From Sphingomonas sp. 67-36 (lineage in GTDB: Bacteria > Pseudomonadota > Alphaproteobacteria > Sphingomonadales > Sphingomonadaceae): 64,000 bases of DNA. Shown here piece by piece: positions 1-64,000 of this stretch. Where the stretch lies: assembly GCA_001897375.1 (NCBI GenBank), contig MKSU01000026.1, forward strand, positions 1 through 64,000. The letters are read 5' to 3'. The position numbers and the translations under genes were made by a program. The stretch's first letter is position 1, and the number at the start of each line of letters is the position of its first letter. Under the pieces are notes generated by a model. The model was not told the DNA's origin and did not search any database. It saw only the letters and a list, made by a program, of their open reading frames with translations.

Positions 1-337
1 GATCATGCGCGACACGGTGTTCACGCTGTCCGAAGGCGGCGACGAGGCGGCGATCCGCGCCTCGGTCGCGGCGATGGTGGCGAAGGTGCAGCAATATGTC
101 CCCGGCTATCGGCTCAAGCAGGAGGTGCAGTTCGAGCGCTACGGCGACAACAACCGGCTCAGGATCCCCGGCCTGGGCGAGTTCACCGGCGTCAAGACCT
201 CGATCTTCCTCGAAGTGGAGGGCGCGGGCGATTACCTGCCGAGCTATTCGGGCAACCTCGACATCATGACCGCGGCGGCCAAGGCGACCGGCGAGCTGCT
301 CGCCCGGCGCATCCTCGATCGGAGGGCGGCGGCATGA
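1..337 (+). CDS. mhpF: acetaldehyde/propionaldehyde dehydrogenase (acylating), C-terminal part
   Basis: The gene enters from the left edge and only about the last 111 residues are visible. The segment with [20 protein letters not shown] and [11 protein letters not shown] is the conserved C-terminal region of CoA-acylating aldehyde dehydrogenases of the DmpF/BphJ/MhpF/HsaG family. These convert acetaldehyde or propionaldehyde plus CoA and NAD+ to the acyl-CoA. The partner aldolase starts at 334, so the two overlap by an ATGA, the usual arrangement for a pair that channels the aldehyde directly. In steroid degraders the equivalents are HsaG/HsaF. The pair is shared with phenol and biphenyl meta-cleavage pathways, so alone it does not fix the substrate. 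Confidence 0.9.
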
Positions 338-1371
338 CGTTCGATGTGACCACGCAGAAGCTCTACATCCAGGACGTGACGCTGCGTGACGGGATGCACG
401 CGATCCGCCACATGTACGGCCTCGATCACGTCCGCAGCATCGCGCAGGCGCTCGATGCGGCGGGGGTGGACGCGATCGAGGTGGCGCATGGCGACGGCCT
501 CAATGGCGCGAGCTTCAACTACGGCTTCGGCGCGCATACCGACTGGGAATGGCTCGAAGCCGTCGCGGACGTGCTGACTAACTCGGTGCTGACGACGCTG
601 ATCCTGCCGGGCGTCGGCACGGTGGAGGAACTCAGGCGCGCCTATGACCTCGGGGTGCGCTCGGTCAGGGTGGCGACGCATTGCACCGAGGCGGACGTGT
701 CGAAGCAGCATATCGGCCTCGCGCGCGATCTCGGCATGGACGTGTCGGGGTTCCTGATGATGAGCCATATGATCGAGCCGGAGGCGCTGGCGCGGCAGGC
801 CGCCCTCATGGAAAGCTATGGCGCGCAGTGCGTGTACGTCACCGACTCGGGCGGCGCGCTCGACATGGACGGGGTGCGCGAGCGGCTGCGCGCCTATGAC
901 CGGGTGCTCAGGCCCGAGACGCAGCGCGGGATGCACGCGCACCACAACCTCTCGCTCGGGGTGGCGAACTCGATCGTCGCGGCGCAGGAAGGCGCGGTGC
1001 GGATCGACGCGAGCCTTGCGGGCATGGGCGCCGGCGCGGGCAATGCGCCGCTGGAGGTGTTCGTCGCCGCCGCCGACCGCAAGGGCTGGAACCACGGCTG
1101 CGACGTGATGGCGCTGATGGACGCGGCGGAGGATCTCGTGCGCCCGCTGCAGGACCGCCCGGTGCGCGTCGACCGCGAGACGCTCGCATTGGGCTATGCC
1201 GGGGTCTATTCGTCCTTCCTGCGCCATGCCGAGAAGGCCGCCGAGACCTACGGCCTCGACACCCGCGCGATCCTCGTCGAACTCGGCAAACGCAAAATGG
1301 TCGGCGGTCAGGAAGATATGATCACCGATGTCGCGCTCGATATGCTCAAGGCGCGCGACGCGGCTGCATGA
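334..1371 (+). CDS. mhpE: 4-hydroxy-2-oxovalerate aldolase
   Basis: This 345-residue pyruvate-dependent aldolase cleaves 4-hydroxy-2-oxoacids to pyruvate and an aldehyde for the preceding dehydrogenase. The N-terminal motif [14 protein letters not shown] supplies Arg18 and His22 (catalytic) and Asp19 (metal ligand). HAHHN at 201-205 supplies the two His metal ligands at 201 and 203. Length and motif spacing match DmpG/BphI/HsaF. The start is fixed by the ATGA overlap with the dehydrogenase, and its own stop overlaps the next gene in the same way. It catalyses the last steps of meta-cleavage or steroid ring-A catabolism. Confidence 0.95.
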
Positions 1372-2201
1372 CGGAGGCGGCCATGCGCCCGCTGTCGCTC
1401 GATCATATCACGGTGGTGGACGCGACGCCGTCGCAACTCGCGAACCTCGCGGGCGAGACCGGGTGCGCGGGGATGTGCCTGTTCCTGCATCCAATGGCGG
1501 TGCTGCCCGCGATGCCCGACTTCGCGCTGATCGGGGATACGCCCGAACGCCGCGCCACGCGCGATGCGATGCGCACGGGCAGAGTGACGCTCGATCTGGT
1601 CTATCCCTTCACGCTCGCCGGGCGGACCGACGTGGCCGCGTTCGAGCCGGCGCTGGAGACGGCGGCGTGGCTCGGCGGGCGGCTCGCGAACGTGCTGTGC
1701 TACGATCGCGAGCCGGCGCGGCGGGTCGAGAAGCTGGCGGCGCTGGCGGAACTGGCGGGCGGCTATGGCATCGCGCTGGCGGTGGAATTCTATCCGCCAT
1801 CGCAGGTGGGGTCGCTGCTGGAGGCGCTAGCGCTGGTCGAGGCGGCGGGGCGCGCCGATATTGGGGTGACGCTGGACCTGCTCCATCTCCAGCGCGCCGG
1901 CGAGATGCCGGGTGCGCTCCCGCTGCTCGCCGATCCGCGCATCCGCATCGCGCAGGTCAGCGACGGCCCGCTCGCGATCGCTGCGGATCGGATCGAATGG
2001 GAAGCGGGGAACGAACGCCAGCTTCCGGGCGACGGGGTATTCGATATCGCGGGCTTCGTCGCCGCGCTCGCGCCGGATTGCCCGGTCAGCGTCGAGGTGC
2101 CGCGCCAGTCCGCGCTCGACGCGGGCCGATCGATGCTCGATCGCGCGCGCCGCGCGGTGGAGACGACACGGGCCGTATTGGGAGAGGCGGAACATGGCTG
2201 A
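1368..2201 (+). CDS. sugar-phosphate-isomerase/epimerase-like TIM-barrel protein
   Basis: This 277-residue protein resembles the xylose-isomerase-like TIM-barrel superfamily: AVEFYP near residue 140, [12 protein letters not shown] near 170 and QVSDGP near 195 are the usual metal- and substrate-binding strands. It overlaps the aldolase stop by ATGA and is followed by a flavoprotein whose ATG lies inside its last codons, so it is translationally coupled in a four-gene operon. A second in-frame ATG six codons in is a possible start. The substrate is unknown. In such operons family members act as isomerases, epimerases or dehydratases on ring-cleavage intermediates, but that role is inference here. 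Confidence 0.7.
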
Positions 2202-3651
2202 ATATTCGTTGCACCGCACGGTCGCCGCCGACGCGGTGCCGCAATGGGACGATGAGGCGGATGTGGTCCTCATCGGCTTCGGCGCGGCCGGCGCTTGCGC
2301 GGCGATCGGCGCGGCGGAGGCGGGCGCGTCGGTGATGCTGTTCGAGCGCAATTCGGGCAGCGGCGGCGCGTCCGGCCTGTCGGGCGGGGAAATCTATATC
2401 GGCGGTGGCGGGGGCACGGACGTGCAGCGCGCCAACGGCTTCGAGGATAGCACCCAAGATTTCGCGACCTATCTCAGGATGGCCGGCGGCCCGTGCGCCG
2501 ATGAGGCGAAATGCGACGCTTATGCTGTCGGTGCGCTCGATCATTATGCGTGGCTGAAGGCGCAGGGCGTGCCGTACAAGGGCACCTATCTCCCCGGCAA
2601 GGTGATCGAGCCGGAGACCGACGACACGCTGATCTGGTCCGGCAGCGAGGCGGCCGCGCCTTTCCGCCATGCCGCAAAGCCGGCGCCGCGCGGACACGTG
2701 ATCCAGTTCATCGGCTGGGGCGGGGGGCGCAAATTGATGGACGTGCTGGAGGCGCGAGTGCGTGCGCTCGGCGTGACGGTCGTTGCCGACGCCCGCGCGC
2801 TGGCGCTGGTGCGGGACGGCGAGCGGGTGGTCGGCGCGGTGATGCGGATCGACAACCGCCCGCGTTTCATCCGGGCGCGCAGGGGCGTCGTGCTGGCGAC
2901 CGGCGGCTTCGTGCTCAACCCGGACATGCTGAAACGCTACGCCCCGCTCACCGCGAAGATCGCCGATCCGATCGGCGACAAGGACGACGGCTCGGGCATC
3001 AACCTGGGCATGGCGGCGGGCGGCGATGCGATCCACATGGACCAGTTCTTCGTCACCTGCCCGTGGACGATGCCGGAAAGCCATGCTTACGGCGTGTTCG
3101 TCAACGTGCAGGGCCAGCGGTTCATCAACGAGGATTGCTATCACGGCCGGGTCAGCCGCTTCATGATCGACCAGCCGGGGGACCGCGTTTACCTGCTGCT
3201 CGACAGCGCGCATTTCGAGCGCCCCGTCGATTTCGCCCGCATCGCCATCGCCGCGACCGGCGGGACATGGGAGGAGGTCGAGCGCGAGCTGGAGATGCCG
3301 GAAGGCACGCTCGCCGCGACGATGGCCTTCTACAACCGCCACGCGCGCGACGGGCGCGACCCGCTGTTCGACAAGCAGCCGCCGATCCTGACCCCGCTCG
3401 ATCGGGGGCCGTTCGTCGCGCTCGAGCTTAATTTCCAGTCGAGCTACTTCTCGCACTTCACGCTAGGCGGCCTGCGCACCTCGATCCACGGCGAAGTGAT
3501 GGATCGCGGCGGGGAGGCGATCGCGGGGCTGTTCGCCGCCGGGCGCTGCACCTCCGGGTTGCCGGCCTGGGGGCATGGCTACAGCTCGGGGCTGAGCCTC
3601 GCCGATTGCACTTTCTTCGGCCGGCGCGCGGGGCGCGCGGCGGCGGGCTAA
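2194..3651 (+). CDS. FAD-dependent oxidoreductase (fumarate reductase/3-ketosteroid dehydrogenase superfamily)
   Basis: This 485-residue flavoprotein has the Rossmann motif GFGAAG at 28-33 and the ribose-binding Glu51 (MLFER). The mid-protein ATGGFVLNPDML and C-terminal GYSSGLSLADCTFFG segments are typical of the FAD_binding_2 family. It probably dehydrogenates or reduces a ring system. The start at 2194 follows GGGAGAGG at 2180-2187 and overlaps the preceding stop by 8 nt. A longer frame upstream is a shadow. It lacks the Tyr-Pro-Gly-Ala-Gly signature found in the second flavoprotein of this window (9132-10826), so a 1-dehydrogenase role is less likely. It converges on the next gene with a 4-bp overlap. 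Confidence 0.8.
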   Translation: MAEYSLHRTVAADAVPQWDDEADVVLIGFGAAGACAAIGAAEAGASVMLFERNSGSGGASGLSGGEIYIGGGGGTDVQRANGFEDSTQDFATYLRMAGGPCADEAKCDAYAVGALDHYAWLKAQGVPYKGTYLPGKVIEPETDDTLIWSGSEAAAPFRHAAKPAPRGHVIQFIGWGGGRKLMDVLEARVRALGVTVVADARALALVRDGERVVGAVMRIDNRPRFIRARRGVVLATGGFVLNPDMLKRYAPLTAKIADPIGDKDDGSGINLGMAAGGDAIHMDQFFVTCPWTMPESHAYGVFVNVQGQRFINEDCYHGRVSRFMIDQPGDRVYLLLDSAHFERPVDFARIAIAATGGTWEEVERELEMPEGTLAATMAFYNRHARDGRDPLFDKQPPILTPLDRGPFVALELNFQSSYFSHFTLGGLRTSIHGEVMDRGGEAIAGLFAAGRCTSGLPAWGHGYSSGLSLADCTFFGRRAGRAAAG

Positions 3652-4388
3652 CCCGCGAGCTGCGCGCAATCCACCGCCAGCGTCGCGCCGCTGATCTTGC
3701 GCGCGTCGTCGGAGGCGAGGAAGACGACCGAGGCGGCGATGTCCTCCGGCTCCGCGCCGCCGCCTTCCAGCTTGGGGGCGTTGCGCATCATCAGCGGCCA
3801 GTCGATTTCGCCCTCTGGCGGCGGAGTGCGGGTCATGGCGGTGTTGACCTGCCCGGGGCAGATCGCGTTGACGCGCACGCCGCGGCTGGCGAACTCCACC
3901 GCCAGCGACTTCGTGATTCCCACGACGCCGTGCTTGGACGCGGAATAGGCGATGGTGAAGGGGACGCCGGAAAGCCCGGCGGCCGACGCCATGTTGACGA
4001 TGTTCCCGCGCGAGCGGACGAGATGGGGCAGCGCCGCGCGGCACAGCGCATAGACGCTGAACAGATTGACGCGTAGCACGCGCTCGAACCGCGTTTCGTC
4101 GAACTCGATCGTCGGCCCCCAGTCGAGCATCCCGGCGATGTTGCACAGCACGTCGAGCCCGTCTTCCGTCGCCGCGGCGACCAGCGCCCGGCACGATGAC
4201 GTGTCCGTCGCGTCATATTGCCGGACGCGGACCGGCCGCCCGATCGCGGCGGCGGTTTCCGCGAGGCCGGCTTCGTTGACGTCGCCCAGCGTCAGCGCCG
4301 CGCCCTCGCTCGCGAAACGCAGCGCCGCCGCGCGCCCGATGCCCGATGCCGCGCCGGTGACCAGCACCTTCTTGCCTGCGAACCGCAT
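3648..4388 (-). CDS. SDR family oxidoreductase
   Basis: This 246-residue classical SDR has the cofactor motif TGAASGIG at 11-18, Asp36 at the end of beta-2 suggesting NAD(H) preference, Ser135, Tyr148 and Lys152. The usual NNAG reads NIAG. It probably oxidises or reduces a secondary alcohol/ketone. It is a single-gene unit diverging from the NTF2-like/ene-reductase operon at 4511, and the perfect palindrome at 4408-4440 lies between them. Its 3' end overlaps the convergent flavoprotein gene by 4 bp. The substrate is not deducible. Confidence 0.85.
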   Translation of the reverse strand: MRFAGKKVLVTGAASGIGRAAALRFASEGAALTLGDVNEAGLAETAAAIGRPVRVRQYDATDTSSCRALVAAATEDGLDVLCNIAGMLDWGPTIEFDETRFERVLRVNLFSVYALCRAALPHLVRSRGNIVNMASAAGLSGVPFTIAYSASKHGVVGITKSLAVEFASRGVRVNAICPGQVNTAMTRTPPPEGEIDWPLMMRNAPKLEGGGAEPEDIAASVVFLASDDARKISGATLAVDCAQLAG

Positions 4389-4407
4389 CCACTTCTCCGC
4401 TCTTGAT

Positions 4408-4440
4408 TTGCGTAGATTATACCGGCATTAATCTACGCAA
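4408..4440. promoter_or_regulatory. palindromic operator candidate, perfect 12-bp arms
   Basis: TTGCGTAGATTA at 4408-4419 is exactly mirrored by TAATCTACGCAA at 4429-4440 around a 9-nt spacer. It lies between the divergent genes 3648-4388 and 4511-5134, 72 nt before the latter. The outer TGCGTA/TACGCA half-sites recur in eight other intergenic regions of the window with a spacer of 18; here it is 19. It is probably the binding site of a dimeric or higher-order regulator. Further TGC-type half-sites follow at 4453 and 4473. Confidence 0.75.
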
Positions 4441-4510
4441 TAATAGAAAGATATGCATTATTCATCGGCAATATGCGTCTAGTTGACGCGAAACGGAGAG
4501 GGAATCGCTC

Positions 4511-5134
4511 TTGTCGAATCTCGAAGCACGCATCGACCGGCTCGAATCGCTCGACCAGATTCGCCAGCTTCCCGCCAAATATGCCCTGGCGCTCGACATG
4601 CGCGACATGGACGCGATGGTCTCGTTGTTCCCGGCGGACGTGCGCGTCGGCAAGGAGGCGAGCGGCCGGGCCGCGTTGCGTGCCTATATGGACCGCACCC
4701 TGCGCTCGCCCTTCACCGGCACGTCGCACCATATCGGCGGCCATGTCATCGAGTTCGACGATGCCGATCATGCGCATGGCGTGGTCTATTCGAAGAACGA
4801 GCATGAGACGGGCGACGAATGGGTCATCATGCAGATGATGTATGTCGACGATTACGTCCGCGCCGAAGGCCGCTGGCATTTCGCGCGGCGGCTGCCGCTC
4901 TACTGGTATGCCACCGATCTCAACAAGCCGCCGGTCGGTGCGAACAAGATGCGCTGGCCGGGGACGGAATGGGTGGAAGGGAATTTCCACAAGCTCTTTC
5001 CGAGCTACGACGAATATTGGGCGCGGGACGGGGATAGCGGCGGCCCGGTCGCCGAGCCAGCGCCGCTGGAGGGATTCCTCAACGCGATGCGCCGGGGGCA
5101 GGCCGCGCCGCGCGTGAAGGTGCGGGCGGATTGA
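4511..5134 (+). CDS. NTF2/SnoaL-like protein, possible steroid dehydratase-type fold
   Basis: This 207-residue protein starts with TTG at 4511, supported by GGAGAGGG at 4495-4502. The N-terminal helix (ARIDRLESLDQIRQL), then KYALALDMRDMDAM and a central SHHIGGHVIEF strand, is the NTF2-like alpha+beta cone layout. It is the same layout as bile acid 7-alpha-dehydratase BaiE and the Hsh2-type dehydratases of sphingomonads. The C-terminal 50 residues form an extra tail. It is the first gene of an operon with a FadH-type ene-reductase and an MBL hydrolase. A lyase or isomerase role on a polycyclic substrate is inference; SnoaL-like proteins are functionally diverse. Confidence 0.7.
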   Translation: MSNLEARIDRLESLDQIRQLPAKYALALDMRDMDAMVSLFPADVRVGKEASGRAALRAYMDRTLRSPFTGTSHHIGGHVIEFDDADHAHGVVYSKNEHETGDEWVIMQMMYVDDYVRAEGRWHFARRLPLYWYATDLNKPPVGANKMRWPGTEWVEGNFHKLFPSYDEYWARDGDSGGPVAEPAPLEGFLNAMRRGQAAPRVKVRAD

Positions 5135-5150
5135 GAGGACAGGAAATACG

Positions 5151-7307
5151 ATGACCACCACGAGATTCCCGCATCTGCTTTCCCCCGGCCGGATCGGGCG
5201 GATGGAGTTGCGCAACCGCATCGCCGTCACCGCGATGGGCGCGAGCCTCGCCGAGCACGACGGCCAGTGCGGCGAGCGCATCATCGCCTATCACGCCGAG
5301 CAGGCGCGCGGCGGCGTCGGCCTCATCATCACCGGCGTGGCGGGAGTGGCATGGCCGGTCGGCGCCAACCAGGAGGGGCAGATCGCGATCTCGGACGATC
5401 GTTTCCTGCCCGGCCTCACGGCGCTGGTCGATGCGGTCCATGCGCATGGCGCGAGGATCGTGCCGCAGCTCCACCACGGCGGCACGGCGGCGATGGAGGA
5501 CCTGCTCGCCGGGCGGCCGATCTGGACGCCTTCGGTGCCCGAGGCGCGGGGCGGGGACTTCACCGCCGCCTTCCTGATCGAGGAGATCATGCGCGCGCCG
5601 TTCGGGCGCATCAAGGGCGTCGAGCTGAAGGTGATGACGGTGGAGGATATCCGCCTCGTCGTCGATCAGTTCGCCGCCGCCGCCGACCGGGCGAAGCGCG
5701 CCGGGTTCGACGGGGTGGAGATCCATGGCGGCCACGGCTATCTCCTGTCCTCCTTCATCTCCCCCAAGACGAACAAGCGCACCGACGATTATGGCGGCCC
5801 GCTGGAAAACCGCGTGCGCTTCCTGCTGGAGGTGATCGCGGCGGTGCGCGCGGCGGTCGGGCCGGACTTCCCGATATGGTGCAAGCTCGATTCGCGCGAG
5901 GTCGGCAAGGAAGGCGGCATCACGATCGAGGATGCGATCGCGACGGCGCGGATGGTCGAGGCCGCCGGGGTCGATGCGATCACCGTCACCGCCTATCACG
6001 ATGTTGGCCAGCCGAAGCTGCACAGCGGCTCGCACACGCCGCACGAGCCGGGGCTGAACATCCCCTTCGCGCGAAAGATCAAGGCGGCGGTGGGCGTGCC
6101 GATCATCGCCTCCGGCCGGATCGAGCCGGAGGTGGGGGATGCGGCGATCGCGGACGGCTCGCTCGATTTCGTGTCGATGGGGCGCAAGCTGCTGGCGGAC
6201 CCGCACCTGCCGAACAAGCTGGCGGCGGGGCGGCCGGAGGACGTGCTGCCCTGCATCTATTGCTACACCTGCATCAGCGCGATCTACGTCTGCGATCCGC
6301 TGCGCTGCGCGGTGAATCCGGAGACGGGGTTCGAATATCTCCGTCGCGAGCCTCCGGCCGCCCCGCCGAAGCGCGTGGTGGTGATCGGCGGCGGCCCGGC
6401 CGGGATGGAATCGGCGCGACGGTTGCGGGTGAAGGGGCAGGAGGTGATCTTGCTGGAGGCCGGTGCGCGGCTCGGCGGCACGTTGCGCTTCGCCTCGCTC
6501 GCCTATCCCGCCAACGAGCGGCTGCTCGACTGGCTTCAGCGGCAGGTGGCGGAATCGGGCGCGGAGGTGCGGCTCAAAACGCCCGCGACGCCCGAATTGC
6601 TGCGCTCGCTGAGGCCGGATGCGGTGATCGTGGCCACCGGCGCGCGGCGCGGGATGCCGCCGATCCCGGGCGGCGACCTGCCCAACGTCCTCTCCGGCGA
6701 CGACATGCGCAAGATGATGCTGGGCGAAAGCTCGGAGGAACTGAAGCGCAAGACCAGCCTCGCCACCCGCCTAGCGACGAAGCTGGGCGCGGCGACCGGC
6801 CTCACCGCCAACCTCGATTTCGTGCGCAAGGCGACGCGCCAGTGGATGCCTTTGGGCGATCATGTCGTGATCGTCGGCGGCGAGCTGGTCGGGCTGGAGC
6901 TGGCCGAGTTCCTGATCGAGCGCGGCCGCACGGTGACGGTGGTGGACGACGCGCCGCGCTTCGGCGCGGGGCTGACGGTGGTGCGGCGGATGCGCCTGCT
7001 CGATGAGTTGCGCGAGCATGACGTCGCGATGTTCCCCTCCGCCTCGGATATCCGCATCGAGCCGGGGTTCGTGTGCTTCAACGACGCGGGCGGCGAGGCG
7101 CGGCGGCCGCGCGCCGATCACGTCATCGTCGCCAAGGGCGCGACCGGCGACGAGGCGCTGGCCGACGCATTGCGCGCCGAGGGCTTCGCGGTCCAGGCGA
7201 TCGGCGATTGCACCGGCGTCTCCTATATCGAGGGCGCGATGCGCGGCGCGGCCGGAGCGGTGGAGGCGATCCTCTCGCCGCAGCCGGCCACGGCGATGGC
7301 GGGGTGA
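5151..7307 (+). CDS. FadH/BaiCD-type NADH:flavin oxidoreductase (ene-reductase) with [4Fe-4S]
   Basis: This 718-residue three-domain enzyme has an N-terminal OYE TIM barrel (about 1-360, with EIHGGHGYLLSSF near 190). Cluster cysteines Cys368-x2-Cys371-x2-Cys374-x11-Cys386 follow, then a FAD domain (VVVIGGGPAGMESA near 405) and an NAD(H) domain (VVIVGGELVGLEL near 575). The architecture is that of 2,4-dienoyl-CoA reductase, trimethylamine dehydrogenase and the bile-acid enzymes BaiCD/BaiH. The x2-x2 cysteine spacing is closer to trimethylamine dehydrogenase than to FadH. It probably reduces a conjugated enone or dienoyl intermediate. It lies 16 nt after the NTF2-like gene. Confidence 0.85.
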   Translation: MTTTRFPHLLSPGRIGRMELRNRIAVTAMGASLAEHDGQCGERIIAYHAEQARGGVGLIITGVAGVAWPVGANQEGQIAISDDRFLPGLTALVDAVHAHGARIVPQLHHGGTAAMEDLLAGRPIWTPSVPEARGGDFTAAFLIEEIMRAPFGRIKGVELKVMTVEDIRLVVDQFAAAADRAKRAGFDGVEIHGGHGYLLSSFISPKTNKRTDDYGGPLENRVRFLLEVIAAVRAAVGPDFPIWCKLDSREVGKEGGITIEDAIATARMVEAAGVDAITVTAYHDVGQPKLHSGSHTPHEPGLNIPFARKIKAAVGVPIIASGRIEPEVGDAAIADGSLDFVSMGRKLLADPHLPNKLAAGRPEDVLPCIYCYTCISAIYVCDPLRCAVNPETGFEYLRREPPAAPPKRVVVIGGGPAGMESARRLRVKGQEVILLEAGARLGGTLRFASLAYPANERLLDWLQRQVAESGAEVRLKTPATPELLRSLRPDAVIVATGARRGMPPIPGGDLPNVLSGDDMRKMMLGESSEELKRKTSLATRLATKLGAATGLTANLDFVRKATRQWMPLGDHVVIVGGELVGLELAEFLIERGRTVTVVDDAPRFGAGLTVVRRMRLLDELREHDVAMFPSASDIRIEPGFVCFNDAGGEARRPRADHVIVAKGATGDEALADALRAEGFAVQAIGDCTGVSYIEGAMRGAAGAVEAILSPQPATAMAG

Positions 7308-8311
7308 CCTTGCCCCGCCAGCCCTTCGCGGGTCGCACGCCCGCGCCGCACGAGATGGTCTCGGTCGCGCCGGGCATTCGCTGGCGCAGCGTGCCGGTCC
7401 CCGGTCCGCTGGGCGACGTGAACTGCTGGCTGGTCGATGACGGCGACGGCGTGGCGATCGTCGACACCGGCTATCACAATGACGCGACGCGCGACGGCTG
7501 GGCGGCGGCGCTGGCGGGCGAGCGGGTGACGCGGGTGATCTGCACGCATTACCACCCCGATCACAGCGGGCTGGCGGGCTGGCTGTGCCGCGAATATCGC
7601 GCGCCGCTGGTGATGACGCGGGTGGAGTGGCTGGAGCTGCACCGCTTCGCCTCGGGCGCGGACGGCGTGCCCGAGGAGATCGTCGATTACTGGCGCGCGG
7701 CGGGCTGGACCGATGACCAGATCGCGCAATCGATTCGCGGGTGGAGCGGCTATGCCCGGCTGGTCGGCGCGCCGCCGCAAAGCTTCCGCCGCATCGCCGA
7801 GGGCGACCGGCTGGCGCTGAATGGCGTGGACTGGCGCGTCGTGATCGGCAGTGGGCACAGCCCCGAACATGCCTGCCTGCTCGACGAGCATGGCGGGGTG
7901 CTGATCGCCGGCGACCAGGTGCTGCCGGGGGTCAGCCCCAATGTGTCGGTCACGCTGAGCGAGCCGGAGGGCGATCCGCTGGGCGACTGGCTTGCCTCGA
8001 TCGCGAAGCTGCGATCACTCGACGCCGGGTTGCTGGTGCTGCCGGGGCATGGCGAGCCGTTCTACGGGCTTCACGAACGGCTCGATGCGATGGCGCTGGT
8101 TTACGAGCGGCGGTTCGATCGGCTCCACGCGCTGCTGGCCGAGCCGCGCCGGGTGGTCGATTGCTTCCCCGCCCTGTTCCGCCGCGCGATCGTGCCGGAG
8201 ATGGTGAGCATGGCGACCGGCGAGACCTTGTCGCACCTGCGCCGGCTGGAGCTGGACGGTCGCGCGACCCGCGAGATGCGCGACGGCGTGTGGTGGTTCG
8301 CCGCCGCCTGA
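7304..8311 (+). CDS. MBL-fold metallo-hydrolase
   Basis: This 335-residue protein has the metallo-beta-lactamase motif THYHPDH with His82, His84, Asp86 and His87. Later metal or active-site segments are GSGHSPEH, IAGDQVLPG and VLPGHGEPF. The GTG start at 7304 overlaps the preceding stop as GTGA; a TTG two codons on is an alternative. It is the last gene of the 4511-8311 operon. Such proteins hydrolyse thioesters, lactones or glyoxalase-type adducts. In a catabolic operon a lactonase or thioesterase is plausible but not shown. It converges on the next gene with a 6-nt gap. Confidence 0.85.
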   Translation: MTLPRQPFAGRTPAPHEMVSVAPGIRWRSVPVPGPLGDVNCWLVDDGDGVAIVDTGYHNDATRDGWAAALAGERVTRVICTHYHPDHSGLAGWLCREYRAPLVMTRVEWLELHRFASGADGVPEEIVDYWRAAGWTDDQIAQSIRGWSGYARLVGAPPQSFRRIAEGDRLALNGVDWRVVIGSGHSPEHACLLDEHGGVLIAGDQVLPGVSPNVSVTLSEPEGDPLGDWLASIAKLRSLDAGLLVLPGHGEPFYGLHERLDAMALVYERRFDRLHALLAEPRRVVDCFPALFRRAIVPEMVSMATGETLSHLRRLELDGRATREMRDGVWWFAAA

Positions 8312-8317
8312 GGACCG

Positions 8318-9121
8318 TCAGAAGAAGTAGCTGCCGCCGTTCGCCACGACCACCGATCCGGTGGTGAAGCTGGCGTCGTCGCTGGCGAGCCAGGCCACCG
8401 CCGCCGCGATCTCCTCCGGGCGGGCGAGGCGGCCGAGCGGCACCGCCGCCTCCATCGAGGTGATCCACTCCGCCGGGATGCCCTGCATGATCGGCGTATC
8501 GGTCGGCCCCGGCGCGACCGCGTTGACGCGGATGCCGCGCGGGGCAAGCTCGCGCGCGAGCTGGCGGGTCAGGCCGATCACCGCCGCCTTGGACGCGACA
8601 TAATGCGGCGAGCCTTCGCCCGATTGCGCGCTGGTCGAGCTGATGTTGACGATCGCGCCGCCCGCCTTGTCCTCGGCCAGCACGCGGACGAATTCGCGCG
8701 CGAGGAAGAACGCGCCGTCGAGATTGACCGCCATCACCCCGCGCCAGCCCGCGTCCTCCATGTGGATGAGCTGGTCGGCGAAGGCCGTCGGCGTCTCGCC
8801 CGCCGCGATCTGGGCGTTGCGTGCCGCCATGCCCGCGTAGAAAGGCTCGCTGCCGTCGCCGGGCGCCGCGCCGATCCCGGCGTTGCTCACCGCGATATCG
8901 AGCCGCCCGAACGCCGCGCGCGCCTCGCGCACGGCGGCGGCGACCGAGGCGCTGTCGCTCACGTCGCAGCGGATCGCGAGCGCGCCGGGGGAATCCTCCA
9001 CCTTGAGGTCCAGCGCCGCGACCCGCGCGCCTTCCGCCGCCAGCCGCTCGACGATGGCGCGACCGATGCCGCGCCCCGCGCCGGTGACGATCGCGCCGCG
9101 TCCCTCAAGCCGTCCCGTCAT
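8318..9121 (-). CDS. SDR family oxidoreductase with extended insert
   Basis: This 267-residue SDR has TGAGRGIG at 13-20, Asp38 for NAD(H), Ser161/162, Tyr174 and Lys178. After SNAG (79-82) it carries about 40 extra residues (roughly 83-126) before the helix leading to the active site. The insert is rich in Ala, Gly and Met and could form a substrate lid. It is the third gene of a minus-strand operon (SDR, KstD-like flavoprotein, SDR), 10 nt after the flavoprotein stop. It is probably an alcohol dehydrogenase of the same pathway. Confidence 0.85.
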   Translation of the reverse strand: MTGRLEGRGAIVTGAGRGIGRAIVERLAAEGARVAALDLKVEDSPGALAIRCDVSDSASVAAAVREARAAFGRLDIAVSNAGIGAAPGDGSEPFYAGMAARNAQIAAGETPTAFADQLIHMEDAGWRGVMAVNLDGAFFLAREFVRVLAEDKAGGAIVNISSTSAQSGEGSPHYVASKAAVIGLTRQLARELAPRGIRVNAVAPGPTDTPIMQGIPAEWITSMEAAVPLGRLARPEEIAAAVAWLASDDASFTTGSVVVANGGSYFF

Positions 9122-9131
9122 ATCGATATCC

Positions 9132-10826
9132 TCAGTCGTTGGTGCCGGTCATGTCGCGCGCGGCGAGATAGCCGAAGGTGAGCGCCGGCCCGATCGTCAC
9201 GCCCGCGCCGGGATAGCTCTCGCCCATCGCGGAGGCCGCGTTGTTGCCTACCGCGTAGAGGCCGGGGATCGGCTTGCCCTCGCCGTCGACCACCCGCGCG
9301 CGCTCGTCCGTCGCCAGACCGCCGTTGGTGCCGATGTCGCCCGGATGGATCGGCATGGCGTAGAAGGGGCCCTTGGCGATCGGCGCGAGCGACGGATTGG
9401 GTGTGACGCGCGGATCGCCGTACATCTTGTCATAGGCCGCCTCGCCGCGATGGAAGTCCGGATCCTCGCCCTTTGCCGCATGGGCGTTGAAGCGGGCGAC
9501 GGTGGCGGCGAGCGTCGCCGGGTCCGCACCGATCCTCGCGGCGAGTTCCTCGATCGTGCGGCCCTTGCGCACGATCTTGCGTACGCCCTTCGACTGGAGC
9601 GCGTCCGGCACCAGCGGGAGCAGTGGCCCCATCGGATATTTGTGGCGGAAGCCATGGTCGAAGATCATCCAGCTCGGATCGGCGTCGCCATGCTCGCGCT
9701 GACGCGCCGCCATCTGCTGCCCGACGATATGATAGGACGCCGCTTCGTTGAGATAGCGCTTGCCCGACTGGTTGACCATGATGCAGCCCGGCAGCGCGCG
9801 CTCGATCGTACAGAGCCGCCCGCGGTCCTCGCCCGGCACGTAGAATACCGGCGCGGCCCAGGCGGACTGCATGTTCATCGTCGCCGCGCCGACCGCCGCA
9901 CCGGCGCGGATCGAATCGCCGGTGTTGCCGGACGTGCCGCCGCTGTAGAGCGCGCGCGGATAGCTTGGCGCATAGGCGTCGCGCATCGCCTGGTTCTTGT
10001 CGAACCCGCCCGCCGCCAGCACCACGCCGCGCCGCGCGCGGATGCGCACCGGGCGCCCCTGATGCTCGGCCACCACGCCGGCGATGCGCCCATCTTCCTC
10101 GATCAGCTCGCGCATCGGGGTTTCGAGCCACACCGGCACGTTTTTCTTGTTGAGCGCGATCCGCAGGCCGCCGAGCAGCGCGTTGCCCAGCGTCAGCCGC
10201 CGGTCCTTGCGCGAGCGCAGGCGGAAGGGGAGGTCGAACCAGTAGCGCGCCAGCGACTTGGCGAGATGCATCTGCCAGCCCTTCGCGCGGAACAGCAGCA
10301 TATAGGTTTCGTCGAAATGCCAGTTCAGATAGCCGAACAGGCTCGCCGCCGGGGAGGCGAAGCGCAACGTCTCCACGTCGCGGCCGAGCTGCCGCCCGTC
10401 GATCGGCAACGGCATGTGCGTGCGATAGCCGGTCGGGCTGCCGCCGGGGTTCTCGGCGTGATAGTCGGGATAGGGGAACGCGTGGTATTCGATCGACGTA
10501 TGCCGCGTCAGCCAGCGCAGCATCGGCGCGGCGTTCGAGACATAGGCGCGGATATTGGCATCCGGCACGTTATCGGCAGACAGCGCGCGGACATAGGCGA
10601 AGGCGTCCTCCACCTTGTCGTGGAAACCCGCGGCCGCCGCCTGATCGCTCGCCGGAATCCAGATGCCCGCGCCGGAAGTGGCGGAGGTGCCGCCCCACAA
10701 AGGTTCCTTCTCGATCACCAGCACGTCGGCATGAGCGTCGGCGGCCACCAGCGCGGAGAGCAATCCGCCCGCGCCGGACCCCACGACCAGAACGTCGACT
10801 TCCTTGTCCCACCCCATTGCGTTCAC
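9132..10826 (-). CDS. 3-ketosteroid 1-dehydrogenase-like FAD protein
   Basis: This 564-residue flavoprotein starts with DVLVVGSGAGG and WGGTSATSGAGIWIP, and ends with YPGAGVTIGPALTFGY. This N- and C-terminal pairing is the KstD signature. Tyr538 and Gly542 match the C-terminal catalytic Tyr-x3-Gly that binds the 3-keto group in KstD1. SGGTSGNTGD near residue 300 is also KstD-like. KstD enzymes introduce the delta1 double bond in 3-oxo-4-ene steroids; delta4-(5-alpha)-dehydrogenases share the fold. It sits between two SDRs in one operon, a natural partner set for hydroxysteroid oxidation then ring desaturation. The exact regiochemistry is inferred. Confidence 0.75.
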   Translation of the reverse strand: MNAMGWDKEVDVLVVGSGAGGLLSALVAADAHADVLVIEKEPLWGGTSATSGAGIWIPASDQAAAAGFHDKVEDAFAYVRALSADNVPDANIRAYVSNAAPMLRWLTRHTSIEYHAFPYPDYHAENPGGSPTGYRTHMPLPIDGRQLGRDVETLRFASPAASLFGYLNWHFDETYMLLFRAKGWQMHLAKSLARYWFDLPFRLRSRKDRRLTLGNALLGGLRIALNKKNVPVWLETPMRELIEEDGRIAGVVAEHQGRPVRIRARRGVVLAAGGFDKNQAMRDAYAPSYPRALYSGGTSGNTGDSIRAGAAVGAATMNMQSAWAAPVFYVPGEDRGRLCTIERALPGCIMVNQSGKRYLNEAASYHIVGQQMAARQREHGDADPSWMIFDHGFRHKYPMGPLLPLVPDALQSKGVRKIVRKGRTIEELAARIGADPATLAATVARFNAHAAKGEDPDFHRGEAAYDKMYGDPRVTPNPSLAPIAKGPFYAMPIHPGDIGTNGGLATDERARVVDGEGKPIPGLYAVGNNAASAMGESYPGAGVTIGPALTFGYLAARDMTGTND

Positions 10827-10844
10827 CCCTTGGCTGTCGATCGG

Positions 10845-11615
10845 TCAGGACGGCAGGTAGAGCTGCGCCGCCTTGCCGCCGTCGACCGGAAGCGCGGTGC
10901 CGGTGATATAGCTCGCCGCGTCGGAGAGCATGAAGATGATCGCCTCCGCCAGCTCGTCCGGCTCGCCGCCGCGCCCCATCGGGATCGCGTCGGCGGTCTT
11001 GGCGGCGGTGTCCGGAGCCTTGGACGCGAAATCCTCGGTGCTCGGCGTCTGCACCTGCCCCGGCACGATCGCGTTGACGCGCACGCCCGAGCGCGCCGCC
11101 TCCATCGCGGCGACGGCGGTGAACTGGATCAGCGCCGCCTTGGACGCGGAATAGCTCGCCATATAAGGCGCGGCGCGGATGCCGCAGGAGGAGGAGATGT
11201 TGACGATCGAGCCGCGCCTCGCCGCCATCATGATCTTCAGCGCCGCCTTGGTGCCGACGAACACCGCGTCCGCATTGACCGCGAAATCCTTGCGCCAGTG
11301 ATCGAGCGTCAGCTTGCCGATCGGCGCGTAATGGACCGACATGGCGTTGTTCACCAGCATGTCGAGCCGGCCATGCCGCGCGGCGACATCCTCGATCACC
11401 CTGGTGAAGGCGGCGTCGTCCGACACATCGAGCTGAACGGCCTCGACCTTGCCGACCTTCGCGATCTCGGCGCGGGCTTCCTCCAGCTTCTCGGGGCGGC
11501 GGGCGCAGATGACGACGGTGGCGCCCCGCTGGGCGAGCAGCCGCGCGGTGGCGCGGCCGATTCCGTCGCTACCCCCGGTGATGATCGCGACGCGCCCGGT
11601 GAAATCCTGGCTCAT
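10845..11615 (-). CDS. SDR family oxidoreductase
   Basis: This 256-residue SDR has TGGSDGIG at 13-20, ARR at 38-40 suggesting NADP(H), Ser142, Tyr155 and Lys159. The active-site Asn motif reads NNAMS instead of NNAG. It is the first gene of the 8318-11615 operon. The start follows a GAGAGGAT ribosome-binding site at 11621-11628. It diverges from the SDR at 11729 across 113 bp holding the operator at 11679-11708. Confidence 0.85.
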   Translation of the reverse strand: MSQDFTGRVAIITGGSDGIGRATARLLAQRGATVVICARRPEKLEEARAEIAKVGKVEAVQLDVSDDAAFTRVIEDVAARHGRLDMLVNNAMSVHYAPIGKLTLDHWRKDFAVNADAVFVGTKAALKIMMAARRGSIVNISSSCGIRAAPYMASYSASKAALIQFTAVAAMEAARSGVRVNAIVPGQVQTPSTEDFASKAPDTAAKTADAIPMGRGGEPDELAEAIIFMLSDAASYITGTALPVDGGKAAQLYLPS

Positions 11616-11678
11616 TGAGGCATCCTCTCGATAAATTTAACGCATTCTGTGGTCATATTTGCGAAATTGTCAACGTTG

Positions 11679-11708
11679 TGCGTAGGTGATAGTGGATTAT
11701 ATTACGAA
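11679..11708. promoter_or_regulatory. TGCGTA-N18-TACGAA operator candidate
   Basis: Half-sites TGCGTA (11679-11684) and TACGAA (11703-11708) span 30 bp, the spacing seen at seven other sites here. It lies in the divergent region between 10845-11615 and 11729-12484, ending 21 nt before the latter start. A binding protein would therefore sit just upstream of its ribosome-binding site. Isolated half-site-like sequences AACGCA (11639) and TTGCGAA (11659) are also present. Confidence 0.6.
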
Positions 11709-11728
11709 TCTGGAGAGGATGCGTTGAA

Positions 11729-12484
11729 ATGATGACCGGGAAGGTCGCACTGGTCACGGGCGCCGGGCAAGGCGTTGGTGAAGGCATTGCGCTGGCATTG
11801 GCGAGCGAGGGCGCTGTGGTCGCGGTCACGGGCCGCACGATCGAGAAGCTCGATCGCACCTGCGCGCTGATCGCGGAGCGCGGGGGCGTGGCGATCCCGC
11901 TCGCCTGCGACGTGAAGCAGCCGGCGGATCTCGCACGGATCGTGGAGGAGACGGCCACGCGGCTCGGCGGGATCGACATCCTCGTCAACAATGCGCAGGA
12001 AGTGCCGAACGGCAAGCTGATGGACATAACCGACGAGGCGTTCCTCGCGGGTTTCGAATCCGGCCCGCTCGCCACGCACCGGCTGATGAGGCTGGTCCAT
12101 CCGCATCTGGTGGCGCGCGGGGGAGGGGTGATCATCAACCTCATCTCCTCCGTCACGGTGCGGTGGGACATGGCGGGCTATGGCGCCTATGCGGCGATCA
12201 AGAAAGCGATCCATGCGCTCACCCGCGCGGCGGCGGCGGAATGGGGGCGGCAGGGCATCCGCGCGCTGTCGATCGCGCCGCATGCCGAATCGCCGGGCCT
12301 CAAATGGTGGATGAAGAACAACCCGGAGGAAGCGGAAGCGTTCTTCCGCACCATCCCGCTCGGCCGCGTCGGCCGGCTGGAGGAGGATATCGGCCGCGCC
12401 GTGGTGGCCTTGTGCTCGCCGGACATGGCCTATCTCACCGGGGCGGTGGTGCCGCTCGACGGCGGGCAGGCCAATTTCGGCTGA
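11729..12484 (+). CDS. SDR family oxidoreductase
   Basis: This 251-residue SDR has TGAGQGVG at 10-17, Ser141, Tyr154 and Lys158 (YAAIK). The Asn motif is NNAQ. GRT at 35-37 after beta-2 suggests NADP(H). GGAGAGGAT at 11712-11720 precedes the ATG. The substrate loop carries PGLKWWMKNN, an unusual aromatic-basic patch. It heads the long plus-strand unit ending at 20161 and is 18 nt from the next SDR. The role is inferred as alcohol/ketone redox on the pathway substrate. Confidence 0.85.
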   Translation: MMTGKVALVTGAGQGVGEGIALALASEGAVVAVTGRTIEKLDRTCALIAERGGVAIPLACDVKQPADLARIVEETATRLGGIDILVNNAQEVPNGKLMDITDEAFLAGFESGPLATHRLMRLVHPHLVARGGGVIINLISSVTVRWDMAGYGAYAAIKKAIHALTRAAAAEWGRQGIRALSIAPHAESPGLKWWMKNNPEEAEAFFRTIPLGRVGRLEEDIGRAVVALCSPDMAYLTGAVVPLDGGQANFG

Positions 12485-12502
12485 ATCTAGGGAGAGGATG
12501 AG

Positions 12503-13375
12503 ATGACGGAACCGAAGATCGCGCTGGTCACGGGCGCGAGCCGTGGCGCGGGCGCGGGGATTGCGCGTGGGCTGGGCGAGAAGGGGATGACGGTGTACGT
12601 CACCGGCCGCACGGTGACGCCGGGCGATGCGCGCGGCTGGGACGGCACGGTGCTGCCCGGCACGGTCGCGGAAACGGCGGCGGAAGTGACGAAGGCGGGC
12701 GGCAAGGGCGTGCCGGTGATGTGCGACCATGCCGACGACGCGCAGGTCGCCGCGCTGTTCGATCGGATCGCGGCGGAGGCCGGGCGGCTCGACATCCTCG
12801 TCAACAACGCCACCTATATCCACCACCAGCTCATCGAGAAGAAACCCTTCTGGGAGAAGGAGCTGGATGCGGCGCGCATCCTCGATGTCGGGTTGCGCTC
12901 GGCTTATGTCGCGAGCTGGCATGCGGCGCGGATGATGGTGAGGCAGGGCAGCGGGCTGATCGCGTTCGGCTCGTCGTTCGGCGCGAGTTGCTACATGCAC
13001 GGCCCGGCCTATGGCGCGCAGAAGGCGGGGATCGACAAGTTCGCGCACGACATGGAGCATGACCTGCGCGGCACCGGCGTGCGCACCGTCTCGATCTGGA
13101 TGGGGCCGCTCGTCACCGAGCGCTCGGCGATCGCCAGCAAGACCAACCCCGAGCAATATGAGGGCTTCATCGCCACCGCCGAGAATCCGGAGTTCACCGC
13201 GCATATCCTCTACGCGCTGGCGAGCGATCCGCGCGGGGCGGAGCTTTCGGGGCGCACGCTGATCGGGGCGGAGGTCGCGAAGGAGCTTGGCGTCACCGAT
13301 CGCGGCAAGGAACGGCCGTCCTATCGCGAGATGCTCGGCAGCCCACCCGCGCCCAATCCGGCGGCGGTTTATTGA
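12503..13375 (+). CDS. SDR family oxidoreductase, DHRS1-like
   Basis: This 290-residue SDR has TGASRGAG at 10-17, an extended loop after GRT (TPGDARGWDGTVLPG, about 39-53), NNAT at 101-104, Ser157/158, Tyr170 and Lys174. The loop and the longer C-terminus match the DHRS1-like subgroup rather than 250-residue classical SDRs. GGAGAGGATG at 12491-12500 precedes the start. It follows the SDR at 11729 and may share its promoter, while the next gene has its own operator. The substrate is unknown. Confidence 0.85.
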   Translation: MTEPKIALVTGASRGAGAGIARGLGEKGMTVYVTGRTVTPGDARGWDGTVLPGTVAETAAEVTKAGGKGVPVMCDHADDAQVAALFDRIAAEAGRLDILVNNATYIHHQLIEKKPFWEKELDAARILDVGLRSAYVASWHAARMMVRQGSGLIAFGSSFGASCYMHGPAYGAQKAGIDKFAHDMEHDLRGTGVRTVSIWMGPLVTERSAIASKTNPEQYEGFIATAENPEFTAHILYALASDPRGAELSGRTLIGAEVAKELGVTDRGKERPSYREMLGSPPAPNPAAVY

Positions 13376-13408
13376 AACCGCCGGCCGGTCGCGGGGCGCT
13401 TGCATAAA

Positions 13409-13438
13409 TGCGTAATGTATGAGAATTGATACTACGCA
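13409..13438. promoter_or_regulatory. TGCGTA-N18-TACGCA operator candidate (internal)
   Basis: Both half-sites are exact: TGCGTA at 13409-13414 and TACGCA at 13433-13438, giving the 30-bp span. The site lies 54 nt before the preferred start of the acyl-CoA ligase and 34 nt after the DHRS1-like gene. The ligase/Rieske/amidase block may therefore be an independently controlled unit within the long plus-strand run. Confidence 0.7.
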
Positions 13439-13491
13439 AATAAAGAATGATGATGGCAAAGCCCGCCGCGCACACGAAACGGGAGAGGATG

Positions 13492-15081
13492 ATGGCCGCG
13501 CAATTCCACCTCGCCGATTTGTTCGAGATCGTTGCCGGCGCGGTGGGCGACCGGATCGCCATCCTGCATGACGGCGGCGCGGTCAGCTATGCCGGGCTGA
13601 ACGCTCGCGCCGACCGACTCGCCACGGCGCTCGCCGATCGCGGGATCGGGCGGGGGGATACGGTCGGCCTCTATCTGATGAACGGGCCGGAATATCTGGA
13701 AGGCTTCCTCGCGGCGATGAAATGCGGGGCGGTGCCGTTCAACATCAACTATCGCTATCGCGCCGAGGAGCTGCGCTACCTGCTCGACAATGCCGATGCG
13801 GCGGCGGTGATCCACGGCGCGGAGTTCACGCCCGTGCTGCGCGCGATCCGCGGCGACCTGCCGAAGCTAAAGGTGGCGGTCGCGGTGGAGGACGGATCGG
13901 GCGAGGATATCGCCGGCTCGGAAGGCTATGACGACCTGCTCCGCACCGCGCCGCGCACCGGCTTCGCGCGGAGCGAGGACGATATCGTCCTGATCTACAC
14001 CGGCGGCACGACGGGGATGCCCAAGGGCGTGATGTGGCCGCACAAGGCGTTCCTGTTCGGCTGCCTCGGCGGCGGTGGGCATTTCCACCCTGCCGGGCCG
14101 ATCGCCGCGCCGGAGGATATCGCGATCCGCGCGCGCGAGGGGCATCCGCTGCGCTTCATGCCCGTCGCGCCGCTGATGCACGGGGCGGCGACCTGGGGAA
14201 GCTGGTCGGCGCTGCTTGGCGGGCTGACTTTGGTGCTCGATCCCGTCCGCCACTTCGATCCCGAGGCGATCTGGGACAAGGTGGAGCGCGAGCAGGTCAA
14301 CATCATCGCGATCGTCGGCGACGCGATGGCGGTGCCGCTGCGCGACGCGCTCTATGCGCACCCCGATCGCTGGAACCTTCGGCATGTCGTGAATTTCGGA
14401 TCGGGCGGCGCGGTCTTCTCCGCGCACGTCAAGGCCGACATCAAGGCGAAGCTGCCGCCGCACGCCTCGATCACCGACGGCATGGGATCGAGCGAGACGG
14501 GCATCTCCGGCATGGCGGAGGCCAGCAGGGACGGCGTGATGCGCCTCCCCGCCAACGAGGACCAGCAGGTGGTGCTCGACGATCGCTTCGCCGTCGCCGG
14601 GGAGACGGGGCTGATCGCGCGCAGCGGGCATACGCCGGTCGGCTATTACGGCGATCCGGCGAAGACGGCCGAGACCTTCCGCACGATCGGCGGGCGGCTG
14701 TGGGCGGTGAGCGGCGACAGCGGCACATTCGACGCGGACGGGAAGATCACGATGCTCGGCCGGGGATCGACCTGCATCAACACCGGTGGTGAGAAGGTCT
14801 TTCCCGAGGAGGTGGAGACGGCGCTGCGCACGCATCCCGCGATCCTCGACGCGGTGGTCGCGGGGCAGAAGGACGCGCGCTGGGGCGAGCGGGTGGTGGG
14901 GATCGTCTCCCGCCGCGATGGCGTCGCGCAGCCGTCGTTCGAGGAGGTTTCAGCGCATCTGAAGCGGCAGCTCGCCGGCTACAAGGTGCCGAAGGCGCTG
15001 GTATGGGTCGACGCGGTGAAGCGCTCGCCCGCCGGCAAACAGGATTATCGCTGGGCGAAGGAGCTTGCAGGCACAGCATGA
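13492..15081 (+). CDS. acyl-CoA synthetase (AMP-forming)
   Basis: This 529-residue class I adenylate-forming enzyme has the P-loop-like YTGGTTGMPKG near 165-180, the hinge region GRGSTCINTGGEK near 425 and the thioester-step lysine in SPAGKQDYRW (about Lys516). It resembles ligases that activate steroid or fatty side-chain carboxylates, such as FadD19-type enzymes. The start at 13492 is chosen because GGGAG (13481-13485) is then 6 nt away. Starts at 13447 or 13489 are in frame but badly spaced. It overlaps the next ligase by ATGA. The substrate is inferred only from context. Confidence 0.85.
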   Translation: MAAQFHLADLFEIVAGAVGDRIAILHDGGAVSYAGLNARADRLATALADRGIGRGDTVGLYLMNGPEYLEGFLAAMKCGAVPFNINYRYRAEELRYLLDNADAAAVIHGAEFTPVLRAIRGDLPKLKVAVAVEDGSGEDIAGSEGYDDLLRTAPRTGFARSEDDIVLIYTGGTTGMPKGVMWPHKAFLFGCLGGGGHFHPAGPIAAPEDIAIRAREGHPLRFMPVAPLMHGAATWGSWSALLGGLTLVLDPVRHFDPEAIWDKVEREQVNIIAIVGDAMAVPLRDALYAHPDRWNLRHVVNFGSGGAVFSAHVKADIKAKLPPHASITDGMGSSETGISGMAEASRDGVMRLPANEDQQVVLDDRFAVAGETGLIARSGHTPVGYYGDPAKTAETFRTIGGRLWAVSGDSGTFDADGKITMLGRGSTCINTGGEKVFPEEVETALRTHPAILDAVVAGQKDARWGERVVGIVSRRDGVAQPSFEEVSAHLKRQLAGYKVPKALVWVDAVKRSPAGKQDYRWAKELAGTA

Positions 15082-16709
15082 CCACTATCGATCCAACCGT
15101 CGCGCGACTCACCGCCCCCGGCACGCCCTTCGCGATCGGCGAGCAGGACGGGATGCGCCGCTTCGTCAACGCGCCCGCCAGCCTCGACACGCTGATCGAG
15201 AGCGCGCGCCGGCACGGGGACGCGACCTTCGTCGTCGAGGGCGCGGCGCGGCTGACCTTCGATGACATATTCGCGCGCCGCGACGCGCTGGCGGCGGCGC
15301 TGCCGGTCGCGCCGGGCGAGCATGTCGTGATCTGCATGCGCAACCGCGCGGAATGGATGATCGGCTTCCTCGCGGTGATGCGCGTGGGCGGCGTGGCGGT
15401 GCTGGTCAACAGCCGCGGCGCGCCGGCCGAATTGCGCGCGGCGGTGGAGGATTTCGCGCCGCGCCTCGTGCTCGCCGATCGCGAGCGCGCCGACCTGCTG
15501 CGCCAGTCCGGCTATGACGGCGAGATCCTCGAGGCGAAGGACTTCCCGCTGACCGGCGGCGCGGATTTCGTGCCCCCGGCGCGCGGACGGGACGATCCCG
15601 CGACGGTGCTGTTCACCTCTGGCACCACCGGCCGGGTGAAGGGCGCGGTGCTGACCCACGGCAACATGGTGACGGGGCTGATGAGCGTGCAGCTCTCCGG
15701 GCTGATGGTGCTGCACGATGTCGCGCGCAAGATGGGCGTCGCGCCGGAAACGCTGATGGTCGGGCGGCCGCAGTCGGCGGCGCTGCTGGTCTATCCGCTG
15801 TTCCACATCTCCGGCCTCGTCGCCAATTTCCTGATGCCGCTGCTCGGCGGCGGCAAGGTGGTCATCATGCGCCGCTGGGACGCGGAGGAGGCGCTGCGGC
15901 TGATCGCGGCGGAGCGCATCTCGATGTTCTCCGGCGTGCCGACGATGCTGTGGGACGTGCTGCACCGCGCGAAGCTGGCGGATGCGGACCTGTCGTCGCT
16001 CACCAACATTGCCTCGGGTGGGCAGGCGCTGCCGATCAACCTGCTCGACGCAATCCGCGAACACTGCCCCAACGCGGCGATGGGCACCGGCTACGGCATG
16101 ACCGAGACGGCGGGCACCGTCGCCATGGCGGTGGGCGAGGATTTCATCCGCCGCCGCGCCGCCACCGGGCGCGTCCTCGATCTCTACGAGGTGCGGATCG
16201 AGGGGCCGGACGGCGAGCCACTGCCGCCGGGCGAGGCGGGCGAGATCGTCATTCGCGGGCCGACCGTGATGCAGGGTTACTGGAACCGCCCGGAGGAAAC
16301 CGCCGCCGTGCTCAGCCCCGACGGCTGGCTGCGCACCGGCGACATCGGTTACGTCGATGACGAGAATTACCTGTTCATCGTCGACCGCAAGAAGGACATG
16401 GTGATCTCCGGCGGCGAGAACATCTATTGCGCCGAGGTGGAGCGGGTGATGAGCCTGATCCCCGAGGTGATCGAATGCGCCGCCTTCGGCCTGCCCGACG
16501 AGCGGCTCGGCGAGCGGCTCGTCGCGGTGGTGATGGGCGAGGGGCTGGACGAGGATCGCGTCCGCCATCACGTCGGCGAGCATCTCGCACGCTACAAGGC
16601 GCCGGTCCGCGTCGGCATTTCCCCCGTGACCCTGCCGCGCAACGGCCTCGGCAAGGTCGACAAGGCGCAACTCCGTTCACTCTGGCCGCAGCTCGCGGGA
16701 GACCGATAA
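15078..16709 (+). CDS. class I adenylate-forming CoA ligase
   Basis: This 543-residue ligase is clearly different from its neighbour. It has LFTSGTTGRVKGAVLTH near 175, GYGMTET near 335, RTGDIGYVDDENYLFIVDRKKD near 420 and the C-terminal Lys526 in RNGLGKVDK. It should form an acyl-AMP and then an acyl-CoA. The start at 15078 is fixed by the ATGA overlap. Two tandem ligases imply two acids, or two stages (for example side chain and ring-derived acid), but this is inference. The amidohydrolase-like gene begins one base after its stop. Confidence 0.85.
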   Translation: MTTIDPTVARLTAPGTPFAIGEQDGMRRFVNAPASLDTLIESARRHGDATFVVEGAARLTFDDIFARRDALAAALPVAPGEHVVICMRNRAEWMIGFLAVMRVGGVAVLVNSRGAPAELRAAVEDFAPRLVLADRERADLLRQSGYDGEILEAKDFPLTGGADFVPPARGRDDPATVLFTSGTTGRVKGAVLTHGNMVTGLMSVQLSGLMVLHDVARKMGVAPETLMVGRPQSAALLVYPLFHISGLVANFLMPLLGGGKVVIMRRWDAEEALRLIAAERISMFSGVPTMLWDVLHRAKLADADLSSLTNIASGGQALPINLLDAIREHCPNAAMGTGYGMTETAGTVAMAVGEDFIRRRAATGRVLDLYEVRIEGPDGEPLPPGEAGEIVIRGPTVMQGYWNRPEETAAVLSPDGWLRTGDIGYVDDENYLFIVDRKKDMVISGGENIYCAEVERVMSLIPEVIECAAFGLPDERLGERLVAVVMGEGLDEDRVRHHVGEHLARYKAPVRVGISPVTLPRNGLGKVDKAQLRSLWPQLAGDR

Positions 16710-16710
16710 C

Positions 16711-17583
16711 ATGCCCATGCCCAAGGATATCAAGATCGTCGACTGTATGCTCGGCATCCCCCACGCGGAGGATCGCGGCGACTGGTACGACAGCTTCCGC
16801 CCGCTGCTGAAGGATGCGCAGTCGCGCGAACAGTTCGCGATGCCCGCGCAATATATGTTCAAGGACATCCCGGAGACCGGCAAGGTCGACGATTTCGTCA
16901 AATGGACGGTCGACCAGATGGACCGTTTCAACATCGAGAAGGCGCTGGTCGGCTGGAACGACAACGACACCTCGCGCCGCGCCAAGGAACGCTATCCCGA
17001 TCGCTTCTTCTTCGACCTGCCGTGCAATCCCAATAACGGCGTGGACGAGGTGCGGCGGATCAAGCGCATCCATCAGGAGGTGGGCCTGTCCGCGATCAGC
17101 GTCTTCCCGTCGGGCACGCTGCCGCAGGTGGCGATCAACCACAAATATATGTTCCCGCTCTACACCTGCGCGGCGGAACTGGGCATTCCGATCCTGCTCA
17201 ACGCCGGTATCCCCGGCCCGCGCATCCCGATGGAGACGCAGAAGGTCGAGCATCTCGACGAGGTGTGCTGGTTCTTCCCCGATCTCAAGGTGGTGATGCG
17301 CCACGGCGCGGAGCCGTGGGAGGCATTGGCGGTGAAGCTGATGCTGAAATGGCCGAACCTCTATTATTCGACCAGCGCCTTCGCGCCGAAACACTATCCG
17401 AAGGCGATCATCGATTACGCCAACACGCGCGGCGCCGACAAGATCATCTACGCCGGATACTTCCCGATGGGGATGAGCCTCGACCGCATCTTCGCCGATA
17501 TGCCGAACGTGCCGTTCAAGGACGAGGTGTGGCCGAAATTCCTGCGTGAGAACGCGATCAAGGTCTTTGGTTTGGGAGAATGA
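16711..17583 (+). CDS. amidohydrolase-fold protein with lost metal ligands
   Basis: This 290-residue protein of the amidohydrolase_2/ACMSD TIM-barrel family lacks most of the metal site. The N-terminal DxHxH is DCMLGI (residues 11-16), the mid HxG is LNAG, and the GSDxP aspartate is AGYFP. Only the VMRHG histidine remains. The overall length and the C-terminal ENAIKVFGL are standard. It is coupled to the ligase upstream and overlaps the Rieske gene by ATGA, so it belongs to the same step. It may be a metal-independent hydratase, decarboxylase or binding protein. A hydrolase function should not be assumed. Confidence 0.75.
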   Translation: MPMPKDIKIVDCMLGIPHAEDRGDWYDSFRPLLKDAQSREQFAMPAQYMFKDIPETGKVDDFVKWTVDQMDRFNIEKALVGWNDNDTSRRAKERYPDRFFFDLPCNPNNGVDEVRRIKRIHQEVGLSAISVFPSGTLPQVAINHKYMFPLYTCAAELGIPILLNAGIPGPRIPMETQKVEHLDEVCWFFPDLKVVMRHGAEPWEALAVKLMLKWPNLYYSTSAFAPKHYPKAIIDYANTRGADKIIYAGYFPMGMSLDRIFADMPNVPFKDEVWPKFLRENAIKVFGLGE

Positions 17584-18725
17584 CGATGTCCGATACCGAA
17601 AAGGAAAAGAGCGCCCCCGTCGATGCGCGCGTCCCTCCTGTCGCGGTGTGGCAGGTGCTGGAGAAGCTGAAGGGCCAGGACCTGATCGACTGGCGCGTGG
17701 CGGAGGTGAAGAACCGCCCGTCGGTCAAGGAGCGCAACCTCGACATGGGGTTCCCGTTCGGCTGGTATCCGGTGATGCTGTCGAGCGAGCTGGAAGCGGG
17801 CGTGGTCAAGCCGCTGCGCTATTTCTCGACCGATCTCGCGATCTGGCGCGGGATGGACGGCCGGGTGCGGATGCTCGACGCTTATTGCAAGCATCTCGGC
17901 GCGCATCTCGGCCATGGCGGGCGGGTGAGCGGCAATCTGATCGAATGCCCGTTCCACGCCTGGCGCTATGATGGCGAGGAAGGCGTGGTGAAGGAGATCC
18001 CCTATGCCCGCGCGATCCCGCCGCAGGTGAAGCGCAAGTGCACGCGCACCTGGCATGTCGAGGAAGCCAACCGCTGGATCTGGATGTGGTATCACCCGCA
18101 GGACGTCGCGCCCTTGTGGGAGGTGGTCGAGCTTCCCGAGGCGAGCGATCCCGAGTGGACCGATTTCGAGGTCTATGAATGGAACGTCTGGGGCAGCCTC
18201 CAGAACATGGCCGAGAACGGCGTCGATTTCGCGCACTTCCAGTTCATCCACGGCACCGCCAACATGCCCAAGGCCGAGATGCGCTGGAGCGACTGGGGGC
18301 GCGGCGCCGACGTCCGCGCCAGGATGGGCACGCCGCAGGGTGAGGTCGACGGCTGCATCTCGTTCGACACGGTCGGTCCGGGCCAGAACTGGACGCGCTT
18401 CACCGGCATTTCGGAGACGCTGCTGGTCGCCTGCCTTACCCCGGTGGAGCAGGACCATATCCACGCGCGCTTCTGCTTCACCCAGCCCAAGGCGCAGGCG
18501 GAAGGGCCGATGGGCGGGCTTGCCCGCGCGATGATCAAGGATATCTGCAAGCAGTTCGATCAGGACAAGGTGGTGTGGGACCGGCAACGGTTCGAGCCGA
18601 ACCCGATCATCTGCGACGGCGATGGCCCGATCCCGCAATTCCGGCGTCACTACAGCCGCTTCTACGCCAAGCCCGATGGCGGCCCGGAGGGGGGCAAGGT
18701 CGAGCCGCTGAAGGTGGCGAGCTGA
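17580..18725 (+). CDS. Rieske non-heme iron oxygenase, KshA-like
   Basis: This 381-residue oxygenase subunit has the Rieske ligands Cys103-x-His105-x17-Cys123-x2-His126. The mononuclear iron site follows in ENGVDFAHFQFIH (Asp216, His219, His224). The single-subunit length and this spacing match KshA/VanA-type monooxygenases, including 3-ketosteroid 9-alpha-hydroxylase. No ferredoxin or reductase is encoded nearby, so electrons must come from elsewhere. The start at 17580 overlaps the previous stop (ATGA); a second ATG is two codons in. Coupling to two CoA ligases could mean a CoA-ester or acid substrate. Confidence 0.85.
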   Translation: MTMSDTEKEKSAPVDARVPPVAVWQVLEKLKGQDLIDWRVAEVKNRPSVKERNLDMGFPFGWYPVMLSSELEAGVVKPLRYFSTDLAIWRGMDGRVRMLDAYCKHLGAHLGHGGRVSGNLIECPFHAWRYDGEEGVVKEIPYARAIPPQVKRKCTRTWHVEEANRWIWMWYHPQDVAPLWEVVELPEASDPEWTDFEVYEWNVWGSLQNMAENGVDFAHFQFIHGTANMPKAEMRWSDWGRGADVRARMGTPQGEVDGCISFDTVGPGQNWTRFTGISETLLVACLTPVEQDHIHARFCFTQPKAQAEGPMGGLARAMIKDICKQFDQDKVVWDRQRFEPNPIICDGDGPIPQFRRHYSRFYAKPDGGPEGGKVEPLKVAS

Positions 18726-20161
18726 TGGCGCATGCGGCGGAGCGGCTGCTGGACGAGCAGGACGCGCTTGGCCTCGCGTCACTGGTGAAGGCCGGGGAGG
18801 TTTCCCCGGCCGAGCTGCTGGAGGCCGCGATCGACCGCGCGGAGGCGCGCAATCCGCAGTTCAACTTCATGGCGCAGCGGCACTACGAATACGCCCGCGC
18901 CACGGTGGCGCGCGGCGTGCCGGACGGGCCGCTGGCGGGCGTGCCGTGGCTGCTCAAGGACCTCAACACCTATATCGCGGGCGAGCTGACCGAGAACGGC
19001 AGCCGCCTCTATCGCGGCAATCGCGCGACGCAGACATCGGAGCTGGTGCGCCGCATCGAGCGCGCCGGGATGGTGATCTTCGGCAAGACCACCACGCCGG
19101 AGTTCGGCCTGACCGGCACGACCGAATCCGCCCTGTGCGGCGTGACGCGCAATCCGTGGAGCCCCGAGCATATCGCCGGCGGCTCGTCGGGCGGCGCGGC
19201 GGCGGCGGTGGCGGCGGGCGTGGTCCCGGCGGCGCATGCGACCGACGGTGGTGGTTCGATCCGCATCCCCGCATCGTGCTGCGGGCTGTTCGGATTGAAG
19301 CCCAGCCGGGGCCGCGTGCCGATGGGGCCGGCGCGCACCGAAGGGTGGGGCGGCCTCTCCGCGCACCATGCGGTGACGCGCAGCGTGCGCGATTCCGCCG
19401 CGATCCTCGACGCCACGCACGGCATCGAACCGGGATCGCGCTACGGCGCGCCGGCGCCGGCGGAAACCTTCCTCTCGCAGGTGGGGCGCGATCCGGACCG
19501 GCTGCGCATCGCGCTGACGACCACGGCGCCCTCCGGCACGCCGGTCGATCCCGAATGCGTCGAGGCGACGCGCGCCGCCGCGCGATTGTGCGAGAGCCTC
19601 GGCCATATCGTCGAGGAGGTGACGCCGCCGATCGACGCCGCCGCCTACGGGCAAGCCTCGTTCGTGCTGATCGCGGCCTCGGTCGCCGCCGATTGCGAGC
19701 AGCGCGCCGCCGCGCTCGGCAAGGCGCTGGACACCGATCTGGTGGAGCCGATGACCCTCGGCTTCATCGATTACGGCAGGAACGCCAGCGGGATGGATTT
19801 CGCCCGCGCCAATGCGACGGTGCAGGAGATCGCGGTGAAGCTGGCGGGCTTCATGACGGATTACGACGTGATCCTGTCCCCGACGATCGGCACCCTGCCG
19901 CTGGAGATCGGCGCGATCAGCCTGACGCCGACCACCGATTTCGAGACATGGGGCAGGGTGGCGAGCACCTTCGCCGCCTTCACCGGCGTCTATAACGGCA
20001 CCGGCCAGCCGAGCATGTCCGTGCCGCTCGGCATGTCGGCCGGCGGGCTGCCGGTCGGGGTGATGTTCACCGCGCGCTATGCGGAGGAGGCGCTGCTGTT
20101 CCGCCTTGCCGCGCAACTCGAGCAGGCCGCGCCCTGGGCAGGCCGCCGCGCGCCTGCATGA
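18725..20161 (+). CDS. amidase signature family hydrolase
   Basis: This 478-residue amidase has the Ser-cisSer-Lys triad: Lys78 (WLLKDL), Ser154 (AGGSSGG) and Ser178 (DGGGSIRIPAS). The closest general type is 6-aminohexanoate-cyclic-dimer hydrolase or acylamidase. TGATG coupling to the Rieske gene fixes the start. An amidase in a steroid-like operon could release conjugating amino acids (as from taurine or glycine conjugates) or open an amide. Both ideas are inference. It is the last gene of the unit, and a weak AT-rich hairpin (20183-20202) follows. Confidence 0.85.
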   Translation: MAHAAERLLDEQDALGLASLVKAGEVSPAELLEAAIDRAEARNPQFNFMAQRHYEYARATVARGVPDGPLAGVPWLLKDLNTYIAGELTENGSRLYRGNRATQTSELVRRIERAGMVIFGKTTTPEFGLTGTTESALCGVTRNPWSPEHIAGGSSGGAAAAVAAGVVPAAHATDGGGSIRIPASCCGLFGLKPSRGRVPMGPARTEGWGGLSAHHAVTRSVRDSAAILDATHGIEPGSRYGAPAPAETFLSQVGRDPDRLRIALTTTAPSGTPVDPECVEATRAAARLCESLGHIVEEVTPPIDAAAYGQASFVLIAASVAADCEQRAAALGKALDTDLVEPMTLGFIDYGRNASGMDFARANATVQEIAVKLAGFMTDYDVILSPTIGTLPLEIGAISLTPTTDFETWGRVASTFAAFTGVYNGTGQPSMSVPLGMSAGGLPVGVMFTARYAEEALLFRLAAQLEQAAPWAGRRAPA

Positions 20162-20257
20162 GCGAAGGGCGCCCATGGTTCCAAAAAGCGGAAATTGCTT
20201 TTCTCTCAGCGGGTATGGAACGCAACTGAAGCAAAAATACCATAACACGCTTCCATT

Positions 20258-20287
20258 TTCGTAATTCATATTGACATTGATTACGCA
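20258..20287. promoter_or_regulatory. TTCGTA-N18-TACGCA operator candidate over a -35-like TTGACA
   Basis: TTCGTA (20258-20263) and TACGCA (20282-20287) have the common 30-bp span, extended to TTCGTAAT/ATTACGCAA arms. A TTGACA box at 20271-20276 lies between the half-sites, so a bound regulator would probably block or shape RNA polymerase binding at the TonB receptor promoter. No convincing -10 box is seen. The end of the site is 63 nt upstream of the receptor start. Confidence 0.65.
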
Positions 20288-20350
20288 AATCGAGAAAGTG
20301 CGCGCCGATCAATGGCGCGGCTGGCTCGCGCGTTGCCTAGGAGAGAAAAG

Positions 20351-22906
<2,556 letters not shown>

Positions 22907-22916
22907 GAGTAGGCCA

Positions 22917-22961
22917 GGGGCGCGATCCGCCGATCCCTCACGGATCGCGCCCCGTTTTCTT
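22917..22961 (+). terminator. intrinsic terminator after the first TonB receptor
   Basis: GGGGCGCGATCCG (22917-22929) pairs perfectly with CGGATCGCGCCCC (22941-22953) around an 11-nt loop, and GTTTTCTT follows. This is a textbook 13-bp intrinsic terminator placed 11 nt after the receptor stop. The U-rich tail runs almost into the start region of the next SDR. It should lower expression of the SDR and MFS genes relative to the receptor. Confidence 0.85.
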
Positions 22962-22976
22962 GAAGGCATGACAACG

Positions 22977-23735
22977 ATGCGCGGATTGACGGGCAAGGTC
23001 GGTATCGTCGCCGGTGGCGGGCGCGGGATCGGCGCGGCGACGGCGCGACGGCTCGGCGCGGAGGGCGCATCGGTCGTGGTCGGCGATATCGCCGGCGAAT
23101 GGGCGGAGGAAGTGGCCGCCGATATCCGCGCGCGGGGCGGCAAGGCGATCGGCATGGCGCTCGACGGCACCTCGCCGGAATCGCAAGCCGCGATCGTGGC
23201 GGCGGCGCTTGCCGAATTCGGCGGGCTGGATTTCTATCACTCCAATCTCGCCGGCGGGACGCAGGGCGACGTCGATGCGCTCGATTGCCCGCTGGAGGTG
23301 TTCGACAAATCGGTCGCGATCAATTCCCGAAGCCACCTGATCGCGACGCAGGCGGCGCTGCCGGCGCTGCTGGAGCGCGGCGGCGGCGCGATGATCTACA
23401 CCTCGTCGGGCGCGGCATCGGGCGGAAGCGCCTGGCAGGTCGCCTATCCGATGACCAAGAACAGCATCCATGCGCTCGCGCGGCACGTCGCTTCGCGCTG
23501 GGGCAAGCAGGGCATCCGTGCCAATGTGATCTGCCCCGGCGTGGTGCTGACCGAAGCGGTCAAGGAGCATATGACCGAGGAGCAGGTGCAGCAAAGCCAT
23601 CGCCGCGTGCCCCATCCACGGCTCGGCAAGCCGGACGATATTGCGGCGGCTGTGGCGTTTCTCGCATCGGAGGACGGCGAATGGGTGAACGGGCAGGTAT
23701 GGCACGTCAACGGCGGGATGCAGATGCGCGACTGA
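22977..23735 (+). CDS. SDR family oxidoreductase
   Basis: This 252-residue SDR has AGGGRGIG at 12-19, Asp37 for NAD(H), Ser143/144, Tyr157 and Lys161 (YPMTK). The Asn motif is SNLAG. The start at 22977 gives GAAGG a 10-nt spacing; an ATG at 22968 is in frame but only 1 nt from it. It lies just behind the terminator, so its expression probably depends on read-through. The MFS gene begins inside its last 55 nt. Confidence 0.8.
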   Translation: MRGLTGKVGIVAGGGRGIGAATARRLGAEGASVVVGDIAGEWAEEVAADIRARGGKAIGMALDGTSPESQAAIVAAALAEFGGLDFYHSNLAGGTQGDVDALDCPLEVFDKSVAINSRSHLIATQAALPALLERGGGAMIYTSSGAASGGSAWQVAYPMTKNSIHALARHVASRWGKQGIRANVICPGVVLTEAVKEHMTEEQVQQSHRRVPHPRLGKPDDIAAAVAFLASEDGEWVNGQVWHVNGGMQMRD

Positions 23736-25006
23736 CGGGCACCGCGCCCGCGCGCCGGCTCAGCAACAAATGGGTCGTGCTGTTCCTGTTGCTGGGCATC
23801 GGCCTGTTCAATCAGGGCGACCGGTTCCTGCTCGCCGGGCTGGTCGAGCCGATCAAGGCGGAATTCAGGGTCGGCGACGGCTTCATGGGGCTGCTCATGG
23901 GGCCGGCGTTCGCCTTGCTCTATTCGCTGCTGGCGATCCCGATCGCGCGCGCGGCGGATCGCATGTCGCGGATCGTCATCATCGTCGTCGGCTGCATGGT
24001 GTGGAGCGCGTTCACCGCCGCTTCCGGGCTGGCGCAGGGGCCGTGGACGCTCGCCGGCGCGCGCGTCGGCGTGGGGATCGGCGAGGCGGCGTTCCAGGCG
24101 CCGGCCTACGCGCTGATCGCCGCCTATTTCGTGCCGGAGCAGCGCGGCCGCGCCTTCGCGATCATGGGGCTGAACACCTATATCGGGCAGACCCTGGGCT
24201 ATGTCGCCGGTCCGGCGCTCGCGGCGAACGCGACCTGGCGCTATCCCTTCCTCGTGATGGGGGCGAGCGGACTCGTCATCGGGCTGATCGCGCTGCTGCT
24301 GATCCGCGAGCCGCGCCACCGCATCGTCCATAGCGAGGCGCCGCCGCCCCGGCTGTCGGCGCTCGCCGCGCAGCTCGTCGGCATAGCGAGCTATCGCGCG
24401 ATGATGGCGGGGATGGCGCTCGGCGTATTGTCCGGGCTGTCGTTCGGCCTGTGGGGGCCGACCCTGTTCGCGCGCGCCTATGCCATGCCGATCAAGGAGG
24501 CGAGCACGCTGTTCGGGCTGGCGTTCGGCATCGCCGGGCTGGTCGGCATGTTGTCCTTCGGGGCGATCGCGGACCGCTCCTCGAAGCGCGATCCCACCGC
24601 GCCGCTCCGCCTGGCCGCGCTCGCGCTGGCGGCGGCGACCGCACTGATCGTGATCGTCACCTGGACGCCCGGGCTGGGCGTCGCGCGCTGGCTGGCGGTG
24701 CCGTGCGGGTTGCTCGGCGGCGGCTGGTCGGTCGGCGTGGTGGTGGCGCTCCAGAACCTGTTGCCGGATCGCATCCGCGCGACCGGCACGGCGCTGGGGA
24801 TGCTGGCGGTCAACCTGCTCGGCGCGGTCGGCGGGCCGTGGCTCGCGGGGGCGCTCAGCGATGCGGTGGGCGGCGATCCGACGCACAGCCTCAGGATCGG
24901 GCTGAGCATCGTGATGCCGCTGGGCTTCGTCGGTGCGTGGCTGATCTGGCGCTCGCGCCGCTCGCTCGTCGCCGATCGCGAAAGACTCGTGGAACTGGAC
25001 GGCTGA
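23681..25006 (+). CDS. MFS transporter, spinster-like
   Basis: This roughly 441-residue inner-membrane transporter has about 12 hydrophobic segments. NQGDRFLLAGLVEPI in TM1, ADRMSRI after TM2 and GVGIGEAAFQAPAYA in TM4-5 are typical of the spinster-like MFS group common in sphingomonads. The start at 23681 is preceded by GGAGG with 7-nt spacing and overlaps the SDR by 55 nt. A second ATG at 23699 is possible. It probably imports the catabolic substrate delivered by the TonB receptor, or exports an intermediate. Confidence 0.85.
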   Translation: MGERAGMARQRRDADARLTGTAPARRLSNKWVVLFLLLGIGLFNQGDRFLLAGLVEPIKAEFRVGDGFMGLLMGPAFALLYSLLAIPIARAADRMSRIVIIVVGCMVWSAFTAASGLAQGPWTLAGARVGVGIGEAAFQAPAYALIAAYFVPEQRGRAFAIMGLNTYIGQTLGYVAGPALAANATWRYPFLVMGASGLVIGLIALLLIREPRHRIVHSEAPPPRLSALAAQLVGIASYRAMMAGMALGVLSGLSFGLWGPTLFARAYAMPIKEASTLFGLAFGIAGLVGMLSFGAIADRSSKRDPTAPLRLAALALAAATALIVIVTWTPGLGVARWLAVPCGLLGGGWSVGVVVALQNLLPDRIRATGTALGMLAVNLLGAVGGPWLAGALSDAVGGDPTHSLRIGLSIVMPLGFVGAWLIWRSRRSLVADRERLVELDG

Positions 25007-25100
25007 GACGGCGTGCGGCGCGACCGCCATCCGCGCCGCCCCGACGACGCTTCGCCGCGCGCCGGCCCCCGACCTTTCGTTTGCGCGGCGAATTGTGCAC

Positions 25101-25128
25101 CGCCGGGCGCGACCGTGGCCGCCCGGCG
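25101..25128. other. GC-rich perfect hairpin
   Basis: CGCCGGGCG (25101-25109) and CGCCCGGCG (25120-25128) can form a 9-bp stem with a 10-nt loop in the 195-bp gap between the MFS and AsnC genes. No T-run follows on the plus strand, so it is not a standard intrinsic terminator. It may be an RNA structure in the leader of the regulator pair, or chance in GC-rich DNA. Confidence 0.35.
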
Positions 25129-25201
25129 CTTGACCGGCGCGATGCTTGACCCGAAACACCGGAAGGCCGCAGGAGACGGCAATGGCTTGGAAAGGGGATT
25201 G

Positions 25202-25681
25202 ATGGCGAATTCGGTCGCGATCGATGACGTCGATCGCAATATCGTTGAGCTGCTGCGTGAAAACGGGCGCTGCACCAACCAGCAGATCGCCGACAGCCTC
25301 GGGCTGACCGCCGCGACCGTCTCCTCGCGGATCCGGCGGATGGAGGAGGCGAACCTCCTGCGAGTCGTCGCGGTCTCCGATTTCGCGGCGCACGGCTATA
25401 ACCTGCTGATGGAGGTCGCGATCGAGGTGGACGGCCGCCCCGCCTCCGATGTCGCCGCCGAGCTGGCCGAATTCCCCGAAGTGTTCGCCGCGCATCTCGT
25501 CTCCGGGCGCTACGACATCGACATCCTCGTCGCGTTGCGCGAGTTCGACGACCTGCCGCATCTGCTGCTGGAAAAATTCTCGCAGATCAGCGGCATCCGT
25601 TCGATGGTGCCCGCGATCGCAGTCGACGTGGTGAAATACCAGTTCGACGTTGCCCCCATCGAGGAGCGCGTGTCACGATGA
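25202..25681 (+). CDS. AsnC/Lrp family regulator (first of pair A)
   Basis: This 159-residue protein has an N-terminal helix-turn-helix (DDVDRNIVELLRENGRCTN, then IADSLGLTAATVSSRIRRM, about 8-50) and a C-terminal RAM effector domain (about 65-150). It would bind DNA as a dimer or octamer. The start at 25202 follows GGAAAGGGG. It overlaps the next AsnC gene by ATGA, so the two are made together. It resembles the first member of the other tandem pair (44671) in LLRVVAVSDF and in the C-terminal KY...APIE segment. The ligand is unknown. Confidence 0.88.
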   Translation: MANSVAIDDVDRNIVELLRENGRCTNQQIADSLGLTAATVSSRIRRMEEANLLRVVAVSDFAAHGYNLLMEVAIEVDGRPASDVAAELAEFPEVFAAHLVSGRYDIDILVALREFDDLPHLLLEKFSQISGIRSMVPAIAVDVVKYQFDVAPIEERVSR

Positions 25682-26178
25682 CCCTGCCCCAGTTGGATGA
25701 CCTCGATCGCAAGCTGATCGACCTGCTGTCGCGCGACGCCCGCGTCAGCAACCGCAAGATCGCCGCCGATCTCGGCGTGACCGAAGGCACCGTGCGCGGC
25801 CGGATCAAACGGTTGCAGCAGGACAATCTGATCGCCTTCACCGCGATCACCAGCTTCGATCTGGTAGAGACCACCAAGCTCGCCTTCATCGCCATTCAGG
25901 CCGATGTGATGAACGTGCGCGAGATCGCGCGGAACATCGCCGACCTGCCGCAGGTGAGCAGCGTGATGATCGTGATGGGGCGGTTCAACGTCCTCGCCAT
26001 CTGCCTCTTCAGCGAGCTGGACCGGCTGTACGAGGTGGCGTCCGACCTGATCCTCAGCATGCCCGGCGTCCACCATGTCGAAACCTCGATCGCGGTGCGC
26101 ACGGTGAAATATGATCCGCGCATCGTGCGCATCACCAATGGCGCCCCGGTGGGAGAGCTTTCCCTGCCTGATGCGTAG
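25678..26178 (+). CDS. AsnC/Lrp family regulator (second of pair A)
   Basis: This 166-residue regulator has an N-terminal helix-turn-helix (DARVSNRKIAADLGVTEGT, about 20-38) and a C-terminal RAM domain (about 75-155). ATGA overlap with the preceding gene implies coupled synthesis, perhaps a hetero-oligomer. The DARVSN-x-LTEGT pattern is shared with the second member of pair B (45171), not with its own neighbour. The operator at 26172-26201 overlaps its stop codon and controls the next promoter, so this pair is a candidate regulator of the shared motif. Confidence 0.88.
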   Translation: MTLPQLDDLDRKLIDLLSRDARVSNRKIAADLGVTEGTVRGRIKRLQQDNLIAFTAITSFDLVETTKLAFIAIQADVMNVREIARNIADLPQVSSVMIVMGRFNVLAICLFSELDRLYEVASDLILSMPGVHHVETSIAVRTVKYDPRIVRITNGAPVGELSLPDA

Positions 26179-26201
26179 GCATGATCTGATCGCATTACGC
26201 A
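26172..26201. promoter_or_regulatory. TGCGTA-N18-TACGCA operator candidate overlapping an asnC stop codon
   Basis: Both half-sites are exact: TGCGTA 26172-26177 and TACGCA 26196-26201. The left half contains part of the TAG stop (26176-26178) of the second AsnC gene, and the right half lies in the 129-bp gap before the Rieske gene at 26308. It is the clearest physical link between the motif and the AsnC pair. Confidence 0.7.
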
Positions 26202-26307
26202 AATTGATCGTATTGTCGGATAATCTCCGCTGATCGCGGCGTGTCTATTGCCTTTTTCCTGCGCTATGGAGTAAGCATGGCGGCAACAGGAGCACAGGAG
26301 AGGGCAG

Positions 26308-27387
26308 ATGGCTACCACGGCCGAATACCGCCTCGGCGAGTTCACGTTCCCGCGAGGCTGGTTCATGGTTGCGACGTCGGAGGAAGTCACCGGCGTGCCG
26401 GCGGGCGTCCGCTATTTCGGCGAGGACTGGGTGCTGTATCGCGGCCAGTCCGGCCGGGCCTATATGGTCGAGGCCTATTGCCCGCACATGGGCACGCATC
26501 TGGCGAACAACCACACCAGCTATATCGTCAAGGACAAGGAACACGTCGAAGGCGAATCGATCCGCTGCCCCTATCACGGCTGGCGCTTCGGGCCGGACGG
26601 CAAGTGCGATGAGATTCCCTATTCTCCCGCGGCGATTCCCAAGGCGGCCTGCCTCAAGTCGTGGAAGCTGGTGGAGCGCGCCGGTTGCATCTGGACGTGG
26701 TATGATCCCGAAGGCGGCGAGCCGGATTACGATCTGCCCGCGTTCGAGAATTACGGGGCGCCGGGCTGGGTGAACTGGAACGTGCGGGCGCTGGGCGAGC
26801 TGGCTTCGCACCCGCAGGAGATCGTCGACAACATGGCGGACAAGGCGCACCTCGGCCCGGTCCACGGCTCGATCGACATGGTGCTGTTCGAGAACGAGTT
26901 CGACGGCGTCACCTGCCGCCAGATCCTCACCGCCGGGCACAAGACGCTGGCGGGCGACGGCAGCGAGCCGATGACCAACGATACCTGGTACGCCGGCCCC
27001 GGCATCCTGCAATCGGTGATGATCGGCGAATATCCCTCGCACATGCTGATCGCCCACACGCCGGTCGACGATGGCGTGGTGAAGGTGTGGTACGGCCTGC
27101 TGGTGAAGGCGCCGAACGACGTGCCGACCGAGGCGGATCGCGCGGTTGCCGCCGGCTATGAGCAGGCGGGGGTCGACGCCTTCGCGCAGGATTTCGAGAT
27201 CTGGGGCAACAAGCGCGCCTGCATCCACCCGATGATGGTGCAGGGCGACGGCCCGTTCCACAAGGTCCGCATCTGGTACAAGCAATTCTACAATCCGCGT
27301 GAGCGGGCAGGCGAGTTCCAGAGCCGTGTCAACGGCCGGATGGTCACGAAGGGCACGCAGCAGGATCCGTGGACGGAGGCCGCATAG
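26308..27387 (+). CDS. Rieske non-heme iron oxygenase with lengthened Rieske loop
   Basis: This 359-residue oxygenase has ligands Cys58-x-His60 and Cys87-x2-His90. The 26 residues between His60 and Cys87 are about nine more than the usual 15-17, because of an inserted [17 protein letters not shown]-like loop. The iron site is in [13 protein letters not shown] (Asp178, His181, His186). It is related to KshA/VanA-type single-subunit oxygenases but distinct from the one at 17580. AGGAGAGGG precedes the start. No reductase or ferredoxin gene lies nearby. It has its own operator and is followed by an OYE. Confidence 0.87.
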
Positions 27388-27430
27388 GGCGGCTTTCGGG
27401 CTGGCGCAGCAAGAGCAGGGTATTCGGATA

Positions 27431-28507
27431 ATGGACGTGCTGTTCGAGCCGGTGACGCTGGGCGCTCTCCATCTGGAGAACCGCATCGTCATGGCGCCGA
27501 TGACGCGCGATCGCGCCGGGCCGGACGACGTGCCCGGCGATATCATGGTGGAATATTATCGCCAGCGCGCTACCGCCGGATTGATCGTGACGGAGGGCGT
27601 CCAGCCCAGCGCGGCGGGCAAGGGCTATTGGCGGACGCCCGGCATTTACAGCGATGCGCAGATCGAAGGCTGGCGGCGCGTCGCCGATGCGGTTCATGCC
27701 GAGGGCGGTCGCATCGTGATGCAGATCATGCATTGCGGGCGCGTTGTGGTGGCGGCCAATCGCGGCTTCGCGGCGGACGTGATCGCACCCTCCGCCATCC
27801 CATGCCCCGCTCCCGTGCCGGGGCCGGATGGCGTTCCGGTCGCGACCGACATGCCGCGCGCGCTCGACGCGGCGGAGCTTCCGGCGATTGCCGCGGAGTT
27901 CGCGCAGGCCGCGCGCAATGCCCGCCATGCGGGGATGGACGGCGTGGAGCTGCATTGCGCAAGCGGCTATCTCATCAACCAGTTCCTCAATCCCGCGAGC
28001 AACCTTCGCACCGACGAATGGGGGGGCAGTGCCGGGAATCGCGCGCGTTTCCCGGTGGCGGTGCTGGCGGCGATGGCGGACGCGATCGGCGGCGACCGGG
28101 TGGGCTTCCGCATCTCGCCGGGCAATCCCTATAACGGCATGGATCCGGCCGATCCGGCGGAGACGTTCATTCCCTTCCTCCGCGCGGTGGACGGACTGGG
28201 GCTGGCCTATGCCCATGTCGTGGACATGAACCTGCCCGATCTCGATACGCTGGCGATGGTGCGCGCGCATTGGTCCGGCGCGATCATCGCCAACAATATG
28301 CTGAAGGCCGAAAGCGCGCGTGAACTGATCGCGGCGGGGCGGGCGCAGGGCATATCGTTCGGCCGCGCCTTCATCGCCAATCCCGATCTGGTGGCGCGCA
28401 TCCGTGCCGGCGCGGCGCTGGCGAAGCCGGATTATGCCTTGCTCTATACCGGGGAAGCGGCGGGATATATCGACTATCCCGCTATGGCGGCAGGGCCGGT
28501 TTCGTGA
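27431..28507 (+). CDS. Old Yellow Enzyme family NADH:flavin oxidoreductase with altered active site
   Basis: This 358-residue FMN TIM-barrel ene-reductase starts [23 protein letters not shown] and carries [17 protein letters not shown]. The carbonyl-binding pair, normally His-x-x-Asn or His-x-x-His, is His175-Cys-Ala-Ser178 here. The downstream catalytic Tyr (Tyr180) is retained, and TDEYGG reads TDEWGG. It probably reduces an activated C=C bond, but the changed pair may alter the substrate or activity. It lies 43 nt after the Rieske gene, in the same unit. Confidence 0.85.
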
Positions 28508-28532
28508 GAAGCGCGGCCTTCCTGCGGCCGAT

Positions 28533-28550
28533 TTCCTCCAAACGGAGGAA
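28533..28550. other. short perfect hairpin between OYE and ribB
   Basis: TTCCTCC (28533-28539), loop AAAC, GGAGGAA (28544-28550) form a tight 7-bp stem in the 76-nt gap. There is no U-run, so it may stabilise or punctuate the mRNA rather than terminate it. I do not see the conserved elements of an FMN riboswitch. Confidence 0.45.
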
Positions 28551-28583
28551 GCGGCGCGGCCCGAACCGGGCGATGCGTTCATC

Positions 28584-29714
28584 ATGAAACCGGACGCCCA
28601 GCTCAGCCGTATCCGCCACGCGTTCCTGTCCTCGCCCGAGGAGATCATCGAGGAGGCGAAGAACGGGCGCATGTTCATCCTCGTCGACGACGAGGATCGC
28701 GAGAACGAGGGCGATCTGGTGATCCCGGCGCAGATGGCGACGCCGGAGAAGATCAACTTCATGGCGCGGCACGGGCGCGGGCTGATCTGCCTTGCGCTGG
28801 GCAAGGCGCGGGTCGACCAGCTTGGCCTCGACCTGATGAGCCGCAACAACGGCACGCGGCACGAGACCGCCTTCACCGTCTCGATCGAGGCGCGCGAGGG
28901 GGTGACCACCGGCATCTCGGCGGCGGACCGCGCGCGCACCGTGGCGGTGGCGATCGACGCGTCGAAGGGGCGCGAGGAGATCGTGACGCCGGGCCATGTC
29001 TTCCCGCTGGTCGCGCGCGACGGCGGCGTGCTGGTCCGCGCGGGGCATACCGAGGCGGCGGTGGACGTGGCGCGGCTCGCCGGCCTCAACCCCTCCGGCG
29101 TGATCTGCGAGATCATGAACGAGGACGGCACGATGGCGCGGATGGACGACCTCGTCGCCTTCGCCCAGCTCCACAACCTCAGGATCGGCACGATCCGCGA
29201 CCTCATCGCCTATCGCCGTCGCCATGACCATCTGGTCGAATGCGTGGCGGAGACGCGCCTGACCAGCACTTTCGGCGGCGACTGGATCGCCAGGACCTAT
29301 TTCAACAAGGTCGAGGGCACCGAGAACCTGGTGCTGATCAAGGGCCGGATCACGCCCGATCGGCCGACATTGGTGCGGATGCACGCCTTTTCGGTGTTCA
29401 GCGACATGCTCGCCGAGGTCGGCGACCGCGCGACGTTGCTGCACCGCGCGATGGCGGCGATCGGCGAGGCGGGGGCAGGGGTGATCGTGGTGCTCAACCC
29501 GGTCCGCAACGATTATCTGCGCAACCAGATGCGCTCGCATGCCGGGGCGCAGCCGCCGGCCGAGGAATTGCGCGATTACGGTATCGGCGCGCAGATTCTC
29601 GCCGATCTCGGCGTGCAGGAGATGATCCTGCTGACCGGATCGCACCGCAACATCATCGGGATCGAAGGCTATGGCCTGAACGTGGTCGAGGAGCGCCCGA
29701 TCCCGGCTGAGTGA
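28584..29714 (+). CDS. ribB: 3,4-dihydroxy-2-butanone-4-phosphate synthase with degenerate GTP cyclohydrolase II domain (RibBX type)
   Basis: This 376-residue protein has an intact N-terminal DHBP synthase domain ([14 protein letters not shown] near 32, HRGL-equivalent region, [12 protein letters not shown] near 112, HVFPLVAR and GHTEAAVD). Its C-terminal half keeps the GCH II fold but has lost the zinc cysteines and the RGHEGRG motif ([17 protein letters not shown] and LNPVRND in their places). It should make the riboflavin precursor from ribulose 5-phosphate but not open GTP. It is placed among many FAD/FMN enzymes and may boost flavin supply. Start 28584 is chosen by domain position; the ribosome-binding site is weak. 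Confidence 0.85.
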
Positions 29715-29720
29715 GGCCGC

Positions 29721-30164
29721 TCAGGCTGTCGTGGGCGCGGCCGGAAGGGCGGGCAGCAGGCGCGTCTCTTCCCAATCCACGATCAGCACGCGGTGGCTGA
29801 AACGCCATTCGCCATCCTCGCGCCGCCACTTGTCCTGATAGCGGATCGCCCAGCACAGCAAGGCCCGCGCGCCGTCGCGTTCGGAAAGGTGGTCGGCGGT
29901 GGAATAGGTCTCGCCTTCCGCCCGGTCGCCGTCGATCGTCACGAGCTGGTTGTGGACGCGATGCTGCGTCCGAACGAACAGACGCGTCAGCAGGTCGATG
30001 CTGCCGAGATTGGCCTCGCGCCCCTCGACGCGGAAGCCCGGTCCCTCGATCACGCAATCTTCGGTGAGGATACGCGCCCATAGCGCCTTATCGCGGCGAT
30101 CCGCCCCGGCGGCGTAAAGCTCGGCGGTGCGGCGCAGCGCCGCCTCGTCCTCAAGCCGCGACAT
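29721..30164 (-). CDS. NTF2/SnoaL-like protein
   Basis: This roughly 147-residue single-domain protein has LEDEAALRRTAELYAAGADRRDKALWA at its N-terminus and a C-terminal DGEWRFSHRVLIVDWEE strand, the SnoaL/NTF2-like fold. Its start lies inside the end of the NmrA-like gene (14-nt overlap), so it is coupled to it. An ATG four codons upstream (30176) is an alternative start. It could be a hydratase, dehydratase or isomerase; the catalytic residues cannot be assigned. It converges on ribB with a 6-nt gap. Confidence 0.75.
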   Translation of the reverse strand: MSRLEDEAALRRTAELYAAGADRRDKALWARILTEDCVIEGPGFRVEGREANLGSIDLLTRLFVRTQHRVHNQLVTIDGDRAEGETYSTADHLSERDGARALLCWAIRYQDKWRREDGEWRFSHRVLIVDWEETRLLPALPAAPTTA

Positions 30165-31068
30165 CGGCCTCGCCATATTGCGCGACGACCTCGGCGACGG
30201 CGTTGGCGACATCGCCGCGCGCATAGCCGAGCAGCGCCGTCTCGGCGGCATCCGGCTCATAGCGGATCCAGTTGCCGCGCCCCTGCGGGATCGCCACGTC
30301 GGGCAGCAAGGGGTGTGCCTCGTCGCGCGATTCGAGCGTCGCGGGATTGCCCGCCGCCTTGAAGAACAGGCCGAAATATTCGGCGAAGCTGAGATTCTCG
30401 TCGCCGACCAGATAGGCCTTGCCCGGCTCGCCGCGCAGCAGCGCGCCCTCCAGCGCCTCGCTGAGCGAGCGATAGGACATGAAGTTGGTGCCGCCCGCCG
30501 GGGCGAATGCCGGGATCGGCAGCTTGCCTTGCGCCCAGGCGACATAGGGCTCGAAGATCATGCTCGGCAGCCCCGGCACCGATCCGACCATGAAAGGCGC
30601 GTTGACGCTGATGACGGCGAAGCCCGGGCGCGTCTCGGCGCGCGCGCCCTCGCAGGCCATGCGGCGCGAGCGGATGTAGAAATTGCCCTTCTCCAGCTCG
30701 GGCGCGGCCTGCGGATAGAAGCTGCCGAGCTGGACGACGCGCTGCACCCCGGCCTCGCGCGCGGCGCGCATGAAGGCGGGCACGGCCTCGGCGTTGGCGC
30801 GATGGAGATGCTCCTGCGCGTCGGTGGCGGGCGGGATGTGACGCGGGTCGTTGCCGGCGGCAAACACGATCGCGTCGAAGCCGCGCAGCCGGTCGGGCGC
30901 GAAATCGCCCGCGACATAATCGCCCTTCAGGAACGGCATTCCCGCCATCGCCGTGCCCGCCGGGGCGGGATTGCGCGCGGCGACCGACACGTCATGGCCG
31001 CTTTTCGCCAGATGGACGGCGGCATGCCCGCCCAATCCTCCGGTGCCGCCGACGACAAGGATCTTCAT
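30151..31068 (-). CDS. NAD(P)-binding NmrA-like/extended SDR protein
   Basis: This 305-residue atypical SDR begins MKILVVGGTGGLGGHAAV, with GGTGGLG at 7-13, the extended/atypical SDR dinucleotide motif. It lacks the classical YxxxK arrangement near residue 150 and instead has QLGSFYPQ. GAGGAG precedes the start at 31068 with 8-nt spacing. It is the second gene of the 29721-31915 minus operon, between a classical SDR and an NTF2-like protein. A ketoreductase or NAD(P)-sensing role is possible. The function is not recognised. Confidence 0.78.
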   Translation of the reverse strand: MKILVVGGTGGLGGHAAVHLAKSGHDVSVAARNPAPAGTAMAGMPFLKGDYVAGDFAPDRLRGFDAIVFAAGNDPRHIPPATDAQEHLHRANAEAVPAFMRAAREAGVQRVVQLGSFYPQAAPELEKGNFYIRSRRMACEGARAETRPGFAVISVNAPFMVGSVPGLPSMIFEPYVAWAQGKLPIPAFAPAGGTNFMSYRSLSEALEGALLRGEPGKAYLVGDENLSFAEYFGLFFKAAGNPATLESRDEAHPLLPDVAIPQGRGNWIRYEPDAAETALLGYARGDVANAVAEVVAQYGEADVAA

Positions 31069-31081
31069 GCTTCCATACTCC

Positions 31082-31915
31082 TCAAGCGGGGATTTTGAGA
31101 CCATTGCCGCTGACCATCGGCACGACCGTCCACTGGCCGTCGGGCGTGCGCGTCCAGCCGGCGGCGGCGAGCGCGCCGCCGTCGACATGGATCGTCGTCC
31201 CCGTCACCCAGCTTGCCAGCGGGCTGGCGAGATAGAGCGCCGCGCCCGCGATATCCTCCGGCTTGCCGAAGCGCCCGAGCGGAATCCACTTGTCCATGTG
31301 CGCGCGGTTCTCGGGCGGGATCATGTAATCCAGCGCGACCTGCGGCGTGTCGGTCGTCTCGGGCGCGATGTCGTTGATGCGGATGCCGGCCGGGGCCAGC
31401 TCGAGCGCGAGGCATTTGGTGAGGCCGGTGACGGCTGCCTTGCACGCGCCATAGACGGCGCAATTGGGGATGCCGCGAAACGCCTCGATCGAGGTGACGC
31501 TGACGATGCTCGATCCGGGCGCCGCGGCGCGCAGCAGCGGCAGCATCGCGCGGGTGACGCGCATGACCTGCCCGAAATTGATCTCGACGATCGCCGCCAC
31601 CTGATCGTCGCTCATCGCGTCGAAGGGCGCGGCGTGGAGGAAATCGCCGACATTGTTGACCAGCACGTCGAGCCTGCCGAACCGTTCGCGTATCCGGTCG
31701 GCCAGTGCCGCGACATCGGCGCTGTCGGTCACGTCGCAACGGATCGCCAATGCGGCCGGGTGGCGGGCGGCGAAATCCGCGCGCAGCTCCTCACTTACCT
31801 CGGCAATGACGACCGAAGCCCCGGCGGCGGCGAATGCCTCCGCGCAGGCGCGGCCGATCCCGCGCCCGCCCCCGGTGACGAGCACGACCTTGCCGGAAAA
31901 ATCGAGCATATCCAT
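31082..31915 (-). CDS. SDR family oxidoreductase
   Basis: This 277-residue SDR has TGGGRGIG at 14-21, Ser142, Tyr155 and Lys159 (YGACK). The Asn motif is NNVG, and there is an extra 25-residue C-terminal tail after VDGG. GGAGAGGAT lies upstream. It heads the minus operon and diverges from the SDR at 32093 across 177 bp holding the operator at 31986-32015. It is probably a hydroxy/oxo redox enzyme of the same pathway. Confidence 0.85.
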   Translation of the reverse strand: MDMLDFSGKVVLVTGGGRGIGRACAEAFAAAGASVVIAEVSEELRADFAARHPAALAIRCDVTDSADVAALADRIRERFGRLDVLVNNVGDFLHAAPFDAMSDDQVAAIVEINFGQVMRVTRAMLPLLRAAAPGSSIVSVTSIEAFRGIPNCAVYGACKAAVTGLTKCLALELAPAGIRINDIAPETTDTPQVALDYMIPPENRAHMDKWIPLGRFGKPEDIAGAALYLASPLASWVTGTTIHVDGGALAAAGWTRTPDGQWTVVPMVSGNGLKIPA

Positions 31916-31985
31916 ATCGGTCGATCCTCTCCGATCGCTTTATATTCACGCAATTGACGTGTTACTAATGCATATGTCAATGTAT

Positions 31986-32015
31986 AGCGTAAAATTTGAT
32001 CGTATATATTACGAA
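31986..32015. promoter_or_regulatory. AGCGTA-N18-TACGAA operator candidate
   Basis: AGCGTA (31986-31991) and TACGAA (32010-32015) keep the 30-bp span with one mismatch in each half. The AT-rich 177-bp divergent region between two SDR genes also has CACGCAA near 31947, a possible extra half-site for the minus-strand unit. The site is 78 nt before the 32093 start. Confidence 0.55.
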
Positions 32016-32092
32016 ATATGTGCATGATGTCGCCTGGCGCGCCGATGGTGGCCTTTGCCGCGGCTGGCAGCGCTCGATGAAAGGGAGAGACA

Positions 32093-32860
32093 ATGACGCC
32101 CAGACTCAACCTGCCGGCCACCGGCGTGATCGTCACCGGCGGCGCATCGGGGATCGGGCTTGCCTCGGCCCGCGCGCTTGCTGGTGTCGGACGCCCGGTC
32201 GCGCTGTGGGATATTGCCGGCGAGAAGGCGCGGGAAGCGGCCGAGGCTATTGCGCGGGAGACGGGCGTGAATGCGATCGGCCTTGGCGTCGATATGCGCG
32301 ATCTCGACGCCTATGACGCGGCGATCGCGCAGAGCCGCGCGGAAATGGGCACGATCGGCGGGTTCGTCCATGCCGCCGGGATCGTCGATATCGGCTCGAT
32401 CGACGGGATGACCCCGGAAAGCTGGGAAGCGGGGATCAACACGCACCTGCGCCCGCTCGCCTTCCTCGCGCAGAAGCTCCAGCCCGATCTCGCCGCCAAC
32501 AAGGGCTCGGCGATCGTCGCCATCGCCTCGATCAACGCGACGCTGGGCAATGCGGTCAACCCGATCTACAGCGCGGCGAAGGGCGGAATGCTGTCATTGG
32601 TCCGCTCGCTCGCGGACCGGCTGGCGCGCGACGGCGTGCGGGTCAACGCGGTGTCGCCGGGCCAGATATTGACGCCGATGATGAAGCCGGCGGTCGACAA
32701 TCTGCCCGGGTTCTTCGAGAAGCGCATCCTGCTCGAACGGCTCGGCGCGCCGGAGGAAGTCGGCAGCGTCGTGCGCTTCCTGCTGTCGGACGAGGCGAGC
32801 TACGTCACCGCCGCCGAACTGGTGGTGGACGGGGGCAATATCTCGTCGCAGCGGGTTTAA
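32093..32860 (+). CDS. SDR family oxidoreductase
   Basis: This 255-residue SDR has TGGASGIG at 15-22, Asp40, Ser146, Tyr159 and Lys163 (YSAAK). The Asn motif is HAAG rather than NNAG. AAGGGAGAG precedes the start. It is the first gene of the plus unit that continues with a luciferase-like monooxygenase. The ordering SDR then flavin monooxygenase could give ketone then oxygen-insertion chemistry, but that is inference. Confidence 0.85.
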   Translation: MTPRLNLPATGVIVTGGASGIGLASARALAGVGRPVALWDIAGEKAREAAEAIARETGVNAIGLGVDMRDLDAYDAAIAQSRAEMGTIGGFVHAAGIVDIGSIDGMTPESWEAGINTHLRPLAFLAQKLQPDLAANKGSAIVAIASINATLGNAVNPIYSAAKGGMLSLVRSLADRLARDGVRVNAVSPGQILTPMMKPAVDNLPGFFEKRILLERLGAPEEVGSVVRFLLSDEASYVTAAELVVDGGNISSQRV

Positions 32861-32884
32861 TCCAAACGGACCAAGCGCGCCTTC

Positions 32885-32933
32885 CGCTCTCCACCTATTC
32901 CGCATCTCAACCGGATAAGGAAAGTGGAGAGCG
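32885..32933 (+). promoter_or_regulatory. long hairpin sequestering a ribosome-binding site
   Basis: CGCTCTCCAC (32885-32894) pairs perfectly with GTGGAGAGCG (32924-32933). The right arm contains the GGAG ribosome-binding site and ends directly at the ATG (32934). TCCG/CGGA inside the loop can extend the structure. When folded it would hide the start of the luciferase-like monooxygenase, suggesting translational control or coupling to translation of the upstream SDR. Confidence 0.6.
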
Positions 32934-34088
32934 ATGAAATTCTCGATCATTTACGAAGCCCAGATGGTGGACACCTCGCGCGAGAACGAGGCCCGGACGT
33001 TCCATGAGACGATCGAGCAGGCGATGCTCGCCGAGAAAATGGGCTTCGACAATGTCTGGGCGGTCGAGCATACGGCGCTGACGCAATATGCGCACATGTC
33101 CGCTCCGGAGACTTTCCTCGCGTTCCTCGCCGGCAAGACGACGCGGCTGGGGATCGGGCATGGCGTGGTGTGCCTGCCGCCGGCGATGAACCATCCGGTC
33201 AAGGTGGCCGAGCGGATCGCGACGCTCGACATCCTGTCAAACGGCCGCGTGCATTTCGGCATGGGCAAGGGCGGCACGCAGCAGGAAGCGGGCACGTTCG
33301 GCTACGACCTCAACACGCTCCAGCCGATGATCGACGAATCCATGTACCTGATCCCGAAGATCATGGTGCAGGACGAGATCGAGCACGATGGCGAATATAT
33401 CAAGATTCCGCGCCGGCCGATCCATCCCAAGCCGTTCCAGAATCCGCATCCGCCGATCTACATGGCGTGCACCCGCGAGGCGACTTTGGTGCAGGCCGGA
33501 TCGCGCGGCATCGGCGCGCTCGTGCTCGGTTTCGCCGGGCCGGAGGATATCGCGAAGAAGAATGCCGTCTATCGCGAGCATTTCCACAACCGCAAGGCGG
33601 AGGATCAGGTTGGTTTCCGCCCGACCGAGCATCTCGCGGCGCTCTGCCCGTCGATCGTGCTCGACGATCGCGAGAAGGCGCGCAAGATCGGGCTGCGCGG
33701 CCAGCGTTTCTTCGTCGAGAGCCTCGCCCACTGGTATCAGGGCGGGCCGAAGCCGACGATCGACGAGGAACTGACCGCCGACCAGCAGGCGGCGATCCTC
33801 CAGCAGGAGAAGGAGGCGGTGGTCGCCTATCTCTCCGAGGAGAAGATCACGATCGGCACCGAGCATACCGGCAGCTACGAGGAGGTGCAGGACGCTTACG
33901 GCACCGCCGACGACTGCATCCGCTACGTGCAGCGCCTGTTCGATTCCGGGGCGGACGAGATCCTGTTCCTGTTCCAGATGGGCGGCGTGCCGCACACGGC
34001 GATCCTGGAGACGATCCGCAACATCGGCGAGAAGGTCATCCCGCATTTCCGCGCACAGGAGGCGGCCAGGCAGGTCGCCGCCGAATAG
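32934..34088 (+). CDS. LLM class flavin-dependent monooxygenase
   Basis: This 384-residue bacterial-luciferase-family TIM-barrel enzyme has MKFSIIYEAQMVD at the start, FDNVWAVEHTALTQY near 40, then TTRLGIGHGVV and SNGRVHFGMGKGG. Such enzymes use FMNH2 supplied by a separate reductase; the FMN reductase at 41276 is a possible partner. They perform hydroxylation or Baeyer-Villiger oxidation. The ribosome-binding site lies in a hairpin arm. A strong intrinsic terminator follows at 34099-34130, so this gene ends its transcript or is expressed above the genes behind it. Confidence 0.87.
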   Translation: MKFSIIYEAQMVDTSRENEARTFHETIEQAMLAEKMGFDNVWAVEHTALTQYAHMSAPETFLAFLAGKTTRLGIGHGVVCLPPAMNHPVKVAERIATLDILSNGRVHFGMGKGGTQQEAGTFGYDLNTLQPMIDESMYLIPKIMVQDEIEHDGEYIKIPRRPIHPKPFQNPHPPIYMACTREATLVQAGSRGIGALVLGFAGPEDIAKKNAVYREHFHNRKAEDQVGFRPTEHLAALCPSIVLDDREKARKIGLRGQRFFVESLAHWYQGGPKPTIDEELTADQQAAILQQEKEAVVAYLSEEKITIGTEHTGSYEEVQDAYGTADDCIRYVQRLFDSGADEILFLFQMGGVPHTAILETIRNIGEKVIPHFRAQEAARQVAAE

Positions 34089-34098
34089 TCTCCCCACT

Positions 34099-34130
34099 CG
34101 GCCCGCCTTCACCGGCGGGCCGATTTTTTA
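34099..34130 (+). terminator. intrinsic terminator after the LLM monooxygenase
   Basis: CGGCCCGCC (34099-34107), loop TTCACC, GGCGGGCCG (34114-34122), then ATTTTTTA. The 9-bp GC stem and uninterrupted T-run are a classic intrinsic terminator. The quinone-reductase gene starts 17 nt later, so it needs read-through or its own promoter. Confidence 0.88.
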
Positions 34131-34146
34131 CTATCGGGAGAGAATG

Positions 34147-35142
34147 ATGCGCGCGATCGCGATCGACGGTTTCGGCGGCCCTGAAGTTCTCCGCCTGACC
34201 GATCTGCCCAGACCGGCACCGGGGCCGGGCGAGGTGCTGGTCAGGGTGGCCTATGCCGGCGTCAATCCCGCCGACTGGAAGGCGCGCGAGGGCAAGCTGG
34301 CGCGCTATTTCGACTATCGTTTTCCGTTCGTGCCCGGCTTCGACCTGTCGGGCACGGTCGTGGAGGTGGGGCGGGGCGTCGAGGGCCTGACGCCGGGCGA
34401 GCGCGTGTTCGGCATGTCGCGGCAGGGGCAGGGCGAGAATGGCGCCTATGCCGAATATTGCCTTGCCTGGCCCGCGATGCTCGCGCCGGTGCCGCCGGGG
34501 ATGAGCCTCGCCGAAGCTGCCGGGCTGCCGACGGCGGGGGCGACCGCTTATGGCGGACTGGTCGATGCCGGCGGGCTGAAGGCTGGGCAGACAGTGCTGG
34601 TCAACGGCGGCGCGGGTGGGGTCGGCAGCCTTGCGATCCAGATCGCCCGCGCGGCCGGCGCGCGCGCCGCGGTGACGTGCAGCGCGCGCAACGCCGATTA
34701 TGTCCGGTCGCTCGGAGCGGAACGCGCGATCGACTACGCCAGTGAGGAGGTGGTGGCCGCCGCGCGCGACTGGGCGGAAGGCGGCGTCGATCTGGTGCTG
34801 GACGCGGTGGGCCTCGGCACATTGCTTGCGTACGCGACGGATCTGGTGAAACCCGGCGGCGCCTTTGTCGAGATAGAGACGCTGATCTCGCACGCGAGCG
34901 AGACGGACGTCGCCGCCGCCGCGGCACGGGGGGTGCGCATCCTGTCCAATATGGTCGCCGTGACGCGGCAGCCCGAGCATCTGGCCGGTCTCGCCGGATT
35001 GTGCGTGCAGGGGCGGATCAAGCCCGCTCCGGTCGAGGTGCTGCCACTGGCGAATGCCGCCGAGGCGCACCGCCGTGTCGAAGACGGCCATGTTCGCGGC
35101 AAGATCGTGTTGCGCGTGGACGATGCGGAGGAACGGTCGTGA
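34147..35142 (+). CDS. zinc-independent MDR/NADPH:quinone reductase-like oxidoreductase
   Basis: This 331-residue medium-chain reductase opens with MRAIAIDGFGGPEVL and has the NADPH motif LVNGGAGGVGSLAIQIA near 150. It has no structural zinc cysteines, so it belongs to the quinone reductase/enoyl reductase branch. Start 34147 is favoured because GGGAG (34136-34140) is then 6 nt away; ATG 34144 is adjacent. It overlaps the next small gene as GTGA. It may reduce a quinone or enone intermediate. Confidence 0.85.
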   Translation: MRAIAIDGFGGPEVLRLTDLPRPAPGPGEVLVRVAYAGVNPADWKAREGKLARYFDYRFPFVPGFDLSGTVVEVGRGVEGLTPGERVFGMSRQGQGENGAYAEYCLAWPAMLAPVPPGMSLAEAAGLPTAGATAYGGLVDAGGLKAGQTVLVNGGAGGVGSLAIQIARAAGARAAVTCSARNADYVRSLGAERAIDYASEEVVAAARDWAEGGVDLVLDAVGLGTLLAYATDLVKPGGAFVEIETLISHASETDVAAAAARGVRILSNMVAVTRQPEHLAGLAGLCVQGRIKPAPVEVLPLANAAEAHRRVEDGHVRGKIVLRVDDAEERS

Positions 35143-35489
35143 ACGACGTGCCGCGCGTGTACGTCCTCGACGATCTGATCGCGAAGCCGGGCGAGGGGCG
35201 CACACTGCTCGATGCCTATATGGCCGATTATGCGCCGGGCGCGCGGGCGCGGGGCATGACGCTGGAGCATATATTGGTCAGCCCGCCATTATGGATGGAC
35301 GACCAGCCGAATACGATCAGCATCACCTGGAGCGTCGCGGGGGCGGCGGGCTGGTGGGCGATGCGGCTGGCCGCCGGGGCCGACCCCGGCGCGACCGCCT
35401 TCTGGGCGGCAGCGGGCGACCGGCTCCTCGGCCGCACGCGCCGCTTCGCCGCTGCGCCCGACGATGTGGAGTCGCTCTGCCATGGCTGA
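35139..35489 (+). CDS. small uncharacterised protein, possible dimeric alpha/beta barrel
   Basis: This 116-residue protein starts with GTG at 35139 (GTGA overlap). The opening VYVLDDLIAKPGEGRTLLDAYM resembles the first beta-alpha unit of ferredoxin-like dimeric alpha/beta-barrel proteins, such as NIPSNAP-like and Dabb. The C-terminus is Ala/Gly-rich. The start of the next, clearer barrel protein lies within its last codons. I do not recognise a specific family. Its tight packing between the MDR enzyme and the Dabb gene implies a shared function. Confidence 0.65.
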   Translation: MNDVPRVYVLDDLIAKPGEGRTLLDAYMADYAPGARARGMTLEHILVSPPLWMDDQPNTISITWSVAGAAGWWAMRLAAGADPGATAFWAAAGDRLLGRTRRFAAAPDDVESLCHG

Positions 35490-36063
35490 TTTCACCGCGT
35501 TGCTCACGCTGCGGGCGGATGCGGATCGCGCGGTGGTCGCGCGGACGTTCGCCGATGCGACGCTCGTCGCGCCGACCTTGCCGGGGGCGTTCGAGGGCGG
35601 CGACCTGATCGTCCATCACCGTGGCGGCGGCGACATTCCCGTCGACCCGGCGGTCGCGCATATCGATGGCGCGGTTTACGAAACCATTGCGGAGGGCGGG
35701 GCCGAGCCGGGGCTGCGCGGCGGCGTCTATCGCATCCTGCTGCTCGCGGTCGCACCGGGCACGCCGGACCACATCGTCCGCCAGTTCGAGGCGGAGACGC
35801 TGGCGATGCCGCGCTATATCGGCGCGATCCGCAACTGGCGGCTGAGCCGCGTGACCAAGGCGACCGGCGCGCGGGCGTGGACCCATGTTTGGGAGCAGGA
35901 ATATGCCGATCCCGGCGGCCTGCTCGGCCCCTATATGACCAATCCCTATCATTGGGCGCGGGTCGATCGCTGGTTCGATCCGGAATGCCCGGAGCATATC
36001 GTCGACACGCGCCTGTGCCACAGCTTCTGCGCGATCGGGCGGAGCGTGCTTCGGCCGTATTGA
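35482..36063 (+). CDS. Dabb-like stress-responsive alpha/beta-barrel protein
   Basis: This 193-residue protein has a C-terminal half (about 110-185: MPRYIGAIRNWRLSRV, then THVWEQEYADPGGL and NPYHWARVDRWFDPE) that fits the Dabb dimeric alpha/beta-barrel family. The N-terminal half looks like a second, weaker barrel unit. Related proteins act as small cyclases, isomerases or monooxygenases on polyketides and aromatics. The start at 35482 overlaps the preceding gene by 8 nt. The exact function is unknown. Confidence 0.7.
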   Translation: MADFTALLTLRADADRAVVARTFADATLVAPTLPGAFEGGDLIVHHRGGGDIPVDPAVAHIDGAVYETIAEGGAEPGLRGGVYRILLLAVAPGTPDHIVRQFEAETLAMPRYIGAIRNWRLSRVTKATGARAWTHVWEQEYADPGGLLGPYMTNPYHWARVDRWFDPECPEHIVDTRLCHSFCAIGRSVLRPY

Positions 36064-36073
36064 GGAGAGTGGC

Positions 36074-36853
36074 GTGACGCGTTTGCAGGGAAAGGCCGCG
36101 CTGGTCGTCGGTGTCGCGCCGGGCAATCTTGGCGAGCATATCGCGTGGCGCTTCGCGGATGAAGGCGCGAAGGTGATGGTCGCCGGACGGCGCGCGGAAC
36201 CGCTCGGCGAGGCGGCGGCGCGGATCGGCGCGCTCGCGCACGTCTGCGATATCGAGCAGGAAGCGGATATCCGCGCGCTGGTCGCGGCGGCGCGGGAACG
36301 GCTCGGCCGGATCGACGTGGCGGTGAACGCGACCGGCTGGGGGCTGCTCAAGCCCTTCGCCGAGCATAGCCGCGAGGAGCTCGAACGGATGTGCGCGGTC
36401 CAGTTCGTCGGGCCGTTCCAGTTGCTTCAGGCGTTGGTCGAAGCGATGCTGGCGGGGGGATCGATCATCCAGATCTCCTCGGTGACGGCGACGATCATGT
36501 TCGATCATCACGCCGCCTATATGGGCACCAAGGCGGGGCTGGATCACGTCATCCGCTGCGTCGCGCACGAATATGGCCACAAGGGCATCCGCGCCAATTC
36601 GCTCTCGCCCGGCGGGATCGCGGACACGCCGATGTCGGGCGGGGGGCTCGATCTGCCCAGGGTGCGCGAGCTTTATGCGCGCGAAATTCCGCTTGGGCGG
36701 CCCGGCGTGGCGGCCGATGTGGCGGACGCCGCCTTGTGGCTGGCGAGCGATGAATCCGCCTTCGTCACCGGGCAGAACATCCATGTCAGCGGCGGCCAGA
36801 CGCTCCGCCGCAATCCTTCGATCGGAGAGGTGTTCGCCGCCTTCACCGGGTGA
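36074..36853 (+). CDS. SDR family oxidoreductase
   Basis: This 259-residue SDR starts with GTG at 36074 and has the unusual cofactor motif GVAPGNLG at 13-20, GRR at 38-40 (NADP(H) likely), NATG in place of NNAG, Ser136, Tyr149 and Lys153 (YMGTK). The cofactor loop resembles divergent enoyl-reductase-type SDRs more than classical alcohol dehydrogenases. It is the last gene of the plus unit and converges on 36863. Confidence 0.83.
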   Translation: MTRLQGKAALVVGVAPGNLGEHIAWRFADEGAKVMVAGRRAEPLGEAAARIGALAHVCDIEQEADIRALVAAARERLGRIDVAVNATGWGLLKPFAEHSREELERMCAVQFVGPFQLLQALVEAMLAGGSIIQISSVTATIMFDHHAAYMGTKAGLDHVIRCVAHEYGHKGIRANSLSPGGIADTPMSGGGLDLPRVRELYAREIPLGRPGVAADVADAALWLASDESAFVTGQNIHVSGGQTLRRNPSIGEVFAAFTG

Positions 36854-36862
36854 CGGCGCGGC

Positions 36863-37408
36863 TCAGCCGCCGCGTTTCAGCAGGCGGAAGAAATCGTAGG
36901 AGGGATCGGCCGGGCCTGGCTGGCCCATTTTCGATCCGGCGAGGAACGGATGGTCGCGGTCGATGATCGACGGCGCATGGACGTTCGCCCAATCGGTGAC
37001 GATCGCGCGGTGGAGGAACTTCCACTTGCCGTCGCGCCGCTCGTATCGGTCGAAATAGCGGCCGCCGACCAGCACGTCGATCGGGCCGTCCGGCGTTCTC
37101 GCGCGATGCATGGCGAGCAGATAGACCTCGCCCTCCGCCTGATCGCCGTCGATCGCCAGATTGATCGTGGTGACGTTGTGATGGAGGATTTCCATCGGCG
37201 CCTGTATCTCTGGCAGCCGGTCGATGAACTCCATCGCCGGCCCGCAGAAGAACGCGCCGTGATCGTCGATCGCATCCTCGTGATAGAGCGTGCGCATCTT
37301 CGCATGATCGTGCCGGTCGGCGGCGTTGCAATAGGCGGTGACGAGCGCCCGGATCTCCTCGCGGTCGAGCAGGTCCTGGATGCGCGGATCGAGCGTCGTA
37401 TCGGCCAT
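36863..37408 (-). CDS. NTF2/SnoaL-like protein
   Basis: This 181-residue SnoaL-like protein has IQDLLDREEIRALVTAYCNAADRHDHAKM at its N-terminus, the central HHNVTTINLAIDGDQAEGE and C-terminal GKWKFLHRAIVTDWANVH. The fold is shared with BaiE-like dehydratases, scytalone dehydratase and Rieske beta subunits. Start 37408 gives GAGGAG a 6-nt spacing; 37414 would leave none. It is separated from the TonB receptor upstream by a 13-bp hairpin. An extended C-terminal tail (SIIDRDHPFLAGSK) is specific to it. Confidence 0.78.
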   Translation of the reverse strand: MADTTLDPRIQDLLDREEIRALVTAYCNAADRHDHAKMRTLYHEDAIDDHGAFFCGPAMEFIDRLPEIQAPMEILHHNVTTINLAIDGDQAEGEVYLLAMHRARTPDGPIDVLVGGRYFDRYERRDGKWKFLHRAIVTDWANVHAPSIIDRDHPFLAGSKMGQPGPADPSYDFFRLLKRGG

Positions 37409-37427
37409 CGCCATCTCCTCGCGAAAC

Positions 37428-37457
37428 GGGGACCGGCGCCCCCCGGCGCCGGTCCCC
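37428..37457 (-). terminator. strong hairpin between the second TonB receptor and an NTF2-like gene
   Basis: GGGGACCGGCGCC (37428-37440) and GGCGCCGGTCCCC (37445-37457) form a perfect 13-bp stem with a 4-nt loop, 10 nt after the receptor stop on the minus strand. The tail is only GTTTCGCG, so termination may be partial. It parallels the 13-bp terminator behind the first receptor. Confidence 0.6.
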
Positions 37458-37467
37458 GTCGCCTGCG

Positions 37468-39888
37468 TCAAAACTTCAGCGTCGCATCGACCCCAAAGGT
37501 GCGCGGCGGCCCATAGTTCACGCCGGCGATGCCGATCGACGGGCCGAAATCGATGCCCGCCTGCCGCGTGTGGTCGTTCAGCAGGTTGTCGGCATAGACG
37601 CTGACGCGCAGCTTCGTGCGCCCGCCGCCCAGATCGATATCCGACAGGCTGATCCGCGCGCTGAGCAGATCCTGCCCCGGATCGGCGATCGCGTCGTTCG
37701 CCGGGTTGAGCAGATCGATCGTGTGGAAATAGCGCTTGCTCGTATGCGCGTAATCGACGCGCAGCATCAGGTCGGCGAAGTCCAGCCGGTGCGATGCCTG
37801 CGCGCCGACATGCACCGTCCAGTTGGGGACATAGGGGAATTTCGCCTGTTTCGCATAATCGCCGACGATGCCGGTATTGGGATCGGCGAGCAGGAACTCG
37901 GTATAGGTCGGATCGACATAGCCGAGGCTGGCGTCGAACTGGACGCGCCTGATCGGTATCGCCAGCAGCTCAAGCTCGAAGCCCTGGTAGCGCGCGTTGG
38001 CGTTCGGGATGAAGCCGTTGCCGCCAGCATATTGCGGCACCTGAAGGTCGTCATAGTCGGTGCGGAACAGCGAACCGTTCAGCCGCAGGCGGTGATCGAG
38101 GAACTCGCTCTTGAACCCGACTTCATAGGAGGTCGCCTTCTCCGGCTTGAAGGTGAAGGGGAAGGTGACGCCGGTCGCCAGATCCACGCCCGCGCGCGCG
38201 TCGAACCCGCCGGACTTGTAGCCGGTCGAGAAGCGCGCATAGGTGAGGATGTCCGGGGTCCACTGGAAGCTGATCGACCCGAGGTACGACCAGTTGCTGA
38301 ACGACAGGTCGCCGGTGCGCGACGGCCCCGGCGTGGCGCCCGGATTGGGCAGCTGGCCGGCGAAGGGCTGGGGAGTCGGGATGCTCGTCTCGTCGATCGA
38401 GCGGCTGTCATGGGTGTAGCGGAGACCGCCGGTCAGTTCGAGCCGCTGGCCGAGGATCATCGGCTTCCAGCTCAACTGGCCGAAGCCGGCGACGGATTCG
38501 CTGCGCGTGTGATAGGCCATCGTCTGGCCGAGGTTGACGCCGATGAGGTCTATGCCCTGCCCGGTCAGCGCGTCGCCCACGGCGGCCGGATAGCCCAGCC
38601 CGGCGAGATAGGCCGGCGGCAGGACGATCGTGTAGTAATTGTCGTTCAGCTCGCTCGCGCGCTCGTTGAAATAATAGGCGCCGAGGACGTAGCTCAACGT
38701 GTCGGTCTTGCCGAGGACCTGGAATTCCTCGCTGAACTGGCGCTGCCGCAGATCCTGGTTATAGGCCACGAACGGCGAGACGCGCTGCACCGAATAGAGC
38801 GTGGGCGAGGTGAAATCGACCACTTCGCCCATCAGGTTGCCGGCATAATTGGTCGGCTCGCTCGAATCCCAGCCGCGCCATGCGGTGATCGACTTGAAGG
38901 TCAGCGCCTTGCTCACCTCGTAAGCGGCGGTGATCGCCGTGCCATAGGTCTTCGCGGTCTGCTGGCCGACATATTCGGTAGGCAGCTTGTCCTGATATTG
39001 CGGGCTGACCACGAAGGGGTCGCCGCCATAGGATGGCGAGCGCGCGAAATAGGTCGCGGCGGGCTGATAGGCGGAGATGATCTCGAACGGCCCGCGCTGA
39101 CCCTTCGAATAGCTCCAGTCCGCCGACACGTCGACGGTCAGCTTGTCCCATTCGCCGTGGATCTTGCCCCAGGCGGCGGTGGTCTTGCGTGCGCCGGGAT
39201 CGCGATCACGCGGGGTGTTGGGGTTGTCGACGAAGCCGTCGCGCTCGCTATGCGTCACCGCGAAGCTCGCTGAAAGGCCGCTGTTGCCCCACGCGCCGGT
39301 GTCGAGCGAGGCGCGGGTGAACCATGCATTGTAGCTGCCGTAGCCCGCCTTCAGCTCGGCGCCGAATTCCTGCGGGGGCTTCTTGGTGATGATGTTGATC
39401 GCGCCGGCGGTGGTGTTGCGGCCGTAGAGGGTGCCCTGCGGGCCGCGCAGCACCTCGATCCGCTCGGGATCGACGAGGTCGAAGTTGTTCGCCGCCTGCC
39501 GGCCCAGATACACGCCGTCGAGATACATGCCGACGGGGCTGTCGATCGTCAGCAGCGGCTCGGCCGAGCCGATGCCGCGGATATAGGGCTGGGTGCCGGT
39601 GATGCTGCCCGAGGCTTCGGAGATCGCGACGTTGGGCACGAGCTGCGTGAGCTTGTCGACGCTCCTGAAATTGAGCTGGTCGAGCGTCTGCGCGCCCAGC
39701 GCGGAGACCGAGACCGGGGTCGACTGGATGCTTTCCTCCTGCCGGCGGGCGGTGACGACGACATCGGTGATGCGGCCCTCGTCCACGGCTGGCTTCTGCG
39801 CGGTGGCGTCCTGCGCCAAGGCGGGGGTGGCGAGCACGGCGGAAAGAACTGCCAGGCTGGCCGCGAAGCGGAGATTGGCGCGTATCAT
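37468..39888 (-). CDS. TonB-dependent receptor
   Basis: This 806-residue outer-membrane receptor has a signal peptide of about 25 residues (ending ATPALA), plug motif TDVVVTARRQEESIQSTPVSV, VLRGPQGTLYGRN, and a barrel ending in a terminal Phe (DATLKF). The start at 39888 is set by the signal peptide and GGGAG upstream. It differs from the receptor at 20351 in its middle, so the two may import different compounds or conjugates. It follows an SRPBCC gene on the same strand by 134 bp, which should hold its promoter; I see no operator match there. Confidence 0.92.
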   Translation of the reverse strand: MIRANLRFAASLAVLSAVLATPALAQDATAQKPAVDEGRITDVVVTARRQEESIQSTPVSVSALGAQTLDQLNFRSVDKLTQLVPNVAISEASGSITGTQPYIRGIGSAEPLLTIDSPVGMYLDGVYLGRQAANNFDLVDPERIEVLRGPQGTLYGRNTTAGAINIITKKPPQEFGAELKAGYGSYNAWFTRASLDTGAWGNSGLSASFAVTHSERDGFVDNPNTPRDRDPGARKTTAAWGKIHGEWDKLTVDVSADWSYSKGQRGPFEIISAYQPAATYFARSPSYGGDPFVVSPQYQDKLPTEYVGQQTAKTYGTAITAAYEVSKALTFKSITAWRGWDSSEPTNYAGNLMGEVVDFTSPTLYSVQRVSPFVAYNQDLRQRQFSEEFQVLGKTDTLSYVLGAYYFNERASELNDNYYTIVLPPAYLAGLGYPAAVGDALTGQGIDLIGVNLGQTMAYHTRSESVAGFGQLSWKPMILGQRLELTGGLRYTHDSRSIDETSIPTPQPFAGQLPNPGATPGPSRTGDLSFSNWSYLGSISFQWTPDILTYARFSTGYKSGGFDARAGVDLATGVTFPFTFKPEKATSYEVGFKSEFLDHRLRLNGSLFRTDYDDLQVPQYAGGNGFIPNANARYQGFELELLAIPIRRVQFDASLGYVDPTYTEFLLADPNTGIVGDYAKQAKFPYVPNWTVHVGAQASHRLDFADLMLRVDYAHTSKRYFHTIDLLNPANDAIADPGQDLLSARISLSDIDLGGGRTKLRVSVYADNLLNDHTRQAGIDFGPSIGIAGVNYGPPRTFGVDATLKF

Positions 39889-40022
39889 TATCGAATACTC
39901 CCTGAAGATCGGAAAATGGTTGCGTCGCCGCGCCGAAGGCGCACCGGGCGGGAAAGGGCGAGCGATGATGGCCGGATCGGGGATGCGGCTGTCCGATCCG
40001 TTCGATCCCCCCGGGCTTGTGG

Positions 40023-40529
40023 TCATGGCGCCGCCCGCCGCGCGGCGTACATCGCCTCGGCGCGCGTCTTGAGCGCCCGCGCGGTATCGTCGAATGCCCG
40101 CTTCACCCACGGGCCGCAGAAGCGCATCACATGGATGCCGTTGTCGCCGAGGAAAGCGTCGGTGGACTGATAAGCTGATCGCTCCGGCCCCAGCGCCTCG
40201 ACGATCTGGTCGCGTCGCGCGGGATAGGGCCACGCATCGTCATGCGGGAGCTGCCACGAGAGCAGCTTCTCCGGCTCGAAGGCGCAGACATATTCGCAAT
40301 TGGGAAAGGTGGCGTCCGGCTCGGTATAGCTTTTCAGCACCATGTTGACCGGCGCGCCCATCTCCAGCGTGGAGTCGGCGGCGATGCAGAACGGGTTCCA
40401 TTCGCCGTAGCGAGGAAGGTCGATCAGGATTTCCCAGACCAGGGCGGCGGGGGCGTCGATCTCGATCCGGTCGGAGCGCACCACTGCGTCGGGATTGAAC
40501 CAAGTGAGGCGGCTTTCACCCTCCCGCAT
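40023..40529 (-). CDS. SRPBCC/START-like domain protein
   Basis: This 168-residue protein has the SRPBCC opening strand SDRIEIDAPAALVWEILIDLPRYGEWNPFC and a long C-terminal helix. The deep hydrophobic cavity of this fold binds lipids, sterols or polyketides. GGAGAGG precedes the start at 40529. It lies upstream of the TonB receptor and downstream of half-sites TGCGTA/TACGCA (40586-40637). A sterol carrier or cyclase role is a guess from context. Confidence 0.78.
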   Translation of the reverse strand: MREGESRLTWFNPDAVVRSDRIEIDAPAALVWEILIDLPRYGEWNPFCIAADSTLEMGAPVNMVLKSYTEPDATFPNCEYVCAFEPEKLLSWQLPHDDAWPYPARRDQIVEALGPERSAYQSTDAFLGDNGIHVMRFCGPWVKRAFDDTARALKTRAEAMYAARRAAP

Positions 40530-40585
40530 TTTTCCTCTCCTTCTGATCCGCATTTTGTTGTCGAACGGCTATGGTGCCGTCGCTT

Positions 40586-40637
40586 TGCGTAAGATTGTGC
40601 CGTTGTGGGCTAGATGGCGTCAAGCAATAATTACGCA
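40586..40637. promoter_or_regulatory. widely spaced TGCGTA / TACGCA half-sites
   Basis: Exact half-sites TGCGTA (40586-40591) and TACGCA (40632-40637) lie in the 208-bp gap upstream of the SRPBCC gene, but the spacer is 40 rather than 18 nt. The extra 22 bp equals about two helical turns, so the same protein could bridge them. This is a weaker candidate than the other sites. Confidence 0.35.
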
Positions 40638-40737
40638 TTTCATTAGGCATTCATGGAAAATGCCAGCGTTTGCGAAAGCATGATGCGTTCTTGCCACAAG
40701 ATCGGCGGTTTGCAGGCCAACCGCCCCCGGCCGGCGT

Positions 40738-41286
40738 TCATCCCGAGAAATCAAGCTCCTGTCCGGCGCTGACACCGTCCCACTTGCGCGAGGCCGCGGC
40801 GCCAGTCTCGAAGCCGTCAAGCGTCGCGGGCGTCGCCTCGATCAGTTCGAGCAGCATCGCGGGATCGTCCGGCGCTTGCAGATAGGCGACGCGCGTCGCG
40901 CCGCCGCCCGCTTCGGCCTCGAACAGGAGGTCGAGTCCGCCCTTCGCCGCCGTCTCCTTCGCGGCGGCGACATCGTCCACCAGCCAGGCGACATGATGCA
41001 TCCCGACCCGCACCCGCCCGCTTTCGTCATGATAAGGCGAGGGACCGCGCCCGTGCGGGCGGATGATCTCGATCTGCATCCCGTCCTGATAGGACAGCGC
41101 GACGTCGATCGTGACGCGCGCCGGTCGGCCGCGATAGCGCCCCTCGAGCGCGACGTTGCGATAGACGGTCCACGGCCCGATGCCGGCGAAGGCGCGCCAG
41201 CGGCCGGTCGCGGCGTCGAGGTCCTCGGTCAGCCAGGCGATCTGGCGGATCGGGCCGAGCGTCGCGATCAGCCCGTCACGCATCAT
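40738..41286 (-). CDS. VOC-superfamily protein (glyoxalase/epimerase-like)
   Basis: This 182-residue protein has two beta-alpha-beta-beta-beta units: IRQIAWLTEDLDAATGRWRAF near 13 and MHHVAWLVDDVAAAKETA near 95. This is the pattern of methylmalonyl-CoA-epimerase-like VOC proteins. A metal-binding His in HHVAW is present; others are unclear. It overlaps the FMN reductase stop by 11 nt. The role could be isomerase, epimerase or ring-fission-like. A second ATG one codon in is equally possible. Confidence 0.78.
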   Translation of the reverse strand: MMRDGLIATLGPIRQIAWLTEDLDAATGRWRAFAGIGPWTVYRNVALEGRYRGRPARVTIDVALSYQDGMQIEIIRPHGRGPSPYHDESGRVRVGMHHVAWLVDDVAAAKETAAKGGLDLLFEAEAGGGATRVAYLQAPDDPAMLLELIEATPATLDGFETGAAASRKWDGVSAGQELDFSG

Positions 41287-41881
41287 GATCGGCCTTCGCC
41301 AGTTCGAGAATGTTCCGGGCGCGCGCCGCCGTCGCGATTTCCCGGCCCATCTGTTCCAGCATCGTCGCGATCTTCGAATCCGGACAGGTGCCGTCCGCCG
41401 CGAACACCGGCTCGGCGGTGTTGATCGCCACGCCCATCGGCGTGTTCCACCCGCGCAGCGCGTGGACGATGTTGCGCAGCGCGGTCAGCGTGTTGACCGC
41501 GCCCTGCCAGCCCGCGCCGGTCGCGAGGCTGCCGACGGGGCGCCCGTGAAAATAGGGCATCGGATCGTTGCGCATGTCCTCGGTGTAATCGAGGGCGTTC
41601 TTGACCAGCCCGGAGATGCTGCCGTGATAGCCGGGCGAGCCGATGATGACGCCGTCGGCGCGGCGCAGGGTGTCGACCATCGCGCGCGCGGTGTCGCTGC
41701 GGTCGGCGCTGGATGGATTGAACAGCGGCATGTCGAGTTGCGCGCCGGCGATGAGCTTCACTTCCGCGCCCTCGGCTTCGGCGCCCCTGAGCGCGAGCAC
41801 GAGCGCCTTTTCGGTAGAGGAATCGGGTTTCAGCGTGCCGCCGATCGCGACGACGAAGGGGCGCGGCCTGGAATCGGTCAT
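41276..41881 (-). CDS. NADPH-dependent FMN reductase
   Basis: This 201-residue flavodoxin-fold reductase has VVAIGGTLKPDSSTEKAL near 10 and the FMN-binding SPGYHGSISGLVKNALDY near 85-100, typical of the NAD(P)H:FMN reductase (SsuE/ArsH-like) family. It could supply FMNH2 to the luciferase-like monooxygenase at 32934. A 45-codon frame ends with ATGA on its start. The ribosome-binding site directly before the start is weak, consistent with coupling or a leader. Confidence 0.87.
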   Translation of the reverse strand: MTDSRPRPFVVAIGGTLKPDSSTEKALVLALRGAEAEGAEVKLIAGAQLDMPLFNPSSADRSDTARAMVDTLRRADGVIIGSPGYHGSISGLVKNALDYTEDMRNDPMPYFHGRPVGSLATGAGWQGAVNTLTALRNIVHALRGWNTPMGVAINTAEPVFAADGTCPDSKIATMLEQMGREIATAARARNILELAKADHDA

Positions 41882-42015
41882 TGGGCGAGCCTTTTCGTTT
41901 GCGGGTTCGGCGTGGCGGGCATCCGCGCGATCAGGTGTTCGCCGCGGATCGGGCGAGCCAGGGCCGGGGCTGTCATTGCGCGGCGGCGCGGCATTCGCAC
42001 TGGTCTAACGCTCAT
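41878..42015 (-). CDS. possible 45-residue leader ORF
   Basis: An ATG at 42015 is preceded by GGAGAGG (42026-42032), and the frame ends with an ATGA overlap on the FMN reductase start. The peptide is Arg/Pro/Ala-rich and begins MSVRPVRMPRRRAM. Its first codons (AGA, CCA, CGA) are rare in this GC-rich DNA. It may be a leader peptide that couples translation, or chance. No family is recognised. Confidence 0.25.
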   Translation of the reverse strand: MSVRPVRMPRRRAMTAPALARPIRGEHLIARMPATPNPQTKRLAQ

Positions 42016-42269
42016 CAGGCGACTGCCTCTCCGTTCATCATGGCACGTATTGCGGTAGCGCCATCGTGGACGGGAAAAATCATCCAGTTGGACTAGTGCG
42101 GTCCATTTTTCGCGCTTTTTTGAGCGCACTCCAATGAGTATGGTGCGATATGTTTTGGATTTGCGTATAAATGATGCTGTAATTATACGCATTCATTCTG
42201 AGACATAAATCGGCCCGATAGACCGTTCTGCCACAAACCGTTCGCCGCCATCCCGGAATAGGAGAAACC
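42016..42269. other. AT-rich divergent control region upstream of ketosteroid isomerase
   Basis: Together with the leader ORF this forms the largest gap without a firm gene (388 bp, 41882-42269). The half near the isomerase is AT-rich and holds the operator at 42162-42191. Promoters for both the minus VOC/FMN-reductase unit and the plus isomerase unit must be here, but I cannot place clear -35/-10 boxes. No RNA gene is visible. Confidence 0.5.
42162..42191. promoter_or_regulatory. TGCGTA-N18-TACGCA operator candidate with 9-bp arms
   Basis: TGCGTATAA (42162-42170) mirrors TTATACGCA (42183-42191) exactly. Both outer half-sites are exact and the span is 30 bp. It lies 78 nt before the ketosteroid isomerase start, in a divergent region. 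With the site at 4408 it is the best-preserved copy of the motif. Confidence 0.75.
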
Positions 42270-42641
42270 ATGCCGAGCCATGAGGATAAGGTCCGCGTCG
42301 TCGAAACCTATATCGCGGCGTTCGCCAAGGGGGATCCGGAGGCGGTGGTCGCCCTGTTCGCCGAGGATGCGACGGTAGAGGATCCGGTCGGTTCGCCCGC
42401 ACATCATGGGCGCGATGCGATCCGCGCCTTCTACGTCGCGTCGATGGCGACCGGCGCGAAGCTGACGCTCGAAGGGCCGGTGCGGACCACAGCCGATTAC
42501 GCCGCCTTCGCATTTTCGGTGTCGCTGAATTACGGCGGCGAGAAGCGCGTGGACGTGATCGACACCTTCCGCTTCGACGAGGCCGGCAAGGTGATCGAGA
42601 TGCGCGCCTATTTCGGCCCGGACAACATGCAAGGATTTTGA
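42270..42641 (+). CDS. ksi: delta5-3-ketosteroid isomerase (steroid delta-isomerase)
   Basis: This 123-residue protein matches the small steroid isomerases in length and motif order. Tyr14 (ETYIAAF) is the oxyanion-hole tyrosine, Asp38 ([10 protein letters not shown]) the proton-shuttling base and Asp98 (VIDTFRF) the second oxyanion-hole acid, at nearly the same positions as Tyr14/Asp38/Asp99 of the Comamonas testosteroni enzyme. It would move a 5,6 double bond to 4,5 in 3-oxo steroids. AGGAGA precedes the start. It heads an operon with a thiolase and an SDR. This is the strongest single pointer to steroid catabolism in the window. Confidence 0.88.
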
Positions 42642-42645
42642 GGAT

Positions 42646-43842
42646 ATGCGCGAAGCCGTCATCGTCTCCACCGCCCGCACGGGCATCGGCAAGGCCTATC
42701 GCGGCGCCTTCAACATGACCGAGGCGCCCGCGCTCGCCGGCCATGTCGCGAAGGCGGCGGTCGAGCGCGCGGGGATCGACCCAGCGCGGATCGACGACGT
42801 CATCATGGGCGTCGGCAACCAGTGGCTGACGCAGGCGGCCAATGTCGGGCGGCTCACCCCGCTAGTCGCGGGCATCCCGAACACGGTGGCGGGCATGTCG
42901 CTCGATCGCAAATGCTCCTCCGGGCTGAACGCGATCGCGCTCGCCGCGCGGTCGATCATCGCGGGCGACAACGACGTGGTGCTGGCGGGCGGCGTCGAGA
43001 GCATCTCGATGACGATCAACAAGGATGCGCCGCGCTACCAGAACCAGTCGGCCAAGGCGGCCGATCCGGCGATCTACATCCAGATGATCGAGACGGCGGA
43101 GATCGTCGCCGAACGCTATAACGTCAGCCGCGAGGCGCAGGACGAGTTCGGCGCGCTCAGCCAGCAGCGCGCCGCCGCCGGGCAGGCCGCCGGCAAGTTC
43201 GCCGACGAGATCGTGCCGATCACGGTGGAGAAGCAACTCTACGAGAAGGACGGCAGCAAGGCGGGCACCGAGACGGTGACGCTCGATCGCGACGAGGGCG
43301 TGCGCGCGGGCACCACCTATGAGGCGCTCGCCGCGTTGAAGCCGGTGTGGAAGGACGGCGAGTTCGTGAAGGAGGGCCGGTTCGTCACCGCCGGCAACGC
43401 CAGCCAGCTTTCCGACGGCGCCTCCGCGCAGATCGTGATGGACCGCGCGGCGGCGGAGCGCGAGGGGCTGCCGATCCTCGGCGTCTATCGCGGCTTCCAG
43501 GTCGCCGGCTGCCGCCCCGACGAGATGGGGATCGGCCCGGTCTTCGCGGTGCCGAAATTGCTGGAGCGCGCGGGCCTCACGGTCGACGACATCGGCCTGT
43601 GGGAGTTGAACGAGGCGTTCGCCAGCCAGGCGCTCTATTGCCGCGACCGTCTCGGGATCGACCCGGACAGGCTCAACGTCAACGGCGGCGCGATCGCGAT
43701 CGGCCATCCGTTCGGCATGACCGGCAGCCGCCTGACCGGCCACGCGCTGATCGAGGGCAAGCGGCGAGGCGTGCGGTACGTCGTCGTGTCGATGTGCGTG
43801 GCGGGCGGCATGGGCGCGGCCGGATTGTTCGAGATCGTCTGA
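42646..43842 (+). CDS. acetyl-CoA acyltransferase (thiolase)
   Basis: This 398-residue thiolase has the nucleophilic Cys90 ([11 protein letters not shown]), NEAFA near 325, His354 ([12 protein letters not shown]) and Cys384 ([12 protein letters not shown]). The GMTGSR and CVAGGMG variants resemble thiolases of steroid clusters (FadA5/FadA6 types) more than the classical FadA CSGGGQG. It would cleave a 3-ketoacyl-CoA from a side chain or ring remnant. It starts 4 nt after the isomerase stop. No acyl-CoA dehydrogenase or enoyl-CoA hydratase is in the window. Confidence 0.88.
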
Positions 43843-43853
43843 GAGGAAGCGTG

Positions 43854-44603
43854 ATGGCTGGATTGTTCGAAGGGAAGACCGCGTTCGTCACCGGCGGGGG
43901 CAGCGGCATCGGTCGCGCCACCGCGCTTGCCTTCGCGGCGGAAGGGGCGAAGGTCGTCGTCGCCGACCTGAAGGGCGCCGATGCGGTCGCCGCCGAAATC
44001 ACCGCGGCGGGCGGCGAGGTGTTCGCGATAGAGCTGGACGTGACCGACGAGGCGGCGGTCAATGCCGCGGTCGATGCGGTGGTGGCGCGCTGGGGGCGCC
44101 TCGATTGCGCCTTCAACAATGCCGGCGTGACGCTGGAGATGCTCGGCACGCCGTGGGGCGACCTCGCCGCCTATGACCGCACCGTCGCGATCAACCAGCG
44201 CGGCGTGGTGCTGTGCATGGCGGCGGAACTGCGCCACATGGCCGCGCAAAAGAGCGGGGCGATCGTCAACACCTCCTCGATCGCGGGCCTGTCCGGCGCG
44301 GGCGGGGCGGCCTATTGCGCCAGCAAACATGCGGTGATCGGCCTCACCCGCTCGGCCGCGCTGCGCTTCGCGGCGGAAGGCATCCGCGTCAACGCGGTCT
44401 GCCCCGGCGTGATCGCCACGGCGATGACCGCGCCGATCGCGGCCGATCCGCAGGGCAAGGCCGTGCTCGACCAGATGATGCCGATCGGCCGGATGGGCGA
44501 GGCGCGCGAGATCGCCGATGCGGTGATCTTCCTCTGCTCCGACAAGGCGAGCTTCATCACCGGCCACCCGCTTGCGGTCGACGGTGGCTTTGCCGCTCGC
44601 TGA
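43854..44603 (+). CDS. SDR family oxidoreductase
   Basis: This 249-residue classical SDR has TGGGSGIG at 13-20, Asp38 for NAD(H), NNAG at 88-91, Ser141/142, Tyr154 and Lys158. All canonical motifs are intact. GAGAGGAAG precedes the start; a GTG one codon earlier is also in frame. In an operon with ketosteroid isomerase and thiolase it is a good candidate for a hydroxysteroid or 3-hydroxyacyl-CoA dehydrogenase. Confidence 0.86.
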   Translation: MAGLFEGKTAFVTGGGSGIGRATALAFAAEGAKVVVADLKGADAVAAEITAAGGEVFAIELDVTDEAAVNAAVDAVVARWGRLDCAFNNAGVTLEMLGTPWGDLAAYDRTVAINQRGVVLCMAAELRHMAAQKSGAIVNTSSIAGLSGAGGAAYCASKHAVIGLTRSAALRFAAEGIRVNAVCPGVIATAMTAPIAADPQGKAVLDQMMPIGRMGEAREIADAVIFLCSDKASFITGHPLAVDGGFAAR

Positions 44604-44670
44604 CGGCGGCGAAGCGTGTTGACGGCCCGGCGCGGGTAGCTACACCTGCGCCGCGATTTGGAGACATGCG

Positions 44671-45174
44671 TTGCGACCAGAAGGCAAGGGGGATCGGCGC
44701 GGACGCGGCCGGAAACCGGCCGAATATGATACCGACGAGATGGACGAGCGGATCATCGCCGCGCTGCGCCAGAACGGGCGGATCGCCAATCGCGATCTTG
44801 CCCGCGATCTGGGGGTGAACGAGGCGACCGTCCGCACCCGCCTGCGCCGGCTGGAGGATGCGGACATGCTGCGCGTCGTCGCGATGCGCGATCTGTCGGC
44901 GATGGGCTTCGAATATCTCGCGCCGGTGGGTGTGCAGGTGAAGGGCCGCTCGGCGGCGGCGGTGGGGGAGGACCTCGCGCGGATCGAGCGCGTCATCACC
45001 GTCAACGTCGCGATCGGCACCCACGATCTGGAAATCCAGGTGGTCGCCACCAGCCTTTCGGAGATGCAGGAGCTGTTGACGGAGGTGATCGCCAAGGTCG
45101 ACGGCGTAGCGCGGCTGTTCCCCAGCCTTGCGCTCAAGGTGCTCAAATACAATCCGGAATGGGCGCCCCTATGA
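44671..45174 (+). CDS. AsnC/Lrp family regulator (first of pair B)
   Basis: This 167-residue regulator starts with TTG at 44671 (GGAG 7 nt upstream). A basic N-terminal tail (about 1-18) precedes the helix-turn-helix (RIANRDLARDLGVNEATVRTRLRRL region, about 37-62) and a RAM domain. LRVVAMRDLSAMGF and the C-terminal KYNPEWAPL resemble the first member of pair A (25202). Its stop overlaps the next AsnC gene as ATGA. It may share the isomerase promoter, since it follows the SDR by 67 nt. Confidence 0.86.
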   Translation: MRPEGKGDRRGRGRKPAEYDTDEMDERIIAALRQNGRIANRDLARDLGVNEATVRTRLRRLEDADMLRVVAMRDLSAMGFEYLAPVGVQVKGRSAAAVGEDLARIERVITVNVAIGTHDLEIQVVATSLSEMQELLTEVIAKVDGVARLFPSLALKVLKYNPEWAPL

Positions 45175-45638
45175 CCCGCATCGCGCTTGACGAACTGGAC
45201 GAGCGGATCATCGAGCGGCTGGGCCACGACGCGCGCGTCTCCAACCGCGAGATCGGGCGCGAGTTCGGCCTGACCGAAGGCACGATCCGCGCCCGCGTGA
45301 AGCGGCTGCTCGACAACAAGGTGATCCGCGTCGCGGCGGTCACCAACGCCAACCGGCTGCGCAATCCGATCCTCGCCTATCTGTGGGTGGAGGCGGACAG
45401 CGCCCCGGATATCGAGCGTGTCGCGCAGGCGCTGGGCGCGCTTCCCGAGATTACCTTCGTCGCGATGATCCTCGGCCGGGCCGACGTGCTGGCGATGACA
45501 TTGGTCGAGAATGGCGCGGAGCTGACCGATTTCCTCCACCAGACGGTGGACAAGATCCCCGGCGTCCACCGCGTGCGCTACAGCCTCGGCCAGAATTTCA
45601 TCAAGCACGACTATCGCTGGTGTTCGCTGGTCGATTGA
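45171..45638 (+). CDS. AsnC/Lrp family regulator (second of pair B)
   Basis: This 155-residue regulator has the helix-turn-helix DARVSNREIGREFGLTEGT (about 20-38) and a RAM domain ending with HRVRYSLGQNF. Start 45171 gives the ATGA overlap; an ATG four codons earlier is possible. It matches the second member of pair A in DARVSN/LTEGT and in order, so the pair appears to have been copied as a unit. It converges on the NTF2-like gene at 45645. Confidence 0.86.
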   Translation: MTRIALDELDERIIERLGHDARVSNREIGREFGLTEGTIRARVKRLLDNKVIRVAAVTNANRLRNPILAYLWVEADSAPDIERVAQALGALPEITFVAMILGRADVLAMTLVENGAELTDFLHQTVDKIPGVHRVRYSLGQNFIKHDYRWCSLVD

Positions 45639-45644
45639 GCGCGA

Positions 45645-46112
45645 TCAGCCGGTAACCCAGCCGGCCGTCACGCCTTCCGGCCCGATCGTGCCGTCCACGA
45701 TCGCGCGTGGCTCGGATCGCGAATAGCTGATCCGCCAGCCGTCCGGCGTCCTGCGGTAGCGGTCGTGATAGAAATTCGCGAGCATCCGGAAAGCGCCGCT
45801 GCGCGGATCATAAGTGGCATAGCCGAGGTTCCAGCGCGCCCGCGCCTCGTCGCCGTCCACCTCGATTTCGCCGTTATGGCCCTGATGGACGTCGACGATC
45901 GGCGTGGTCGCCGCCATCTGCGTGAACACGTCGATCAGCCCGTCGACGCCGAACGTGCCGATCGGGGGGAAGTCGATCTCGGCATCGGGGGTGAAGCAGG
46001 CGCGGATCGCTTCCACGTCCTTCGCATCGCAGGCGTTGAGGTAGCGCGCCTTGAGGCGGCGGATATCGCTCTCCGCCTCGAGACGGGCGATGCGGGCGTC
46101 GAGGTCGTTCAT
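45645..46112 (-). CDS. NTF2/SnoaL-like protein, BaiE-type layout
   Basis: This 155-residue protein has ARIARLEAESDIRRLKARYLNACDAKDVEAI at its N-terminus, HQGHNGEIEVDGDEARARW in the centre and MLANFYHDRYRRTPDGWRI at the C-terminus. This is the layout of bile acid 7-alpha-dehydratase BaiE, including a Tyr-x4-Asp pair and a central His in GHNGEI. Related sphingomonad enzymes dehydrate hydroxysteroids. Specificity cannot be proven. It overlaps the DUF1214-like gene by ATGA and ends a five-gene minus operon. Confidence 0.75.
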   Translation of the reverse strand: MNDLDARIARLEAESDIRRLKARYLNACDAKDVEAIRACFTPDAEIDFPPIGTFGVDGLIDVFTQMAATTPIVDVHQGHNGEIEVDGDEARARWNLGYATYDPRSGAFRMLANFYHDRYRRTPDGWRISYSRSEPRAIVDGTIGPEGVTAGWVTG

Positions 46113-47197
46113 GGCAGCTTCTCCACGCGCGTCGCCGGCACCGGATGATCCTGCGCCCCGGTCCAGCGCAGCAGCATCGTGCCGTGGTCATGCCCGGCGG
46201 TATCGAGCCAGTTGCCGAAGCCGGGATCGCGCGCGGCGACGACGATCGTCACCGTGCCGTCCGGATTCAGCGCCGCATTGTGCGCGTTCAGATGAATCCT
46301 GTGGTGCCGGTAATCGAGCGATTCGAACCAGACATTGTCCACCTGGAAATTCCAGAAGGTGCAGTCCGGGATCGGCGTGTCGATCACCAGCATCTCGTCG
46401 GGCGCGAGCTTCCAATAGCCGTGCAGGTAGAAGATCGTCGGATCGCCGCCCGCTTTCTGGAACATCGTCTGGTCGATCGTGGCGAGCCGGTTGACGTCCG
46501 CCAGCAGCATCTCGGTCCAGCGCAGGAAGGTGCGCGCGGTGCCCTCCACGAAGGCGGCGGCGCGTTGCAGACCCTGCTCCAGCGCGGTGGCGGTGAGCGG
46601 TTCGGGCGTCGCGCGCGGGCGGTCGATCGTCTCGATCCGCACCGTGGCGGGAATCTCATTGTCGCGGTCGAGGAAGGTCTGGCGCACGATCAGCATCGAG
46701 CTATCGTTCGCCAGCGGCAGCCAGTTGCCGGGCACGCGCGTCTTGCTCACGACGATCTCGAAGCCACCGTCCGGGCCGAACGCCATATCCGCCGAGTCCA
46801 GCTCCCCGGTGGAGGCCATCGTGCCGTCGATCGCATAGCGGTTCGCCTTGGTGCCGAAGCTCAGGATCGGCACCGATCCGCGATTGCCCGTGAGACGATA
46901 GGTTCGCGCGCCGCTGATCGCGGCGTTCATGTAGATATTGTCGGGATTATCCGCGCCGATCTTCGCGGTCGGATGCGAGGCGGCGTAGAAGCCGGGGAAA
47001 TCGCTGTCCGCATTCTCCAGATGCATGTCGAGCGCGATGCGGGTGAGGCGGGTGAGGTAGCGATAGCCCTCCGCCCGGTCGATCGGCGTGTCGGCGATCC
47101 GCGCACCCAGCACGATCTCGCCGATCGCCTCCAGCCGGCGGCAGAAATCGCGCCACGCCGCGCCCGAGGCGACGCGCTGCTCGGCGTCCCCGCTCAT
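46109..47197 (-). CDS. DUF1214-like protein of unknown function
   Basis: This 362-residue protein has no signal peptide. The central and C-terminal parts (RTYRLTGNRGSVPILSFG, then GGFEIVVSKTR and a final RDPGFGNWLDTAGHDHG) resemble DUF1214 beta-sandwich domains. Such proteins accompany lipid and steroid gene sets but have no assigned reaction. The start at 47197 overlaps the SDR stop (ATGA), and the next gene overlaps its own stop, so it is tightly co-translated with an SDR and an NTF2-like enzyme. Confidence 0.7.
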   Translation of the reverse strand: MSGDAEQRVASGAAWRDFCRRLEAIGEIVLGARIADTPIDRAEGYRYLTRLTRIALDMHLENADSDFPGFYAASHPTAKIGADNPDNIYMNAAISGARTYRLTGNRGSVPILSFGTKANRYAIDGTMASTGELDSADMAFGPDGGFEIVVSKTRVPGNWLPLANDSSMLIVRQTFLDRDNEIPATVRIETIDRPRATPEPLTATALEQGLQRAAAFVEGTARTFLRWTEMLLADVNRLATIDQTMFQKAGGDPTIFYLHGYWKLAPDEMLVIDTPIPDCTFWNFQVDNVWFESLDYRHHRIHLNAHNAALNPDGTVTIVVAARDPGFGNWLDTAGHDHGTMLLRWTGAQDHPVPATRVEKLP

Positions 47198-47982
47198 GGC
47201 GCCATATACTGGCCGCCGTTGACGTCGAGCGACGCGCCGGAGACCACCTTCGCATAATCGGAGAGGAAGAACAGGACGGCCTTCGCGCAATCCTCCTCCG
47301 GCGGGATGATACCGAGCGGGATGCGCGCGGTGATCTCGCCCGCCACCTCGTCGCGGTTCCGGCCGGCGGCGACCTCGCGGTCGATCCAGTCATAAACCGG
47401 CTTGCCGCCGATCCAGCCCATGCGCGTCGCGTTGACGCGGATGCCGTGCGGGCCGAAATCCTTCGCCATGTGCCGGGTGAGCACGTTGAGCGCCCCCTTG
47501 CCCGAGGCATAGCCGCCCTCGCCGGGGAAGGGGTTGACGGTGGACATGGTGGAAACGTTGATGATCGCGCCGCCGCCTTGCGCCTTCATCACCGGAAACA
47601 CCGCCTGCGCCATGCGCAGCGCGCCGAGGCAATTGACGTCGATCACCTTCAGCCAGTCGGCCGGATCGGCCTGATCGACGGTCGTCCAGTTGCCGTGGAT
47701 ATAGGCGCTGTTCACAAGGCCGTCGATGCGCCCGAACGCGTCGAGCGCCGCCTGCGCCAGTGCCGCGCATTGCCCCGCGTCGGTCACGTCGGTCGATCGC
47801 GCGACCACCGCGCCGCCGTCCGCGATGATGTCGTCCGCGACCCGATCGAGGAACGCCTGGTTGCGCGCGCCGATCGCGACCTTCGCGCCTTCCCGCGCGG
47901 CGATCCGGGCGAGCGACTGGCCCATGCCCGGCCCGACGCCGCTGATGACGATGACCTTATCCTCAAGCAGCATGATGTTCAT
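47194..47982 (-). CDS. SDR family oxidoreductase
   Basis: This 262-residue SDR has the slightly altered SGVGPGMG at 14-21, GAR at 38-40 (NADP(H) likely), NSAY in place of NNAG, Ser144, Tyr158 and Lys162 (YASGK). An ATG at 47973 (three codons in) is an alternative start. It overlaps the NTF2-like gene upstream by 20 nt and the DUF1214-like gene downstream by 4 nt. Confidence 0.84.
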   Translation of the reverse strand: MNIMLLEDKVIVISGVGPGMGQSLARIAAREGAKVAIGARNQAFLDRVADDIIADGGAVVARSTDVTDAGQCAALAQAALDAFGRIDGLVNSAYIHGNWTTVDQADPADWLKVIDVNCLGALRMAQAVFPVMKAQGGGAIINVSTMSTVNPFPGEGGYASGKGALNVLTRHMAKDFGPHGIRVNATRMGWIGGKPVYDWIDREVAAGRNRDEVAGEITARIPLGIIPPEEDCAKAVLFFLSDYAKVVSGASLDVNGGQYMAP

Positions 47983-48430
47983 CCTCCGCCGTCACCGGCA
48001 CGAGATTGGCGGGCGCGTCCTTCATCCAGGGACTGGCCTCGGCGCGGTGCGTGATGCGCCACCCTTCGGGCGTGCGCACGAGATCGTCGACATAGGTCGC
48101 GCCGACGAAGAACAGGTGGTCGCCGCCCGGCCGCGCGAGCCGCATCGGGTTGAACAGCATCGTCCGCGCGCTCGCCCGGTCGCCGTCGATGCGGATCAGC
48201 GGCAGACCGATCAGGTGCTGGGTGAGGGGGAAGGGCGCGAGCGCCTTCGCCAGCCACGGCTTGATCTTCGCGTAATCGCCGGTCTCGCCGCCCGTCACCG
48301 TATAATCGAACGTCGCGTCGGCGGTGAATACCCGGTCGAGCGCATCGAAATCCTTCGCGTCGATCGCATAAACATAGGCGGCGAGAAGCTGCTGGATTTC
48401 GACGATATCGGCGACGGCGCGCGCGCTCAT
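47963..48430 (-). CDS. NTF2/SnoaL-like protein
   Basis: This 155-residue SnoaL-like protein has VEIQQLLAAYVYAIDAKDFDALDRVFTADAT, central LTQHLIGLPLIRIDGDRA and C-terminal RTPEGWRITHRAEASPWM. It has the Tyr/Asp/His positions expected for NTF2-fold dehydratases or isomerases, but is clearly different from the ketosteroid isomerase. The start at 48430 lies 4 nt from the stop of the SDR upstream. It ends by overlapping the next SDR start, so it is part of a compact operon. Confidence 0.78.
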   Translation of the reverse strand: MSARAVADIVEIQQLLAAYVYAIDAKDFDALDRVFTADATFDYTVTGGETGDYAKIKPWLAKALAPFPLTQHLIGLPLIRIDGDRASARTMLFNPMRLARPGGDHLFFVGATYVDDLVRTPEGWRITHRAEASPWMKDAPANLVPVTAEDEHHAA

Positions 48431-48434
48431 CGGC

Positions 48435-49223
48435 TTACGCACCCAATCCTTCGGGCGCGCCGGGCAGCACCGGCTGATAGTATCCCGCCGACCAGCCGCC
48501 ATCGACCGCCAGCTCCGCGCCGCTGATATAGCTCGCCTCGTCGGAGGCGATGAACAGGGTGGCGCGCGCGATCTCCTCCGGCTCGCCGATGCGTTGCAGC
48601 GGCACGCGCTTGTAATCCTTGTTGAGCGCGTCGCCGGTCATCCCCATCGGGTTGCCCATCTGCGTGTTCACGCCGCCGGGGTGGATCGAGCAGACGCGGA
48701 TGCCGCGCGGCCCAAGCTCCATCGCCTGCGTCTTGCTTAGGCCGCGCACCGCCCATTTGCTCGCGGTATAGACCGACAGGCCGTTGCAGCCGCGCAGCCC
48801 GTCCACGGACGAGATGTTGACGATCACGCCGTGCCCGGCCCTGGTCATCACCGGCGTGACATGCTTCGCGCCGAGCATCGCGCCGAGCACGTTGATCGCC
48901 AGCACGCGCTCCGCCTCGCTGGCGTCGAGCATCTCGATCGGCGTGAAATGGACCACGGCGGCGTTGTTGACGAGGATATCGATCGTGCCGAACGCCTCGA
49001 CCGCGGCGGAGACGGCGGCGGCCCAATCATCTTCCGAACGCACATCGAGCCTGCTGAACCGCGCGTTGTCGCCGATCTCCGTCGCGACCTCTGCGCCTTT
49101 GTCCTCGATCACGTCGCCGATCACGACGCGCGCGCCCTCGGCGGCGAACAGCCGCGCGGTCGCCGCGCCCATGCCCTGCGCGCCCCCGGTGACGATCGCC
49201 ACCTTGCCGTCCAACCGTCCCAA
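48435..49223 (-). CDS. SDR family oxidoreductase, 3alpha(20beta)-hydroxysteroid dehydrogenase-like
   Basis: This 262-residue SDR starts RLDGKVAIVTGGAQGMGAATA and has TGGAQGMG at 12-19, Asp37, NNAA at 86-89, Ser139, Tyr152 and Lys156. The residue numbers and the N-terminal sequence match bacterial 3alpha,20beta-hydroxysteroid dehydrogenase (Ser139/Tyr152/Lys156). It would interconvert a steroid hydroxyl and ketone with NAD(H). It heads the 45645-49223 operon; AGGAGAG lies upstream. Related SDRs act on other secondary alcohols, so the steroid call is likely but unproven. Confidence 0.8.
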   Translation of the reverse strand: MGRLDGKVAIVTGGAQGMGAATARLFAAEGARVVIGDVIEDKGAEVATEIGDNARFSRLDVRSEDDWAAAVSAAVEAFGTIDILVNNAAVVHFTPIEMLDASEAERVLAINVLGAMLGAKHVTPVMTRAGHGVIVNISSVDGLRGCNGLSVYTASKWAVRGLSKTQAMELGPRGIRVCSIHPGGVNTQMGNPMGMTGDALNKDYKRVPLQRIGEPEEIARATLFIASDEASYISGAELAVDGGWSAGYYQPVLPGAPEGLGA

Positions 49224-49268
49224 GTCACTCTCCTGCCATTGTCGTTGTTGTTGCGATGGGCCGCGATA

Positions 49269-49298
49269 TGCGTTTTATTACGGCTTAACAATTGCGCA
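49269..49298. promoter_or_regulatory. TGCGTT-N18-TGCGCA operator candidate
   Basis: TGCGTT (49269-49274) and TGCGCA (49293-49298) keep the 30-bp span with one mismatch per half. It lies between divergent SDR genes, 63 nt before the 49362 start. An internal ATTACGG (49278-49284) adds a partial half-site. Confidence 0.5.
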
Positions 49299-49361
49299 TT
49301 TCGATGTATCTTTCCACGAATATCCTCGTCATGCAAGGTGATCGGGTTGAAGGAGAGCGAA

Positions 49362-50138
49362 ATGAGCGAGGAACGGCTTTTCCCCGAGGGCGCGGCGCTG
49401 GTCTTCGGCGCGACGGGCGGGATCGGGCGTGTCGTCGCGCTGGAATTCGCGCGCGCGGGCAGCGACGTCGCGATCGTATGGCGATCGAAGCGCGAGGCCG
49501 CCGAGTCGCTCGCGCGCGAGATCGAATCGCTCGGGCGGCGCGCCAGTATCCATGCCTGCGACGTCACCGACACCGCCGCCGTGGACGCGGCCATCACGGA
49601 TGCCGCAGCCGCGCACGGGCGCGTGCATACGATGGTGTGGGGCGCGGGGCCGCTCGCCGATCAGGTCTGTCTCGCCGAAACGAGCGACGCGCAATGGCGG
49701 CGCGCGATCGACGTGGAGGTGCACGGCTTCTTCAACGCCGGCCGCGCGGTGGTCGCGCACATGCGCGGCGCGGGCGGCGGCTCGATCGTCCATCTCGGCT
49801 CGGCGGGCGACTTGCGCTGGCCGGACAAGGATGGCCTGTCGGTCGCGCCCAAGGCGGCGAACGAGGCGCTGGTGAAGGGCTTCGCGCGCGAGGAAGGGCG
49901 ATACGGCATCCGCGCCAACACCGTGCTGGTCGGCGTGATCGAGGCGGGGATGTTCCTCGAACTGACCCGGCAAGGCGTGTTCGACGAGGAATGGACGCGC
50001 GAGGTCCACAAGAACCTCGCGCTCAAACGCTGGGGCCAGCCGGAGGAGATCGGCTACGCCGCCGTGTTCCTTGCATCGTCGAGGGCCGCCTATGTCACCG
50101 GCCAGCAGATCGCGGTGGCGGGCGGGTACGGCATCTGA
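49362..50138 (+). CDS. SDR-fold protein lacking the catalytic tyrosine
   Basis: This 258-residue protein has the cofactor motif GATGGIG at 16-22, WRSK after beta-2 (NADP(H) likely), Ser147 and Lys164, but Ser160 occupies the Tyr position (SVAPK instead of YxxxK). The Ser-to-Tyr (13) and Ser-to-Lys (17) spacings are exact, so the substitution is real rather than a shift. The Asn motif is WGAG. It may be a catalytically altered SDR or a binding protein. AGGAGAG precedes the start. It is a single-gene unit diverging from 48435-49223. Confidence 0.82.
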   Translation: MSEERLFPEGAALVFGATGGIGRVVALEFARAGSDVAIVWRSKREAAESLAREIESLGRRASIHACDVTDTAAVDAAITDAAAAHGRVHTMVWGAGPLADQVCLAETSDAQWRRAIDVEVHGFFNAGRAVVAHMRGAGGGSIVHLGSAGDLRWPDKDGLSVAPKAANEALVKGFAREEGRYGIRANTVLVGVIEAGMFLELTRQGVFDEEWTREVHKNLALKRWGQPEEIGYAAVFLASSRAAYVTGQQIAVAGGYGI

Positions 50139-50160
50139 CCGCGCCCGCCCACGCGCCCGC

Positions 50161-51072
50161 TCACATATGGAAAGCGCGGCGCAGATCGGCGGCGGCGAGG
50201 TCCAGCGCCGCATCCGCCGGCGGCAGGACGCCCGGCATGCTGGCGAAGCCGTGGAACACGCCCGCCACGCGTTCCAGCCGGACGGGAACGCCCGCCGCCT
50301 TCAGGCGGGCGGCATAGGCTTCGCCCTCGTCGCGCAGCGGATCATATTCGGCCGTGATGATCGTCGCGGAGGGCAGACCGGAAAGGTCCGTCGCGCGCAG
50401 CGGCGCCGCGAGCGACGGCGGGTTCGCCACCGCGTCGCCGACATATTGCTCCCAGAACCAGTGCATCATCGGGGCGGTGAGGAAATAATCGGCGCCGTTG
50501 GCGCGATAGGATTCGCGGGTGAAATCGGTGTCCGTCACCGGATAGATCAGCAACTGGTGCGCGATCGCACGGCCGCCGCGTTCCTTCGTCAGCAGGCACA
50601 GCGCCGCCGCGAGGTTGCCGCCCGCGCTGTCGCCCGCGACCGCGATCCGGCCGGTGTCGATGCTCGGCACGGCATCGCCCAGCGCCTGAAGCGCGCGATA
50701 GCTCGCCTCCAGCGGGGCGGGGAACGGATTTTCCGGCGCGCGGGGATAATCGAGCGAGATGACCGCGACCCCGGCCTTGGCGGCCAGCGCGCGGCAGGTG
50801 ACGTCGTGCGTCTCGATGCTCCCGCATACCCAGCCGCCGCCGTGGAGGAAGAACACCACGGGCAGCGCCTCGCCGGGCCGCGGGTGATAGAGCCGCGCGG
50901 GGGTGCCGGCGAGCACGAGGTCACGCACCTCGGCCACTTCCATTTTGGGGAAAGGGAGGGGCTGCGCATCCCCGAGCCGGAACGCCTCGACCGAGAACGG
51001 GGCAGCGGTGGAGGGGAGTTGCTTCATCATCTCCAGTATCTGCGCGGCGGCGGGATGGAGGGGCATGGTCAT
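50161..51072 (-). CDS. alpha/beta-hydrolase, hormone-sensitive lipase family
   Basis: This 303-residue esterase has the oxyanion-hole HGGGW at 77-81, nucleophile Ser149 in GDSAGGN, an Asp in AEYDPLRDEG and the catalytic His in VFHGFASM. This is the bacterial HSL (family IV) pattern with the AxE-like start MTMPLHPAAA. It could hydrolyse a steroid or terpenoid ester or lactone. An ATG two codons in is an alternative start. It diverges from the LuxR-type gene by 43 bp. Confidence 0.87.
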   Translation of the reverse strand: MTMPLHPAAAQILEMMKQLPSTAAPFSVEAFRLGDAQPLPFPKMEVAEVRDLVLAGTPARLYHPRPGEALPVVFFLHGGGWVCGSIETHDVTCRALAAKAGVAVISLDYPRAPENPFPAPLEASYRALQALGDAVPSIDTGRIAVAGDSAGGNLAAALCLLTKERGGRAIAHQLLIYPVTDTDFTRESYRANGADYFLTAPMMHWFWEQYVGDAVANPPSLAAPLRATDLSGLPSATIITAEYDPLRDEGEAYAARLKAAGVPVRLERVAGVFHGFASMPGVLPPADAALDLAAADLRRAFHM

Positions 51073-51115
51073 TCTCCGTTGGTCAGCGGGCTTGAGGGGA
51101 GCATAAAGGGCCGGG

Positions 51116-52204
51116 ATGGCAAAATCTGATCAAGGCGCATTCTCCGATCTGCTTTCGGCGCTCTATGGGGGGCTGCTGGAAATGGCGCCGTGGGAGCGTT
51201 TCCTGCGCGAATTCGCGGCATGGCTCGATGCGACCTACGCCACGCTGATCCTGACCGCGCCGGGCATGACGACGCCGGGCGCGATCCTGACGCCGGGCGC
51301 GCCCGCCGAGCGCAGCGAGGAATATGCCGAGAGCTTCTTCGCGAGCGATCCGTTCACGGGCCTGCCCGAAGGCAAGGTGACGGCCTTCGCCGAATTCCTC
51401 GGCGGCGAGATGGCGCGCGACAGCGATTTCTATCGCGACTTCCTCGCGGCGGCGGGGGGCGACCAGATCCTCGGCGTCGATCTTCGCTTCGACAGCGGGT
51501 TCGAGGCGCGGTTGCGCGCGACCCGCGATCGCAGCCGCCCCGATTTCGGCCAGGTCGAGCGCGCGGCATTTCAGGCGATCGTCCCACACTTGCGCCACGC
51601 GATCGGTCTTTTCGAGCGGTTGCAGGTCTCCGGCGCGGAACAGGGCGTCTATCGCGGCACGGTGGAGCAGATGGGGGTCGCCGCGATCATCCTCAATCGC
51701 GACGGCCGGGTGGTGCGGACCAATGCGGTGGCGGACCGGCTGCTGGCGGCGGGGGATGGGCTTGCGGTCGCCGATTGCCGGTTGCGGCTCAAGGATGCGG
51801 CGCAGCGCAAGGGGCTGGACGCGCTGCTGAGATCGCTCGACGCCAATCCCGCACCGCAGCGTTTCCGCATCACACGCGCCTCGGGCCGCGACCTTGCCGC
51901 GATCGCCAAGCCGATCGCCGCGCCCGCCTTCATGCGCGGTGGTGCGGCGCTCGCCCTGTTCGTCAGCGATCCGGGGCATGAGGCGCAGTTCGATCCCGAA
52001 GCCATCCGCGACCTGTTCCAGCTCACCCGCATGGAGGCGAACCTCGCGGTGGCGCTGGCCAGCGGGCGCTCGCTGGTCGATGCGGCGGACGCGCTGGGCA
52101 TCGCGCACAATACCGCGCGGTCGCACCTGCGCTCGATCTTCGCCAAGACGGGCGCGCGCCGCCAATCGCAGCTCGTTCACCTGCTGCACGGCGGAGTCCA
52201 ATAG
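51116..52204 (+). CDS. LuxR-type helix-turn-helix regulator with N-terminal sensor
   Basis: This 362-residue protein has a C-terminal LuxR-like helix-turn-helix (about 295-355: FQLTRMEANLAVALASGRSL and LGIAHNTARSHLRSIFAKT). The N-terminal region shows a PAS-like segment (IILNRDGRVVRTNAVADRLL, near 195). The testosterone-responsive activator TeiR of Comamonas is of the same general type. A steroid-sensing role is inference. It sits next to an esterase and a sulfotransferase and could control either. No membrane segment is seen. Confidence 0.82.
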   Translation: MAKSDQGAFSDLLSALYGGLLEMAPWERFLREFAAWLDATYATLILTAPGMTTPGAILTPGAPAERSEEYAESFFASDPFTGLPEGKVTAFAEFLGGEMARDSDFYRDFLAAAGGDQILGVDLRFDSGFEARLRATRDRSRPDFGQVERAAFQAIVPHLRHAIGLFERLQVSGAEQGVYRGTVEQMGVAAIILNRDGRVVRTNAVADRLLAAGDGLAVADCRLRLKDAAQRKGLDALLRSLDANPAPQRFRITRASGRDLAAIAKPIAAPAFMRGGAALALFVSDPGHEAQFDPEAIRDLFQLTRMEANLAVALASGRSLVDAADALGIAHNTARSHLRSIFAKTGARRQSQLVHLLHGGVQ

Positions 52205-52217
52205 AGTTGCATGTTCT

Positions 52218-52247
52218 TGCGCTGTTGATAACGTGTATTGATACGAA
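52218..52247. promoter_or_regulatory. TGCGCT-N18-TACGAA operator candidate
   Basis: TGCGCT (52218-52223) and TACGAA (52242-52247) have the 30-bp span with a mismatch in each half. It is 50 nt before the GTG start of the sulfotransferase-like gene. A separate inverted repeat GAATATC/GATATTC (52245-52272) overlaps its right half. Confidence 0.45.
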
Positions 52248-52297
52248 TATCGCGAATATATAGCGGATATTCTGTTGATATGCGAAGGAGAGGTGGC

Positions 52298-53467
52298 GTG
52301 AGTCAAGAGCGGGTTCCCGATCGCGAGGCATTGGTCGCCGAGGCGCGGGCGCAGGCCGGGCTGGACGATTTCGGCGACACCTGGTTCTTAGCCAATATCG
52401 ACGCGCTGGTGCCGTCGCTGAACGGGGAAGCCCAACTCAGCGCGGCGGGCGTGGCGGTGGCGCGGGGCATGATCGTCAACGGTCTCGTCAACCGCCTGCG
52501 CCATGTCGATCTGGTCAAGCGCCATCCCGAGATACTCGACGAGCAGGTCGAGGTGGCGGCGGTGGTGGTCGGCTTGCCGCGCACCGGCAGCACGATGCTC
52601 CACCGGATGCTCGCCGCCGCGCCGGGGATGACCGGCGTGCGCTGGTTCGAGGCGCAGAATTATGCCCCGTTTCCGGGCGAGGAGCGCGGGCATCCCGAGG
52701 CGCGGCGGCAGGCGGCGCAGGGACTGCTCGACTATATGGTCGCCAACATCCCGGACCTGATGTCGATCCATCCGATGAGCCTCGACCAGCCGGACGAGGA
52801 ACTCATCATCCTTGGCCAGCTCTATTCGAGCACGATGATCGAGGGGACGTATCATGTCCCCGGCTTCGCGCACTGGCTGACGGAACATGACCGCGCGCAA
52901 TGCTATCGTGACCTGAAGCAGGTGCTGCAATCGCTGCAATGGCAGGACCCGTCGCGCAAGGGCGCGCGCTGGGTGCTCAAGACGCCGGGGCACCTGATGG
53001 CGCTCGATGCGGTGATCGAGGTTTTCCCCGAAGCCCGCATCGTCATGACGCACCGCGATCCGGTTGCCACGGTGCCGTCTTATTGCAGCATGGAATACAG
53101 CCTGTACCGCATGGTCTCCGACACGATCGACCGCGAGAGCGTCGCGCGTTTCTGGGTGCCGCGGCTGGCGCAATTGCTCGATGGCTTCATGCGGGTGCGC
53201 GACGCGGTGGCCGGGCGCAATTTCATCGACGTGCGCTATCCCGATCTGCTCGCCGATCCGATCGGGCAGGGCGAGCGCGTGCTCGCCGCCGCCGGGGTGG
53301 CGGTGACGCCGGAAGTCCGCGCGGGCATGGCGCAATGGATCGAGCACAACCGGCGCGAGGATCGCGCGCCGCACAGATATACGCTCGCGGATTTCGGGCT
53401 GGAGGAGGGCGAGGTCGCCCGGCCCTTCGCGACCTATCGCGCGCGGTTCATCGAACCGGGAGCCTGA
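52298..53467 (+). CDS. sulfotransferase-family protein
   Basis: This 389-residue protein starts with GTG at 52298 after AGGAGAGG. It has the PAPS 5'-phosphosulfate-binding loop VVVGLPRTGSTMLHRM at about 90-104 and the 3'-phosphate region HRDPVATVPSYCSM near 270. This is the sulfotransferase family common in sphingomonads. It could sulfate a hydroxyl of the substrate, though many members have unknown acceptors. An operator copy in its promoter region suggests co-regulation. Confidence 0.85.
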   Translation: MSQERVPDREALVAEARAQAGLDDFGDTWFLANIDALVPSLNGEAQLSAAGVAVARGMIVNGLVNRLRHVDLVKRHPEILDEQVEVAAVVVGLPRTGSTMLHRMLAAAPGMTGVRWFEAQNYAPFPGEERGHPEARRQAAQGLLDYMVANIPDLMSIHPMSLDQPDEELIILGQLYSSTMIEGTYHVPGFAHWLTEHDRAQCYRDLKQVLQSLQWQDPSRKGARWVLKTPGHLMALDAVIEVFPEARIVMTHRDPVATVPSYCSMEYSLYRMVSDTIDRESVARFWVPRLAQLLDGFMRVRDAVAGRNFIDVRYPDLLADPIGQGERVLAAAGVAVTPEVRAGMAQWIEHNRREDRAPHRYTLADFGLEEGEVARPFATYRARFIEPGA

Positions 53468-53509
53468 GGCAGCCTCCATGCCTCTATTCGGCAGCCCGAT
53501 GATCCTTCC

Positions 53510-54274
53510 TCACTGCGGCATCGGCGGGTAGCTGGCGAGGAAGCCGGCGTCGGCGATCATATACTGGCCGTTGATCCCGCCCGAGCGCGGGCTGGCGAGG
53601 AACAGCGCCAGCTCGGCGATATGCTGCGGCGCCAGCATCCCGGCATAGGGCACGGTTTCGAGCGTATCCGCCGGGGCGATCGTGGGCACGCCTTCCACGC
53701 CCAGGATCGCGGTGGCGACGGGGCCGGGGCAGATCGCGTTGACGCGCGCGCCGCTGGCGGCAAAGGCTTGCGATGCGGATCGCACCAGCCCGATCACCCC
53801 GTGCTTGGCCGCGCTATAGGCAGCGGCGACGCTCAGTCCGGTCACGCCGGAGGTCGATGCGGTGACGACCGCCGCGCCGCCGCGCGACAGCGCCGGCCGC
53901 ACTGCCTTCAGCCCGAGATACGCACCCTTGAGATTGATCGCGACCATGCGGTCGAACGTCGCCTCGTCATGTTCCTCGAAGGAGAGCTGGGCGTAGGCGC
54001 CGGCGTTGAGATAGGCGGCGTCGAGCGCGCCGAACGTGTCGATCGCCGCGCGCACCATCGCCGCATTGTCGTCCGCGCGCGAAATGTCCGCCGCGACGCC
54101 GTGCGCCCGGGCGCCGCTCGCGCGGATCAGCTCGGCGACCGCTTCCGCGCCGTCGCGGTTCATGTCGACGACGACCACCGCCGCGCCCTCCTGCGCGAAA
54201 CGCTGCGCCGTGGCCGCCCCTATCCCTGACGCCGCGCCCGTGACCAGCGCGACCTTGCCTTCGAACATGCCCAT
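53510..54274 (-). CDS. SDR family oxidoreductase
   Basis: This 254-residue SDR has TGAASGIG at 12-19, Asp37 (VVVVDM), LNAG at 89-92, Ser140, Tyr153 and Lys157 (YSAAK). Start 54274 gives GAGAGG a 9-nt spacing; ATG codons at 54283 and 54268 are in frame. The C-terminal region (GGINGQYMIADAG) lacks the usual VDGG. It is a single gene between a convergent sulfotransferase and an AraC-type gene on the same strand. Confidence 0.83.
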   Translation of the reverse strand: MGMFEGKVALVTGAASGIGAATAQRFAQEGAAVVVVDMNRDGAEAVAELIRASGARAHGVAADISRADDNAAMVRAAIDTFGALDAAYLNAGAYAQLSFEEHDEATFDRMVAINLKGAYLGLKAVRPALSRGGAAVVTASTSGVTGLSVAAAYSAAKHGVIGLVRSASQAFAASGARVNAICPGPVATAILGVEGVPTIAPADTLETVPYAGMLAPQHIAELALFLASPRSGGINGQYMIADAGFLASYPPMPQ

Positions 54275-54409
54275 CGATGCCATCCTCTCGTTAGGAGCGG
54301 GAGCGTACCGTCGCCGCGCGCCGCGCACCTGCTCCAAATGGAGGAGACGGTGACGCTACGCGCGTGGAGTCTGGGCCTCTCCTCATCCTGCGCCCGGATA
54401 GCGCGGTCC

Positions 54410-55471
54410 TCAGTGCGCGGCGTCGAAATCCGCCAGACGCTGCCTGCGGAAGCGGAGTGGCGCGGTGCCGTTCCATCGCTTGAAGGCGCGCGTGAAGCTC
54501 GCCGTTTCGGCATAGCCCAGCATCTCGCCGATCGCCTCGATCGACATGCCCTCGTGCATCAGCAGGAGCTTCTCGGCGCGCTGCCGGCGGCTCTGGTCGA
54601 GGATCAGGCTGAAGTTGAGGTTCTGCTCGGCGAGCCGGCGGTTCAGCGTGCGCTTCGACAGGCCGAGATGGCGCGCGGCCTCCTCGACGGACGGCGTCGG
54701 CCCCTTGGAGCCGCGCAGGAACTCGGCCAGCGCGCCGCCGATATCGCGCGCGAGCCGGCCGCGATTCACCTCCTGCCGGCACTGCTCGACATAGGTTTCG
54801 GCGGACATCGCATCGGCCATCGGCAGGCGGCGGCTCTCGGCGCCCTTGGCGAAGGTCCACATCGTCCGCTCGGCGCCGAATTCGACGCGACAGCCGTAAT
54901 CGCGCCCGAACTCGTCCCACCCGGCCGGCTTCGGGATCGTCAGGCTGACGGATTCGAACGGGAAGGGGCCGGATATCATGCCGTCGTGCATCCGCCGCAG
55001 CGCGCCGAGATCGCGCACCAGGCAGAATTCGCGCAGGGATTCCGGCACGTTGCTCTCGTCGACGGTGAGGCCGCGAATCTTCCCCCCGTCGTCGCGGAGC
55101 GGGTGATAGCTCAGCAGCGAATAGGTGAGTTCCTGATAGGAGGTGGCGATCGTCACGGCGTCCGCCACCGTCTCGGCGGAGAGCAGCGCCAGCCCCCATG
55201 TGCCATAGGCCGTCAGGCAATAGCGGCTGCCCATCTCATACCATGCGCGCGCATCGCCGGCGGTCGCGTTCGCCACGCTGGTCTGCAGGCGCCATTCGTC
55301 GCGGGCGTAGATCTTCGCGCCGGGGTGCTCGATCGCCAGCGCCTCGACGCGCGCGTCCTTGCAGATGTCGTTCCACGAGACGTCGTGCCGCAGCAGCGAG
55401 TTTCGCATGATCCTCGCGCTTTGTGTCGGCAAGCGCACCGCGGAGAGCGATTGCGGTATCATTTCCACCAT
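54410..55471 (-). CDS. AraC-family transcriptional regulator
   Basis: This roughly 353-residue regulator has an N-terminal arabinose-binding-like domain (about 30-215) and a C-terminal AraC double helix-turn-helix (HLGLSKRTLNRRLAEQNLNF and GEMLGYAETASFTRAFKRW, about 275-325). It resembles regulators of catabolic operons that sense hydrophobic acids. A shorter start at 55408 (332 residues) is possible. It diverges from the Baeyer-Villiger-type monooxygenase at 55622, which it probably controls. GC-rich GCGCCA repeats lie in the gap. Confidence 0.86.
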   Translation of the reverse strand: MVEMIPQSLSAVRLPTQSARIMRNSLLRHDVSWNDICKDARVEALAIEHPGAKIYARDEWRLQTSVANATAGDARAWYEMGSRYCLTAYGTWGLALLSAETVADAVTIATSYQELTYSLLSYHPLRDDGGKIRGLTVDESNVPESLREFCLVRDLGALRRMHDGMISGPFPFESVSLTIPKPAGWDEFGRDYGCRVEFGAERTMWTFAKGAESRRLPMADAMSAETYVEQCRQEVNRGRLARDIGGALAEFLRGSKGPTPSVEEAARHLGLSKRTLNRRLAEQNLNFSLILDQSRRQRAEKLLLMHEGMSIEAIGEMLGYAETASFTRAFKRWNGTAPLRFRRQRLADFDAAH

Positions 55472-55505
55472 CCCGGCCCAGCGCCACGCAGACGAGCATG
55501 TTTGG

Positions 55506-55530
55506 CGCGCCATGTCAAAAATGTGGCGCG
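55506..55530. promoter_or_regulatory. inverted repeat between AraC regulator and monooxygenase
   Basis: CGCGCCA (55506-55512) mirrors TGGCGCG (55524-55530) around an 11-nt AT-rich spacer, with another GCGCCA at 55481. It lies in the 150-bp divergent region and is unlike the TGCGTA motif. It is a candidate AraC-protein site. Confidence 0.4.
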
Positions 55531-55621
55531 ATTCGATCTTCCCTCCCGCGCGATCCGGCCCCATCTTTCGATGATGAGGAGGGGTGGCGCAAGCTCGTCC
55601 CAAGGAGAGGCGGAAGGACAG

Positions 55622-57157
55622 ATGATGGTTGAAGCAACCGGATCGGCGCGCGCGGCGGCCCCGCATGTCGACGTGCTGATCATCGGCGCGGGCATTTCGG
55701 GCATCGGCTCGGCGTGGCATTTGCAGCACCAGTGCCCCGGCAAGAGCTATGTCATCCTCGAGATGAAGGACACGTTCGGCGGCACCTGGGAAACGCACAA
55801 ATACCCCGGCGTCCGTTCCGATTCCGATCTCTACACTTTCGGCTATCGCTTCAAGCCATGGGTCGGCGCGCCCATCGCGAGCGGGGCGGAGATCCTCAAA
55901 TATCTCGGCGAGGTGATCGAGGAGAACGGCATCGGCGAGCATATCCGCTACGGCCACCGCATCGTCTCGTGCAACTGGTCGAGCGAGGACGATCGCTGGA
56001 CGGTCGAGGCGGTGCGCAAATCCGATGGCGCCAACGTCACCTTCACGGCGGGCTTCGTCTGGGGCTGCCAGGGCTATTACGACCATGAGAAGCCCTACGT
56101 CCCCGATTGGCCGGGGCTGGCGGACTATAACGGCCGGTTCGTCCATGCCCAGCTCTGGGACCCGGCGATCGACTATGCCGGCAAACGCATCCTGGTGATC
56201 GGATCGGGCGCGACAGCAGCGACCGTCATCCCCGCCTTCGCCGAGAAAGCCGCGCATGTGACGATGCTCCAGCGTTCGCCGACCTATTTCTTCTGTAGCG
56301 AGAACAAGAACGAACTGGCCGACCGGCTGCGCGAGATCGGGGTGGACGAGCCGACGATCCATCGCGTCGTGCGCGCGCAGGTGATGTTCGATCAGGACCA
56401 ACTCACCCGCCGCTGCCAGACCGAGCCGGACCAGGTGTTCGAGGATCTGAAGGAGCTGGTCCGCGCCTTCACCGGCAAGCCGGATTTCCAGTTCGAGCCG
56501 CATTTCACGCCGCGCTACCGCGTTTGGCAGCAGCGGCTGGCCTTCTGCCCGGACGGCGACATCTTCCGCGCGGCGGTATCGGGCAAGGTCACGGTCGTCA
56601 CCGACACGATCGACCGCTTCACCGAAAAGGGCGTGCGGACGACGAGCGGCGAGGAGATCGAGGCGGACATCATCGTCGCGGCGACCGGCTTCAACCTGTC
56701 GGTGATGGGCGGCATCCCGTTCGAGGTGGACGGCAAGCGCGTCGACTGGTCCGAGACCGTCACCTATCGCGGCATGATGATGACCGGCGTGCCCAATTTC
56801 GTGTGGGTGATGGGCTATTTCCGCGCAAGCTGGACGTTGCGCGTCGACATGATGGGCGATTTCGTCTGCGCCCTGCTCAACCACATGGACGAGATCGGCG
56901 CGAAGAAGGTTGAGGTCGCGCTGCGGCCGGAGGATCGCGGCATGGCGATCCTGCCGTGGATCGAGGCGGACAATTTCAATCCCGGCTATCTGATGCGCGG
57001 GATCAATGCGATGCCGCGTCGCGGCGACAAGCCCGAATGGCGGCACAATCAGGATTATTGGGCAGAGAAGGACGCCTTCCCCCACATCGACCTGAACGAT
57101 GCGGCTTTCCTCTATGACGGCGCGCCCGCGCCGCGCGAGGCGGTCGCCGCCGAATAG
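55622..57157 (+). CDS. flavin-containing monooxygenase, Baeyer-Villiger-type
   Basis: This roughly 511-residue flavoprotein has the FAD motif IIGAGISGIGSAWHL near 20, the NADPH motif VIGSGATAATVIPA near 195 and YNGRFVHAQLWD near 175, close to the Baeyer-Villiger fingerprint FxGxxxHxxxW. It would insert oxygen next to a ketone or oxygenate another electron-rich site using NADPH and O2. The start at 55622 or 55625 follows AAGGAGAGG. It is divergent from and probably activated by the AraC protein. Steroid-ketone oxidation is inference. It converges with egtD. Confidence 0.85.
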   Translation: MMVEATGSARAAAPHVDVLIIGAGISGIGSAWHLQHQCPGKSYVILEMKDTFGGTWETHKYPGVRSDSDLYTFGYRFKPWVGAPIASGAEILKYLGEVIEENGIGEHIRYGHRIVSCNWSSEDDRWTVEAVRKSDGANVTFTAGFVWGCQGYYDHEKPYVPDWPGLADYNGRFVHAQLWDPAIDYAGKRILVIGSGATAATVIPAFAEKAAHVTMLQRSPTYFFCSENKNELADRLREIGVDEPTIHRVVRAQVMFDQDQLTRRCQTEPDQVFEDLKELVRAFTGKPDFQFEPHFTPRYRVWQQRLAFCPDGDIFRAAVSGKVTVVTDTIDRFTEKGVRTTSGEEIEADIIVAATGFNLSVMGGIPFEVDGKRVDWSETVTYRGMMMTGVPNFVWVMGYFRASWTLRVDMMGDFVCALLNHMDEIGAKKVEVALRPEDRGMAILPWIEADNFNPGYLMRGINAMPRRGDKPEWRHNQDYWAEKDAFPHIDLNDAAFLYDGAPAPREAVAAE

Positions 57158-57160
57158 GTG

Positions 57161-58141
57161 TCACGGCGCCGGCCGCGGGGGCTGGGCTTCCGCGAGATGG
57201 ACGGCGAACAGATCGTCGGGGTCCGTCCATTCCGCGACCGGCGTCCAGCCGCCAGCACGCAGCAGCAGCCGCGCATCGCGCGAGCCGTATTTGTGGCTGT
57301 TCTCCGTGTGGATCGCTTCGCCTCGCGTCATGGTGAAGGGGCGGCCGGCGACGGTGAAGGCGATGTCATGCGCTGCTTCCAGGTGCATCTCGATGCGCGC
57401 GCGATCGGCGTTCCAGATCGCGCGGTGGCGGAAAGCCTCGACCGGGATGCTGCCCTGCAACTCGCGATTGATGCGCTCCAGCAGGTTGAGGTTGAACGCG
57501 GCGGTGACGCCGGCCGCATCGTCATAGGCGCGCTCCAGCGTCGCGCGGTCCTTGATCCGGTCCATCCCGATCAGCAGCATCGCGCCCTCGCCGAGCGACT
57601 GGCGCATCATGCGCAACAGGTCGACGGCGGCGAAGGGGACGAGGTTGCCGATCGTCGATCCGGGGAAGAAGCCCAGCCTCGGCCGGTCGCGCACCATCGG
57701 CGGCAGCGCGACTGGCCCGGTGAAGTCCGCCGCGAGCGGATGGATCGGCAGATCGGGAAAGCGCCGCGCCAGCGCGTCGGCGGATTCGCGCAGGAAATCG
57801 GCCGATATGTCGATCGGCACATAGGCGGAGGCCGAGACGGCTTCGAGGAGGATCGGCGTCTTGCCCGACGAGCCCGATCCGAATTCGATCACCGCGCGCC
57901 CGTCGCCGACGAGATGCGCGACCTCGCCGCTGATCGTGCGGAGCAGCGCGGTTTCGGTGCGTGTCGGATAATATTCGGGGAGCCGCGTGATCTCCTCGAA
58001 CAGCACCGATCCGCGCCGGTCGTAGAACCAGCGCGCGGGGATGGCGCGCGGGCGGCGGGTCAGCCCGGCGATCACATCGGCGCGGAACGCCGGATCGGCG
58101 GCGGTCGGCGCCGGAACGAGATCGTCGTCGCGCTTCAGCAT
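57161..58141 (-). CDS. egtD: L-histidine N-alpha-methyltransferase EgtD
   Basis: This 326-residue SAM-dependent methyltransferase has RWFYDRRGSVLFEEITRLPEYYPTRTE-type N-terminal sequence, the SAM-binding IEFGSGSSGKT near 85, and FFPGSTIGN near 155. Length and motifs fit EgtD, which trimethylates histidine to hercynine in ergothioneine synthesis. The start at 58141 overlaps the egtB stop (TGATG). It marks the change from catabolic island to general chromosomal genes. Confidence 0.92.
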   Translation of the reverse strand: MLKRDDDLVPAPTAADPAFRADVIAGLTRRPRAIPARWFYDRRGSVLFEEITRLPEYYPTRTETALLRTISGEVAHLVGDGRAVIEFGSGSSGKTPILLEAVSASAYVPIDISADFLRESADALARRFPDLPIHPLAADFTGPVALPPMVRDRPRLGFFPGSTIGNLVPFAAVDLLRMMRQSLGEGAMLLIGMDRIKDRATLERAYDDAAGVTAAFNLNLLERINRELQGSIPVEAFRHRAIWNADRARIEMHLEAAHDIAFTVAGRPFTMTRGEAIHTENSHKYGSRDARLLLRAGGWTPVAEWTDPDDLFAVHLAEAQPPRPAP

Positions 58142-59412
58142 CACCGGTCGCCCGCCAGCCGGACGCCGGTGAACTGCCAGCGCTGGTGCGGGTAGAAGAA
58201 ATTGCGGTAGCTCGCCCGGACATGCCCGCGCGGCGTGGCGCACGATCCGCCGCGCAGCACGAACTGCCCGGACATGAACTTGCCGTTATATTCGCCGACC
58301 GCGCCGGCGGCGGGCCTGAAGCCGGGATAGGGGCGATAGGCGCTGCCGGTCCATTCCCACACGTCGCCGAAAAAGGCCGGGCCGGCGGACGGGCGCGGCT
58401 CGACCGGCCCCGGCGCATCGAGCAGGTTGCCGCCGTGCGGATCGTGCCGGCACGCGGCGGTTTCCCATTCCGCCTCGGTCGGCAGCCGCGCGCCGGCCCA
58501 GCTCGCATAGGCGTCGGCCTCGTAGAAGCTGACGTGCGTCACCGGCGCCGCGAGATCGAGCGGCCGTCGCCCGTCCAGCCCGAAGCGCGTCCAAATCCCG
58601 TCGCTGCGCTCCCAATAGAGCGGCGCGGCGATCCCCTCCCGCCTGACCCACGACCAGCCGTCCGACAGCCAGTGCGCCGGCGTTTCATAGCCGCCGTCGG
58701 CGATGAAATCGGCCCATTCCCCGTTGGTGACGGGACGGTCGGCGATCGCGTGCGGCGCGAGCAAGGTGCGGTGGCGCGGGCCTTCGCAATCGAAGGCGAA
58801 ACCATCGCCGTCATGTCCGATCCACGCCTCGCCGCCGGGATGCTCGATCCAGCCGGCGGGGGCGGGCAGCACGGCGGGGCGGCGGTGGCTCGATGGCCAT
58901 AGCGCCGGCTCGATCGGATTTTCGGAGAACAGGTGGAGGATATCGGTCAGCAGCAGTTCCTGATGCTGCTCCTCATGCTGGCACCCCAGCCGCACCAGGT
59001 CCTGCGCCTTCGGGGGCAGATCGGGCAGCGCGTCGAGCACCGCCGCGTCGATCGCCGTGCGATAGGCGCGTATCGCGTCGAGTGTCGGGCGCGTCAGCAT
59101 CCCGCGTCGCGCGCGCTGGTGGCGTCGCCCCTCGGCCTCATAATAGCTGTTGAACAGGAACGGGAAGCGATCGTCGTACAGCCGATGGCCGGGGACGAAA
59201 TCGCGCAGCACGAATGTTTCGAAGAACCATGTCGTATGGGCGAGATGCCATTTCGCGGGCGAGGCATCGTCCATCGACTGGACGGTGGCGTCGGCATCGG
59301 ACAGCGGCTCCGCGAGCGCGGCGGTCAGCGCGCGCACCGCCGCATAGCGTTCGGCGAGCGACGGCGCGTCGTGCGCGACACGGCTTTCCCTTGCGCTGCT
59401 TTCGATCGTCAT
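58141..59412 (-). CDS. egtB: ergothioneine biosynthesis sulfoxide synthase EgtB
   Basis: This 423-residue iron-dependent enzyme has an N-terminal DinB-like domain. [12 protein letters not shown] contributes the first metal His, and [11 protein letters not shown] the His-x3-His pair. The C-terminal FGE-sulfatase-like domain has [16 protein letters not shown] and [10 protein letters not shown]. It joins hercynine to a thiol donor using O2. Only egtB and egtD are present, as in the shorter proteobacterial pathway variant. It precedes egtD in one operon. Confidence 0.93.
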
Positions 59413-59486
59413 GGCGTCAACCCCCGGCCGGATCAGGACTGGATATTATCGAGAACGCGGCGGGGACCCGATTTGTTCACTCGCGG

Positions 59487-61928
59487 CTATACGTCGGGAA
59501 GATGCTGCGCCGCGACGCACCAGTCGCGCAGATCCCGACCCCGCGCGCGCTCCACGAGGCGGGCGGCGTCGGCGATGGTGAAGGGGCGGGCGTTCTCCAG
59601 CGTCTCCAGTTCGCGCCAGGTGATCGGTGCGGCGACGCTGGCGATCTCCCGCGCGCGGGCGGAATAGGGGAGGACGGCGGTCGCGCCGCGCTCGTTGCGC
59701 AGCCAGTCGAGGAAGATGCGGCCGCGCCGCTCCGCCTTGCGCATGTTGGCGGTGAAGCGTTTGGGATGTGCCTCCGCCACCGCACGGGCGAAGCGGCTGG
59801 CGAAGTCCTTCACGGTCGGCCAGTCGGCGGTGGCGTCGAGCGGCACGATGACGTGGACGCCCTTGCCGCCGGTCGCCATCGGGAAGCTCGCCAACCCCAT
59901 CTCGCCGAGCAGGTCGCGAAGCTGCACCGCCGCGCGGCGCACTTCGGCGAAGTCCAGCCCCTCCTCGGGATCGAGATCGAACACCATCCGGTCGGGATGC
60001 TCGACATCGCTCGCCTTCGCGCCCCACCCGTGGAACTCGATCGTGTTCATCTGCACGCAGGTGAGCAGCCCCGCGCCGTGATTGACGACGATATAATCCT
60101 CCACGTCGCCGTCCTTCTCGCGGATCGGGACGTGATCCACCTTGTCGCCGAACGCGCCGGAATCGTGCTTCTGGAAGAAGCATTGCTTCGCCCGTCCCTG
60201 CGGGCAGCGCACGAGGCTGACCGGGCGGCCCGCCAGCCATTGCAGCATCGGCTCGGCGAGGCGGGCGTAATAGGCCGCGAGATCGCCCTTGGTGGCGCCG
60301 GTGCCGGGATAGATCACGCGGTCCGGGTGGGTGATGGTCACGCCGAACGGCGTGTCGCCGGGCGGATCGTCGTCCGGGGCAGGGGCGGGGCTTTCGGGCA
60401 CGACCTCGCGCGCCTCCTTGTCCTCGCGCAGCCCGAGGAAGCTGGCGTGGCGGATGACGTGATCGGCGGTGAACTCGGCGAAGGCCACCTCCGCCACCAG
60501 CACCGGCTCCGCCCATTTCACGCCGCGCGCGGCGGCGCGCGGCACGTCGGTGGGCGCGGTCTTGCGGGCGAGCGGCTTGAGCTTCGCCAGCAGCATCTCG
60601 CGCGTGTCGGCGTCGAAGCCGGTGCCGACACGCCCGGCATAACGCAGCGTCCCGCCTTCGTAGAGGCCGAGCGCGAGGCTGCGCAGGTCGCGCCCCGGCC
60701 GGTCGCTCTCGATATGGCCGATGATGACGAATTCCTGCCGCCGGGTGCACTTCACCTTCAGCCAGTCGCGCGTGCGCGTGCCGCGATAGGGCGCGGCGGC
60801 GCGCTTCGAGACGACGCCCTCATATCCCTCGCGGCATAGCCGGGCGAACAATTCCTCCCCGCCGGAGGAGAGGTGCTCGGCATAATGGATCTGCGGGCGG
60901 GCGCCCGCGAGCAGCGCGGCGAGCCGCTCCTTGCGCTCGGCATTGCCGAGCTTCGTCAGGTCCTCGCCGTCCTGCTCCAGCAGGTCGAAGGCGAAATAAT
61001 GCAGCTCGCCGCCGTGCTTCAGCGCGTTTTGCAGCGCGGAGAAGCTCGGTCGCCCTTCGCCATCGAACGCCACCACCTCGCCGTCGATCAGCGCGGCGCC
61101 GATGCCGAGTTTGGCGAAGGCCGCGACGATCGGCGCGAACCGGTCCGACCAGTCGAGCCCATGCCGCGTATAGGCGCGCGCCTCCGCGCCGGAGACGGCG
61201 ATCAGCGCGCGATAGCCGTCATATTTCACCTCGTGCAGCCAGCCCGATCCGGCGGGCACGTGATCGACCAGCGTGGCGAGCTGCACATCGCGGAACGCGG
61301 GCAGGCTGCCCTTGCGGCTCTTGCCCTTCTTCTCCGGGGGAGAGCCTTTCCCCTCCGCGATCTCGACCATCGTCCGGCCGCTGGAAACGCTGGTCAGCGC
61401 CTTGTCGACCAGATCGCCCGACGCACCGGCATAGGCATCCTCCACCTTGCGGAGCAGCCAGTTCTCGTGGCGCTCGCCCGGCTTGCCCTTCATCCGCACC
61501 AGCAGCCATTCGCCCTTCATCCGCTGGCCATGGAGGATGAAATGGAGGTGGCCCTGCTTGATCGTCTTCGCCGGGTCCTTGCCGCCGACCGGCTCCCATG
61601 TTCCCTCGTCCCACAGCATGACGGTGCCGCCGCCATATTCGCCCTTGGGGATCGTGCCCTCGAACCGGGCATAGGACATGGGATGGTCCTCGGTGCGCAC
61701 CGCGAGGCGCTTGTCCTCGGGATCGAGGCTCGGCCCGCGCGTCACCGCCCAGCTCTTGAGCACGCCGTCCATCTCCAGCCGGAAATCCCAGTGGAGCCGC
61801 GTGGCGTCGTGCTTCTGGACGATGAAGAGGTTGCCGCCCTGCGCCGCGCGCACTCCCTTCGGCTCGCGCGTCTTCGAGAAGTCGCGCTTGCGGTTGTATG
61901 TTTCGAGCGGATCGTTGCGCGTTGCCAT
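59487..61928 (-). CDS. ligD: multifunctional ATP-dependent DNA ligase LigD
   Basis: This 813-residue protein has, in order, a 3'-phosphoesterase domain (QKHDATRLHWDFRLE at 38-52, HPMSY near 82), the ATP-dependent ligase domain with adenylation Lys235 in EVKYDGYRA, and a primase/polymerase domain (from about 530, with MVFDLDPEEG and TCVQMNTIEFHGWG). It is the bacterial NHEJ enzyme working with Ku. The phosphoesterase-ligase-polymerase order is common in proteobacteria. ku lies 1 nt upstream, so they are co-transcribed. Confidence 0.95.
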   Translation of the reverse strand: MATRNDPLETYNRKRDFSKTREPKGVRAAQGGNLFIVQKHDATRLHWDFRLEMDGVLKSWAVTRGPSLDPEDKRLAVRTEDHPMSYARFEGTIPKGEYGGGTVMLWDEGTWEPVGGKDPAKTIKQGHLHFILHGQRMKGEWLLVRMKGKPGERHENWLLRKVEDAYAGASGDLVDKALTSVSSGRTMVEIAEGKGSPPEKKGKSRKGSLPAFRDVQLATLVDHVPAGSGWLHEVKYDGYRALIAVSGAEARAYTRHGLDWSDRFAPIVAAFAKLGIGAALIDGEVVAFDGEGRPSFSALQNALKHGGELHYFAFDLLEQDGEDLTKLGNAERKERLAALLAGARPQIHYAEHLSSGGEELFARLCREGYEGVVSKRAAAPYRGTRTRDWLKVKCTRRQEFVIIGHIESDRPGRDLRSLALGLYEGGTLRYAGRVGTGFDADTREMLLAKLKPLARKTAPTDVPRAAARGVKWAEPVLVAEVAFAEFTADHVIRHASFLGLREDKEAREVVPESPAPAPDDDPPGDTPFGVTITHPDRVIYPGTGATKGDLAAYYARLAEPMLQWLAGRPVSLVRCPQGRAKQCFFQKHDSGAFGDKVDHVPIREKDGDVEDYIVVNHGAGLLTCVQMNTIEFHGWGAKASDVEHPDRMVFDLDPEEGLDFAEVRRAAVQLRDLLGEMGLASFPMATGGKGVHVIVPLDATADWPTVKDFASRFARAVAEAHPKRFTANMRKAERRGRIFLDWLRNERGATAVLPYSARAREIASVAAPITWRELETLENARPFTIADAARLVERARGRDLRDWCVAAQHLPDV

Positions 61929-61929
61929 G

Positions 61930-62790
61930 TCAGGCGCTCTTGCGGCGGGTGGCGGGTTTCCTGGCGGCAGGCTTTTTGGCGGCGGGTTTCGGCGCCGCCG
62001 CCGGCCGGTCGAGCGATTTCTTGAGCGCGGCCATCAGGTCGATCACGTTCGATCCGCGCGCCGGCGCGCGCTCCTCCTCGTCGAGCGCCACCTTGCCGCT
62101 CTTCGACTTGCGCTTGCGCGCGATCAGCTCGCGCAGCGCGTCGACATAGCGGTCGTGGAACTCGGAGGCGTCGAACTTGCCGGTCTTCTTCTCGATCAGC
62201 GTGGTGGCGAGATCGAGCAGGTCCGCGTCCGGCTTCGTATCAGGGATGTCGCGGAAAAAGCCCGCCGCCTTGTTCACCTCGTCGGCGTAGCGCAGCGTCT
62301 CCAGCACCATGCCGCGCCCGCACGGCTTCAGCGCGACGACATATTCGCGCCCGCGCAGCGCGAGCTGGCCAAGCCCCACCTTCTTCGCGCGGCGCAGCGC
62401 CTCGCGCAGCACGACGAACGCCTCGTCGGCGAGGTCGTCGGCGGGGACGACATAATAGGGCCGGTCGTAATAGATGGCGTCGATCTCGGTCATGTCGACG
62501 AACTGTGTCAGCTCCAGCGTGCGCTTGCTCTCCAGCTTCACCCCGGCGATCTCCTCGTCGTCGAGCAGGACATATTCGCCCTTCGAAACCTCGAATCCCT
62601 TCATGATCTCGTCGGGATCGACCGGGCCGATGCCGTCCACCACCTTCTCGTAATGGATGCGCTTGCCCGACGGCTCGTGGATCTGGCGGAAGGATACGGT
62701 CGCGCCGCTCCGGGTGGCGGAATAGATTTCCACCGGGATCGAAACGAGCGCCAGACGAATCTGGCCCTGCCAATAAGCGCGCGCGGGCAT
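61930..62790 (-). CDS. ku: Ku DNA end-binding protein
   Basis: This 286-residue Ku homodimer subunit opens with ARAYWQGQIRLALVSIPVEIY. It has the core beta-barrel/bridge region and a C-terminal Lys/Ala/Pro-rich tail (AAPKPAAKKPAARKPATRR) that binds DNA and LigD. The start at 62790 has GGGAGG with 7-nt spacing. An upstream in-frame extension is not supported. It heads the ku-ligD NHEJ operon. Confidence 0.95.
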   Translation of the reverse strand: MPARAYWQGQIRLALVSIPVEIYSATRSGATVSFRQIHEPSGKRIHYEKVVDGIGPVDPDEIMKGFEVSKGEYVLLDDEEIAGVKLESKRTLELTQFVDMTEIDAIYYDRPYYVVPADDLADEAFVVLREALRRAKKVGLGQLALRGREYVVALKPCGRGMVLETLRYADEVNKAAGFFRDIPDTKPDADLLDLATTLIEKKTGKFDASEFHDRYVDALRELIARKRKSKSGKVALDEEERAPARGSNVIDLMAALKKSLDRPAAAPKPAAKKPAARKPATRRKSA

Positions 62791-62993
62791 CAAGGGCCTC
62801 CCTTGGGTGAAGGATGCAGCTTCAATCCCGCGAAGGGGAGTCTGTTCCCTCATCGCAACGATATGCCATGTCGCGGCGCGGTGCGGCGAGGGCGTCATTA
62901 TAATCGAATTGTCATAGGGCGATGGAAGAGAGGTATTTTCGCCGGCGCCCCGGAGCGGCTAGCGCGTCACTGCCACAGGATGCTGGAGGGGTG

Positions 62994-64000
62994 ATGAGCG
63001 GCGAGACGGTTGCGCTGAGACTGGTGCGCAGGTTGCGCGACATGGGCGTGCGCCATGTCTTCGGCGTGCCGAGCGGCGGCTGGGTCGATTACATGGAGGC
63101 GCTGCGCGAGACCGACGGGATCGATTTCGTGCTGACCAGCCACGAGGGCGGGGCGAGCTTCATGGCCGATGTGTGCGGCCGGCTGACCGGCGCGCCGGGC
63201 GTGTGCTTCGGCACCTTCGGCCCCGGCGCGACCAATCTTTCGACCGGCGTGGGCGGCGCGCTGCTCGATCGCTCGCCGATGATCGCGCTCACCGACGAGA
63301 TGCCGGCGGCGATGCGCGGCCGCGTGACGCAGATGGGGATTGATCATCAGGCGCTGTTCGCCCCGATCACCAAGAAGACGGTGCGGCTCGACGCGGCGAA
63401 CATCGACGCGATCCTCGCCGATGCGGCGGCGGTGGCGCTGGAGGGCCGGGCGGGGCCGGTGCATATCGGCCTGCCGGTCGGCCTAAGCGCGGAGATCGCG
63501 GGCGGGGAGGGCGAGGTGGCTGTCGCCCCCGCGCCGCCCGCGCCCGATGCGGCGCAGCTCGACGCGCTGGTTACGGCCTTCCGCGCGGCGAGGAAGCCGG
63601 TGCTGGCGATCGGCCTCAGCGCCACGCGGCTGGGGATCGGGGGGCGGATCGCCGCGCTGGCCGAGCGCTTCGCGCTGCCCGTGGTGCTGACGCCGATGGC
63701 CAAGGGGATGCTCCCGGAAAGCCATCCCGGTTACGCCGGCGTTCTGTTCCACGCGCTAAGCGACGAAGTCGCCAAAACCCATGCTGAGGCCGATCTGGTG
63801 GTGGCGATCGGCTACGATCCGGTCGAGTTCAACTATGAATCCTGGATGCGCGACGGCCTGCCGCTCGCCAGCATCGACATCGCGCCGGTCGACGTGGATC
63901 GCGCGCGGCATCCGGTGGTGGCGGAGGTGGTTGGCGATATCGCCGCCGGCCTCGCCGCGCTGGAGGCGGTGCAGGCGCCGCGCAAGGATTGGGCGCTGGA
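62994..64000 (+). CDS. thiamine-diphosphate-dependent enzyme (acetolactate synthase-like), N-terminal part
   Basis: About 335 codons are visible and the gene runs off the right edge. It has a TPP-family PYR domain with VFGVPSGGW near 22-30 and catalytic Glu51 in TSHEGGASFMAD. GTFGPGATNLSTGVGGALLDRSP follows near 73-95, and the central FAD/ADP-binding-like domain begins near 190 (KPVLAIGLSATRLG). GGAGGGG precedes the ATG; a GTG one codon earlier is in frame. It may be an acetolactate synthase paralogue, benzoylformate-type decarboxylase or related enzyme. The missing C-terminal half prevents a firm call. Confidence 0.85.
   Translation, partial: MSGETVALRLVRRLRDMGVRHVFGVPSGGWVDYMEALRETDGIDFVLTSHEGGASFMADVCGRLTGAPGVCFGTFGPGATNLSTGVGGALLDRSPMIALTDEMPAAMRGRVTQMGIDHQALFAPITKKTVRLDAANIDAILADAAAVALEGRAGPVHIGLPVGLSAEIAGGEGEVAVAPAPPAPDAAQLDALVTAFRAARKPVLAIGLSATRLGIGGRIAALAERFALPVVLTPMAKGMLPESHPGYAGVLFHALSDEVAKTHAEADLVVAIGYDPVEFNYESWMRDGLPLASIDIAPVDVDRARHPVVAEVVGDIAAGLAALEAVQAPRKDWAL

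What the first reader, a model, noticed from the sequence alone, without database searches (positions are those of the whole stretch)
4408..52247. A shared 30-bp operator TGCGTA-N18-TACGCA marks a candidate local regulon
Read directly: TGCGTA-like and TACGCA-like half-sites separated by exactly 18 bp occur at 11679, 13409, 20258, 26172, 31986, 42162, 49269 and 52218. A 12-bp-arm perfect palindrome at 4408 has a 19-bp spacer. All are intergenic or at a stop codon, 20-110 nt before a start. They control SDRs, a CoA ligase, a TonB receptor, a Rieske oxygenase, ketosteroid isomerase and a sulfotransferase. Half-sites about 24 bp centre to centre are unusual for a simple dimer. I do not recognise this operator from known steroid regulators such as KstR.
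Basis: partly seen in the sequence, partly recalled or inferred. Interest (0 to 1): 0.87.

Follow-up and report, generated by a model that had tools for sequence, protein, structure and literature searches.

The report
Paired Lrp steroid-catabolism operator
A shared DNA switch in front of steroid-degradation genes is real, recurs in many related bacteria, and is most likely read by a pair of Lrp/AsnC-family regulators encoded beside it, which gives a testable answer to how these bacteria control steroid breakdown.

Summary
TGCGTA-N18-TACGCA occurs where stated. With at most one mismatch the 4.0-Mb genome has six sites: five here, one before an hsaA/hsaD/hsaE-like operon elsewhere. In 75 loci around relatives of LrpB, spacer 18 gives 144 sites against a mean of 1.6 for other spacers.

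A solo lrpB paralogue has the operator just upstream in 4 of 4 genomes fetched. In the one clade whose LrpB has Asn instead of Thr35, arms shifted towards TGCGGA.

Two features were missed: a third half-site, CGCA, 63-64 bp from the like-oriented arm, at 6 of 9 window sites; and ~10.5-bp A/T periodicity around the operator. Both suggest Lrp-style wrapping.

Best reading: LrpA-LrpB oligomers wrap these promoters and control steroid catabolism, likeliest by repression that a pathway intermediate lifts; direction and ligand are inferred. My searches found no such operator in print.

The parts
4409..4439 (.). operator variant TGCGTA-N19-TACGCA (12-bp perfect arms from 4408 to 4440) between SDR 3648-4388(-) and SnoaL-like 4511-5134(+)
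   Evidence: 15.7 bits; the SDR_3648 homologue of G296 (L183) has an exact N18 operator in the same place
4474..4477 (.). third half-site TGCG, mirror position (+65, i.e. +64 after the extra base)
11679..11708 (.). operator, divergent SDR 10845-11615(-) / SDR 11729-12484(+)
11641..11644 (.). third half-site CGCA at -38
13409..13438 (.). operator (exact) before CoA ligase (start 13489 by Shine-Dalgarno)
20258..20287 (.). operator enclosing TTGACA, before TonB receptor, MFS, lrpA, lrpB (probable operon)
20221..20224 (.). third half-site CGCA at -37
25202..25681 (+). lrpA, Lrp/AsnC regulator (longest ORF 25013-25681; homologues start at about codon 64)
   Evidence: Pfam HTH_AsnC-type, AsnC_trans_reg; alignments
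25678..26178 (+). lrpB, Lrp/AsnC regulator, overlaps lrpA by 4 bp; proposed reader of the arms (Thr35)
26172..26201 (.). operator (exact) overlapping the lrpB stop, before kshA-like Rieske oxygenase 26308-27387
31986..32015 (.). operator, divergent SDR 31082-31915(-) / SDR 32093-32860(+)
31949..31952 (.). third half-site CGCA at -37
42162..42191 (.). operator (exact) before ketosteroid isomerase-like 42270, thiolase, SDR, lrpA2, lrpB2 (probable operon)
42125..42128 (.). third half-site CGCA at -37
44671..45174 (+). lrpA2, second Lrp/AsnC pair, first gene
45159..45638 (+). lrpB2, second Lrp/AsnC pair, second gene
49269..49298 (.). operator (2 mismatches) before SDR (start 49362)
   Evidence: 29.2 bits though not in training
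52218..52247 (.). weak operator (3 mismatches) before sulfotransferase (start 52298)
   Evidence: 19.9 bits though not in training
52281..52284 (.). third half-site TGCG, mirror position +63

Best explanation
The sites are the operators of one steroid-catabolism regulon, read by Lrp/AsnC regulators encoded as a coupled pair inside the cluster (LrpA-LrpB; the second pair LrpA2-LrpB2 probably reads the same sequence). LrpB contacts the TGCGTA arms. Because the arms are 24 bp apart, farther than one Lrp-type dimer is known to span, at least two dimers (homo- or heteromeric with LrpA) bind each operator; a third half-site six helical turns from one arm and ~10.5-bp-phased A/T tracts let the promoter DNA wrap around a larger oligomer. 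The wrapped complex most likely shuts the promoters, and a steroid-pathway intermediate bound by the C-terminal domains opens them. Both pairs appear to end operons headed by an operator (20258 and 42162), so they would regulate themselves. Shown by sequence: the operator, its exact spacing, its conservation, its link to steroid genes, the third half-site and the periodicity. Supported but inferred: binding by LrpB/LrpA. Inferred only: wrapping, repression, ligand.
For: Spacing: N18 144 against mean 1.63 (max 12) for other spacers 0-60 in 75 lrpB loci; exact 33 against max 1; 5 non-orthologous loci (61 kb) 0. 72 of 75 loci hold a site above 20 bits; the maximum in 25 shuffled loci is 17.1. Regulon logic: the only near-exact site outside the window precedes genes with Acyl-CoA_dh_2, alpha/beta-hydrolase and FAA_hydrolase domains, as hsaA, hsaD and hsaE would have. 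Regulator: LrpB matches 8 of 9 comparison clusters at 65-74%, LrpA 7 of 9 at 63-80%. In the G218 stretch (55 kb, 8 sites) 21 ORFs of 90 aa or more have no window homologue; 20 were scanned with Pfam and none is a regulator, five having no match at all. Over 298 family genomes an exact site is present in 29 of 35 with LrpB1 or LrpB2 and 7 of 263 without; two or more in 19 of 35 against 0 of 263; the reversed control pattern shows no such link, 5 of 35 against 27 of 263, and two or more in 1 of 35 against 7 of 263 (my tallies). Solo lrpB paralogues with the operator about 84-103 nt upstream: 4 of 4 genomes of genus g62 fetched, spacers diverged, arms kept. Specificity: arm position 5 is G in 28 of 46 arms in the 8 loci whose LrpB has Asn35 (6 of the 8 have sites) and in 16 of 328 in the 67 others; 35 is the only helix-turn-helix position of LrpB that separates the groups perfectly, and none does in LrpA. 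Higher order: third half-site in 57 of 149 non-redundant sites, in 8 upstream and 8 downstream of 49 strictly dissimilar ones where control offsets reach at most 4; in the same 49 the ~10.5-bp periodicity exceeds all 2000 jittered sets in the near flanks.
Against: No binding, expression or ligand data exist. Genome co-occurrence would hold for any gene of the cluster, and no phylogenetic correction was made. Counts per genome at one mismatch are not by themselves above the reversed control in several genomes (for example G261 6 against 9, G107 6 against 12); what stands out is clustering. The Asn35 change is a single clade (8 rows, support 99/89), so it is one event, and L151 in it has G in only 2 of 8 arms. 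Three of the 75 loci have no site above 20 bits (L133, L155, L160), and 6 of 35 genomes with the regulators lack an exact site, 4 of them among the 10 with LrpB2 only. The 24-bp arm spacing does not match Lrp dimer sites of 13-17 bp or a two- or three-turn spacing (PMC2995911, section 5). Promoter geometry is ambiguous: TTGACA lies inside the operator at TonB promoters (8 of 8 such sites), but beside it at divergent SDR promoters, where activation is also possible.
Confidence: 0.78

Rival explanations
1. The same Lrp pair binds the operators but works mainly as an activator (or a dual regulator) that needs a steroid ligand, not as a repressor.
For: At divergent SDR promoters a TTGACA-like box on the opposite strand lies 6-11 bp beside the operator in 8 of 149 sites, 7 of them before SDR_11729 homologues; by my estimate that puts the operator near -60 of the divergent gene. 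Lrp-family members can be either (PMC2995911, passages).
Against: At TonB promoters TTGACA lies inside the operator (8 of 149, all 8 TonB), where binding should block polymerase.
Confidence: 0.3
2. Another regulator, encoded in or outside the clusters (for example the LuxR-type protein 51116-52204 or an unlinked TetR protein), reads the operator, and the Lrp pair is a bystander.
For: LuxR-type TeiR/TesR control steroid genes in Comamonas (PMC8399759, PMC12239570, passages); the LuxR gene abuts the site at 52218. An unlinked regulator was not searched for.
Against: LuxR homologues were found in 3 of 9 comparison clusters (several only partly fetched); at solo lrpB loci the operator stands before lrpB itself, with no other match to window proteins in 2 of 4; the operator shift tracks LrpB residue 35; the apparent wrapping suits Lrp proteins.
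Confidence: 0.1
3. LrpA and LrpB are independent homo-oligomers with different sites; LrpB alone makes the operator complex and LrpA acts elsewhere or as a co-sensor.
For: Solo lrpB paralogues keep the same arms and spacing; arm specificity tracks LrpB only.
Against: lrpA lies next to lrpB in 71 of 75 loci and overlaps it by 4 bp in 43, which suggests a joint complex; its helix-turn-helix is conserved as well. The four genomes with solo copies also hold an LrpB1 homologue elsewhere.
Confidence: 0.25
4. The motif is a chance or low-complexity feature of A/T-rich intergenic DNA.
For: At three mismatches the raw pattern count is not above shuffled expectation.
Against: Spacer test, genome-wide concentration, and 2 of 65 sites inside gene interiors against 45.9 expected.
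Confidence: 0.01

Closest known systems
Lrp/AsnC (feast/famine) regulators such as FL11 (PH1519), Ss-LrpB, E. coli Lrp
   Same: domain make-up, closest solved relatives by sequence, A/T-rich inner operator, half-sites in helical phase, signs of wrapping (compare PMC2995911, section 5)
   Different: arms 24 bp apart instead of one 13-17 bp dimer site; adjacent paralogue pair; steroid genes; a specific, conserved operator, where natural Lrp sites are described as quite degenerate
Two contiguous Lrp/AsnC genes NCHOL11_RS15865/RS15860 of Sphingobium sp. Chol11
   Same: locus L157 (record Novosphingobium sp. Chol11) encodes LrpA and LrpB relatives at 60 and 61%; that these are the two locus tags is an inference. 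PMC12882949 (passages) reports the genes in the bile-salt cluster
   Different: the passages give no operator or target for them; here an operator variant with TNCGGA arms is found in that locus
EdcR (TetR family) of Caenibius tardaugens
   Same: regulates a steroid cluster in a sphingomonad; palindromic operator
   Different: its operator TnnCnnTACnAnTnGTAnnGnnA (PMC8700777, passages) is a different sequence and spacing; other protein family
KstR/KstR2 and TeiR/TesR/HsdR
   Same: regulate steroid catabolism in other bacteria
   Different: KstR homologues are reported absent from bile-acid-degrading Proteobacteria (PMC8399759, passages); no TetR match among the 66 window ORFs scanned

Membership tests
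Lrp/AsnC regulators (the proteins LrpA, LrpB) | N-terminal AsnC-type helix-turn-helix plus C-terminal AsnC_trans_reg (RAM) domain | tested here: met
   Pfam E 1.4e-13 and 1.7e-11 (LrpA), 3.1e-14 and 6.1e-12 (LrpB)
Lrp/AsnC regulators (the proteins LrpA, LrpB) | oligomerises to octamers or similar | not testable with these tools
   needs purified protein
canonical Lrp dimer site | 13-17 bp imperfect inverted repeat with A/T-rich centre (PMC2995911, section 5) | tested here: not met
   arms 24 bp apart in a 30-bp operator; inner positions are A/T-rich, the dyad itself is not
canonical Lrp multi-site region | sites in helical register, two or three turns apart | tested here: inconclusive
   arms 2.3-2.5 turns apart; third half-site 63-64 bp (6.0 turns) from the like-oriented arm; ~10.5-bp A/T periodicity
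TetR-type steroid repressors (KstR, EdcR) | TetR protein encoded with the cluster | tested here: not met
   no TetR match among 66 window ORFs scanned; unlinked TetR genes not searched
LuxR-type steroid regulators (TeiR, TesR) | LuxR protein present wherever the operator occurs | tested here: inconclusive
   homologues in 3 of 9 comparison clusters, several only partly fetched; rest of those genomes not searched

The most novel reading that the evidence does not exclude
An LrpA-LrpB heteromer forms a nucleosome-like wrapped switch, laid out by a bipartite 24-bp-spaced operator plus a third half-site, that senses steroid catabolites and governs steroid and bile-salt breakdown across Alphaproteobacteria; LrpB Thr35 sets one base of arm specificity and has been retuned once in a Sphingobium-centred clade together with its operators.
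Probability: 0.45. Interest if true: 0.82.

Novelty: new variant of a known kind. Interest (0 to 1): 0.72.

Why it matters
[quoted passage not shown] This gives a named regulator pair, an operator precise enough to find regulon members genome-wide (it found an hsaA-like operon on another contig), a predicted specificity residue and a predicted DNA architecture, each testable by ordinary bench work. A steroid-responsive Lrp pair would also be a candidate biosensor part and would extend a family known mainly for amino-acid sensing.

Tried and rejected
Rejected: chance (spacer, genome-wide and intergenic tests). Set aside as main regulator: LuxR 51116 (patchy) and AraC (no match among the ORFs scanned). 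Considered and not kept: each arm as its own dimer site (TNCGNA is only partly palindromic, own reading); an intact second operator 63 bp upstream (only a weak T at the expected left arm, counts of 4-6 at -62 to -64), so I speak of a third half-site only. Not resolved: activator or repressor; positional k-mers gave no clear -10 box. TGCG at +87/+88 reaches 15 of 149 and 11 of the 15 are kshA promoters: unexplained. The profile search of the own genome is less sensitive than the pattern: it missed the C15 site, 49269 and 52218. The pattern (up to three mismatches) has background: 66 of 273 genomes without LrpB1 had a match by my tally, so I rely on the exact pattern, with its reversed control (42 control matches against 73, by my count). 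The third half-site was first noticed by eye and then tested on the same sites, with controls; it and the periodicity are exploratory. The periodicity is not confined cleanly: one distant downstream stretch (80-150) still gave P 0.0007 and one far upstream stretch (-125 to -60) gave 0.21. For one search, L168 and L169 were left out as duplicates of G050 and G118; three further probable duplicates (L125, L127, L129) were left to the redundancy filter. L155 and L160 were left out of the column comparison because no clear operators were seen there.
Full report
OBSERVATION. A loose pattern with three mismatches is not above chance in the window (16 against 19.6 in shuffled sequence), so the claim rests on tighter tests. 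With at most one mismatch the window has five N18 pairs, one each at spacers 19, 26, 37 and 40, and none at the other spacers from 0 to 40. A matrix from six sites ranks all eight N18 sites first to eighth in the window; 49269 (29.2 bits) and 52218 (19.9) were not in the training set, and each of the six trained sites, left out in turn, still ranks within the first eight; the next places are 4461 (18.1) and 4409 (15.7). In the whole genome (4.0 Mb, 32 contigs) at most one mismatch finds six sites, five of them here; the reversed control finds three, places not listed. The sixth, C15:145385, lies 52 nt before an ORF with an Acyl-CoA_dh_2 domain, followed by an alpha/beta hydrolase and an FAA hydrolase. 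From established knowledge of the 9,10-seco pathway these look like hsaA, hsaD and hsaE; the motif thus found a further probable steroid operon on another contig.

RELATED CLUSTERS. Pattern searches of 298 genomes of the same family found clustered sites in other genera. Raw counts at one mismatch are not always above the reversed control (G261 6 against 9, G107 6 against 12), but the sites lie together. Stretches of nine of these genomes were fetched. Homologues of the window's KstD, KshA, SDR, CoA-ligase, amidohydrolase and TonB proteins lie among the sites in most of them. In ten clusters including the window, 2 of 65 sites fall inside gene interiors where 45.9 were expected.

THE REGULATOR. 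The window's only regulators with homologues in nearly all clusters are LrpA and LrpB: LrpB in 8 of 9 at 65-74%, LrpA in 7 of 9 at 63-80%. The ninth, G139, was fetched only in part and has the second type of pair. In the G218 stretch, 21 ORFs of 90 aa or more lack a window homologue; 20 were scanned, 15 match enzyme or other non-regulator families and 5 match nothing. A search of named genomes with an LrpB alignment found 125 relatives and kept 80 loci, 75 of them at 49% identity or more (the other 5 at 29-37%); they include Sphingobium sp. Chol11, Sphingobium estronivorans AXB, Croceicoccus estronivorus and Chakrabartia. In these 75 loci (1.31 Mb) spacer 18 gives 144 sites with at most one mismatch, the 60 other spacers a mean of 1.63 and a maximum of 12; exact sites 33 against at most 1; the five other loci none. 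63 of 75 loci hold such a site and 72 of 75 a matrix site above 20 bits, maximum in 25 shuffled loci 17.1. lrpA adjoins lrpB in 71 of 75, with the 4-bp overlap in 43.

CO-OCCURRENCE. LrpB1 (E<=1e-45) is in 25 of 298 genomes, LrpB2 (E<=1e-30) in 18, together 35 by my tally. Exact sites are in 36 genomes: 29 of the 35 and 7 of the 263 others. By type: LrpB1 only 15 of 17, both 8 of 8, LrpB2 only 6 of 10. Two or more exact sites occur in 19 genomes, all among the 35. The reversed control pattern occurs in 32 genomes, 5 of the 35 and 27 of the 263, two or more in 1 and 7 (counted). The 29 belong to 19 genera by my count. Genomes are not independent, and any gene of the cluster would co-occur, so this supports the regulon more than the protein. 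Two results bear on the protein itself. In genus g62 a second, solo lrpB-like gene has one operator about 84-103 nt upstream in 4 of 4 genomes fetched, with different spacers and conserved arms; two of the four loci show no other match to window proteins, one an FMO match at 29% and one a short TonB match. And six genomes with LrpB2 but no LrpB1 at 1e-45 have exact sites, among them G296 and G139, where the LrpA2-LrpB2 pair was read.

SPECIFICITY. Chol11 and some relatives seemed to lack the operator; a matrix scan showed arms TNCGGA with the same N18 spacer. Eight loci have LrpB with Asn at residue 35 (GVNEGTVRG) instead of Thr. With arm position 5 made neutral, sites above 20 bits have G there in 28 of 46 arms in these loci (six of the eight have such sites; per locus 2 of 8 in L151 to 6 of 6 in L156) and in 16 of 328 in the 67 others. 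In the helix-turn-helix, 35 is the only LrpB position that separates the six loci from the rest perfectly; no LrpA helix-turn-helix position does, since Sphingobium estronivorans AXB keeps the common LrpA sequence TAATVS there. Outside the helix-turn-helix other positions also separate them (LrpB 3, 5, 94, 108; LrpA 110, 123, 141, 150). The Asn35 rows are one clade (99/89), so this is one event: suggestive, not statistical. In the FL11 complex the loop before the recognition helix and the helix itself contact DNA (PMC2995911, section 5).

ARCHITECTURE. The extended consensus is aTWTGCGTAAW-N14-WTTACGCAWAt, with least information at the dyad. In listed promoters a further CGCA stood upstream. 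Counted over 149 non-redundant sites, CGCA at -37/-38 occurs in 41 and the mirror TGCG at +63/+64 in 19, either in 57; other offset pairs average 2.5 and 2.3 with maxima 8 and 15, the 15 being mostly kshA promoters. In 49 strictly dissimilar sites the counts are 8 and 8, control maxima 4. In the window 6 of 9 sites have it (chance about 4e-8), or 5 of the 8 N18 sites (about 9e-7), the ninth being counted with one base of shift. The distance from the third half-site to the like-oriented arm is 63-64 bp, six turns. A/T content oscillates with a best period of 10.5-10.75 bp in phase with the operator; jittering sites by up to 12 bp destroys it. In the 49 strict sites none of 2000 jittered sets reaches it out to about 65 bp beyond either arm; farther out P is 0.032 upstream and 0.0085 downstream. 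Such phasing is what a DNA-wrapping protein would select for; Lrp-family proteins wrap DNA, about 100 bp for Ss-LrpB.

DIRECTION. Starts with a Shine-Dalgarno lie 20-106 nt from the eight N18 operators. TTGACA sits at a fixed place inside the operator in 8 of 149 sites, all TonB promoters, which suggests repression; a reverse-strand TTGACA lies beside it in another 8, 7 of them SDR_11729 promoters, which would allow activation of the divergent gene. I put repression at about 0.55-0.6.

BEYOND SPHINGOMONADS. L167 (uncultured proteobacterium, LrpB 49%) has an operator between lrpA and a divergent acetaldehyde dehydrogenase/aldolase pair and one before an hsaA-like gene followed by a kshA-like gene; L166 (Rhodospirillaceae MAG, 50%) has two sites.

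PRINT. PMC12882949 (passages) notes the two contiguous Lrp/AsnC genes in Chol11 without an operator. PMC8399759 (passages) calls regulation in bile-acid-degrading Proteobacteria largely unknown. EdcR's operator differs (PMC8700777, passages). PMC12239570 and PMC8707732 were seen in passages; PMC12175502 was searched for regulator terms without a relevant passage. My searches cover only open-licence papers and found no report of this operator.

Noticed in passing
window 57161-59412 (-): Histidine-specific methyltransferase next to an FGE-sulfatase/DinB_2 protein, the arrangement of ergothioneine genes egtD and egtB (family names, pathway from general knowledge).
   Followed up: no
window 59487-62898 (-): LigD (polymerase, ligase and phosphoesterase domains) beside Ku: a bacterial non-homologous end-joining pair at the edge of the steroid cluster.
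   Followed up: no
window 28404-29714 (+): A RibBA-like riboflavin-synthesis fusion lies inside the steroid cluster, perhaps to supply flavin to its monooxygenases; a homologue was found in 1 of 9 comparison clusters.
   Followed up: partly
window 54338-57157 (+): A 939-residue protein with a flavin monooxygenase domain only in its second half (from about residue 445); the first 440 residues have no Pfam match at 1e-5.
   Followed up: no
L177 9696, L178 9275, L179 2690, L180 9985: Solo lrpB paralogues of genus g62 with an operator in front; the function of this second locus is unknown.
   Followed up: partly
L160 and L155 (whole loci): LrpA-LrpB pairs of the Asn35 clade with no matrix hit above 12 bits within the fetched DNA.
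   Followed up: no
kshA promoters of related loci, +87/+88 from the operator start: A further TGCG recurs at this offset, 11 of its 15 occurrences before kshA homologues; unexplained.
   Followed up: partly
window 4389-4510: Besides the N19 palindrome this intergenic region holds a weak second matrix hit at 4461 (18.1 bits).
   Followed up: no
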